From Knoellia remsis (lineage in GTDB: Bacteria > Actinomycetota > Actinomycetes > Actinomycetales > Dermatophilaceae), in NCBI RefSeq assembly GCF_003002895.1, contig NZ_PVTI01000031.1, positions 1 through 36,228 on the forward strand: DNA of 36,228 bases, written 5' to 3'. Below, in pieces: positions 1 to 36,228 of the stretch; the first letter of the stretch is position 1; every line of letters begins with the position of its first letter. A program made the position numbers and the translations under genes. A model generated the notes under the pieces. That model ran no database searches and was not told where the DNA came from. It saw only the letters and a program-made list of their open reading frames with translations.

Positions 1-346
1 CGGTCAAGCCGTCAACGGCCTACGACGCGGCAACTCCTTCCTCGCCCACCGCTACCGCCGCCTCGCCCGCCGCATCGGCAAACTCCGCGCGATCGTCGCC
101 GTCAGCAGATCACTCCTGACCATCATCTGGCACCTCCTGACCGACCCGACCCAGAGCTACACCGACCTCGGCGCCGACTACTACGACCGCCACATCGACA
201 CCACACGCCGCACCCAGCGACACGTCCGCGACCTCCAAGCCCTCGGCTACCGCGTCACCCTCGAACCCGTCGCCTGACCAAAACCCCACACACCACCGCG
301 CCACCCGCAGCACTCACCCCTGCCCCCATCACCTTCATTTTCTGGA
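1..346 (+). mobile_element. Right part of an IS110-family insertion sequence
   Basis: The transposase fragment plus about 69 bp of C-rich non-coding DNA before the next gene's stop codon. IS110 elements lack obvious terminal inverted repeats, so the exact right end cannot be placed by eye. It should fall between 278 and about 346 unless it overlaps the SDR 3' end. Confidence 0.5.
2..277 (+). CDS. IS110-family transposase, C-terminal fragment (5' end outside the window)
   Basis: An open frame enters from the left edge and ends at a TGA. Its 91 residues match the C-terminal part of actinobacterial IS110-type (Transposase_20) enzymes: a GNSFLAHRYRR stretch with the serine expected of this family, then the basic RRIGKLRAIVAVSRSLL helix, then a TDLGADYYDRHIDTTRRT stretch and a short tail. 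IS110 transposases use a RuvC-like DEDD domain plus this serine-containing domain. The DEDD part and, in IS110-group elements, the left end encoding the bridge RNA would lie outside the window. The gene converges on the SDR gene about 70 bp downstream. Whether the element is intact cannot be judged from here. Confidence 0.85.
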   Translation, partial: GQAVNGLRRGNSFLAHRYRRLARRIGKLRAIVAVSRSLLTIIWHLLTDPTQSYTDLGADYYDRHIDTTRRTQRHVRDLQALGYRVTLEPVA

Positions 347-1132
347 TCAGTCGGGCGGCGGGAGGGGGCGGAGGCGGAGGTTCTGCATCCCGCCGTCGAC
401 GGCGAGGGCGACACCGGTCGTCGACCCCGACAGGGGCGATGCCAGGTAGGCCACCGCGCCGGCCACCTCGTCGGCCGAGACGAGTCGGCCGTGCGGCTGA
501 CGGGCGTTGAGGGCGGCACGCTCGGCCGCGGGGTCGTCGGCCCGGTCGAGGAGCCGCCCGATCCACGGGGTGTCGGCGGTTCCGGGGCTCACGGCGTTGA
601 CCCGGATGCCCTCGCGGATGTGGTCGGCCGCCATCGCGCGCGTCATCGCGTGCACGGCTCCCTTGCTCGCGGAGTAGAGCACCCGGTCGGGCAGGCCGGC
701 CGTGGCCGCGATCGACCCGGTGTTGACGATGGCGGCGTGTTCGGACCGGCGCAGGTGCGGCAGGGCGGCGCGGGCGACCCGGGCCATGCCCACGACGTTG
801 GCGTCGAGCACCCGGGCCCACTCGTCGTCGGGGTTGTCGGCGACCGTGCCCTGGGCACCGATGCCGGCGTTGTTGACCACGACGTCGAGGCCGCCCCACG
901 TCGCGACAACCTCGCTGATGGCGGCACGGACTGAGGCGTCGTCACCGACGTCGCACCGCACCGCCAGCGTCTGCTCGTCCGCCGGGACCGACGACGGGTC
1001 GAGGTCGAGTGCCGCCACCTTCGCCCCGCGGGCGCGCAGCTCGTCGGCGATCGCCGCGCCGATGCCGGAGGCGCCGCCGGTGACGATGGCGACGAGGCCG
1101 TCGAAGTCACGGATGTCGTTCTGCCGGCTCAC
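347..1132 (-). CDS. SDR-family oxidoreductase, probable 2-keto-3-deoxy-L-fuconate dehydrogenase
   Basis: A 261-residue classical short-chain dehydrogenase. The cofactor motif TGGASGIG is at residues 18-25, NNAG at 87-90, and catalytic Ser140, Tyr153 and Lys157 (YSASK) are present. The start is the GTG at 1132, which overlaps the upstream FAH gene's TGA as GTGA; the longer open frame upstream is non-coding. By analogy with the Xanthomonas pathway it would oxidise 2-keto-3-deoxy-L-fuconate with NAD to the 2,4-diketo acid. This assignment rests on its place between the FAH gene and the divergent fuconate dehydratase gene. SDR specificity cannot be read from sequence alone, so the family is certain and the substrate inferred. 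Confidence 0.85.
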   Translation of the reverse strand: MSRQNDIRDFDGLVAIVTGGASGIGAAIADELRARGAKVAALDLDPSSVPADEQTLAVRCDVGDDASVRAAISEVVATWGGLDVVVNNAGIGAQGTVADNPDDEWARVLDANVVGMARVARAALPHLRRSEHAAIVNTGSIAATAGLPDRVLYSASKGAVHAMTRAMAADHIREGIRVNAVSPGTADTPWIGRLLDRADDPAAERAALNARQPHGRLVSADEVAGAVAYLASPLSGSTTGVALAVDGGMQNLRLRPLPPPD

Positions 1133-1995
1133 GATGCGGCTCCTCCTGCCGTGAGGGATTCGACGAAGACCTGTCGCTGACGCCCGAGTCCCTCGACCTC
1201 GACCTCGCACACGTCACCGGCTGCGAGGTAGGGGAACCGGCCCGAGAGTGCGACACCCTCCGGCGTCCCAGTGAGCACGAGGTCACCGGGCTCGAGCGCC
1301 ATGACCTGGCTGAGGTCGTGGAGCACCGCTCCGACGTCGAAGATCTGGTCCGCGGTCGTCGAGTCCTGACGCGGCTCGCCGTTGACCCAGCTGCGCAGCC
1401 CCAGCGCCTGCGGGTCCAGCTCGTCCGGCGTGACGAGCCAGGGTCCTGCCGGAGTGAACCCGGGGCAGCACTTGCCCTTGCTCCACTGCCCGCCGGAGAT
1501 GTCCAGCTGGAAGGTCCGTTCGGACAGGTCGTTGACGGTGACGAACCCTGCGACGTGACGCACCGCCTCGTCGGGCGACGCGGCATACGACAACCGTTCG
1601 CCGATGACGACTCCGAGCTCGACCTCCCAGTCGGTGCGCGTCGACCCCCGCGGGATCTCGACGTCGTCGTCCGGGCCGCCGAGGGTGCCGGGGTGCTTGA
1701 GGAACACGACCGGCTGCGTCGGCGGCTCAGCGCCCGACTCCGCGGCGTGCGCGGCGTAGTTCATGCCGATGCACACCACGGCGGGCGGGCGCGCCACGGG
1801 CGGCCCGACGCGCAGCTCGTCGGCACCGGCCAGCTCGGGCAGGTCGTCGAGGGCGGCGCGGAGTCGGTCCAGTCCTGCGTCGGCGAAGAAGTCGCCGTCG
1901 AAGTCGGGGGTCACCGGGCGCGCGTCGCACCACCTGTCCGCCCTCTCGACGACGGGAACCTCCTGGCCGCGGGGGCCGAGTCGGGCCAGCTTCAC
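1129..1995 (-). CDS. FAH-family hydrolase, probable 2,4-diketo-3-deoxy-L-fuconate hydrolase
   Basis: A 288-residue fumarylacetoacetate hydrolase-family protein with the [12 protein letters not shown] stretch near residues 75-86, metal ligands in DWEVELG (Glu124, Glu126) and Asp156 in VNDLSER, followed by KGFxPxGPW-like and TGTPEGV motifs. The GTG start at 1995 has an AAGGAG ribosome site about 8 nt upstream on the minus strand. In the non-phosphorylative L-fucose route this enzyme splits the diketo acid into pyruvate and L-lactate. It forms a two-gene operon with the overlapping SDR gene and is transcribed divergently from the dehydratase, which supports the role. Related family members cleave other acylpyruvates, so the exact substrate is inference. 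Confidence 0.85.
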
Positions 1996-2040
1996 GATCG
2001 TTCTCCTTCGCCCCGACCTCGTCCGCGAGACCGGTGATTG

Positions 2041-2112
2041 TCGACATCTGCTTGACACACTTTAAAGATCCGATGTTTGATGGCGCAATACCCGTCCGTC
2101 CGCCAGAGGAGG
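2041..2112 (+). promoter_or_regulatory. Divergent promoter region between the FAH gene and fucD
   Basis: An AT-richer island inside the GC-rich divergent gap. TTGACA at 2052-2057 is followed 18 bp later by TTTGAT at 2076-2081, a plausible -35/-10 pair for fucD. A strong AGAGGAGG ribosome site at 2105-2112 lies 8 nt before the GTG start. The AAAGATCCGATG stretch between the boxes could be an operator. No regulator is encoded next to it. Confidence 0.45.
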
Positions 2113-2120
2113 CTGATGTC

Positions 2121-3401
2121 GTGAGCACGATCATCGCGCTGGAGACCCACGACGTCCGTTTCCCCACCTCGCAGACGCTGGATGGCTCGGACGCCATGAA
2201 CCCGGACCCCGACTACTCGGCCGCCTACGTCCGGCTCGTCACCGACGCCGACGACGGTCTCAGCGGGCATGGGTTCGTCTTCACCATCGGCCGCGGCAAC
2301 GACGTCCAGGTCGCGGCCATCGAGGCACTTCGGCCGCACCTGGTCGGCCGCGAGGTCGAGCCCCTCCTCGATGACATGGGCGCCGCGTGGGACCTCCTCG
2401 TCCACGACTCCCAGCTGCGCTGGCTCGGGCCCGAGAAGGGCGTCATGCACATGGCGACGGGTGCCGTCCTCAACGCGCTCTGGGACCTCAAGGCCAAACG
2501 TGCAGGTATGCCGTTGTGGCAGCTGCTCGCGTCGATGTCACCGGAGGAGATCGTCGCCGCGGTCGACTTCCGCTACCTCCGCGACGCGCTCACCGAGGAC
2601 GAGGCACTCGAGCTGCTGCGCGCCGCAGAGTCGGGGCGTGGCGAGCGCACGAAAGCCCTTCTCGCGCAGGGCTACCCGGCATACACGACGACTCCCGGCT
2701 GGCTCGGCTATGACGACGCCAAGCTCGAGCGGCTGAGCAAGGAGGCCGTCGCGGACGGCTTCACCCAGATCAAGCTCAAGGTGGGCAACGACCTCGACGA
2801 GGACCGTCGCCGCCTCGCGCTCGCCCGGCATGCGGTCGGCCCCGACGTGTGCATCGCCATCGACGCCAACCAGCGGTGGGAGGTCGGAGAGGCCGTCGAG
2901 TGGGTGCAGGCGCTGTCCGACGCCGACCTCGCCTGGGTCGAGGAGCCGACCTCTCCCGACGACATCCTCGGTCATGCCGCCATCGCCCGCGCCATCGCGC
3001 CCATCCCGGTCGCGACCGGCGAGCACATGATGAACCGCGTCATGGCCAAGCAGTTCCTCCAGGCGGATGCGCTCCAGGTCCTCCAGATCGACGCGACCCG
3101 CGTCGCCGGGGTCAGCGAGAACCTCGCGATGCTGCTGCTGGCGGCGAAGTTCGGCGTCCGTGTCTGCCCGCACGCCGGGGGAGTCGGTCTCTGCGAGGCC
3201 GCGCAGCACCTCTCGATGTTCGACTTCGTCGCGCTGTCCGGCGAGACAGACGGCCGCTTCATCGAGTACGTCGACCACCTCCACGAGCACTTCGTCACGC
3301 CGGTCCGCATCGAGGACGGGCACTACGTCACCCCCACCGAGCCCGGCGCCGGCACCGAGATGCTCGCCAGCTCGATCACCGAGTACGAGGTCACCGCATG
3401 A
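2121..3401 (+). CDS. fucD: L-fuconate dehydratase (enolase superfamily)
   Basis: A 426-residue mandelate-racemase-type enolase-superfamily dehydratase (EC 4.2.1.68) converting L-fuconate to 2-keto-3-deoxy-L-fuconate. The N-terminus carries the family-specific [17 protein letters not shown] stretch (residues 21-37). With the GTG start at 2121 the key residues fall at Lys218/Lys220 (KLK), Asp248 and Asn250 (DAN), Glu274 (EEP), Glu301 (GEH), Asp324 and His351. To my recollection these are the numbers reported for the characterised Xanthomonas campestris enzyme: metal ligands 248/274/301, Lys220, and the Asp324-His351 dyad. This supports both function and start. It overlaps the next gene by 4 bp (ATGA) and heads the catabolic operon. 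Confidence 0.95.
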
Positions 3402-4393
3402 CCCTGGCCCCGTCGTCGGCGACGCCCGTCCTCGCCCTCGGTGTCGCCCAGCTCGGCAACCTCTTCCACGAGGTGTCCGACGCGGACGCGCGCGCCGTGC
3501 TCGAGTCGGCGTGGGAGGCGGGCATCCGCACGTTCGACACCGCGCCGCACTACGGGCTCGGACTGTCCGAGCGCCGGCTGGGTGCCTTCCTCGGCTCACT
3601 CGATGCCCCCGAGCGCGCGGAGGCGCTCGTGTCGACCAAGGTGGGGCGACTCCTGCGACCGACGCCCGGGCGCAGCGGCGACGACCTCGACTCGGGGTTC
3701 GCCGTGCCGGCCACCCACGAGCGCGTGTGGGACGCCACCGCCGCAGGCATCCGCACCTCCCTCGAGTCCTCGCTCATCCGGCTCGGACTCGACCGCGTCG
3801 ACACGACCTACCTCCATGACCCCGACGAGTACCCCGACCCCGAGGGCTCGATCCGCGGTGGCCTCGCCGCCCTCGACGAGCTCCGCCGCGAAGGGCTCAC
3901 CCGTGTGATCGGCACCGGCAGCAAGTCGGTCGCGGCACTCGCCGACAGCGTCGCCGACGAGCGCTGCACCGCGCTCATGGTGGCCGGCCGCTGGACCGTC
4001 ATCGACCGATCGGCCGGTGCCGAGGTGCTGCCGAGGGCCGCGGACCGCGGGGTCGAGGTCGCCGCCGCCGGGGTCTACAACTCGGGACTGCTGGCCACCG
4101 CGCGTCCCTCCGGTCATTTCGAGTATGCCGCCGCGTCGCCTGCCGTCGTCGCGCTCGCCGAGCGCGTGGCCGGGGTCTGCGAGAGCCACGGCGTCGACCT
4201 GCCGACGGCCGCCCTGCACTTCGCCGCGCGTGGCGAGGGCGTGACCCGGGTCGTCGTGGGAGCCCGCAGCGTCGAGCAGGTTCGGCAGACGCTCGAACGG
4301 TGGAACACGACGGTGCCCGATGCGCTCTGGGAGGACCTCGCCGATGCAGGTGACGTGTCGAGTCTCGCGGGGACCGAGCGGGTGTCGTCGTGA
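3398..4393 (+). CDS. Aldo/keto reductase, probable L-fucose (D-threo-aldose) 1-dehydrogenase
   Basis: A 331-residue aldo/keto reductase with the catalytic tetrad Asp47, Tyr52 (FDTAPHYG), Lys81 (STKVGR) and His140 (YLHDPDEY). The [17 protein letters not shown] segment is typical of the D-threo-aldose 1-dehydrogenase/pyridoxal 4-dehydrogenase branch, which oxidises L-fucose to the 1,5-lactone. It overlaps fucD (ATGA) and the lactonase gene downstream (GTGA), so it is translationally coupled to both. Placed between a fuconate dehydratase and a lactonase, it is the expected first enzyme of the pathway. The family is certain; the sugar specificity comes from context. Confidence 0.88.
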
Positions 4394-5259
4394 GGATCGA
4401 CGCGCACCTGCACCTGTGGGACCCCGCGCTGGGCGTCTATGACTGGATCACTCCCGACCTCGGCCCCCTCAACCGCGCGTTCGGTGCCGACGAGGCGCGA
4501 GTCGTGCTGTCCGAGAGCGGGATCGACGGTGCGGTGCTCGTCCAGGCGGCCGACGCGCCGGAGGACACCGAGGCGATGCTCACCGTGGCCGCGGCGAACC
4601 CGTGGGTGTGGGGCGTCGTCGGCTGGCTCGACCTCGAGGACCCTGACGGTGCCGCGCGCACGATCGACGAGTGGTCGGGCGAGCCGCACCTGCGCGGAGT
4701 CCGCCAGCTCGTCCACGACGACCCCCGACCCGACGTGCTCGACCAGCCTCAGGTCCGGCGCACCCTGGCCCGGCTCGCCGACTCCGGGCTGGCGTTCGAC
4801 GTGCCCGACGCCTTCCCGCGTCACCTCGGGCAGGCGGCGTCGATCGCGCGCGAGCTGCCCGAGCTCACCGTCGTCATCGACCACCTCGGCAAGCCGCCGC
4901 GTGGCAGCGACGCCATGGCCGACTGGGAGCGACAGCTGCGCGACGTCGCCTCGTGCGACAACACGGTCGCGAAGGTCTCCGGCCTCGGCCTGGCCGGGGT
5001 CGGCTCCGGCGTCGAGGACCTGCGCGGGGTGTGGGAGGTCGCGCTCGACACGTTCGGCCCGGACCGGCTCATGGTCGGGAGCGACTGGCCCGTCTCGACT
5101 CTGCACGGCACCTACGCCGAGACCGTGGCGGTCCTCGGTGGGCTCGTCGGCGAGCTCAGCCCCACCGAGCAGGAGCAGGTGTGGTGGCGCACCGCACAGC
5201 GCACCTACCGGCTGCTCGTCCCTGCGTCCCCACCGCAGGCCACCTCGGCGGCTCCCTGA
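4390..5259 (+). CDS. Amidohydrolase-family (COG3618) lactonase, probable L-fucono-1,5-lactonase
   Basis: A 289-residue Amidohydro_2-type TIM barrel. The HxH pair is His6/His8 (DAHLHLWDP), a further histidine is in IDHLGKP (His165), and the terminal acid is Asp232 in GSDWPV. This is the signature of sugar-lactone hydrolases such as L-fuconolactonase and L-rhamnono-lactonase. It would hydrolyse the lactone made by the upstream aldo/keto reductase to L-fuconate. The GTG start overlaps the upstream stop by 4 bp. 37 bp separate it from the ABC ATPase gene. Confidence 0.88.
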   Translation: MRIDAHLHLWDPALGVYDWITPDLGPLNRAFGADEARVVLSESGIDGAVLVQAADAPEDTEAMLTVAAANPWVWGVVGWLDLEDPDGAARTIDEWSGEPHLRGVRQLVHDDPRPDVLDQPQVRRTLARLADSGLAFDVPDAFPRHLGQAASIARELPELTVVIDHLGKPPRGSDAMADWERQLRDVASCDNTVAKVSGLGLAGVGSGVEDLRGVWEVALDTFGPDRLMVGSDWPVSTLHGTYAETVAVLGGLVGELSPTEQEQVWWRTAQRTYRLLVPASPPQATSAAP

Positions 5260-5296
5260 CCCCGCCCGCCCACTCGACGATTCCAAGGATGTGATC

Positions 5297-6907
5297 GTGA
5301 ACATGCGACAGGGTGTGGACCCCCTCCTCGTGGCCGATGGGGTGAGCAAGTCCTTCCCCGGCGTCAAGGCGCTCGACGACATGCACGTCGAGCTGCGACA
5401 CGGAGAGGTGCTCGCGCTCGTCGGTGAGAACGGTGCCGGCAAGTCCACGCTCATGAAGCTGCTGTCCGGCATCCACACGGCCGACACGGGGCGGTTCCTC
5501 CTCGACGGGCAGCCGTTCGAGGCGAGCAGCCCGTCGGAGGCGTTGCAGCTCGGGATCAGCATCATCCACCAGGAGTTCAACCTCGTCCCCGACCTCACGG
5601 TCGCGCAGAACCTCTTCCTCGGACGTGAGCCACGCAGGGGGCTGTTCACCTCCGACCGGGCGCTCGAGCGGCAGGCCCGTGAGCTGCTCGACCGGCTCGG
5701 GCTGGTGCTCGACCCATCCACGCGGGTCGGTGACCTCACGGTCGCCAAGCAGCAGATGGTCGAGATCGCCAAGGCCCTCTCGCACGACGCGCGGGTGCTC
5801 ATCATGGACGAGCCGACCGCGGCCCTCAACGATGCCGAAGTCGAGACGCTGCACCAGCTCATCCGGGACTTCGTGAGCCCGCGCACCGGCGTCATCTACA
5901 TCAGTCACCGCATGGATGAGCTGAAGCGGATCAGCGACCGCATCACCGTCATCCGCGACGGCAGCTACATCGACACCCTCGACACCGCGACGACGACGAT
6001 GCCGGAGGTCATCGCACGCATGGTCGGCCGCGCCATCGACACCGATGCCCGACCCGAGAACGTCCGCGAGGACCGGCCCGTCGTGCTCAGTGTCGACGGG
6101 CTCAGCACCAAGGCCCTGCTCGACGACGTCTCCTTCGACCTGCGCGAGGGCGAGATCCTGGGCTTCGCCGGGCTCATGGGCGCCGGCCGCACCGAGGTCG
6201 CCCGTGCTCTCGTCGGAGCCGACCGGTCGACCGGCGGGCGCATCGTCCTGCGCGGACGCGACGTGCAGATCCCGAACCCGGCCAGAGCCGCCGCTCTGGG
6301 CATCGGCTACCTCTCCGAGGACCGCAAGCACCTCGGCCTCCTCCTCGACCAGAGCGTCGCCGACAACGTCGCGCTGGCGTCCTTCGGTGACCGGTTCGCG
6401 CGCGGTGGGTTCGTCGGCGAGAAGGCCGTGCGCCGTGAGGCGGAGCAGGTCGTCACCCGGCTCGCGATCAAGACGCCGTCCGTCGATCGCATGGTCAAGA
6501 ACCTCTCCGGTGGCAACCAGCAGAAGGTCATCATCGGTCGCTGGCTCGTCAAGGACTGCGACATCCTCATCGTCGACGAGCCGACCCGAGGCATCGACGT
6601 CGGCGCCAAGGACGAGATCTACCGCCTGCTCGGCGAGCTCGCCGAGCAGGGCAAGTCGATCATCGTCATCTCGTCCGAGCTGCCCGAGGTGCTGCGCCTC
6701 TCGCACCGAGTCGTCGTCATGAGCGAGGGGTGCGTCACCGGGATCCTCGACCGTGACGACGCCACCCAGGAGAGCGTCATGGAGCTCGCGACCCAGCGCC
6801 ACAGTGCGCCCGCAACCGTCATCGAGGCCGAGGAGCTGGCAGACATGCCCACCGAGGACCCCACCGACACCCCCGCACCCGACCCACGGCAGGCAGGACG
6901 GTCATGA
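5297..6907 (+). CDS. Sugar ABC importer ATPase, CUT2/RbsA type (two fused nucleotide-binding domains)
   Basis: A 536-residue double ABC protein of the ribose/xylose/galactose class. Domain 1 has Walker A GENGAGKST (about residues 43-51) and LTVAKQQM in place of a canonical signature. Domain 2 starts with the degenerate GLMGAGRTE loop typical of RbsA/MglA proteins and carries LSGGNQQK and a clear Walker B (ILIVDEPTRG). The open frame runs far upstream. I chose GTG 5297 because AAGGA at 5285-5289 sits 7 nt before it; GTG 5291 and ATG 5303 are alternatives. It is co-transcribed with the fucose genes and overlaps the permease (ATGA), so it probably energises L-fucose uptake. Confidence 0.92.
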   Translation: MNMRQGVDPLLVADGVSKSFPGVKALDDMHVELRHGEVLALVGENGAGKSTLMKLLSGIHTADTGRFLLDGQPFEASSPSEALQLGISIIHQEFNLVPDLTVAQNLFLGREPRRGLFTSDRALERQARELLDRLGLVLDPSTRVGDLTVAKQQMVEIAKALSHDARVLIMDEPTAALNDAEVETLHQLIRDFVSPRTGVIYISHRMDELKRISDRITVIRDGSYIDTLDTATTTMPEVIARMVGRAIDTDARPENVREDRPVVLSVDGLSTKALLDDVSFDLREGEILGFAGLMGAGRTEVARALVGADRSTGGRIVLRGRDVQIPNPARAAALGIGYLSEDRKHLGLLLDQSVADNVALASFGDRFARGGFVGEKAVRREAEQVVTRLAIKTPSVDRMVKNLSGGNQQKVIIGRWLVKDCDILIVDEPTRGIDVGAKDEIYRLLGELAEQGKSIIVISSELPEVLRLSHRVVVMSEGCVTGILDRDDATQESVMELATQRHSAPATVIEAEELADMPTEDPTDTPAPDPRQAGRS

Positions 6908-7995
6908 CCACCCAGCACACTCCCGACGCGGCGACCGACCCCGCGAGCAACCCGCCGAGTGACGCGGCAACCGCTCCCGGGACCAACTCAACGGCCGCCC
7001 GGCCGGCGTCCGCCACCGCCGAGGGACGCTCCCTCGTCGGCGAGGAGATGCGGGCGCGCCTGCAGCAGCTGCTCGCCTTCGCCAGCCTCGTCGTCATCGG
7101 CGCCTTCTTCGCGATCGCGAGCCCGATCTTCCTCACCTTCGGCAACATCACGAACGTCCTCTTCTCCACCGTCGTCATCGGCCTGCTCGCCCTCGGCACG
7201 ACGTTCGTCATCATCACCGGCGGCATCGACCTCTCCATCGGCACCGGAATGGCGCTGTGCGCCGTCATGTCCGGCACGTTCATCACGACGTGGGGCATTC
7301 CGTGGCCGCTCGGCGTCGTCCTCGCCGTGCTCTTCGGCGGGCTCATCGGCTTCGTCAACGGCGTGAACGTCGCGGGGCTCGGTCTGCCGCCGTTCATCGC
7401 CACCCTCGCCATGATGCTCGTGGCGCAGGGCCTCGCCCTCGTCATCTCCAAGAGCGCGCCGATCTACTTCAGCGACAGCCCCGGCTACACCCAGCTCTCG
7501 ACGGGCAACCTCATCCCGGGGCTGGACGTGCCCAACGCCGTCCTCGTCCTCGCCCTCGCGACGATCGTCGCGGCCGTCCTCCTCGGCCGGACCGTCCTCG
7601 GCCGCTACACCTTCGCCATCGGCAGCAACGAGGAGGCGACGGCCCTCTCCGGCATCAACGTCGGACGCTGGAAGATCGTCATCTACACGCTCGCGGGCCT
7701 CTTCACCGGCCTCGCCGGCGTCATGATCTCGGCCCGTCTCGGTTCGGCCCAGCCCGCGACCGGCATGGGCTACGAGCTGCAGGCCATCGCCGCCGTCGTC
7801 ATCGGCGGCACCTCCCTCGCCGGCGGCAAGGGCTCGATCGTCGGCACCATCATCGGCGCGCTCATCATCTCCGTCATCAACAACGGGCTGCAGCTCATGT
7901 CCATCCCCCAGGAGTGGCAGAACGTCATCCTCGGCGCCGTGATCATCGTCGCCGTCTACGCGGACATGGCCCGCAAGAAGGCCACGGCCACCTGA
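6904..7995 (+). CDS. Sugar ABC importer permease, CUT2/RbsC type
   Basis: A 363-residue polytopic inner-membrane protein. The first ~50 residues are a hydrophilic, T/A/P-rich cytoplasmic extension, longer than in E. coli RbsC. Then follow about ten hydrophobic segments with the BPD_transp_2 hallmarks TTFVIITGGIDLSIG and AVVIGGTSLAGGKGS. It overlaps the ATPase gene by 4 bp and precedes the binding-protein gene by 63 bp. It would form the channel of the probable L-fucose importer. Substrate is inferred from the operon. Confidence 0.92.
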   Translation: MTTQHTPDAATDPASNPPSDAATAPGTNSTAARPASATAEGRSLVGEEMRARLQQLLAFASLVVIGAFFAIASPIFLTFGNITNVLFSTVVIGLLALGTTFVIITGGIDLSIGTGMALCAVMSGTFITTWGIPWPLGVVLAVLFGGLIGFVNGVNVAGLGLPPFIATLAMMLVAQGLALVISKSAPIYFSDSPGYTQLSTGNLIPGLDVPNAVLVLALATIVAAVLLGRTVLGRYTFAIGSNEEATALSGINVGRWKIVIYTLAGLFTGLAGVMISARLGSAQPATGMGYELQAIAAVVIGGTSLAGGKGSIVGTIIGALIISVINNGLQLMSIPQEWQNVILGAVIIVAVYADMARKKATAT

Positions 7996-8058
7996 ACGCC
8001 GCCCCGGGACCGGACCCCACGGCATACGAAACCCACCCCCACCAAGGAGCACGACATC

Positions 8059-9039
8059 ATGATCCGCAACGCACGACTCATGGCCACCGCCACGGCGCTG
8101 GCCCTCGGCCTCGCCGCCTGCGGCTCCGGCGGCGGCAGCAACGACAGCGCAGCAGGTGGCGGCGACGGCGACCAGCCCTACATCGCCATCGTCTCCAAGG
8201 GCTTCCAGCACCAGTTCTGGCAGGCCGTCAAGAAGGGCGCCGAGCAGGAGGCGCAGAAGCAGGGCGCCCGCATCACCTTCGAGGGACCGCCCACCGAGAA
8301 GGACATCGAGCAGCAGATCACGATGCTCACCAACGCGATGGCCAAGCAGCCCGACGCCATCGGTTTCGCCGCCCTGGACTCCAAGGCCGCCGAGGGTCTG
8401 CTCCAGCAGGCCAAGAGCCAGAACATCCCCGTCATCGCCTTCGACTCCGGCGTCGAGTCCGACATCCCGCTCACGACCGCGGCGACCGACAGCAAGAAGG
8501 CCGCCGGTGAGGCCGCGAAGAAGATGGCCGAGCTCATCGGCAACAAGGGCAAGGTCGCCGTCGTCGCGCACGACCAGACCAGCCAGACCGGCAAGGACCG
8601 CCGCGACGGCTTCCTCGAGTGGATGAAGGCCAACGCGCCGGAGATCGAGGTCCTGCCCGTGCAGTACGGCGACGGCGACCAAGCCAAGAGCGCCGACATC
8701 ACCAAGTCGATCCTCGGCGCCAACCCCGACGTCAAGGGCGTCTACGGCACGAACGAGGGCTCGGCCATCGGTGTCGTCAAGGGTCTGGAGGAGTCCGGCA
8801 AGTCCGGCGTCACGGTCGTCGGGTTCGACTCGGGCCAGGCGCAGATCGACGCGATCACGAGCGGTGTCGAGGCCGGTGCCATCACGCAGAACCCCATCGG
8901 GATCGGTGAGGAGGTCGTCAAGGCGGCGATGAAGGCGATAAAGGGCGAGAGCCTGCCGAAGACGATCGACACCGGCTACTTCTGGTACGACAAGTCGAAC
9001 ATCAACGACCCGGAGATCCAGGCCGTCCTCTACAAGTAG
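8059..9039 (+). CDS. Sugar ABC importer substrate-binding lipoprotein, CUT2/RbsB type
   Basis: A 326-residue lipoprotein: signal peptide ending in the lipobox LAAC (Cys21), a Gly/Ser/Asn linker, then a Peripla_BP_4 sugar-binding fold with ALDSKAAEGLLQQAKS, IPVIAFDSGV and VVGFDSG segments. AAGGAG at 8044-8049 lies 9 nt before the ATG. It is the last gene of the fucose operon and is followed by a strong hairpin. It would capture the monosaccharide, probably L-fucose or a related 6-deoxy or C4-epimer sugar, outside the membrane. The ligand cannot be read from sequence. Confidence 0.92.
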   Translation: MIRNARLMATATALALGLAACGSGGGSNDSAAGGGDGDQPYIAIVSKGFQHQFWQAVKKGAEQEAQKQGARITFEGPPTEKDIEQQITMLTNAMAKQPDAIGFAALDSKAAEGLLQQAKSQNIPVIAFDSGVESDIPLTTAATDSKKAAGEAAKKMAELIGNKGKVAVVAHDQTSQTGKDRRDGFLEWMKANAPEIEVLPVQYGDGDQAKSADITKSILGANPDVKGVYGTNEGSAIGVVKGLEESGKSGVTVVGFDSGQAQIDAITSGVEAGAITQNPIGIGEEVVKAAMKAIKGESLPKTIDTGYFWYDKSNINDPEIQAVLYK

Positions 9040-9060
9040 TCCGGACAGCGGGCTTCGTCG

Positions 9061-9100
9061 TCGGTATGCCCCGCGCTCACCCGAGCGCGCGGCATACCGA
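9061..9100 (+). terminator. Hairpin terminator of the fucose operon, built from an inverted GTATGCC pair
   Basis: TCGGTATGCC (9061-9070) pairs perfectly with GGCATACCGA (9091-9100). The inner arms CCGCGCTC/GAGCGCGC extend the stem to 18 positions with a single mismatch around an ACCC loop. No U-tract follows, which is common in high-GC actinobacteria. The stem base is made of the GTATGCC word discussed in the findings. Confidence 0.7.
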
Positions 9101-9112
9101 TGCGGTGGTTCC

Positions 9113-9127
9113 TAGGATGGGCCGGTG
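9113..9127 (+). promoter_or_regulatory. Leaderless promoter of the GlcD-type oxidase gene
   Basis: A TAGGAT -10 box (9113-9118) is followed by exactly 6 nt and the GTG start at 9125, with no ribosome-binding site. This is the TANNNT-N6-GTG arrangement of actinobacterial leaderless transcripts, and it supports the chosen start. Confidence 0.6.
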
Positions 9128-10507
9128 ACCGATCGCAGCGCCGCCGTCGCCGAGCTCGTCGCCGCCCTCCCCGAGGGCGTCGTCGCCACGGCACCCGCCC
9201 AGCTCGAGAAGTACCGGATGGACTGGGCCAAGGACACCAGCGCCGGTATGCCGTGTGCGGCCGTGCGCGCGGAGCGCGCCGAGCACGTCCAGGAGGCGGT
9301 CCGCTGGGCCGCGCGTCACGGCATGCCGGTCGTGCCGCGAGGGGCCGGATCGGGGCTCAGCGGAGGGGCGTCGGCGGTCGAGGGCGGCGTCGTCGTCTCA
9401 CTCGAGCGAATGACCGCCATCGAGATCGACCCGGCCGCGCGGTGCGCTGTCGTCGAGCCGGGCGCGTTCAACGCCACCGTCAAGAAGACCGCCGCCGAGC
9501 ACGGCCTCTGGTACCCGCCGGACCCGAGCTCGTTCGAGATCTGCTCCATCGGCGGCAACGTCGCGACGAACGCCGGCGGCCTGTGCTGCGTCAAGTACGG
9601 CGTGACCACCGACTACGTCCTCGGGCTCGACGTCGTCCTCGCCGACGGGCGGCTGGTCACGTTGGGCGGCAAGCGGATCAAGGATGTCGCGGGGCTGTCC
9701 CTGCTCAAGCTCTTCGTCGGGTCCGAGGGCACGCTCGGGATCGTCACCCGCGTCATCCTGCGGCTGGTCCCGGCCCAGCTCACGCCGTCGACGCTCGTCG
9801 CAACGTTCGACTCGGTGCGGGCCGCGGCGGACGCGGTCGTCGGCATGTGTCGCGTCACGCGGGCGTCGATGATCGAGCTCATGGACAAGCCGACGGTGAA
9901 CCAGGTCGAGGACTTCGCGCCGATGGGCCTCGACCGCGACCGGGCGCTGCTCATCGTCCAGTCCGATGCGCCCGAGGGGGCCCGGGCCGGCGAGATGGAG
10001 CTCATCGAGGCTGCATGCGAACAGGCCGGTGCCGCAGAGGTTTTCGTGACCCACGAGGCCGACGAAGGGGCGGCGTTCGTGCGGGCGCGGCGACTCGCGT
10101 TCCCGGCGGCCGAGGCGAAGGGCGCGCTGCTGCTCGAGGACGTCGGGGTGGAGGTGCCGCTGCTGCCCGACCTCGTGGCGCGGGTCGAGGAGATCGGGGT
10201 CGAGCGCGGTGTCGAGGTCGTCTGCGTCGCGCACGCCGGCGACGGCAACACCCACCCCATCGTCATGTACGACGCCGCCGACCCGGACTCGGTCATCCGG
10301 GCCGAGGCAGCGTTCCAGAACATCCTCACCGCCGCGATCGAGCTCGGCGGCACGATCACGGGTGAGCACGGCGTCGGCCGGCTCAAGCGCGACGCCCTCC
10401 CGGCGATGCTCGGGCCCGACGTCATGGAGCTCAACCAGCGGGTCAAGGACGCCCTCGACCCGCAGGGGATCCTCAACCCGGGAGCGGTGCTCGACGCCCG
10501 TTCGTGA
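9125..10507 (+). CDS. FAD-linked oxidase, GlcD/D-lactate dehydrogenase family
   Basis: A 460-residue flavoprotein with an N-terminal FAD-binding PCMH domain (about 35-215: VVPRGAGSGLSGGAS, SIGGNVATNAGG, FVGSEGTLGIVTRV) and a C-terminal FAD-oxidase_C domain with HAGDGNTHP near residue 370 and GEHGVGRLKR near 412. The family oxidises glycolate, D-lactate or other 2-hydroxyacids and passes electrons to the membrane. It has its own promoter after the fucose-operon terminator. The fucose pathway would release L-lactate, whereas this family usually prefers D-2-hydroxyacids, so a direct link is possible but unproven. Confidence 0.88.
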   Translation: MTDRSAAVAELVAALPEGVVATAPAQLEKYRMDWAKDTSAGMPCAAVRAERAEHVQEAVRWAARHGMPVVPRGAGSGLSGGASAVEGGVVVSLERMTAIEIDPAARCAVVEPGAFNATVKKTAAEHGLWYPPDPSSFEICSIGGNVATNAGGLCCVKYGVTTDYVLGLDVVLADGRLVTLGGKRIKDVAGLSLLKLFVGSEGTLGIVTRVILRLVPAQLTPSTLVATFDSVRAAADAVVGMCRVTRASMIELMDKPTVNQVEDFAPMGLDRDRALLIVQSDAPEGARAGEMELIEAACEQAGAAEVFVTHEADEGAAFVRARRLAFPAAEAKGALLLEDVGVEVPLLPDLVARVEEIGVERGVEVVCVAHAGDGNTHPIVMYDAADPDSVIRAEAAFQNILTAAIELGGTITGEHGVGRLKRDALPAMLGPDVMELNQRVKDALDPQGILNPGAVLDARS

Positions 10508-10621
10508 CCGAACCGCAAGCAGAATGGGCACGCACAAATCCGCAGGTCAGCGGTCTACGAGCGGTAATGTCAGGTTGCGATCCGGAACTCCCCGCTCCGG
10601 ACACGGCCACAAGGAGTGACC

Positions 10622-10882
10622 ATGTACATCGGACTCGGAATCGTCCTGCTCGTCCTTGGCGCGATCCTGTCGTTCGCGCTGGACGTCAACATCCCCGGCA
10701 TCGAGGACGACACCCTCGGCTGGATCCTCATGGCTGCCGGTCTGGCAGCGATCCTGCTCTCGTTCGCCATGCGCGGCCGCTCGCGCCCGGCGGGCTACAC
10801 GAGCACCCGCTCGTCGCACGTCGACCCCAACACGGGCGCTCGCGTCGACGAGACCCGGGTCGACCCGGACAACCGCTACTGA
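10622..10882 (+). CDS. Small two-helix membrane protein, DUF6458-like
   Basis: An 86-residue protein with two hydrophobic helices (about residues 2-21 and 34-49) joined by a short acidic loop (VNIPGIEDDTLGW), then a basic/polar tail ending in DPNTGARVDETRVDPD. The layout MxIGLGIxLLVLGAILxFA...GWILMxAG matches the actinobacterial DUF6458 family, whose function is unknown. AAGGAG at 10611-10616 lies 5 nt before the ATG, so I prefer this start to the in-frame GTG two codons earlier. A TAATGT box at 10565-10570 may be its -10. A strong terminator follows immediately, so it is probably monocistronic. Confidence 0.8.
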   Translation: MYIGLGIVLLVLGAILSFALDVNIPGIEDDTLGWILMAAGLAAILLSFAMRGRSRPAGYTSTRSSHVDPNTGARVDETRVDPDNRY

Positions 10883-10900
10883 GCAGCGGGGCTCGTCCAC

Positions 10901-10939
10901 GACGACGCCCCGGTGAGGTCGCCTCACCGGGGTGTCGTC
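10901..10939 (+). terminator. Strong hairpin terminator after the DUF6458-like gene
   Basis: Two 18-nt arms (10901-10918 and 10922-10939) pair with one G-U wobble around a 3-nt TCG loop, 18 bp after the stop codon. Confidence 0.75.
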
Positions 10940-11121
10940 ATGTCCGGGCCCGTCGGCAGGACATGGCGCGAGCTTGTCAGCAGGGGGGAGTGCTCCCCAT
11001 CGACAGGTTGCGACGGCGCTGGAAGTGTGGGCACCAGAGCGGATCGGGGGATCCGCCGGCCCGGCTGAGGGAGCCGGGTGACGGAACGCGGCGCCTGCTC
11101 GCGGAGGGGAGAGCAGGCGCC
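10940..11121. other. Gene-free stretch with several consecutive stem-loops; possible structured RNA
   Basis: Neither strand has a convincing gene between 10883 and 11236. After the terminator, a series of short perfect dyads follows: GGGGAGTGCTCCCC, CTGG/CCAG around 11022-11037, GCGGATC/GATCCGC at about 11039-11055, CCCGGCT/AGCCGGG at about 11060-11078, then an 11-bp hairpin at 11090-11121. Such an array ending in a terminator-like stem could be a small non-coding RNA on the plus strand. I do not recognise a known family: no SRP-RNA, RNase P, tmRNA, cobalamin, TPP or glycine core is visible. No confident promoter is seen. Confidence 0.25.
11090..11121 (+). terminator. 11-bp perfect hairpin ending the structured stretch
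   Basis: GGCGCCTGCTC (11090-11100) pairs perfectly with GAGCAGGCGCC (11111-11121) across a purine-rich 10-nt loop, followed by a C-rich tract. It is symmetric, so it could act in either direction. Confidence 0.45.
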
Positions 11122-11172
11122 CCGCCCTCCCGTCCGAGACCGCCTTCACAGTGCACCCCACCAGCGCGCACG

Positions 11173-11209
11173 CGGTATGCCGTCCGCGACCTGCGCGGAC
11201 GGCATACCG
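11173..11209 (-). terminator. 16-bp perfect hairpin with inverted GTATGCCG words, terminator of the CUT1 operon
   Basis: CGGTATGCCGTCCGCG (11173-11188) is the exact reverse complement of 11194-11209, with a 5-nt ACCTG loop. It lies 28 bp beyond the stop of the last minus-strand gene of the CUT1 locus. Confidence 0.7.
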
Positions 11210-11236
11210 TTTCGTCGGGCGTGGAGGGGATGGGCG

Positions 11237-11581
11237 TCAGGGGAGGTGGCAGACCTCGTCCATCGGTGCCCACCACTCACCCGGAGCCGCGGACTCCACG
11301 GGCTGCTGACACGGGTCGGTCAGCGACCACCACCGCTGCGTCTCGGCGTCGGCTGCGATGGCGGCGTTGTCCGCGTCGAAGTCGGTGCCGGTGTACTCGT
11401 AGTAGCTGAAGAGGAACCCGTCCCGCAGGAAGATGCTGAAGTTGGTGAAGTGGCTGTCCCGCAGGCGCTGGGCGACGCCGGGCCACACCGCGGCGTGCAG
11501 CTCGCGGTACTCCTGCTCCTTCTCCGGCCGCAGCCGGATGACCCCGGCCCGGCGCACGACGCGCGGGGTCTCAGCGGTCAC
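11237..11581 (-). CDS. L-rhamnose mutarotase-family protein (RhaM/YiiL-like)
   Basis: A 114-residue protein of the PF05336 family, which interconverts alpha and beta anomers of 6-deoxy sugars. The EYRELHAAVWPG segment carries the family Tyr and His (Tyr25, His29). The NFSIFL strand, the RWWSLTDPCQQP motif and the terminal CHLP line up with E. coli RhaM, at the family's usual length (about 104). The GTG start overlaps the end of the upstream enolase-superfamily gene by 11 bp. Relatives accompany both L-rhamnose and L-fucose pathways, and fucose is the likelier partner here, but this is inference. Confidence 0.82.
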   Translation of the reverse strand: MTAETPRVVRRAGVIRLRPEKEQEYRELHAAVWPGVAQRLRDSHFTNFSIFLRDGFLFSYYEYTGTDFDADNAAIAADAETQRWWSLTDPCQQPVESAAPGEWWAPMDEVCHLP

Positions 11582-12665
11582 GACGGACCCCCGCCGAGAC
11601 GGACGCCGGCGGAGCCGAGTTGTTCCACGCCGCCTCGTAGCCCATGCCCGGAGTCGTGGGTGCGCGCACCATGCCGTCCGGGCCGACCTCCGGCGCGCGC
11701 TCGACGGGGTTGGAGTCCACGAGCGCCTCGTAGTACGTCGTGTTGGGGATCGCCATGCACAGGTGCGTGTTCGGCAACCCGCCCCCGTGCACCTCGGCCC
11801 GCAGCAGGTAGGCGTCGGCGAGGTGAGCCACGCGCATGGCGCCGGTGATCCCGCCCTTGAACGAGGTGCTCGTCCGGACGGCGCCCGCGCAGCCGGAGGC
11901 GATGAAGTCGGCCGTGTTCATGTGGGCGCCGTCGGAGGTCTCGGCGACGAGTAGCGGCACGGTGACGCGTTCGGCGAGGCGCTGGTGGGCGTTGACACTG
12001 AACTCGCGCATGGGCTCTTCATACCAGCGGTACCCGGCCTCGGAGAGGGCTCGCCCGAGGTAGACGGCGTCGGCGAGGTCGAAGCCGGCCGAGCCGTCGT
12101 ACATGAGGTCGACCTCGGGTCCCACATGGTCCCGCAGCGCGAGCGAGAGCTCAGCGTCACGCCGGGCGTCTCCCCATGCGTGCAGCTTGATGGCCCGGTA
12201 GCCGAGGGCGAGGCACTGGTCGGCGACGTCGAGGTACTCCTCGATGCTGCCGAAGGTCACCGTCGAGGCGTATGCCGGGATGGCGTCGCGGTAGGTGCCG
12301 AGCAGCTCGTGCACCGGCTGGCCCGCGCGCTTGCCGGCCAGGTCCCACAGCGCCTCGTCGACGAGTCCTTGGATGTAGATCGGCATCTCCTCGATGCGGT
12401 CGATCTCCCACAACCGGTGCCAGAGCCACTCCCGGCGGGCGGGGTCCTCGCCGAGGAGCTCATCGCGGACTCGTCGCTCGATGAGGTCCTGCAGGATGAT
12501 GCCGCGCTTGGTGTAGGCCCAGCCGGTCATGCCGTCGTCGGTCTCGATGGCCAGCCACGCGCCGACGCGAGGCCCGTCCGAGCCCGGGAGCCCGTCGCGC
12601 CACCGGAAGGCCGGCTCGACTGCGGGCTCGTCGACGAGGAGTACGGAGACGGAGACGATCTTCAC
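11571..12665 (-). CDS. Enolase-superfamily (mandelate racemase-like) sugar-acid dehydratase, substrate unknown
   Basis: A 364-residue MR/MLE-type protein. The catalytic strand carries Lys160-Leu-His162 (a KxH rather than KxK motif). Metal ligands are Asp190 (YDGSAG, with Gly where many relatives have Asn), Glu216 (EEP) and Glu242. His293 in EVHGGG is the likely general base. It is shorter and clearly different from the fuconate dehydratase at 2121, so it is not a duplicate. It lies 27 bp after the permease gene and overlaps the mutarotase gene. The residue pattern indicates dehydration or epimerisation of an acid sugar; I cannot name the substrate. GTG start, with AGGGGG upstream. Confidence 0.85.
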   Translation of the reverse strand: MKIVSVSVLLVDEPAVEPAFRWRDGLPGSDGPRVGAWLAIETDDGMTGWAYTKRGIILQDLIERRVRDELLGEDPARREWLWHRLWEIDRIEEMPIYIQGLVDEALWDLAGKRAGQPVHELLGTYRDAIPAYASTVTFGSIEEYLDVADQCLALGYRAIKLHAWGDARRDAELSLALRDHVGPEVDLMYDGSAGFDLADAVYLGRALSEAGYRWYEEPMREFSVNAHQRLAERVTVPLLVAETSDGAHMNTADFIASGCAGAVRTSTSFKGGITGAMRVAHLADAYLLRAEVHGGGLPNTHLCMAIPNTTYYEALVDSNPVERAPEVGPDGMVRAPTTPGMGYEAAWNNSAPPASVSAGVRRDR

Positions 12666-12692
12666 GAGGACCCCCTGGGGTTGTCGGGACGG

Positions 12693-13577
12693 TCAGCCCT
12701 TGGTGGCGCCGGAGAGGATCCCGCGGACCAGGTAGCGCTGACAGAAGACGAAGACGACGGCGATGGGCAGCACGATGATCAGGCCGGCGAGCGCCACCTC
12801 CGGACGGGTGATGGGCAGGAAGCTCCCACCGTTGGCCGGGTTGAGCGCCGGCGTGCCCGAGATGACCGCGCCGAGGCCGACGGGGAGGTTGTACTTGGCC
12901 TCCTCGCTGAGCATCACGTAGGGGAGGAAGTAGTTGTTCCAGTTCGCGACGAAGCTGAAGAACGCGAGCAGTCCCATGAGCGGCGTCGCCAGCGGTCGGG
13001 CGACGTGCCAGAAGAGCCCGGCTTCGCTCAGCCCGTCGAGTCGACCGGCCTCGAGCAGCTCCACCGGCATCGACGTCGAGAAGTAGATGAACGCGAGGTA
13101 GGTCCCGAAGGGGTAGAACGCCGCGGGCAGGATCACCGACAACGCGGTGTTCGTCAGCTGGACGGCATTGATCTCGAGGAAGAGCGGGAGCACCAGGGCC
13201 GTCGGCGGGACGAGCATCCCGACCAGGGTGAGCACGAGGAGGAGCCGGCGCCCGGGGAGGTGCGTCACGGCCAGCGCATATCCGGCCAGCACCGAGCTGC
13301 CGACGCTGAGCACGAGGGAACCCACCGCGTAGAGGACCGAGTTCCAGGCCCACTGGACGAGGACTCCGTCGTTGTAGTCCATGAGGTGTCTAGCGGCCGC
13401 GGCGAGCTGGTCGAAGGAGCCGAACGACATCGTGGCGCCGCTGACGAGCTCGGCATCGGTCTTGGTCGGCGCGAGGAGCAACCAGACCAGCGGCACGACG
13501 CAGAAGACGGCGAAGCCGAGCAGGACCAGGCCCTTGAGGGCGCGCAGCGGAGTCACGCGATGGCGGTGGGAGCTCAT
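12693..13577 (-). CDS. Carbohydrate ABC importer permease, CUT1/MalG type
   Basis: A 294-residue membrane protein with six hydrophobic segments and the MalG-type EAA loop (LLEAGRLDGLSEAGLFWHVARPLATP). Its C-terminus, RYLVRGILSGATKG, is typical of CUT1 permeases. The ATG overlaps the preceding permease stop by 4 bp (ATGA). With the MalF-type permease and the lipoprotein it forms an importer without its own ATPase. CUT1 systems of actinobacteria usually share an MsiK-type ATPase encoded elsewhere. Confidence 0.92.
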   Translation of the reverse strand: MSSHRHRVTPLRALKGLVLLGFAVFCVVPLVWLLLAPTKTDAELVSGATMSFGSFDQLAAAARHLMDYNDGVLVQWAWNSVLYAVGSLVLSVGSSVLAGYALAVTHLPGRRLLLVLTLVGMLVPPTALVLPLFLEINAVQLTNTALSVILPAAFYPFGTYLAFIYFSTSMPVELLEAGRLDGLSEAGLFWHVARPLATPLMGLLAFFSFVANWNNYFLPYVMLSEEAKYNLPVGLGAVISGTPALNPANGGSFLPITRPEVALAGLIIVLPIAVVFVFCQRYLVRGILSGATKG

Positions 13578-14659
13578 CGGTCCACCTCGGTGCTGAAGAA
13601 GTCGGTGCGCGTGATGAACAGCATCGCCGCGACGCAGGACAGGACGAGAAGGATCAGCGAGATCGTGGCGGCGCCGCCGAAGTTGCCGGTCTGGAAGGCG
13701 AGCGCGTACCCGAACTGGTTGAGCGACCACCACGGGCTTCCCGCGGTCTTGGTGATGCCGTAGATGAGCTGCGGCTCGACGAAGAGCTGCAGGCCGGCGG
13801 CCAGGGAGAGGATGACCATGTAGAGGACGTACTTCGACACGAGCGGGAGCTTGACGAAGATCGCCGTTCGGATCGGTCCGGCCCCGTCGAGTGCGGCTGC
13901 CTCGAGCACGTCCTCGGGAATGTTCTGCATCGCGCCGTACATGATGACGATCCACTGGCCGGCGCCGGTGATGAAGGCGATGCCGGCGAAGATGAGGACG
14001 AGGTTGGAGTCGGCGAAGACGTCGCTGCCACGTTCGAATCCCATGGCGCGCAGCGCGGGTCCGAACGGGCTGATGCTCGGCTCGAGCATGCAGTACCAGA
14101 GGAGGATGCCGGCGGAGCCGGTGACCGCCCCGGGCAGGAAGTACACGAGCCGCATGACGCCGGAGAAGCGCGAGGGCCGGTCGTGGAGCAGCAGCGCGAG
14201 CGCAAGGACGCCGACGACCATGATCGGGAGCCAGATCGCGAGGAACAGCGCGACGTTGGCGGCGGCCGGCCAGAAGCGGAAGTCGCCCAGCGTTGCCGCG
14301 TAGTTGTCCAGGCCCAGTGCGTCACCGGTGGGGGCGGACACGACGAAGGAGGTGTACACGGCATACGCCGCCGGACCGAGTCCGAAGGCGACGAGCAGGA
14401 CGATGTAGGGCAGGACGAACAGCAGCCCGGTCCACGTGCCGCGGCGACGGCTCGACATCCCTCGGGAGGGGCGCGTCGATGCCGACGGCGCCTTCCCCGA
14501 CGTCGATGACGCTGCCCCGGACCTCAGTGAGGTGGCCCTCGTCGTCGGCGAGGACGTCGCAGGGGAAGCCGTCGCATGCGTGGCCGTCGCCGACCGGTCG
14601 GCGGCAGTCTCCTCCGACCGGTCGATGACGTGACCGCCGGTGCTCTCAGTTGACGGCAT
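13574..14659 (-). CDS. Carbohydrate ABC importer permease, CUT1/MalF type
   Basis: A CUT1 permease of up to 361 residues. The first ~67 residues are a hydrophilic Ser/Thr/Ala-rich extension; the membrane part begins at about residue 68 (MSSRRRGTWTGLLFVLPYIVLLV), with the EAA loop VLEAAALDGAGPIRTAIFVKLPL. The ATG at 14659 overlaps the binding-protein gene end by 14 bp but has no clear ribosome site. Met68 is an alternative start, which would leave a gap and remove the extension. Confidence 0.9.
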   Translation of the reverse strand: MPSTESTGGHVIDRSEETAADRSATATHATASPATSSPTTRATSLRSGAASSTSGKAPSASTRPSRGMSSRRRGTWTGLLFVLPYIVLLVAFGLGPAAYAVYTSFVVSAPTGDALGLDNYAATLGDFRFWPAAANVALFLAIWLPIMVVGVLALALLLHDRPSRFSGVMRLVYFLPGAVTGSAGILLWYCMLEPSISPFGPALRAMGFERGSDVFADSNLVLIFAGIAFITGAGQWIVIMYGAMQNIPEDVLEAAALDGAGPIRTAIFVKLPLVSKYVLYMVILSLAAGLQLFVEPQLIYGITKTAGSPWWSLNQFGYALAFQTGNFGGAATISLILLVLSCVAAMLFITRTDFFSTEVDR

Positions 14660-15953
14660 ATCCGACGGACTGTGCGAGCTGGGTGAGCTGTGCCTGGAGG
14701 TCCTCCATGCCGTCGGCCAGCGTGCCGCCGGCCCGGACCTTGGCGACGACCGTGCCGGTGATCGCGTCCTCGACCCCGTAGGCGGTGTTGGACTCGGCGG
14801 GGTTGATCAGGTCGGCCTGTGCCTTGAGCGCCGGGATCGGGTTCTCCGCGTAGAACGGGTCGTCCGCGCGCTTCGCGGCCCACGCTTCGGCAGCCGGTCC
14901 GTAGGCGGGGTAGGTCGGTGCCTCGGCCTGCACACCCGGGTCGGTGGCCATCCACTGGGCGATCGCGGCCGCGCCCTTCTTGTTCTTGGAGTGCTTGGAC
15001 ACGAGGAAGATCCCGCCGCCCGTCGCACCGGACCACGCCTTGGACTCACCGGACCACGTCGGGTAGGGGGCCGCGGCGAGCCGCCCCTGGGGCAGGGCGT
15101 AGGACGACTCCGGCTTGAAGACGAAGTCCCCGTACCAGGAGGCGCCGGGCATCATGAGGATCTTCTTCTCCTTGCCCAGCTTGACGACGTCGGCGTCGAA
15201 CGGGCCGCTGCGCGACACCACGCCCTTCTCGATGAGTGGGTCGAGCAGGTTGGTGACCCGGGTGCACTTCGGGTCCTTGGTGTCGATCTTCACCTGCTGC
15301 GGTCCAGTGACCGTCTGCAGCGGGCAGCCGCTGGACCAGAAGAAGTCGTAGTAGACGAACTTGAAGCCGGCCGTCCCGATGATGTAGCCGGGGTGTTCCG
15401 CAGCGACCTTCTGGCCGAGTGCGGCGTACTCGTCCCACGTCTTCGGGACCTCGTAGCCGAACTCGCCCATGAGGGTCTTGTCGTACCAGAGCACCGACTG
15501 GGCCAGGTCGTTCTTCAGGCAGTAGAGCTGGCCGTCGATGGTGCAGCCGGCGTTCGCCGTGCCGAAGTTCTTCTGCACGTCCGCGGGGACGAGGTCGTTC
15601 AGGGGTTGGGCGTAGTCGAAGAGCTTGCTGCTGAGGGAGGCGACCTCGTTCGGCACGGCGTCGAAGAGGACGTCCGGCCAGCCCTTCCCGGTGCGGTTGA
15701 AGAGCTGGATCTTGGTCAGCAGGGCGGCCGAGTCGTACGTCTCGATCTTCATCTTCACGTCCGGGTTGGCCTTCTGGTAGGCCTCGAACGCCGGCTGGCG
15801 CGTCGAGTCTGTCCACACGAGCAGCGGAGCATTGGGGTCGTCCGCCGCGGCGCCCGTCGACGCGCCGCCGGAGCATGCCGTGAGGGCCAGGGCGAGACCT
15901 GCGGCCACGGCAGGGACCGCGCGCCGCGCGGCGGGAAAGGCTGGCAACTTCAC
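14646..15953 (-). CDS. CUT1 sugar-binding lipoprotein
   Basis: A 435-residue solute-binding protein family 1 member. The signal peptide ends in the lipobox LTAC (Cys about 27), followed by a Gly/Ser/Ala linker. Typical segments are FEAYQKANPDVKMKIETYDS, PDVLFDAVPNEVAS and GGIFLVSKHSKNKKGA. I chose GTG 15953, with GAGGAG 5 nt upstream on the minus strand; the open frame would allow a start 57 bp earlier without a ribosome site. It is first in the minus operon with two permeases, the second enolase-type enzyme and the mutarotase. The ligand is probably a sugar or oligosaccharide released by the divergent secreted beta-helix protein. Confidence 0.9.
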   Translation of the reverse strand: MKLPAFPAARRAVPAVAAGLALALTACSGGASTGAAADDPNAPLLVWTDSTRQPAFEAYQKANPDVKMKIETYDSAALLTKIQLFNRTGKGWPDVLFDAVPNEVASLSSKLFDYAQPLNDLVPADVQKNFGTANAGCTIDGQLYCLKNDLAQSVLWYDKTLMGEFGYEVPKTWDEYAALGQKVAAEHPGYIIGTAGFKFVYYDFFWSSGCPLQTVTGPQQVKIDTKDPKCTRVTNLLDPLIEKGVVSRSGPFDADVVKLGKEKKILMMPGASWYGDFVFKPESSYALPQGRLAAAPYPTWSGESKAWSGATGGGIFLVSKHSKNKKGAAAIAQWMATDPGVQAEAPTYPAYGPAAEAWAAKRADDPFYAENPIPALKAQADLINPAESNTAYGVEDAITGTVVAKVRAGGTLADGMEDLQAQLTQLAQSVGYAVN

Positions 15954-16031
15954 GGGGTCTCCTCGTTGAGAGTCTTGGCACGACATGAAACTTCGTGCAC
16001 GATTGGGCAACCATCGACGGTGCCGCAGTGT

Positions 16032-16051
16032 CTGTCAACCGGTTCGGACAG
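16032..16051. promoter_or_regulatory. Palindromic operator candidate in the lipoprotein/GntR divergent gap
   Basis: A perfect AACCGGTT palindrome (16037-16044) is flanked by CTGTC (16032-16036) and GGACAG (16046-16051). A second perfect palindrome, CGTGCACG, lies at 15994-16001 nearer the minus-strand operon. Either could be the site for the GntR protein encoded next door. I cannot assign the site to a specific regulator. Confidence 0.35.
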
Positions 16052-16082
16052 CAGACGCACGATCCGCCGTCGGCTCCCCGTG

Positions 16083-16141
16083 ATCGTGCTGAAGACATCA
16101 CGCTGAACAACATCGTGCTGAAGAACATCGTGCTGAAGAAC
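16083..16141 (+). repeat. Four tandem copies of a 15-bp unit upstream of the GntR gene
   Basis: Unit ATCGTGCTGAAGAAC: 16083-16096 (14 nt, lacks one A), 16097-16111 (diverged: ATCACGCTGAACAAC), 16112-16126 and 16127-16141 (both exact). The array ends 10 bp before the GntR start codon. It is not part of a convincing gene on either strand. Confidence 0.85.
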
Positions 16142-16151
16142 AGGCAGGCGT

Positions 16152-16838
16152 ATGCCGGACACACCGCTCGACCCGAGCCCCGACCTCTCCATCCCCACCC
16201 GGGCCGTCCTCGCAGACGATGTTTTCGATGCCCTCAAGGACGCGCTCGTCACCCGGAGGATCGAGCCCGGAGCGCGCATGAACATCGACGCCCTGGCCCG
16301 CCAGCTGCACGTGTCGAACACGCCGGTGCGTCAGGCGCTCGGTCGCCTCGAGGCGCTCGGCCTCGTCGTCAAGGTGCCCTACCGGGGATTCCTCGCCTCA
16401 CAGCTGCTCGACTCGCGGACCATCGCCGAGCTCTATGACTTCCGGTTGATCCTCGAGCCGACGCTCGCCGCGCGGGCGGCGTTGCGCCACAGCCCTGAGG
16501 GCGCCGACCGCCTCGAGTCCGTGTGCGACATCGACGCCCTCGCCGATCTCGCCGGCCGTCCGGACGCCGGCCGGCTGCTCGGCGCGCGTGACATCGAGTT
16601 CCACCGCGGCGTCGCGACGGAAGCCGGCAACTCGGCCATCGTCGACCAGCTGACGGCGGCCCTCGACCGGATGATGCGCTACACGCTCTATGACCGGCAG
16701 ACCGCCGCGGACCTTGCCTGGAACGAGCATCGCGCCGTGCTCCACGCGATCCGGCGACGGGACGCCGAAGGGGCGGCGGATGCCATGCGACAGCACCTGC
16801 ACAACGGGCTGGACCGCATGCGCGACGCCATCCGGTGA
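16152..16838 (+). CDS. GntR-family transcriptional regulator (FadR/FCD subfamily)
   Basis: A 228-residue regulator. The winged helix is at about residues 15-80 (LARQLHVSNTPVRQALGRLEALGLV, YRGF), followed by an FCD ligand domain with acid/histidine metal-site residues in DIEFHRGV, WNEHRAVLHAI and MRQHLHNG. FCD regulators commonly sense sugar acids and related carboxylates. It is divergent from the CUT1 operon and upstream of the secreted beta-helix gene, so it probably controls this locus. It is also the only regulator I recognise near the fucose operon. The ATG at 16152 lies inside a GTATGCC word and has only a weak AGGCAGG site upstream. Confidence 0.92.
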   Translation: MPDTPLDPSPDLSIPTRAVLADDVFDALKDALVTRRIEPGARMNIDALARQLHVSNTPVRQALGRLEALGLVVKVPYRGFLASQLLDSRTIAELYDFRLILEPTLAARAALRHSPEGADRLESVCDIDALADLAGRPDAGRLLGARDIEFHRGVATEAGNSAIVDQLTAALDRMMRYTLYDRQTAADLAWNEHRAVLHAIRRRDAEGAADAMRQHLHNGLDRMRDAIR

Positions 16839-16989
16839 GTGGTAGGCGGGTGCGCGCGAACGATTCGGCCCGAGCCGTCGCGGATCATGCTGTGTGCTTG
16901 GCCCGGGGGCTGACCCGCATCAGACTCGTGTGAACCGGCCTTTCTTCGGAGGGCCATGACCCACCACCTCAACGACGAGGACGCACACG

Positions 16990-19428
16990 ATGAGCGACCG
17001 CCGACGGCACACCCCCCATTCGCACGCCCGCGCCAGCCTGGCCAGCCGGATCGCCCGCGGCCTCACCACGGCGGGTCTGCTGCTCACCGCCGGGGGTGGG
17101 CAGGTGCTGCTCGCCGGACCGGCGCAGGCGGCCGTGCAGGCCGAGCTGCACGTCGCGCCGAACGGTACCGGCACCGCCTGCAGCGCGACGAGCCCGTGCT
17201 CGCTCACCCAGGCGCAGCAACGCGTCCGCGCCCTGGCCCCGACGATGACGGGAGACATCGTCGTCACCCTGCAGGGCGGCACCTACCACCTGACCGCACC
17301 ATTGAGCTTCTCCTCGGCCGACTCTGGGACCGGAGGACACGTCGTCCGCTGGCAGGCTGCACCGGGAGCCCGTCCGGTGCTCTCGAGTGCCAGGAGCGTC
17401 GGCGGCTGGTCGGAGGTCGCTGGATCTCCCGGCCTGTGGCGAGCCCCCGTCGCGGCCGGGGTCGACTTCCGGCAGATCTATGTGGACGGCACGCGAGCCG
17501 TGCGCGCTCGCGGTGGCTTCGCACCCGCCGGGTTCACCGCGACCTCGACGGGCTACACGACCACCGCCGCGGCGTCGCTCGCGACGTGGAAGAACCAGTC
17601 CGACATCGAGCTGGGCTACCGCACCCTGTGGACCTACTCGCGGTGCCCCGTGGCCTCGGCCGCGGCGACGACCGTGACGATGGCGCAGCCCTGCTGGAAG
17701 AACGCGCACTCCTCGCCCTACCTGCAGAACGACAAGCCCCTCTGGATCGAGAACGCCTTCGAGCTGCTCGACACCCCGGGCGAGTGGTACCTCGACCGCA
17801 CGGGAGCCGTCGGCACGGGGACGCCCACGCTCTACTACCGACCCCTGCCGGGTCAGCAGCTGACCGGAACCGGCGCGGTCACCGTCACCCATCCCACGCT
17901 GGAGCGGCTGCTCGTCGCGTCCGGCAGTGGGCCGGGCGACCGCCTCCACGACGTGCAGTTCATCGGCCTGACCTTCGCCGACAGCTCGTTCCTGCGACCG
18001 AACTCCGCCGAGGGGTTCGCCGAGGAGCAGGCGAACTTCACGCTCGTCGGACCCAACGCGTCACACTGGATCTACTCGGGCTCGACCAAGACACCCGGAG
18101 CGGTCGTCATCGGCTTCGCCACGAACGTGCTCTTCCAGGGCAACACCCTCACACGGCTCGGCGGAGCAGGGCTCGACGTGGAGCGCAGCTCCAACACCGT
18201 CACCGTCCTCGGGAACGAGGTCACCGACGTCTCGGCGAACGGCATCCAGATCGGTGACATCACCGACGCGGACCAGCGGCCCGCTGCCGCCGACCGGATG
18301 CACGACATCACCGTGAGCAACAACTACGTGCACGACGTCGCCGTGGAGTTCCAGGGCGGGGTTGGGATCTTCGGTGGTTTCGTCGACGGTCTCAAGGTCC
18401 TCCACAACGAGGTCGCGGACGTGCCCTACACCGGCATCTCGATCGGTTGGGGTTGGGGATACCTCGACGAGGGCGGCCTTGGTGACGGCACCCAGGCGGG
18501 GCCCTCGACGACCGTCCAGGAGACCACGCCGACGATCGCCGGCAACACCCAGGTCATCGGCAACTACGTGCACGACTACTTCACCGCGGGTTCGGACGGC
18601 GGCGCGGTGTACACCCTTGGCGCACAACCGAACTCACTGGTGCGCGACAACTACTTCGCGAACGCACCCGACAGCGCCAACGCCCGCGGGATCTACCTGG
18701 ACAACGGCACGAAGGGCTACCTCGTCACCGCGAACGTCGTCGACCGGACGTCGAGCTGGCTTCTCGTCAACGAGGGCGCAAACAGCCTGAGCAACCCCGC
18801 TGCCAAGGGCAACACGATCACCGGCAACTGGTCCAACCAGACGAGCCGACAGTGCTGCTCCTCGCTCAACACCTACTCCAACAACATCGACACCGTCTCC
18901 GGCTCGAACTGGCCCACCGCTGCGTGGGCGGTCATCGACGCGGCGGGGCTGCAGACTGCTGCCGTCGACCCGAGCGGCGTCCAGCACAACTGGCGGGCCG
19001 AGCTCCACGGGACGCGCTCGACGACGGATCTCGCTCGCACCGCGACGCCCACGACCACCAACGCCTACTCGGCGACCTACTCCGGGCGCGCGGCCATCGA
19101 CGGCAACGCCCAGACCCGCTGGGCCACGACCGACGGGACCACGACCGCCAACCTCGAGCTGACCTGGTCCCAGCCGACGAGTCTCAACCGGGTCGTGCTC
19201 CGCGAGGCCAAGCAGTACGACCCGCGGATCGAGCGGTACACCGTCGACTACTGGAACGGGCAGTCGTGGGTCACCGTCGTGACCGGCCTGTACCCCGGTG
19301 TGGCCGAGACGTCGACGTTCCCCACGGTGACCACGACCAAGCTGCGCCTGTCGATCACGGCGAGCGCACCGGGTCCGACGGTGCAGGGATTCGAGGTCTA
19401 CAAGGACCCGGCGACGACGAGCCCCTGA
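16990..19428 (+). CDS. Secreted right-handed beta-helix protein with C-terminal F5/8-type (discoidin/CBM32-like) domain, possible GH141-type glycosidase
   Basis: An 812-residue protein with a long Sec signal peptide (cleavage after AQA at about 47). A beta-helix enzyme region of about 600 residues shows features I associate with GH141-like proteins: RQIYVDGTRAVRARG, WRAPVAAGVDF, GEWYLDRTG and LYYRP, followed by repeated parallel-helix rungs (NTLTRLGGAGLDVERSSN, NNYVHDVA, NGIQIGD). The last ~135 residues (SGRAAIDGNAQTRWATTDG, LNRVVLREAKQY, TTKLRLSITAS) form a discoidin-like carbohydrate-binding domain. GH141 includes alpha-L-fucosidases and xylanases, and the fucose operon nearby favours fucosidase. 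A polysaccharide lyase or xylanase is also possible. It contains no GTATGCC word over 2.4 kb. Confidence 0.85.
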   Translation: MSDRRRHTPHSHARASLASRIARGLTTAGLLLTAGGGQVLLAGPAQAAVQAELHVAPNGTGTACSATSPCSLTQAQQRVRALAPTMTGDIVVTLQGGTYHLTAPLSFSSADSGTGGHVVRWQAAPGARPVLSSARSVGGWSEVAGSPGLWRAPVAAGVDFRQIYVDGTRAVRARGGFAPAGFTATSTGYTTTAAASLATWKNQSDIELGYRTLWTYSRCPVASAAATTVTMAQPCWKNAHSSPYLQNDKPLWIENAFELLDTPGEWYLDRTGAVGTGTPTLYYRPLPGQQLTGTGAVTVTHPTLERLLVASGSGPGDRLHDVQFIGLTFADSSFLRPNSAEGFAEEQANFTLVGPNASHWIYSGSTKTPGAVVIGFATNVLFQGNTLTRLGGAGLDVERSSNTVTVLGNEVTDVSANGIQIGDITDADQRPAAADRMHDITVSNNYVHDVAVEFQGGVGIFGGFVDGLKVLHNEVADVPYTGISIGWGWGYLDEGGLGDGTQAGPSTTVQETTPTIAGNTQVIGNYVHDYFTAGSDGGAVYTLGAQPNSLVRDNYFANAPDSANARGIYLDNGTKGYLVTANVVDRTSSWLLVNEGANSLSNPAAKGNTITGNWSNQTSRQCCSSLNTYSNNIDTVSGSNWPTAAWAVIDAAGLQTAAVDPSGVQHNWRAELHGTRSTTDLARTATPTTTNAYSATYSGRAAIDGNAQTRWATTDGTTTANLELTWSQPTSLNRVVLREAKQYDPRIERYTVDYWNGQSWVTVVTGLYPGVAETSTFPTVTTTKLRLSITASAPGPTVQGFEVYKDPATTSP

Positions 19429-19460
19429 CGGCCGTCCCCGGCCGCTGCCTCACTGTGATC

Positions 19461-19509
19461 CATGACGTATGCCGCCCGCGCGCCAGGCGCGCGGACGGCA
19501 TACGTCATG
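19461..19509. terminator. Bidirectional terminator between the beta-helix gene and fadE
   Basis: Two 24-nt arms (19461-19484 and 19486-19509) are reverse complements with one mismatch; a few inner bases would open to form the loop. It lies between convergent stop codons and contains an inverted pair of GTATGCC words (19467-19473 and 19497-19503). Confidence 0.75.
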
Positions 19510-19543
19510 TCGGTGTGTCGGAAGGTCTCGGCAGAGCCGGGCC

Positions 19544-21415
19544 TCAGAAAGCGGACTCGGGCACGTCCATGAGGTCGTTGTCCGTCGCTTCGGCCATGGC
19601 GCGCTCGGCGGCGAGGCGGGGCAGGACCTGGCGGGCGAAGAACTGCGCCGCCGCGACCTTGCCGGTGTAGAAGTCACGGTCCTTGTCGCTGACCTCGCCC
19701 TCGAGCGCGGTGAGCGCGATGTCGGCCTGGCGCAGCAGCAGCCAGCCGACGACGAGGTCACCGGCGGCGAGCAGCAGGCGCGTGGTGTTCTGGCCGACCT
19801 TGTAGAGGTTGGTGACGTCGCCGTCCTGGCGCGGGTCGGACTTCATCAGCTCGCCGACCATGTAGCCGAGGATGCCCTGGACGTTCTCGATGGCCTCGCC
19901 GAGGAGCTCGCGCTCGCGGTCGATCCGGCCGTCGTGGGCGCCGAGGTCCTTGGCGAACTCCTGCATCTGCATGGCCAGCGTCGTGAGCGAGGCCGCCTTG
20001 TCCTTGATGATCTTGCGGAAGAAGAAGTCGAGGCCCTGGATGGCGGTCGTGCCCTCGTAGAGGGTGTCGATCTTCGCGTCGCGCACGTACTGCTCGACCG
20101 GGTAGTCCTGAAGGAAGCCAGACCCGCCGAACGTCTGCAGCGACTCGGTGCCGAGAAGCACCCAGGCGCGCTCGGAGCCGAGGCCCTTGACGATCGGGAG
20201 GAGCAGGTCGTTGACCCGGCTGGCCTGCTCGGCGGCCGAGCCCGGCTCGAGCTGCTCGGAGCCGGTGCGCAGCTGCTCGGCGTCGACGATGTCCTGCTGG
20301 GTCGCGGTGAAGAGGACGAGCGCGCGCAGCCCCTCGGCATACGCCTTCTGCAGCATGAGGCTGCGGCGGACGTCGGGGTGGTGCGTGATCGTCACGCGCG
20401 GCGCGGCCTTGTCGGTCTGCTGGGTGAGGTCGGCGCCCTGGACGCGCTGCTTGGCGTAGTCGAGGGCGCCGAGGTAGCCGGCGGAGAGGGTCGCGATGGC
20501 CTTGGTGCCGACGAGCATGCGGGCGTTCTCGATGACGCGGAACATCTGCGCAATGCCGTTGTGCACATCACCGAAAAGCGTTCCGACAGCAGGCTTCTCG
20601 CCGCCGAAGGTGAGCTCGCACGTCGTCGAGACCTTGAGCCCCATCTTCTTCTCGACGTTGGTGACGTAGACGCCGTTGCGCTCGCCGAGCTCACCGGTCT
20701 CGAGGTCGACGTCGTACTTGGACAGGATGAAGAGGGAGAGGCCCTTGGTGCCGGGGCCGGCGCCTTCGGGGCGGGCGAGGACGAAGTGGACGACGTTGTC
20801 GACCATGTCGGACTCGGCGCTCGTGATGAAGCGCTTCACGCCGGTGAGGGTCCACGTGCCGTCCTCGTTCTGGACGGCCTTGGTGCGGCCGGCGCCGACG
20901 TCCGAGCCGGCGTCGGGCTCGGTGAGGACCATCGTGCAGTGCCAGCCCTTCTCGATGATCCAGCGGGCGAGCTTCTTCTGGTCCTCGGTGCCGAGGATGT
21001 GCAGCAGCTTGGCGAACGAGTAGGACGCCGCGAACATCGCGATCGCCGGGTTCGCGCCGAGGATCATCTCGTTCATCGCCCACTTCAGGCTCGGCGGCGC
21101 GACCGTGCCGTCGAGCTCACCGGGGACGTCGACGGCCCAGAAGCCGGAGTCCTGGTAGGCCTTGTAGGACTTCTTGAACGAGTCCGGCATCGTGACCTGC
21201 TGGGTCTGCGGGTCGTAGACCGGCGGGTTGCGGTCCGCGTCCTGGAACGACTCGGCGAGCTCGTTCTCGGAGAGGCGCGAGACCTCCTTGAGCATCTCGC
21301 GGGCAGTGTCGGCGTCGAGCTCTTCGTAGGGGCCCTGGCCGAGGACGTCGCCGCGACCGAACACCTCGAAGAGGTTGAACTCGATGTCGCGCAGGTTGCT
21401 TGTGTAGTGACCCAT
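19544..21415 (-). CDS. Acyl-CoA dehydrogenase, FadE5-like
   Basis: A 623-residue acyl-CoA dehydrogenase of the long actinobacterial class (FadE5 of Mycobacterium tuberculosis is similar in size and in its opening, HYxSNxRDxEFNLFEV). The N-terminal alpha domain is followed by the FAD/substrate segment [19 protein letters not shown] and FITSAESD, then the catalytic glutamate at about 454 in [13 protein letters not shown], and an extra C-terminal helical domain. It performs the first oxidation of fatty acyl-CoA beta-oxidation with FAD. It is monocistronic, divergent from the next gene, with an operator-like dyad upstream. The ATG start matches the family N-terminus. Confidence 0.93.
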
Positions 21416-21470
21416 GCCTCCATGGTGCTACTGGCGAGTAACGGTGGGCAAGGCGGCTCGGGTCATTGTG

Positions 21471-21488
21471 ACTGAGCGCACGCTTAGT
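21471..21488. promoter_or_regulatory. TetR-type operator candidate upstream of fadE
   Basis: ACTGAGCGCACGCTTAGT is an inverted repeat with 8-bp arms (one mismatch) around CA, 56 bp upstream of the fadE start. The form resembles operators of TetR-family regulators of fatty-acid catabolism. A smaller dyad, TACT-N4-AGTA, lies at 21429-21440 next to the start codon. No TetR gene is encoded in the window. Confidence 0.45.
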
Positions 21489-21512
21489 GGCGGTGCGCGC
21501 GGAGGCGCGCGG

Positions 21513-21544
21513 ACGGCATACGTGCGCCGGATTTCGTATGCCGT
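21513..21544. repeat. Inverted ACGGCATACG/CGTATGCCGT pair in a divergent promoter region
   Basis: The 10-bp arms 21513-21522 and 21535-21544 are exact reverse complements separated by 12 nt. The pair sits upstream of both fadE (minus) and the DUF6584-like gene (plus), so it cannot be a normal terminator for either. Confidence 0.8.
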
Positions 21545-21592
21545 GTGTGCCGGTCCCGTGCCGCGGCGGACTCGTGTGGTTGGTTGGGAGGC

Positions 21593-22336
21593 ATGCCTGA
21601 CCAGTCCACTCCCACTCCCGTTGGCGCGACCTCCGGCAGCTCGCCCGACGCGGCGAGCGACACCGCCTCCGACGCCGTCGCGCAGGCCAACACGGCCCTC
21701 GAGGCAGGCCGCCTCCACGAGGCTCGCGTCCTGCTCGCCGAGCGGGTGGAGCTGGAGCGTGACATCGAGGCGTTGAGGCTCCTCGGTGAGGTTCACCATG
21801 GGCTCGGCGACCTGCCGGCCGCTGGTGCGGCGTGGTTCGGGGCGGGCGTGCGCGGGCCCGAGGTCGATGCCGCCGTCGAGGCGTGGCGCGCGGAGCACGA
21901 CGACGACTTCCTCGCGATGTGGCGCTCGCTGCCGCGGTCGGTGCGTCAGGCGCCGCGCTCGAAGAAGGTCGACGCGCTGCGGACCAAGGCCCAGGAGGTC
22001 AAGAAGAACGCTGCTGCCGAGACGGAGTCGCATTCGCCGGCTGGTGAGGCGCCGGCTGCCGTGGGCACTCCACCGGCGAGTGCAGGGTCGCCGGTCCCTC
22101 GCGCGGTCGGCTCGTCCGCGCCGGTGGTCGAGGACGCCGACGGCGAGGCGCGCGGTTCCTCTCCGTCGACCGCCGTGACCAAAGTGGCCAGCAAGGCCGT
22201 GAGCAAGGTGAGCAGCGGTGCCGGTGGCGGTGGCATCGACGCGGCGCAGATTATCGCGTGGGTGATCGCGGCCTTCGTGGTGCTGTGCGCGGTCGTCGGG
22301 CTCGTGACCATCCTGCGCTGGCTCGTCCCGGGCTGA
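21593..22336 (+). CDS. DUF6584-like protein with C-terminal membrane anchor
   Basis: A 247-residue protein in three parts: an N-terminal helical, TPR-like region (AQANTALEAGRLHEARVLLAERV ... LRLLGEVHHGLGD) resembling the DUF6584 family; a low-complexity Ala/Pro/Ser/Glu linker; and one C-terminal transmembrane helix (IIAWVIAAFVVLCAVVGLVTILRWLV) ending three residues from the C-terminus, a tail-anchor arrangement. The ATG at 21593 has GGGAGG only 1 nt upstream, so the true start is uncertain; an in-frame GTG at 21545 is the main alternative. No function is known. Confidence 0.65.
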   Translation: MPDQSTPTPVGATSGSSPDAASDTASDAVAQANTALEAGRLHEARVLLAERVELERDIEALRLLGEVHHGLGDLPAAGAAWFGAGVRGPEVDAAVEAWRAEHDDDFLAMWRSLPRSVRQAPRSKKVDALRTKAQEVKKNAAAETESHSPAGEAPAAVGTPPASAGSPVPRAVGSSAPVVEDADGEARGSSPSTAVTKVASKAVSKVSSGAGGGGIDAAQIIAWVIAAFVVLCAVVGLVTILRWLVPG

Positions 22337-22408
22337 GCCGTATGCGCCTCGCGAGGCCCATGCGCTCTCCCGAGCCGGTCCAGCCATGGCGCCCGGAGCA
22401 TTTTCGTC

Positions 22409-22424
22409 ATACGATATGTGCGTG
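22409..22424 (+). promoter_or_regulatory. Leaderless promoter and dyad of the RHH gene
   Basis: TACGAT (22410-22415) lies exactly 6 nt before GTG 22422. The same spot holds the inverted repeat CATA-CGA-TATG, so a dimeric repressor could bind over the -10 box, as expected for an autoregulated antitoxin. Confidence 0.5.
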
Positions 22425-22655
22425 GTGAGCGAGGAACAGATCCAGAAATGGGCCGACGAGGCCGAGGCTGGCTACGACGTCGAGGAACTGAAGCGTCGCG
22501 GGCGTGGGCGACCTGGGCGCGGCGCAGAACCGATGCAGGTCGTCGCCGTCCGATTGACCGCTGAGGAACTCGACGCTCTCGACGCGGCCGCCGCCAAGGG
22601 CCGCATGAGCCGGTCTGAGGCCATCCGTGCCGCGTTGGCCCATTTCGCTGCGTGA
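22422..22655 (+). CDS. Ribbon-helix-helix (CopG-like) protein, putative antitoxin
   Basis: A 77-residue protein. The N-terminal helix (EEQIQKWADEAEAGYDVEELKRRG) is followed by a Gly/Arg-rich linker and a C-terminal RHH DNA-binding fold (MQVVAVRLTAEELDALDAAAAKGRMSRSEAIRAAL). Start chosen as GTG 22422 from the leaderless promoter; GTG 22425 is nearly equivalent, and ATG 22416 lies directly against the -10. Its stop overlaps the next gene by 4 bp (GTGA), a typical antitoxin-toxin coupling. It probably represses its own operon. Confidence 0.75.
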   Translation: MVSEEQIQKWADEAEAGYDVEELKRRGRGRPGRGAEPMQVVAVRLTAEELDALDAAAAKGRMSRSEAIRAALAHFAA

Positions 22656-22894
22656 AGGTCCACCCGAGCGCGCACAAGCACGGCGTCACGACGGAGGATG
22701 CGATTCAAGCGGCTCACTGGTCTCTGTGGATCGAGCCGCTCGACGAGGACGACTGGCCGAAGCGAGAGTTGCGCCTGGGGTTCGATACCCAAGCTCGCGT
22801 TGTGGAGACCATCGTTCTGCGGTTTGAGAGTGGTGAGGAGATGGTGATTCACGCCATGCCCGCACGCAAGAAGTACCTCGACCTCCTGCCCTGA
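22652..22894 (+). CDS. Small BrnT/RelE-like protein, putative toxin of a type II pair
   Basis: An 80-residue protein with KHGVTTEDAIQAAHW near the start, then RELRLGFDTQARVVETIVLR and a C-terminal EMVIHAMPARKKYLDLLP. Order and spacing resemble BrnT-type RNase toxins (HGV..EDA, R..RLGFD..R, I.AM.AR..YL). It follows the RHH gene with a GTGA overlap. BrnT operons normally place the toxin first, so the order here is reversed. Toxicity is inferred from gene pairing only. Confidence 0.5.
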   Translation: MKVHPSAHKHGVTTEDAIQAAHWSLWIEPLDEDDWPKRELRLGFDTQARVVETIVLRFESGEEMVIHAMPARKKYLDLLP

Positions 22895-22900
22895 GCGGCA

Positions 22901-23386
22901 CTAACGGAGGGGGAACGCGGCCAACTCGGCCAGCCACGCATCAGCGCCTACGTGGACGTCCGCGGGTGACAAACGCAGACGCTCGATTGTGTCGAACAGT
23001 TCTGTATCCGGCTCGGCCCATGGAGGACTGGCCTCGAGTGACAGGTGGACTCGCATCACGACTTCCTCCAGATTCCACGCCTCGACGCTGAACGCGATGT
23101 TCGGCTCCAAGAAGACAAGGAGGTCTCGTTCGTTGTGCTGGGGTGAGGGGGCGATGAGTCCTGCCGCCGCCTCCTTGAGCCAGGAGCCGAGCTCAAGTGC
23201 TTCCACCGTGAGAAGGCACGGATCTCGGAAGGTGAACACCTCGCCTGTTGCCCGCCTGACAGTGCCCTCGATCATGAGCCAGTTGGCGTCGGTGTCACGC
23301 CCGGCCGTTGGCGGACCGTCGTATGGAAGTTCGTAGCCAACGGGACTGAGGGCAACCCATGCGCCGTCAGCGGATTGCAGAAGCAC
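22901..23386 (-). CDS. WapI-like immunity-family protein
   Basis: A 161-residue soluble protein resembling the WapI/immunity family: an opening LLQSADGAWVALSPVGYEL, then NWLMIEGTVRRATGEVFTFRDPCLLTVEALELGSWL, FLEPNIAFSVE, and RVHLSLEASPPW. Such proteins usually neutralise contact-dependent or polymorphic toxins. No toxin gene is adjacent, so it is an orphan here. The GTG start at 23386 fits the usual family N-terminus. It converges with the small toxin-like gene and lies just downstream of tRNA-Gly on the same strand. Confidence 0.55.
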   Translation of the reverse strand: MLLQSADGAWVALSPVGYELPYDGPPTAGRDTDANWLMIEGTVRRATGEVFTFRDPCLLTVEALELGSWLKEAAAGLIAPSPQHNERDLLVFLEPNIAFSVEAWNLEEVVMRVHLSLEASPPWAEPDTELFDTIERLRLSPADVHVGADAWLAELAAFPLR

Positions 23387-23451
23387 TCGTTGATGGTGGC
23401 AGATATCGGCACCGAGGTCGTAGGGCTGAAGTGGAGTGGTTGCCGATGTGG

Positions 23452-23525
23452 TGGAGCCGGTGACGGGAATCGAACCCGCGTGTCCAGCTTGGGAAGCTGG
23501 CGCTCTACCATTGAGCTACACCGGC
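23452..23525 (-). tRNA. tRNA-Gly (anticodon CCC)
   Basis: On the minus strand a complete cloverleaf begins GCCGGTG and ends CACCGGC-T-CCA. The D arm is GCTCAATGGTAGAGC. The anticodon stem CCAGC/GCTGG encloses the loop TTCCCAA, giving anticodon CCC. The T arm is CGGGTTCGATTCCCG. The CCA tail is encoded (23452-23454). Confidence 0.95.
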
Positions 23526-23585
23526 AAGCGCCGCCCTGAGGGTCCCCATCGCGTGGACGAGGCCCGGGATGACGGTGCGGCAGGC

Positions 23586-23620
23586 AGTCTAACCCGACGC
23601 TCGGTTAGTCTCGGCACGTG
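23586..23620. promoter_or_regulatory. Divergent dcd / tRNA-Gly promoter with inverted repeat
   Basis: For dcd, TAGTCT (23606-23611) lies 6 nt before GTG 23618, a leaderless layout. On the minus strand, TAGACT (complement of 23586-23591) is a possible -10 about 60 nt upstream of the tRNA. CTAACC (23589-23594) and GGTTAG (23603-23608) form a dyad that overlaps both boxes. Confidence 0.5.
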
Positions 23621-24193
23621 CTGCTCAGCGACCGCGACATCAAGACCGAGATCGCCAACGGACGGGTCGTCCTCGACCCGTGGGACCCGGCGATGATCCA
23701 GCCCAGCAGCATCGACGTGCGCCTCGACCGGTACTTCCGGCTCTTCGACAACCACAAGTACCCCTACATCGACCCGAGCGAGGACCAGCCCGACCTCACC
23801 CGCCTCGTCGAGGTCGAGCCGGACGAGCCGTTCGTGCTGCACCCGGGCGAGTTCGTCCTCGGCTCGATCTACGAGACGGTCACCCTGCCCGACGACGTCG
23901 CGGCCCGGGTCGAGGGCAAGTCCAGCCTCGGCCGCCTGGGCCTGCTCACCCACGCGACCGCCGGTTTCGTCGACCCCGGCTTCTCGGGCCACGTCACCCT
24001 CGAGCTGAGCAATGTCGCCACCCTGCCGATCAAGCTGTGGCCGGGGATGAAGGTCGGCCAGCTCTGCTTCTTCCGCGTGTCCACCCCGGTCGAGAACCCC
24101 TATGGCTCAACGGCATACGGCTCGCACTACCAGGGCCAGCGCGGACCGACGGCGAGCCGCAGCTTCAAGAACTTCCACCGCACGCAGGTCTGA
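23618..24193 (+). CDS. dcd: dCTP deaminase, probably the bifunctional dUMP-forming type
   Basis: A 191-residue enzyme that converts dCTP to dUMP (or dUTP) for dTTP synthesis. Nearly every segment matches mycobacterial Dcd: [35 protein letters not shown], the active-site [43 protein letters not shown] and [15 protein letters not shown]. The mycobacterial homologue is bifunctional (EC 3.5.4.30), which I infer here. Expression is probably leaderless from GTG 23618. It is followed 3 bp later by cutA, so the three genes up to 25218 form an operon. Confidence 0.96.
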
Positions 24194-24196
24194 GCC

Positions 24197-24589
24197 GTGT
24201 CCGCGCCGGTGCCTGGACACGACCTCCTCGAGGTGCGCATCTCGGCCCCAGCCGAGCACGCCCAGCGCCTCGCTCGACTGCTCGTCGAGGAGCGACTGGC
24301 GGCGTGCGCGCAGGTGCTGCCCAACATGACCTCGACGTTCCGCTGGGACGGGCAGGTGGCGACCGAGCTCGAGCAGCTCATCCTCGCCAAGACCCACCGT
24401 TCGCGGTTTGCAGCCATCCTCGAGCGCGTCGGCGCCGAACACCCCTACGACGTCCCGGAGATCCTCGCGGTCCCGATCGTCGACGTGAGCGAGTCGTATG
24501 CCGCGTGGCTCGCCACCGAGGTCGGAGCGGCCACTGACCCGACCGATCCCACCGACACCCGCGACACCACCGGCCGAGGAGACACGTGA
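24197..24589 (+). CDS. cutA: Divalent-cation tolerance protein CutA
   Basis: A 130-residue protein with a CutA1 core: LARLLVEERLAACAQVLPNMTSTFRWDGQV, ELEQLILAKTHRSRF and HPYDVPEILAVPI, ending in SYAAWLATEV. CutA forms very stable trimers with a ferredoxin-like fold; its link to copper tolerance is historical and its role is unclear. A low-complexity Asp/Thr/Pro tail of about 20 residues follows the conserved domain. The GTG start lies 3 bp after dcd, and the stop overlaps the hydrolase gene. Confidence 0.93.
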   Translation: MSAPVPGHDLLEVRISAPAEHAQRLARLLVEERLAACAQVLPNMTSTFRWDGQVATELEQLILAKTHRSRFAAILERVGAEHPYDVPEILAVPIVDVSESYAAWLATEVGAATDPTDPTDTRDTTGRGDT

Positions 24590-25218
24590 AGGACCCGCTC
24601 GGGCGGCTCGTTGCCCACGACCTGCGCGGCACGATGCCCGACGAGGCCGAGGGTGTCGTCCTCATCTGCCACGGCGGCGGCGAGCGCGGCTACGGCCCGA
24701 TGCCGTGGTGGGAGGGCCCGGTCCTGCGGATGCGGCCCTTCGCCAAGGCCATCGAGCGCCGGGCCGGCAATCGTCTCGCGGTCGTGCGGCTCAAGAACCG
24801 CTACTTCGGCTGGAACGGTGCCGAGCAGACACCGCTGCTCGACGCGCGGTGGGCGCTCGAGCAGATCCGTGAGCGGTATGCCGGTCTGCCGCTCGCGCTC
24901 GTCGGCCAGTCCATGGGTGGCCGGGTCGTCCTGCACCTCGCTGGTGAGCCCGACGTCAAGGCCGTCGCCGGTCTCGCGCCGTGGATCGCCGACGGCGACC
25001 CCGTCCTCGGCCGTCCCGGGCTCGACGTGCTGCTCATGCACGGCACCGACGACCGGGTCACCGACCCGCGCCGGACCGAGCGCCTTGCCGAGCAGCTTCG
25101 GGCGCAGGGCGCCGACGTGACGTGGCGCCCGGTCGAGGGGGAGATCCACTCGATGCTCAAACATCCACGGGTCTGGCACCGCGAGGTCGCCGACTTCGTC
25201 ACCGGCTCCCTGCTCTGA
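24586..25218 (+). CDS. Alpha/beta-hydrolase fold protein
   Basis: A 210-residue cytosolic hydrolase. An oxyanion-type LICHGGGERG turn is near residue 26, the nucleophile elbow GQSMGG (Ser about 109) is followed by VVLHLAG, the acid is probably in HGTDDRVTDP, and the histidine in EGEIHSMLKHP. It resembles dienelactone-hydrolase/small serine esterases. The substrate is unknown and the dcd-cutA neighbourhood does not help. GTG start with a GTGA overlap with cutA. Confidence 0.85.
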   Translation: MKDPLGRLVAHDLRGTMPDEAEGVVLICHGGGERGYGPMPWWEGPVLRMRPFAKAIERRAGNRLAVVRLKNRYFGWNGAEQTPLLDARWALEQIRERYAGLPLALVGQSMGGRVVLHLAGEPDVKAVAGLAPWIADGDPVLGRPGLDVLLMHGTDDRVTDPRRTERLAEQLRAQGADVTWRPVEGEIHSMLKHPRVWHREVADFVTGSLL

Positions 25219-25242
25219 GCTCACCCCACCGCTGCCCACTCA

Positions 25243-26718
25243 TCAACTTCTCCCATCCGACGCGTCCGGACTTGCCGGAGGGGAGGACTGGGTGAGCTCT
25301 GGACGAGAGGAGTCCTGGGGAGTGGGGGAGGCGCCGGCGAGGCCGAACCAGCTGACGACGCCGCCGACGATGAGCAGGATCGCGCAGATGATCATCGAGC
25401 CGCGGAACCCGGCCGTCATCGCCGCCGGGTCCTGGTAGTCGTCGCCGGACAGCCCGACGAGAGCCGGCAGCGCCGCGACCGCGAGCAGCGACCCGGCACG
25501 CGCGACGGCGTTGTTCACGCCAGACGCGACACCGGCATACCGGTCCGGGGCGGCAGCCAGCACGGTCGAGGTGAGCGGGGAGACGAGGAGGGCGAGCCCC
25601 AGGGCGAAGGCGACCAGCCCGGGCAGGACCGTCCACCACGTCGCGCCCTCACCGGCGGGCAGGAGCAGGAGCACTCCCGCGGCACAGATGAGCGGGCCGA
25701 CGGCCATGGGGATGCGCGGGCCGATGCGTTCGGACAGCTGCGAGGCCCGGGACGACAGCAGCATCAGCGCGACCGTCGCCGGCAACCCGGTGAGCCCGGC
25801 CGAGAGGGCCGACCAGCCCGCCGACACCTGCAGCTGCAGCACGAGGATGAAGAACACCACGCCGAGCGCCCCGTACACGACGAACGTCATCGCGTTGGCG
25901 GCCGAGAAGACGCGGTCCGCGAAGAGCGACAGGCGTACCAGTGGGTGCCGCGAACGTCGCTCTGCGACAACGAAGCCGAGCCCCGCGGCCAGCGCCACCG
26001 CGGCCACGCCCACGACGACGACCCGGCTCGTGCCCGACGACGCGGTCAGCGCATACGTCAGCGCGCCGAGCGCGACCACGGTCAGCCCAGCCCCGAGCCA
26101 GTCGAAGCCGCGCTCCGTCGCCTCGGTGTCCCGGGACTCCGGCGTGGCCCACAGCGTCAGCGCGATGACGGCGAGGCAGAGCGGCACGTTGATCCCGAAG
26201 ATCCACCGCCAGCTCCCGTTGTCGACGAGCCACCCGCCGATGAACGGCCCGATCGCCGCCGCGATCCCGGACAGCCCCGCCCACGTGCCGATGGCCGCCG
26301 CGCGGTCCTCGCGTCGGAACACCGACTGGATGATCGCCAGCCCGCCCGGGGTCAGCAGCGCCGCGCCGACTCCCTGGAGCACCCGCATCGCGATGAGCTG
26401 GGCCGGTGTCTGCGCGACGGCGCACAGCGCGCTCGCCACGAGGAACCAGCCCATCCCGACGAGATAGACCCGTCGCCGCCCCAGCCGGTCCCCGAGCGCG
26501 CCGCCGACGAGGACGAGCGACGCCAGGGCGAGCATGTAGCCGTTGATGACCCACTGCAGCTGTTCGAGCGAGGCATCGAGCTCGGTGCCGATCGTCCGAA
26601 GTGCGACGTTGACGATCGAGCCGTCGAGGATCGCGATCCCCGACCCGAGGGTCACGGCGGTGAGGGTGAGGCGCCCGCGCGTCTCGGAGCGGGAGAGGAG
26701 TTCGGTCACATCGGCCAT
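25243..26718 (-). CDS. MFS multidrug efflux transporter, DHA2 (EmrB/QacA) family
   Basis: A 491-residue protein with about 14 hydrophobic segments. The DHA2 hallmarks are present: the LDGSIVNVALRTIG opening, WVINGYMLALASLVLVGGALGDRLGRRRVY (motif A), RVLQGVGAALLTPGGLAII (motif C-like) and GGWLVDNGSWRWIFGINVP. It exports drugs or metabolites by proton antiport; the substrate is unknown. The ATG at 26718 matches the conserved N-terminus; the longer open frame upstream runs into the divergent amidase gene and is rejected. No regulator lies alongside it. Confidence 0.92.
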   Translation of the reverse strand: MADVTELLSRSETRGRLTLTAVTLGSGIAILDGSIVNVALRTIGTELDASLEQLQWVINGYMLALASLVLVGGALGDRLGRRRVYLVGMGWFLVASALCAVAQTPAQLIAMRVLQGVGAALLTPGGLAIIQSVFRREDRAAAIGTWAGLSGIAAAIGPFIGGWLVDNGSWRWIFGINVPLCLAVIALTLWATPESRDTEATERGFDWLGAGLTVVALGALTYALTASSGTSRVVVVGVAAVALAAGLGFVVAERRSRHPLVRLSLFADRVFSAANAMTFVVYGALGVVFFILVLQLQVSAGWSALSAGLTGLPATVALMLLSSRASQLSERIGPRIPMAVGPLICAAGVLLLLPAGEGATWWTVLPGLVAFALGLALLVSPLTSTVLAAAPDRYAGVASGVNNAVARAGSLLAVAALPALVGLSGDDYQDPAAMTAGFRGSMIICAILLIVGGVVSWFGLAGASPTPQDSSRPELTQSSPPASPDASDGRS

Positions 26719-26770
26719 TGTCGCCGTCGCGTCGCTCGTAGCGGTCCGGATGGTCCGGTAGGAAGGGCGC

Positions 26771-28285
26771 ATGACGACTCCAGCCACGCGGGTCAGCGCC
26801 TTCACCGACGACGCCCTCGGCACCGACGACGCCACGGCCGTCGCAGAGCGCATCGCCCGCGGAGAGGTGTCATCCGTCGAGGTCGTCGAGGCCGCCATCG
26901 CCCGCATCGAGGCCGTCAACCCCGCCCTGGGCGCCGTCGCCGCGACCGACTACGACCGGGCCCGCACGCGCGCGACCCGGCTGCGCACCATGACCCCACG
27001 CGACTCGACCTCGCCACGCACGGCGGGCAGACGGCATACCGACGACGCAGCCGGAGACGCGGCGTTCATCGGCGTGCCCAGCGCGACGAAGGACAACGTC
27101 CACGTCGCCGGCATACCGATGACGATGGGGTCACTCGCCGTCCCGACCACGCCCGGCACCCACGACGGAGCCTTCACGCGGCAGTTCCTCGACACCGGCC
27201 TCATCCCGGTCGCCTCGACGACGATGCCCGAGTTCGGCTGGACCCCCACGACGGAGCGCGTCGGCGGCGACGTCACCCGCAACCCGTGGGACACGCGCCG
27301 CAGCCCGGGTGGCTCGTCGGGCGGTGCCGCGGCCCTCGTCGCGAGCGGCGCCCTGCCCATCGCGCACGGCAACGATGGTGGCGGCTCGATCCGCATCCCG
27401 GCCGCGGCGTGCGGTCTCGTCGGGCTCAAGCCGACGCGTGGGCGGCTGCGGCTCGACGAGGGCAACGCGAGCATGCCGGTCAAGGTCGTCGTCGACGGCG
27501 TGCTCACCCGGTCGGTGCGCGACACGGCGCGTTTCTTCGCCACGGCGGAACGAGTATGGCGCAACCGTCGCCTTCCCGAGATCGGCCTCGTCGAGCGCGG
27601 GGTGCCCACGGGGCAGCGGCTGCGCATCGGCGTCATGGTCGACTCGCCCGTCGCGCCCGCGTCGGATGCCGACACGCGGCGCGCGGTTGAGCGCACCGCG
27701 GGCCTGCTGGAAGCGTTGGGGCACAACGTTTCCGAGTATGCCGCGCCGATCCCGGAGTTCTTCAAGGCGGACTTCGAGGACTACTGGGCGTTCCTCGCGT
27801 ATGCCGTGGCGCGCCGCGGGCGTCGCATGTTCGGTCCCGACTTCGCGCCCGAACGGCTCGACCCGATGACCCTCGGGCTCGCGCAGCGGTTCCGGCGCCG
27901 GGCCCACCGGACGCCGCTCTTCATGACGCGCCTGGGGGCGTCGGGCCGCGTGCAGCAGCGGGTGTTCGGTGACATCGACCTCGTCCTCACACCCGTGCTC
28001 ACCCACGTCGCTCCGGAGATCGGGTACCTCAGCGCCGACCTGCCCTTCGACGTCCAGTTCGAGCGCCTCGTCGCGTATGCCGGCTTCACGCCACTTGCGA
28101 ACGCCACCGGTGCGCCGGCGATCTCGCTGCCCCTGGGGCGCACGGAGGACGGGCGGCCCGTCGGCGTCATGATGTCGGCCCGGCGCGGGGAAGAGCGACG
28201 CCTCCTCGAGATCGCGTTCGATCTCGAGGAGGCGTCACCCTTTGCCAGTCTTGCCCGTCCCGATCTCACCCAATTGGACGGTTAG
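26771..28285 (+). CDS. Amidase-signature family hydrolase
   Basis: A 504-residue AS-family amidase with the Ser-cisSer-Lys triad visible: Lys in PSATKDNVHVAG, Ser in RSPGGSSGGAAALVASG, and the nucleophile in NDGGGSIRIPAAACGLVGLKPTRGR. It hydrolyses amides; GatA-like function is unlikely without gatCB neighbours. AGGAAGG at 26760-26766 precedes the ATG. The last ~13 codons are odd: after a perfect hairpin at 28197-28236 the frame runs into a 41-bp tandem repeat and stops at a TAG created by a change in the first repeat copy. Confidence 0.9.
   Translation: MTTPATRVSAFTDDALGTDDATAVAERIARGEVSSVEVVEAAIARIEAVNPALGAVAATDYDRARTRATRLRTMTPRDSTSPRTAGRRHTDDAAGDAAFIGVPSATKDNVHVAGIPMTMGSLAVPTTPGTHDGAFTRQFLDTGLIPVASTTMPEFGWTPTTERVGGDVTRNPWDTRRSPGGSSGGAAALVASGALPIAHGNDGGGSIRIPAAACGLVGLKPTRGRLRLDEGNASMPVKVVVDGVLTRSVRDTARFFATAERVWRNRRLPEIGLVERGVPTGQRLRIGVMVDSPVAPASDADTRRAVERTAGLLEALGHNVSEYAAPIPEFFKADFEDYWAFLAYAVARRGRRMFGPDFAPERLDPMTLGLAQRFRRRAHRTPLFMTRLGASGRVQQRVFGDIDLVLTPVLTHVAPEIGYLSADLPFDVQFERLVAYAGFTPLANATGAPAISLPLGRTEDGRPVGVMMSARRGEERRLLEIAFDLEEASPFASLARPDLTQLDG
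28197..28236. terminator. 17-bp perfect hairpin inside the amidase 3' end
   Basis: The arms 28197-28213 and 28220-28236 are exact reverse complements with a GCGTTC loop, followed by ACCCTTTGCC. The stem lies 50 nt before the amidase stop, inside the coding sequence. It has the form of a terminator, although transcription would then end before the stop codon. Confidence 0.5.
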
Positions 28286-28368
28286 GGACACCGGCCCGTT
28301 CCGATCTCACCCAATTGGACGGTGAGGGACACCGGCCCGTTCCGATCTCACCCAATTGGACGGTGAGG
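28253..28368. repeat. 41-bp tandem repeat, about 2.8 copies, between convergent genes
   Basis: Copies at 28253-28293, 28294-28334 and a partial one from 28335 to about 28368. Each contains the perfect palindrome CCAATTGG inside the dyad CTCACC-N9-GGTGAG; the first copy has GGTTAG instead, which creates the amidase TAG stop. The array lies between the amidase (plus) and the ugpB (minus) 3' ends. Confidence 0.9.
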
Positions 28369-28381
28369 CACGTGACCGGGG

Positions 28382-29806
28382 TCAGTTCACCGAGTTGTTG
28401 TACTGCTCGATCTGCGAGGTGAGCGACTGCGCCGCCTTGGTCATGGCCTGCTGCGCGTCGGTCCCGTTGAGGGCGGCCTCGATGCCGTCCTCGGAGGCCT
28501 TGCGCGCCTGCGGCATGACACCGAGCAGGCAGCCCTGGGTCGCCTTGGTCAGCTTCGTCGACTCGAGCTGCTTGACCGCGACATCGAAGAGCGGGTTCGC
28601 CTTGCGGTACTCGACGTCGATCGGCTCGTCGAGCGCGCCCTTGCTGATCGGGAAGTAGCCCGTGCCGGTGTGCCACTGGGCCTGGCTCTTGGGGTCGGCG
28701 AGGAACTTCACGAACCGCCACGCGGCTTCCTTGTTCGCGTCCTCCTTGCCCTCACCGTTGATCCACAGCGACGCGCCACCGATGATCGGGCCGCCCTCGG
28801 TGCCGGCCGTGATCTTCGGGTAGTTCGCGGCGCCGAGCTCCCAGCCGCCCTCCTTGGCGGCCTTGGAGAAGCCACCGAGCTGGCCCGTCGACTCGAGCGT
28901 GATCGCGAGCTGGCCCGACTTGAACGCGGCCTGCGCGGCCTTGGTGTCGCGACCGGTGTTGGCGGCGAGGCCGTCCTTGACCATCTGCTGCCACCACTTC
29001 ACGACCTCGACCGCCTCGGGCTGGTCGAAGAGGACCTTCGTCGCCTTGCCGTCACGGCCGTTGCCCTGGTCGCAGTACTCCTTGCCGTCGGTGGCGATGA
29101 ACTGCTCGAGCAGCCAGCCGTAGATCGCGGCGCCGAAGCCGTAGTCCGCCGGACCGCCCGACTTCTTCGACAGCTTCTGTGCGGCCTCGCGGATGCCCGC
29201 GAGGTCCTGCGGCGGGTTCTCCGGGTCGAGCCCGGCCTCCTTGAAGAGCGTCTTGTTGTAGTACAGGACCGGCATCGAGGTGTTGAACGGCATCGAGTTC
29301 AGCTTGTCGTCGATGCTGTAGTAGCCGGTGATGTTCGGCTGCAGGTCCGAGACGTCGAGCTTGTCGCGGTCGATGAACGCCTGCATCGGGATCGTCTGCT
29401 TCGCGTCGATCATGAAGCGGGTGCCGATGTCATAGATCTGGATGACGTCGGGCGTCGACTTGCTCTGGATCGCCGCCTTGTACTTCGTGATGGCGTCGTC
29501 GTACTTGCCGGCGTAGGTCGCCTTGACCTCGATCTTGCCCTTGTTCGCCGTGTTGAAGTCGTTGACGAGCTTCGTCAGCGCCTCGGCGTTCGTGCCGTCC
29601 ATGGCGTGCCAGAACGACACGGTCGTGACACCGCTCGCCTTGTCGAGGACATCGGCCGCGGGGGCGCCGCTGCTGCCGCCCTCACCGCCGCCATCGCCTC
29701 CGCCGCCGCAGGCGGCGAGGACGAGGGAGAGCGACGCGAGACCGGCCGGGACGGCATACCGGAAACGCCGCGACCGACCCCCTCGGTTCGTGGTCGTCGT
29801 TGTCAT
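28382..29806 (-). CDS. ugpB: ABC importer binding lipoprotein, UgpB-like (glycerol-3-phosphate type)
   Basis: A 474-residue lipoprotein with lipobox LAAC followed by a Gly-rich linker. Many segments follow E. coli UgpB: VSFWHAMDG, TPDVIQIYDIGT, GYYSIDDKLNSMPFNTSMP, LYYNKTLFKEAGLDPENPP, PIIGGASLWI, QWHTGTGYFPISK and GVMPQARKASEDGI. UgpB binds sn-glycerol-3-phosphate or glycerophosphodiesters, the likely ligand here. The ATG at 29806 has AAGGAG 8 nt upstream. It is last in the operon, after both permeases. No UgpC ATPase or glycerophosphodiesterase gene is adjacent. Confidence 0.88.
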   Translation of the reverse strand: MTTTTTNRGGRSRRFRYAVPAGLASLSLVLAACGGGGDGGGEGGSSGAPAADVLDKASGVTTVSFWHAMDGTNAEALTKLVNDFNTANKGKIEVKATYAGKYDDAITKYKAAIQSKSTPDVIQIYDIGTRFMIDAKQTIPMQAFIDRDKLDVSDLQPNITGYYSIDDKLNSMPFNTSMPVLYYNKTLFKEAGLDPENPPQDLAGIREAAQKLSKKSGGPADYGFGAAIYGWLLEQFIATDGKEYCDQGNGRDGKATKVLFDQPEAVEVVKWWQQMVKDGLAANTGRDTKAAQAAFKSGQLAITLESTGQLGGFSKAAKEGGWELGAANYPKITAGTEGGPIIGGASLWINGEGKEDANKEAAWRFVKFLADPKSQAQWHTGTGYFPISKGALDEPIDVEYRKANPLFDVAVKQLESTKLTKATQGCLLGVMPQARKASEDGIEAALNGTDAQQAMTKAAQSLTSQIEQYNNSVN

Positions 29807-29841
29807 GGGGTCCACTCCTTGGTTGGTGACGCGCGCAGGCA

Positions 29842-30768
29842 TCATTTGACGGCACCCGCGGTGAGCCCGCGGACGATGAACCGCTGCCCGAAGATCACGA
29901 GCAGCAGGGTGGGGAAGAGGGCGAGCATGACCCCGGCGAGGACCATGCCGGGGGAGTCGGAGTCAGAGCTCTGCAGCTGGCTGATGCCGATCTGGATCGT
30001 CTGGTTGCGCGGGTCCTCGGTGGCGAGGAGCGGCCAGAAGTACATGTTCCACGCCGACAGCGCCGACCAGATGCCCAGCGCAGCGAGGCTCGGACGGCTC
30101 AGCGGCAGCAGGATCGAGAAGAGGAAGCGCAGGTGCCCCGCGCCGTCGACCCGCGCCGCGTCGCGCAACTCCATCGGGAACGACAGGAACGACTGCCGCA
30201 GCAGGAACGTGCCGAACCCCGTGGCGAGGAAGGGCAGGACGAGCCCGGCGATGGTGTCCTTGAGGCCCCACTGCGAGATGAGCAGGTAGTTCGGGATGAT
30301 GATCGACTCGTAGGGGATCATCATCGTCGACAGGAACACGCCGAACCAGAACGCTCGCCACTTCAGCGACAGGAAGACGAACGCATAGGCCGCGAGTGCG
30401 CTCGTGACCATCTGGCCGGCCGTGATCCCGAGGGTCTGCAGGACGCTCGTGAGGTACTGGCTGCCGAGCGGGATGATGCCGAGCGCGTTGGAGTAGTTCT
30501 CGGGGTAGATCCCGTTCTGCGGCCACAGCGCCGGCGGGAAGCTGTTGGTGTCGCGCTCGCCCATGAACGACCCGACGAGGCCGTAGTAGACGGGGAACAG
30601 CACGACGAGGAAGAGCACCCCGAGGATGAGGTAGGTGACGAGGTTGCCGCCGCCGCGACGGCTCCCCGTGCGGCCACCTCTGCGTCGCCCGCCGTCGACG
30701 CTCGTGACGCTGTCCACGCTCGTGCCGCTGGTGCCCACGCTCTCGGTGTTCGTGTCTGGGCGCTTCAC
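29842..30768 (-). CDS. ugpE: ABC importer permease, UgpE/MalG type
   Basis: A 308-residue permease. A hydrophilic Thr/Ser/Arg/Gly-rich N-terminus of about 40 residues is followed by six membrane segments and the EAA-type loop (LRDAARVDGAGHLRFLFSILLPLSRP). The C-terminus QRFIVRGLTAGAVK is typical. The GTG start at 30768 overlaps the UgpA-type stop (GTGA). The open frame upstream of this GTG is a shadow of the other permease. 35 bp separate it from ugpB. Confidence 0.88.
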   Translation of the reverse strand: MKRPDTNTESVGTSGTSVDSVTSVDGGRRRGGRTGSRRGGGNLVTYLILGVLFLVVLFPVYYGLVGSFMGERDTNSFPPALWPQNGIYPENYSNALGIIPLGSQYLTSVLQTLGITAGQMVTSALAAYAFVFLSLKWRAFWFGVFLSTMMIPYESIIIPNYLLISQWGLKDTIAGLVLPFLATGFGTFLLRQSFLSFPMELRDAARVDGAGHLRFLFSILLPLSRPSLAALGIWSALSAWNMYFWPLLATEDPRNQTIQIGISQLQSSDSDSPGMVLAGVMLALFPTLLLVIFGQRFIVRGLTAGAVK

Positions 30769-31655
30769 CGGTAGAACACCTTCCGCTCGAGGACCCCGAA
30801 CTGCAGGGCCGTGATGATGAGGACGACGACGAGCAGCACCATCGCCTGCGCCGAGGCGTAGCCGTAGTTGCTGTTGTTGTTGGCGAACGCCTGCTCGTAG
30901 ATCGAGTAGACGAGCGTCGTCGTGCGCCCTTCCGGACCGCCGACGGTGAGGATCTTGATCTGGCCGAAGCTCTGCAGCGCGTGGATCGTGCCGACGACGA
31001 CGAGGAAGAACAGCTGCGGCGTGAGCAGCGGCATGACGATCGACCGCTGCAGCCGCAGCCCGCTCGCGCCGTCGAGCCGGGCCGCCTCGAGGATGTCGTC
31101 CGGCAGCGCGCCGAGACCGGCGGAGAGGACGAGCAGGTTGTAGCCGATCTGCATCCACACCGTCGCGCCGGACACCGACCACAACGCGAGGTCGGGGTTG
31201 GTGAGCCACTGGACCTTGTCCACACCGATGTAGGACAGCAGCCCGTTGAGGACGCCGCTCGCCGGGTTGAAGAGCACGCCGAAGATCACCGATGCCGTCG
31301 CCACGGAGAACGCGAACGGCAGCGCGAACGCCGTCCGGAAGAACCGCACCCCGCGGATGCGCGACTGCAACAGCAGCGCGATGAGCAGGGCGATGGCGAT
31401 GCTCGGGATGACCGTCAGGACCGTGAACGCGAACGTCACCCACAGCACCTGGAGGAAGTCCGGATCGCTGAAGAGCCGCGAGTAGTTGACGAACCCGACG
31501 AACCCGCTCGGGTTGCCGAGGATGTCCGTGCCCTGGACCGACAGCTGGATCGACTTCACGAGCGGCCAGAAGATGAAGACGCCGAAGACGACAAGTGCCG
31601 GCACGAGATAGGCGAGCGCGACCCACCGGTCTCGCAGGGTCGGTTTGGCGTTCAC
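30765..31655 (-). CDS. ugpA: ABC importer permease, UgpA/MalF type
   Basis: A 296-residue permease with six hydrophobic segments. It opens with LAYLVPALVVFGVFIFWPLVKSI and has the loop LEAARLDGASGLRLQRSIVMPLLTPQ. It is the first gene of the minus operon, with GTG 31655 preceded by AGAGGAA about 9 nt upstream. Together with the UgpE- and UgpB-like proteins it makes an importer that must borrow an ATPase from elsewhere. Confidence 0.88.
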   Translation of the reverse strand: MNAKPTLRDRWVALAYLVPALVVFGVFIFWPLVKSIQLSVQGTDILGNPSGFVGFVNYSRLFSDPDFLQVLWVTFAFTVLTVIPSIAIALLIALLLQSRIRGVRFFRTAFALPFAFSVATASVIFGVLFNPASGVLNGLLSYIGVDKVQWLTNPDLALWSVSGATVWMQIGYNLLVLSAGLGALPDDILEAARLDGASGLRLQRSIVMPLLTPQLFFLVVVGTIHALQSFGQIKILTVGGPEGRTTTLVYSIYEQAFANNNSNYGYASAQAMVLLVVVLIITALQFGVLERKVFYR

Positions 31656-31792
31656 CGTGGGGCGTTCCTCTCGCTCGGGCCGTGCCGGCTCATGCTAGGC
31701 CGCTGGTGCCACCTTCTGTCCACGAGCGAGACCAGATCGTGGCTTTTTCCCAGCGGCCACGGAAGGTGCCGGGACCACGCGCGGCGCGCGGC

Positions 31793-31845
31793 CGGCATAC
31801 GAAGCCCGAACGAGCGGCATACGCCCTCTGCGCGGGCGGCATACC
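31793..31845. repeat. Three direct CGGCATAC copies at exact 22-bp spacing
   Basis: Copies of GGCATAC start at 31794, 31816 and 31838; a fourth copy in inverted orientation lies at 31899-31905. All are in the 310-bp gap between the divergent Ugp-type and OpuC-type operons, where I see no gene. A perfect 10-bp palindrome CGTTCGAACG lies at 31856-31865, and TACGTT at 31918-31923 could be the -10 of the OpuC-type operon. Confidence 0.8.
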
Positions 31846-31965
31846 GGTTCGATCACGTTCGAACGCACCGTGCGCGGCTGCTCGCCCACGCATCCCCCGT
31901 ATGCCGTCCGCTGCGGTTACGTTGGTCGAGTCACCTCTGTGCCGCGACTGTGAGAAGGGCTGTGC

Positions 31966-33087
31966 ATGATCCGGTTCGACAGTGTGAGGAAGCAGTTCCC
32001 CGACGGCACCGTGGCCGTCCACGACCTCACCCTCACCGCGCCCACCGGCAAGATCACCGTGCTCGTCGGGCCGTCGGGCTGCGGCAAGACGACGTCGCTG
32101 CGGATGGTCAACCGGATGATCGAGCCGTCCGGCGGCACGATCACGCTCGACGGCAAGGACACCTCGCGCATGAACGAGGCCGAGCTGCGGCGGGGGATGG
32201 GCTACGTCATCCAGCACGCCGGTCTCTTCCCGCACCGCACCGTCCTCGACAACGTCGGCACCGTGCCGCGGCTCCTCGGCTGGGACAAGAAGGAGACGCG
32301 CGAGCGGTCTCGCGAGCTGCTTGCGCGGGTGGGGCTGGCGCCCGAGCTCGGCGACAGGTATCCCTCTCAGCTGTCGGGTGGGCAGCAGCAGCGCGTCGGG
32401 GTGGCGCGGGCGCTCGCGGCGGACCCGCCGGTCATGCTCATGGACGAGCCGTTCAGCGCGGTCGACCCCGTTGTGCGCGACCAGCTGCAGGACGTCTTCC
32501 TCGACCTCCAGGCCGAGCTGGGCAAGACGATCATCTTCGTCACCCACGACATCGACGAGGCCATCAAGCTCGGCGACCAGGTCGCAGTGTTGCGGGTCGG
32601 TGGCTACCTCGCGCAGATCTCCGACCCCGCGTACCTCCTGGCGCACCCGGTCGACGACTTCGTCGCGGACTTCGTGGGGCGAGACCGTGGGTACCGCTCG
32701 CTGCAGTTCCAGCCGACGCCGCGGCTGCCGCTCGCGGCCGAGCCGACGGTCGTGCTCGGCGAGTCGACGGACGGGTTGGCGGCGCCGTGGGTGCTCGTCG
32801 TGGACGACTCGCGGCGGCCGCTCGGCTGGGTCGAGCCGGCCAAGGTGTCGGGTCAGGTGACCGAGTCCCAGCTGCACCGCGGCGGGACGGTGGCGCGGGC
32901 GTCGGGGTCGCTGCGCAGTGCGTTGGATGCGGCCCTGTCGTCGCCGTCGCGGCGCGGTGTCATCGTCGACGACTCGGGCGAGCTCGTCGGCACGGTGCGG
33001 GCGCACGAGGTGCTCTCGCTCATCGAAGCCACGGACCGGCCGGACGAGGACCGCGCGGACGCGTTCGCCGCCGAGGAGTCGCCGTGA
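31966..33087 (+). CDS. Osmoprotectant (glycine betaine/choline) ABC importer ATPase, OpuCA/ProV type
   Basis: A 373-residue ATPase with Walker A GPSGCGKT (35-42), Q-loop YVIQHAGLFPH, signature LSGGQQQR (136-143), Walker B VMLMDE (156-161) and VTHDIDEAIKLGD. A C-terminal CBS-like region (about 255-355: APWVLVVDDSRRPLGWV, RGVIVDDSGELVGTVRAHEVL) may sense ionic strength or nucleotides, as in OpuA-type ATPases. It is the first gene of a four-gene operon with GTGA/ATGA overlaps between the first three. Overlap with both operon context and the ProX-type binding protein makes the class firm; the ligand is inferred. Confidence 0.92.
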   Translation: MIRFDSVRKQFPDGTVAVHDLTLTAPTGKITVLVGPSGCGKTTSLRMVNRMIEPSGGTITLDGKDTSRMNEAELRRGMGYVIQHAGLFPHRTVLDNVGTVPRLLGWDKKETRERSRELLARVGLAPELGDRYPSQLSGGQQQRVGVARALAADPPVMLMDEPFSAVDPVVRDQLQDVFLDLQAELGKTIIFVTHDIDEAIKLGDQVAVLRVGGYLAQISDPAYLLAHPVDDFVADFVGRDRGYRSLQFQPTPRLPLAAEPTVVLGESTDGLAAPWVLVVDDSRRPLGWVEPAKVSGQVTESQLHRGGTVARASGSLRSALDAALSSPSRRGVIVDDSGELVGTVRAHEVLSLIEATDRPDEDRADAFAAEESP

Positions 33088-33731
33088 CGTGGGTCAACGA
33101 CCACTGGGGTGACATCTTCACGCTGGCGCGCAGTCACGTGTGGCTCGCCGGGTTGCCGTTGGTTCTCGGGCTGCTCATCGCGCTGCCGCTGGGGTGGCTG
33201 GCGCGGCGCTGGTCGCGGCTCTACCCCGTGCTCATCTCCGCATCAGGGTTGCTCTACACGATCCCGAGCCTCGCGATGTTCGTGCTCATGCCGCTGGTGT
33301 TGGGGACCAAGGTGCTCAGCCCCTGGAACGTCGTCGTCGCGATGACGATCTACACGATCGCGCTGCTCGTGCGGACCGTCGCGGACGGGCTGGGATCGGT
33401 TCCTGAGGCGACGCTGCAGGCGGCACGAGCCATGGGGTACAAGGGTTTTCGGCGCTTCTTCGGGGTCGAGCTGCCGCTCGCGGTGCCGGTCATCGCGGCC
33501 GGTCTCCGGGTCGCGGCGGTGTCGAACGTATCGATCGTCTCGGTCGCCTCGCTCATCGGTGTCGCCCAGCTCGGCAACCTGCTCACCGACGGGTATGACC
33601 GCTACATCCCGGAGGAGATCGTCGCCGGCATCATCGCGTGCGTTGTGCTCGCGCTGGTCTTCGACGGCATCATCCTCGGTGTGCAGCGTCTGCTGACGCC
33701 GTGGGTGCGGGCACAGGGGGCGCGGTCATGA
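33084..33731 (+). CDS. Osmoprotectant ABC importer permease 1, OpuCB/ProW type
   Basis: A 215-residue BPD_transp_1 permease with five to six hydrophobic segments and the EAA loop [48 protein letters not shown] is characteristic of OpuC/ProW permeases. The GTG start overlaps the ATPase stop (GTGA), and its own stop overlaps the next permease. Confidence 0.92.
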   Translation: MTWVNDHWGDIFTLARSHVWLAGLPLVLGLLIALPLGWLARRWSRLYPVLISASGLLYTIPSLAMFVLMPLVLGTKVLSPWNVVVAMTIYTIALLVRTVADGLGSVPEATLQAARAMGYKGFRRFFGVELPLAVPVIAAGLRVAAVSNVSIVSVASLIGVAQLGNLLTDGYDRYIPEEIVAGIIACVVLALVFDGIILGVQRLLTPWVRAQGARS

Positions 33732-34567
33732 TCGCGAGCATCATCGACTGGCTCACGTCGTCGGCGACGTGGTCCGGCGAGGGCGGGCTCGGGGCGCGCA
33801 TCGTCGAGCACCTCTGGTACTCGGTGCTTGCGGTGGCGGTCGCGGCGATGATCGCCGTGCCGCTCGGGCTGTGGGTCGGACACACCGGTCGGGCCAAATG
33901 GCTTGTGTCCGTGGCGAACTCGTTGCGCGCCGTGCCGACGCTGGGCCTCCTGTTCGCCGTGGCGCTCTGGCTCGGGCCGAAGATCCAGGGAGACCTCGCG
34001 TTCCTCATCCCCAGCATCGTCGTGCTCGTCATCCTCGTCATCCCGCCGATCCTGTCGGGGGTGTATGCCGGCGTGGAGGCTGTCGACCCGGCTGCCCGTG
34101 ACGCTGCCCGCGGCATGGGGATGACCGGTGGTGAGGTGGTGCGGCAGGTCGAGATCCCGAACGCGCTTCCTCTCATGCTCTCCGGACTGCGGTCGGCCTT
34201 CCTCCAGGTCATCGCGACGGCGACGGTCGCGGCATACGTCGGCCTCGGCGGGCTGGGGCGCTACCTCATCGACGGCATCAAGACCGGTGACTACGTCTCC
34301 ACCGCGGGTGGCGCGATCGTCGTCTCCGTGCTTGCACTGGTGGTCGACGGGGTACTGGCTCTCGTGCAGCGTGCCGTCGTGTCGCCGGGGCTCACCGGTC
34401 GCGCAACCCGTCGCCGTCGTGCGGAAGGGGACCGCGCGGTGGACGGACCGGGGACCAACTCGCGAAATCCTGACGCGAGAAGTGTCGCCACCGGAATGTC
34501 GGCGCCCGCTGATGAGGTTGCACCGTCAGCCGACCAGACCAGATCGTCCACGTCCACCCGCCAATGA
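33728..34567 (+). CDS. Osmoprotectant ABC importer permease 2, OpuCD type
   Basis: A 279-residue permease. The membrane core (residues about 1-225) carries NSLRAVPTLGLLFAVALWLG, the loop VDPAARDAARGMGMTGGEVVRQVEIPNALP and TVAAYVGLGGLGRYLIDGI. The last ~55 residues are a hydrophilic Arg/Ser/Thr-rich tail, longer than in typical OpuCD and with no recognisable domain. The ATG overlaps the previous stop by 4 bp. Confidence 0.9.
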   Translation: MIASIIDWLTSSATWSGEGGLGARIVEHLWYSVLAVAVAAMIAVPLGLWVGHTGRAKWLVSVANSLRAVPTLGLLFAVALWLGPKIQGDLAFLIPSIVVLVILVIPPILSGVYAGVEAVDPAARDAARGMGMTGGEVVRQVEIPNALPLMLSGLRSAFLQVIATATVAAYVGLGGLGRYLIDGIKTGDYVSTAGGAIVVSVLALVVDGVLALVQRAVVSPGLTGRATRRRRAEGDRAVDGPGTNSRNPDARSVATGMSAPADEVAPSADQTRSSTSTRQ

Positions 34568-34577
34568 AGGACACACC

Positions 34578-35507
34578 ATGAAGCGCATGACCTCAGTTCT
34601 GGCCCTCTCGACCGCCGCAATGCTCGGCCTCACCGCCTGTGGTGGGGGTGGCAGCGACCCGCTCTCGTCCGACTCGCCGTCGGGCGGCAGCTCCGCCGGT
34701 TCCGGTGGCTCGGGCGGCGCGGTCGTCGTCGGCTCGGCGGACTTCCCGGAGTCCGAGCTGCTCGCGGAGATCTACGCGGGCGCGCTCAAGGCCAAGGGCA
34801 TCAACGCCTCGACGAAGCCGCGCATCGGCTCGCGCGAGATCTACCTCAAGGCGCTCGAGGACGGCTCCATCCAGGCGATCCCGGAGTACACCGGCGCGCT
34901 CGGGTTCTTCTACGACAAGAACTTCAAGGAGACCGACCCCGACAAGGTCTACACCGCCGTCGAGGGCCTCCTCCCGGACGGCTTCCAGATGCTCGAGAAG
35001 TCGGCTGCCGAGGACAACGACTCGATCGTCGTCACCAAGGAGACCGCGGACTCGCAGAGCCTCAAGACGATCGCGGACCTCAAGGGCAAGGCCGGGTCGA
35101 TGACGCTCGGTGCTCCGCCGGAGTTCCAGAAGCGACCGCAGGGCATCCCGGGTCTCACGGCGACGTATGGCGTGACGTTCAAGTCGTTCCGCCCGCTCAC
35201 CGGTCAGGCGCTCGTCCAGGCGCTGAAGAACGGTCAGGTCGACGCGGCGAACATCTTCACGACCGACCCGTCGATCGCGGAGAACGGTTTCGTCTCGCTC
35301 GAGGACACCGAGAAGCTCTTCGGCTCGCAGAACATCGTCCCGCTCGTCGCGAAGGACCGTGCGGAGGAGCTGGCGCCGGCCCTCGACCCGGTGTCGAAGG
35401 CCCTGACGACGGAGAAGGTCGCCGAGCTCCTCAAGCAGACGGTCGTCGACAAGAAGGACGCCGCTGACGTGGCGCAGACCTTCCTCAAGGAGAACAACCT
35501 CGGCTGA
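34578..35507 (+). CDS. Osmoprotectant-binding lipoprotein, OpuCC/ProX type
   Basis: A 309-residue OpuAC-family lipoprotein with lipobox LTAC (Cys about 21), a Gly/Ser linker, then GSADFPESELLAEIYAGALKAKGI, the IGSREIYLKALEDGSIQAIPEYTGALGFFYD segment and a DAANIFTTDPSIAENGFVSLED loop that usually contributes to the ligand pocket. GAAGGA lies 6 nt before the ATG. It is the last gene of the operon and likely binds glycine betaine, choline or carnitine. Confidence 0.92.
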   Translation: MKRMTSVLALSTAAMLGLTACGGGGSDPLSSDSPSGGSSAGSGGSGGAVVVGSADFPESELLAEIYAGALKAKGINASTKPRIGSREIYLKALEDGSIQAIPEYTGALGFFYDKNFKETDPDKVYTAVEGLLPDGFQMLEKSAAEDNDSIVVTKETADSQSLKTIADLKGKAGSMTLGAPPEFQKRPQGIPGLTATYGVTFKSFRPLTGQALVQALKNGQVDAANIFTTDPSIAENGFVSLEDTEKLFGSQNIVPLVAKDRAEELAPALDPVSKALTTEKVAELLKQTVVDKKDAADVAQTFLKENNLG

Positions 35508-35628
35508 GTCAGGTCGCCCGCTCGAGTGCTCGCTTGCTCGGCGCTGGTCTGCGAGGCACTCGGCTGCCCGCGTGCGAGCCCGCGCGACTGACTGCGCGAG
35601 CTGCGAACTGTCGATGAGTGTGGTGAGC

Positions 35629-35673
35629 CGACGAGGGCCGGACGTGCGCGGTGGCGCGGTCCGGTCCTCGTCG
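35629..35673. terminator. 15-bp hairpin, probable OpuC-operon terminator
   Basis: The arms 35629-35643 and 35659-35673 pair with one G-U wobble around a 15-nt GC-rich loop, about 120 bp after the operon stop. A GTATGCCG word abuts the right arm. Confidence 0.55.
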
Positions 35674-35704
35674 TATGCCGGCGTCGTAGGTCCGCGCGCT
35701 TCTC

Positions 35705-35776
35705 ACCGGTGCGTGCAACTGACCCCGGTGCGCGCAGCTCTATGACCCCGTTGCGTGCAGCCCTGTGGCCCCGGTG
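35705..35776. repeat. Degenerate 19-23 bp tandem repeats next to the HNH nuclease gene
   Basis: The core CGGTGCGTGCAnCT..TGACCC recurs with its CGGTG/CGTTG box at 35707, 35726, 35749 and 35772, so spacing is 19, 23 and 23 bp. The last copy is truncated. The repeats end about 30 bp from the stop of the HNH gene. Confidence 0.6.
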
Positions 35777-35806
35777 CCGTGGTTGGCGTCGGGGTGTGGG
35801 GCGGGG

Positions 35807-36228
35807 TCATGGTCGTGGTGGTGGGTGGTCGTCGCCGGACGCGCGAGGGAGTGCGGGGTCGCCGCGGCCGTGGGGTGAGCCATGGGGTTGGAGTTGGGCG
35901 AGGGCGTGGTCGTAGGCGCCGGGGGTGAGGTCCCAGGTGACGCGTTCTCGTCCGTGCTGGTCGCGTTCGACTCGGCCGTGGTAGCGCTGGGTGTGGACGA
36001 TGGTGTGGTGTCGCTGGCAGAGCAGGGCGCCGTTGTCGAGGTCGGTGGGTCCGTGGTCGGCCCAGTGGATGAGGTGGTGGGCGTCGGTCCAGGCTGCGGG
36101 TGCGTCGCAGCCGGGGTAGGTGCAGTGGCGGTCGCGGAGCCAGAGGCGTTTGATCTGGGCGGGGGTGAAGCAGCGTTCGGCGGCGCCGAGGTCGACGGGT
36201 TGTCCGCAGGTGTTCAGGACGGTGGGGA
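35807..36228 (-). CDS. HNH endonuclease of the 13E12 / DUF222 family, C-terminal part (5' end outside the window)
   Basis: The last 140 codons of a minus-strand gene whose beginning lies beyond the right edge. The HNH domain is clear: LWLRDRHCTYPGCDAPAAW with two cysteines, then DAHHLIHWADHGPTDLDNGALLCQRHHTIVH. It is followed by WDLTPGAYDHALAQL and a Pro/His-rich tail. This layout is typical of the multicopy 13E12-repeat proteins of actinobacteria (N-terminal DUF222, C-terminal HNH). The physiological role is unknown. Confidence 0.92.
   Translation of the reverse strand, partial: PTVLNTCGQPVDLGAAERCFTPAQIKRLWLRDRHCTYPGCDAPAAWTDAHHLIHWADHGPTDLDNGALLCQRHHTIVHTQRYHGRVERDQHGRERVTWDLTPGAYDHALAQLQPHGSPHGRGDPALPRASGDDHPPPRP

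Follow-up and report, generated by a model that had tools for sequence, protein, structure and literature searches.

An over-represented, conserved octamer in Knoellia and its candidate role as a DNA uptake sequence

The octamer in the window and in the genome

The window, meaning the whole 36,228-nucleotide stretch of Knoellia remsis DNA analyzed here, carries genes for an FAD-linked oxidase, an acyl-CoA dehydrogenase, a dCTP deaminase, an alpha/beta hydrolase, and an amidase, and it is dotted with the octamer GTATGCCG (Table 1). The original prediction put GTATGCC at about 35 copies, all but one followed by G. An exact count on both strands gives 35, of which 34 continue with G, the exception being GTATGCCC at 9064; the positions first reported were partly exact and partly off by one base (9063 for 9064 and 9091 for 9090). 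Dinucleotide shuffling leads to an expectation of 0.45 octamers, and none of 100 shuffles reached 34. Under a second-order Markov model, too, no 8-mer of the window ranks above GTATGCCG (34 versus 0.8).

Table 1. Copies of GTATGCCG and one variant in the window. The labels "in predicted gene" and "outside predicted genes" come from a crude GC-frame gene predictor.
Feature	Position	Strand	Remark
Copy	1581..1588	-	in predicted gene
Copy	2506..2513	+	in predicted gene
Copy	2677..2684	-	in predicted gene
Copy	4123..4130	+	in predicted gene
Copy	8020..8027	-	outside predicted genes
Variant GTATGCCC, hairpin left arm	9064..9071	+	RNA-fold z -5.2
Copy, hairpin right arm (partner 9064..9071)	9090..9097	-	RNA-fold z -5.2
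Copy, FAD-linked oxidase gene	9246..9253	+	identical in 5/5 aligned Knoellia
Copy, hairpin left arm	11175..11182	+	RNA-fold z -5.8
Copy, hairpin right arm (partner 11175..11182)	11200..11207	-	RNA-fold z -5.8
Copy	12270..12277	+	in predicted gene
Copy	14359..14366	-	in predicted gene
Copy	16150..16157	+	outside predicted genes; overlaps possible ATG start at 16152
Copy, hairpin left arm	19467..19474	+	identical in 1/1 aligned; RNA-fold z -7.2
Copy, hairpin right arm (partner 19467..19474)	19496..19503	-	identical in 2/2 aligned
Copy, acyl-CoA dehydrogenase gene	20335..20342	-	identical in 0/8 aligned Knoellia
Copy, divergent pair with 21536..21543	21514..21521	-	identical in 6/7
Copy, divergent pair with 21514..21521	21536..21543	+	identical in 7/7
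Copy, dCTP deaminase gene	24111..24118	-	identical in 0/4
Copy	24496..24503	+	identical in 3/3
Copy, alpha/beta hydrolase gene	24876..24883	+	identical in 4/4
Copy	25533..25540	-	identical in 3/4
Copy, amidase gene	27032..27039	-	identical in 0/1
Copy, amidase gene	27109..27116	-	identical in 0/2
Copy, amidase gene	27736..27743	+	identical in 0/2
Copy, amidase gene	27799..27806	+	identical in 1/2
Copy, amidase gene	28075..28082	+	identical in 0/2
Copy	29752..29759	-	identical in 1/1
Copy, direct triplet no. 1	31793..31800	-	outside predicted genes; 22 bp spacing
Copy, direct triplet no. 2	31815..31822	-	22 bp spacing
Copy, direct triplet no. 3	31837..31844	-	22 bp spacing
Copy, opposite to the 31793..31844 triplet	31899..31906	+	outside predicted genes
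Copy	34063..34070	+	outside predicted genes
Copy	34230..34237	-	in predicted gene
Copy	35673..35680	+	outside predicted genes

The excess extends far beyond the window. In a 436-kb sample of the genome, GTATGCCG is the top 8-mer (433 copies versus 24.7 under a third-order Markov model), and genome-wide it occurs 3,277 times, against 276 for the reversed word, at a density of about one copy per 1.1 kb. Its single-base neighbors show no similar enrichment in the 436-kb sample, and a longer motif was sought there and rejected, as the ninth base prefers T (45%), the flanks are weak, and nothing more emerged. The balance of orientations, first estimated at about 17 to 18, is 16+/18- in the window, 215+/218- in the 436 kb, and 1,622+/1,655- genome-wide; none of 12 segments of the 436 kb is clearly skewed, the most uneven standing at 14 to 9. 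None of the three outcomes named as contrary to the prediction was observed, namely counts at the Markov level, strand skew (judged on a draft genome without mapped replichores), or confinement to one mobile element.

Codon use does not explain the word, since 312 in-gene copies in the 436 kb compare with 15.9 after synonymous-codon shuffling, a 19.6-fold excess with all six frames raised. About 72% of the sampled copies are genic, in either orientation relative to transcription, and the density is 2.54/kb in intergenic versus 0.80/kb in genic DNA. The proposal that the word forces the rare codons TAT or ATA holds in two of the six frames, or about half of the in-gene copies (155/312), and fails in the others; copies of GTATGCCG account for 123 of the sample's 289 TAT codons and 32 of its 77 ATA codons. 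Within genes, sense and antisense copies are placed alike (Mann-Whitney p 0.74 and 0.90), both leaning slightly toward the 5' half. The inverted pairs said to form hairpins at about 9061, 11173, and 19461 proved real by RNA-fold z (Table 1), and a simple terminator scan of window positions 1-20000 did not pick out these three hairpins.

Conservation, distribution, and dialects

Of 436 ordered comparisons at orthologous sites (one region, nine genomes), 314 (72%) showed an identical GTATGCCG, in line with the conservation anticipated; other 8-mers reached 31%, and those among them with TAT/ATA reached 19%. The longest copy-free gap in the sample measures 10.5 kb, and 99.4% of 500 random placements had none longer; it carries a SMODS nucleotidyltransferase gene and is likely a defense island. 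The second longest (5.2 kb) is a transposase/metal-resistance segment with transposase-, ArsR-, and CadD-like genes, named by eye. Regarding foreign DNA, TJE1 holds 2 copies of GTATGCCG in 49 kb. The one-letter variant GGATGCCG reaches 0.11 to 0.33/kb in four of five Microbacterium phages versus about 0.9 to 1.2/kb in host-family DNA. The Microbacterium phage Majesty has a host-like density (0.80/kb), and the Microbacterium phage Coltrane carries GGATGCCG at 2.5 times the Markov estimate.

Restriction to a clade was also found. Among 346 sampled genomes of the order, GTATGCCG is abundant in 19 of the 30 from family f1 (625 to 3,277 copies each), and none of the 316 others exceeds 180 copies. 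In family f19, which we infer to be the Microbacteriaceae, 22 of 29 genomes have more than 1,500 copies of GGATGCCG, the maximum being 4,831. Related lineages have one-letter dialects, GGATGCCG, GAATGCCG, and GTATGCG[G/C]; in samples of 20 to 157 kb, GGATGCCG, GAATGCCG, and GTATGCGG/GC lie above the codon null. The codon background of GGATGCCG is itself raised, with 35.4 copies expected in 157 kb, and its counts exceed those of the reversed word outside f19 as well. Its excess was five-fold in eight loci, chosen for their many copies from 12 Microbacteriaceae-like named loci, and included frames with about one copy expected; L197, L199, L217, and L219 hold 2, 9, 6, and 2 copies. On a tree of 50 of the 80 named loci, the states of the word are patchy, with 11 changes; cut-offs applied to 3 to 21 kb of DNA decided the scoring, and L199 and L165, the latter with 3 copies in 12.8 kb, fall below them. 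The dialects follow lineages, the word was lost repeatedly within the family, and among the sister genera, loci of Janibacter, for example, and of part of Phycicoccus have 0 copies.

Ten genomes of eight other families (20 to 40 kb each) yielded no comparable word. Kribbella GTACGCCG (41 versus 7.8) was set aside because GTAC occurs in five of its six top words, and Propionibacteriaceae CGGACGCC (75 versus 23.9) is a weak lead. Among the matches listed in the open-license literature (titles and abstract beginnings), none concerned an uptake sequence in Actinobacteria, and among those listed for the letters of GTATGCCG, no title dealt with an over-represented genomic word.

Spacing and orientation of neighboring copies

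Even spacing, looked for as a further hallmark, was not found overall: the coefficient of variation of gaps between merged clusters (0.826) is within the random range (0.857+-0.045). Same-orientation copies of GTATGCCG do avoid each other at 100-1500 bp (346/921 pairs versus 454.8+-14.6 expected, z about -7, under a null model that keeps gene strand and sense), and copies of opposite orientation show no mutual avoidance over that range. These statistics drew on our own sample (476 kb), genomes G015 and G012, and 19 named loci that carry the word; L141, L145, L150, and L165, which carry it too, were omitted. Eight orthologous Knoellia segments, with 72 alternating to 42 same-orientation pairs, were left out because they are not independent. 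The avoidance was not significant in G012 alone (z -1.4) or for GGATGCCG (405/854 pairs, z about -1.5).

A candidate uptake sequence and its alternatives

Of the competence genes sought, comEA and comEC were found, with open reading frames. Among pilus genes, a Tad locus is present, but the type IVa pilin profile PF07963 (ComP class), whose 27 positions may miss divergent pilins, matched in 0/9 Knoellia and 2/36 f1 genomes. The T2SSF profile has four matches in the genome, and in the studied strain a recombinase-bearing insert interrupts the Tad ATPase gene adjoining prfB. ComEC and T2SSF/Tad-type genes each occur in 57/58 genomes, word-free relatives included, so the uptake machine does not track the word. 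The TadE-like pilin of the Tad locus has no close homologue in the drafts of Knoellia G003 and G008, which hold about 2,500 copies each. Since ComEC, T2SSF, and this pilin fail to separate word-bearing from word-free genomes, we offer no receptor candidate.

According to PMC3630211 (in excerpt), uptake sequences are confined to Neisseria and Pasteurellaceae. Like the Neisseriaceae sequences (GCCGTCTGAA / ATGCCGTCTGAA; ComP receptor, dialects), the Knoellia word has thousands of copies in both orientations, genic copies alongside intergenic hairpins, core-genome conservation, and lineage-following dialects. The string ATGCCGTC is common, by chance or not, to it and the Neisseria 12-mer as printed in the excerpt of PMC2346458; GTATGCCGTC occurs 94 times versus 2.2 expected in 436 kb. 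The differences lie in the phylum, in the absence of a type IVa pilin match from nine Knoellia, and in the CTG core, required in Neisseria (PMC3630211, same excerpt) and lacking in GTATGCCG and its dialects. Orientation-specific avoidance, as seen for GTATGCCG, is not mentioned for the Neisseriaceae in the literature excerpts examined.

The word resembles the Pasteurellaceae sequences (AAGTGCGGT, ACAAGCGGT), of different sequence and phylum, in its roughly one copy per kb, its gene-end pairs of opposite orientation (PMC7811141, in excerpt), and its existence in two variants (PMC3630211). Pasteurellaceae sense and antisense copies prefer opposite gene ends (PMC2346458), whereas Knoellia copies do not. 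Haemophilus uptake has been reported, in the section of PMC1939737 consulted, as independent of word orientation and would therefore not predict orientation-specific avoidance. Closer in phylogeny, the competent actinobacterium Micrococcus luteus has comEA and comEC, no comG cluster, and a Flp/Tad-type pilus. Knoellia shares comEA, comEC, and a Tad locus with it; no uptake sequence is seen in the excerpt of PMC6370729, from which this description comes.

Taken together, these patterns in the DNA suggest that GTATGCCG, with its ninth base often T, is probably a DNA uptake sequence of Knoellia/Intrasporangiaceae, orientation-specific in recognition or use. Most indirect hallmarks of the original reading are present; the lack of a type IVa pilin match, the uneven spacing, the equal placement of sense and antisense copies, and the same-orientation avoidance depart from it. 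The cell surface would preferentially bind free DNA carrying the word, a pilus, possibly of Tad type, and ComEA would draw it in, and one strand would pass through ComEC. Since word-bearing fragments would enter and recombine more often, the word would build up across the core genome, both within genes and as intergenic inverted hairpin pairs; newly acquired islands would be without it, and related lineages would employ the dialects GGATGCCG, GAATGCCG, and GTATGCG[G/C]. If a single copy on each strand sufficed for every 1 to 1.5 kb, same-orientation neighbors within that distance would be redundant and opposite ones would not. A broader proposal, made with less assurance and rather short of probable, is that this is the first such system beyond the two Gram-negative families, with sister dialects (GTATGCCG, GGATGCCG, and minor ones) in at least two actinobacterial families and recognition by a Tad/Flp pilus instead of a ComP-type pilin; strand-by-strand reading in the Knoellia family, with a copy every 1 to 1.5 kb, would then give avoidance among same-orientation copies only.

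Other roles would account for part of these observations. A chromosome-maintenance site that each strand requires at intervals of about 1 to 1.5 kb (a repair strand mark, or a priming, segregation, or nucleoid-protein site) would produce same-orientation avoidance with independent opposite copies and fits the dispersed, conserved copies. We consider it unlikely, as abundance in just 19 of 30 f1 genomes and the empty loci of Janibacter and part of Phycicoccus would be odd for a core process, replication skew was not seen, and the intergenic preference and hairpins also count against it. Chi sites are non-palindromic, orientation-specific, over-represented octamers, and GTATGCCG, itself a non-palindromic and over-represented octamer, could be a recombination hotspot that a double-strand-break resection enzyme reads one way, each orientation forming its own series. 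Its conservation at orthologous sites, its absence from the two longest gaps, and the orientation-specific avoidance agree with this, but we rate it marginally lower still: RecC (PF04257) matched in 0/9 Knoellia and its presence does not follow the word within the family, no clear orientation skew appeared, and hairpin pairs, an excess between genes, repeated loss, and a density of about one copy per 1.1 kb do not characterize Chi sites. The actinobacterial enzyme AdnAB is not known to recognize Chi.

The stable folding of the intergenic inverted pairs would suit a methylation/restriction target or a transcription-terminator element grown abundant, but this is improbable given that most sampled copies are genic in both orientations relative to transcription and that the terminator scan missed the hairpins; nor do we see why a methylation target would reach a 20-fold enrichment, in many cases at rare codons. 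An artifact of codon pairs, composition, or mutational bias, to which the raised background of GGATGCCG might point, is hardly credible against the six-frame excess of GTATGCCG, its intergenic density and conservation above matched 8-mers, and the five-fold excess of GGATGCCG.

If GTATGCCG is indeed an uptake sequence, it would be a tag new for actinobacteria, resembling the self-DNA recognition tags of some Gram-negative bacteria. Convergent evolution of such a tag in Gram-positive bacteria of soil and water, with another kind of pilus, would bear on how DNA self-recognition evolves. The orientation rule offers a direct way to test whether it is the double-stranded DNA at the surface or the entering single strand on which such words act. 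Furthermore, the finding would suggest that natural transformation is widespread in groups for which it has yet to be proven, and it would supply a useful tag for the transformation of actinobacteria that are hard to engineer, such as Microbacterium.

Abundance of the word and codon use

The original prediction had put about 35 copies of GTATGCC in the window, all but one followed by G; we counted 35, with G after 34, and the 8-mer GTATGCCG (the word) occurs 34 times against 0.45 expected from shuffles. Across the own genome, a Knoellia (3,573,222 bases in 62 contigs), 1,622 copies run forward and 1,655 in reverse, compared with 276 for the reversed word, the same letters read backwards. The balance of orientations claimed earlier was thus borne out genome-wide, as it was in a 436-kb sample of this genome (215+/218-; 14 to 9 in the most uneven segment, n=12). 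The sample holds 433 copies, and every one of ten separate 20-kb pieces of the genome contained 16 to 25. None of the single-base variants was raised comparably in these 436 kb, and several, including GTATGACG, GTATGTCG and GTATGCCA, fell below a third-order Markov estimate that is inflated by the motif itself. The sole clear extension of the word was a T at position nine (45%).

Codon use does not explain this excess. Shuffling synonymous codons among the sample's predicted genes gave 15.9 expected in-gene copies, against 312 observed, with enrichment in all six frames: 21, 26 and 120 copies in the sense frames (0.5, 3.9 and 4.9 expected) and 21, 89 and 35 in the antisense frames (1.9, 3.5 and 1.1 expected). 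Density in the sample reached 2.54 per kb between genes versus 0.80 within them, and a second run showed the word covering 123 of 289 TAT and 32 of 77 ATA codons. Possible ATG starts lie within three window copies (see table), and these gene starts may be mis-annotated; such mis-annotation at uptake words is reported for Neisseria (PMC2346458).

Other repeats were also observed. A second hairpin family is likewise dispersed; its core, ACTGATT, was counted 36 times in 436 kb, where 0.8 would be expected. TCCAATTGGGTG lies in tandemly repeated units about 66 to 75 bp long, many of which also include the word, and among the matches listed (14 of 27 copies) two of the three clusters lie at contig ends.

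Coordinates of the features discussed (window positions, or locus:positions)
Feature	Position	Detail
Word copy	20335	found in 0/8 relatives
Word copy	21536	found in 7/7 relatives
Presumed accessory block	11.2-19.4 kb	word copies at 12270, 14359, 16150
Possible ATG starts within word copies	16152, 19469, 24498	
Longest copy-free stretch of the sample	L020:3294-13837	contig C3
Split TadA/CpaF gene	L235:11254-19450	contig C3; parts about 6.7 kb apart, with tyrosine recombinases between
Second hairpin family	L010:7440-7520, L015:4475-4560, L017:3997-4045	ends ACTGATTGC / GCAATCAGT
Tandem units with TCCAATTGGGTG	L013:13214-13400, L019:1-520, L020:25-180	

Conservation, dialects and word-free DNA

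Nine Knoellia genomes were compared over aligned blocks, and 314 of the 436 ordered comparisons (72%) showed an identical GTATGCCG in the partner. The rate was 31.3% for all other 8-mers, 38.0% for 8-mers of the same letters and 19.1% for other 8-mers holding TAT or ATA, in a pairwise comparison that counts shared ancestry repeatedly. Single copies turn over, as two window copies illustrate (see table); of five copies in an amidase gene, one was common to one of two relatives and the other four to none. A block of the window whose flanks aligned to the other eight Knoellia was itself uncovered among the strong matches listed and probably consists of accessory genes; it still holds copies of the word.

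We surveyed 346 genomes of the order that were at least 90% complete, 30 of them in family f1, which we take to be the Dermatophilaceae of GTDB and which NCBI splits, and 316 elsewhere. Within f1, 19 of the 30 genomes carried 625 to 3,277 copies and the remaining 11 at most 71; none of the 316 others exceeded 180, and the top one carries 195 of the reversed word. A one-letter variant, GGATGCCG, exceeded 1,500 copies in 22 of the 29 genomes of family f19 (485 to 1,269 in the other seven), with a maximum of 4,831 in 4.2 Mb versus 248 reversed. Beyond f19 it often ran as high as a few-fold over the reversed word, peaking at 1,481 versus 681 in a 9.4-Mb genome; the f1 genome G009 has 1,336 versus 310. 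We infer that f19 is Microbacteriaceae, since eight of twelve named Microbacterium-, Homoserinibacter- and Homoserinimonas-type loci are rich in GGATGCCG (about 0.8 to 1.7 per kb). In those eight loci, in-gene copies numbered 179 versus 35.4 under the codon null and were raised in all six frames.

Dialects also occur within f1, where samples of about 40 kb were set against the codon null. GGATGCCG was in excess in G033 (37 versus 5.7), G024 (24 versus 7.3) and G009 (23 versus 8.6), and GTATGCGG plus GTATGCGC in G027 (16 versus 1.2). G020 combined GAATGCCG (20 versus 0.9) with GTATGCCG (10 versus 1.2); it is a metagenome bin, and its two words may come from mixed sources. On a ComEC tree (50 named loci, one gene, quick tree, midpoint root), word states required 11 changes against a shuffled mean of 21.7, and none of 200 shuffles was as low. 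GTATGCCG spans this tree from Flexivirga and Ornithinimicrobium to Knoellia, with word-free clades such as Janibacter nested inside, and we read it as an old trait with several losses.

Further words were seen elsewhere. GTAC lies within five of the six top 8-mers of Kribbella (L180, L188, L190; codon null), and CGGACGCC, at 75 versus 23.9 in genes, is a possible further word in Propionibacteriaceae (L181, L183, L194, L179, L198). The genome G030 (L070, L090) has a repeat with GACCGTCGAACTG-like words, about 27 copies in 40 kb.

The largest gap between copies in the sample measures 10,543 bp, and 99.4% of 500 random placements gave a longest gap no larger. It contains a SMODS nucleotidyltransferase gene followed by one without a Pfam match, and we read it as a defence island. 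The second gap (5,231 bp) holds transposase-like, ArsR-like and CadD-like genes, named by eye. Phage counts, set against Markov estimates, were 5/4.8, 13/5.2, 9/4.9 and 7/4.1 GGATGCCG for Min1, Coltrane, Slay and Kenzers, and 2 versus 0.6 GTATGCCG for the 49-kb Tetrasphaera phage TJE1. The exception is Microbacterium phage Majesty (L226, 17.4 kb), which has 14 GGATGCCG versus 1.7 by Markov, a host-like density unlike that of the other four Microbacterium phages scored for this variant.

Orientation of neighbouring copies

Adjacent copies alternate in orientation more often than they repeat it. In the own genome 270 neighbouring pairs alternate and 173 do not; the corresponding numbers are 44 and 21 for G015, 65 and 36 for G012, 157 and 83 for 19 named loci, and 111 and 84 for GGATGCCG (p 0.06). 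Five control words showed no such excess in the own genome. Over all pairs 100 to 1500 bp apart, same-orientation pairs were depleted (346 versus 535.8 by Poisson), and opposite-orientation pairs (575) were close to Poisson. Shuffling sense and antisense with gene strands kept gave 454.8+-14.6 same-orientation pairs, and none of 5,000 shuffles reached 346. The deficit appeared in the own genome (z -5.7), G015 (-3.2) and the named loci (-3.5); it was not significant in G012 alone (-1.4) or for GGATGCCG in Microbacteriaceae (about -1.6), and two control words had none. The effect peaks where both neighbours share a gene, at 80 to 41 in the own genome and 93 to 40 in the others. Sense versus antisense preference for different gene parts was ruled out as its cause.

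The same orientation statistic would be expected from a role in per-strand repair or as a Chi-like site, a less likely alternative to uptake. RecC was found in none of the nine Knoellia; in f1 it occurs in three other word-bearing genomes (G019, G032, G034), in the dialect-bearing G027 and in six without GTATGCCG enrichment or dialect (G014, G017, G018, G021, G026, G031), a pattern that argues against a Chi read by RecBCD.

Candidate uptake machinery and predicted function

In the own genome, comEA (SLBB, helix-hairpin-helix) adjoins comEC (Competence and metallo-beta-lactamase domains) on contig C37, and both are open. None of the nine Knoellia matched the type IVa pilin profile (PF07963). 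A Tad locus adjoins a prfB-like gene on C3 and encodes two TadE-like pilins (one below the Pfam cut-off), TadC, a TadB-like gene (by eye), a small Flp-like protein with no Pfam match, and TadA/CpaF in two parts, the first recognized by Pfam and the second by eye. The recombinase-bearing DNA between these parts indicates that TadA/CpaF is broken here, possibly an instance of an uptake pilus put out of action by a mobile element. T2SSF proteins and ComEC were each present in 57 of 58 relatives, and their presence is thus no guide to whether a genome has the word. G014, which had no T2SSF match, also lacked the word (48 copies versus 24 reversed).

An uptake sequence best fits the word's abundance and balanced orientation, its pairing in hairpins, its conservation and dialects, its absence from the longest gaps and its dispensable, patchy distribution, the function itself being predicted. 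The DNA uptake sequences of Neisseria (DUS) and Pasteurellaceae (USS) are described as restricted to those groups (PMC3630211), and no such word was reported for Actinobacteria among the matches listed from the open-licence literature. Micrococcus luteus demonstrates that comEA, comEC and a Flp/Tad pilus can support transformation in an actinobacterium (PMC6370729). The orientation rule has no precedent in the literature examined, in which uptake by Haemophilus is reported to be independent of orientation (PMC1939737) and binding is not raised by two close words (PMC7811141). A tentative model that requires one copy per 1 to 1.5 kb on every single strand, or for either direction of entry, would account for both the avoidance among like-oriented copies and the independence of opposite ones.
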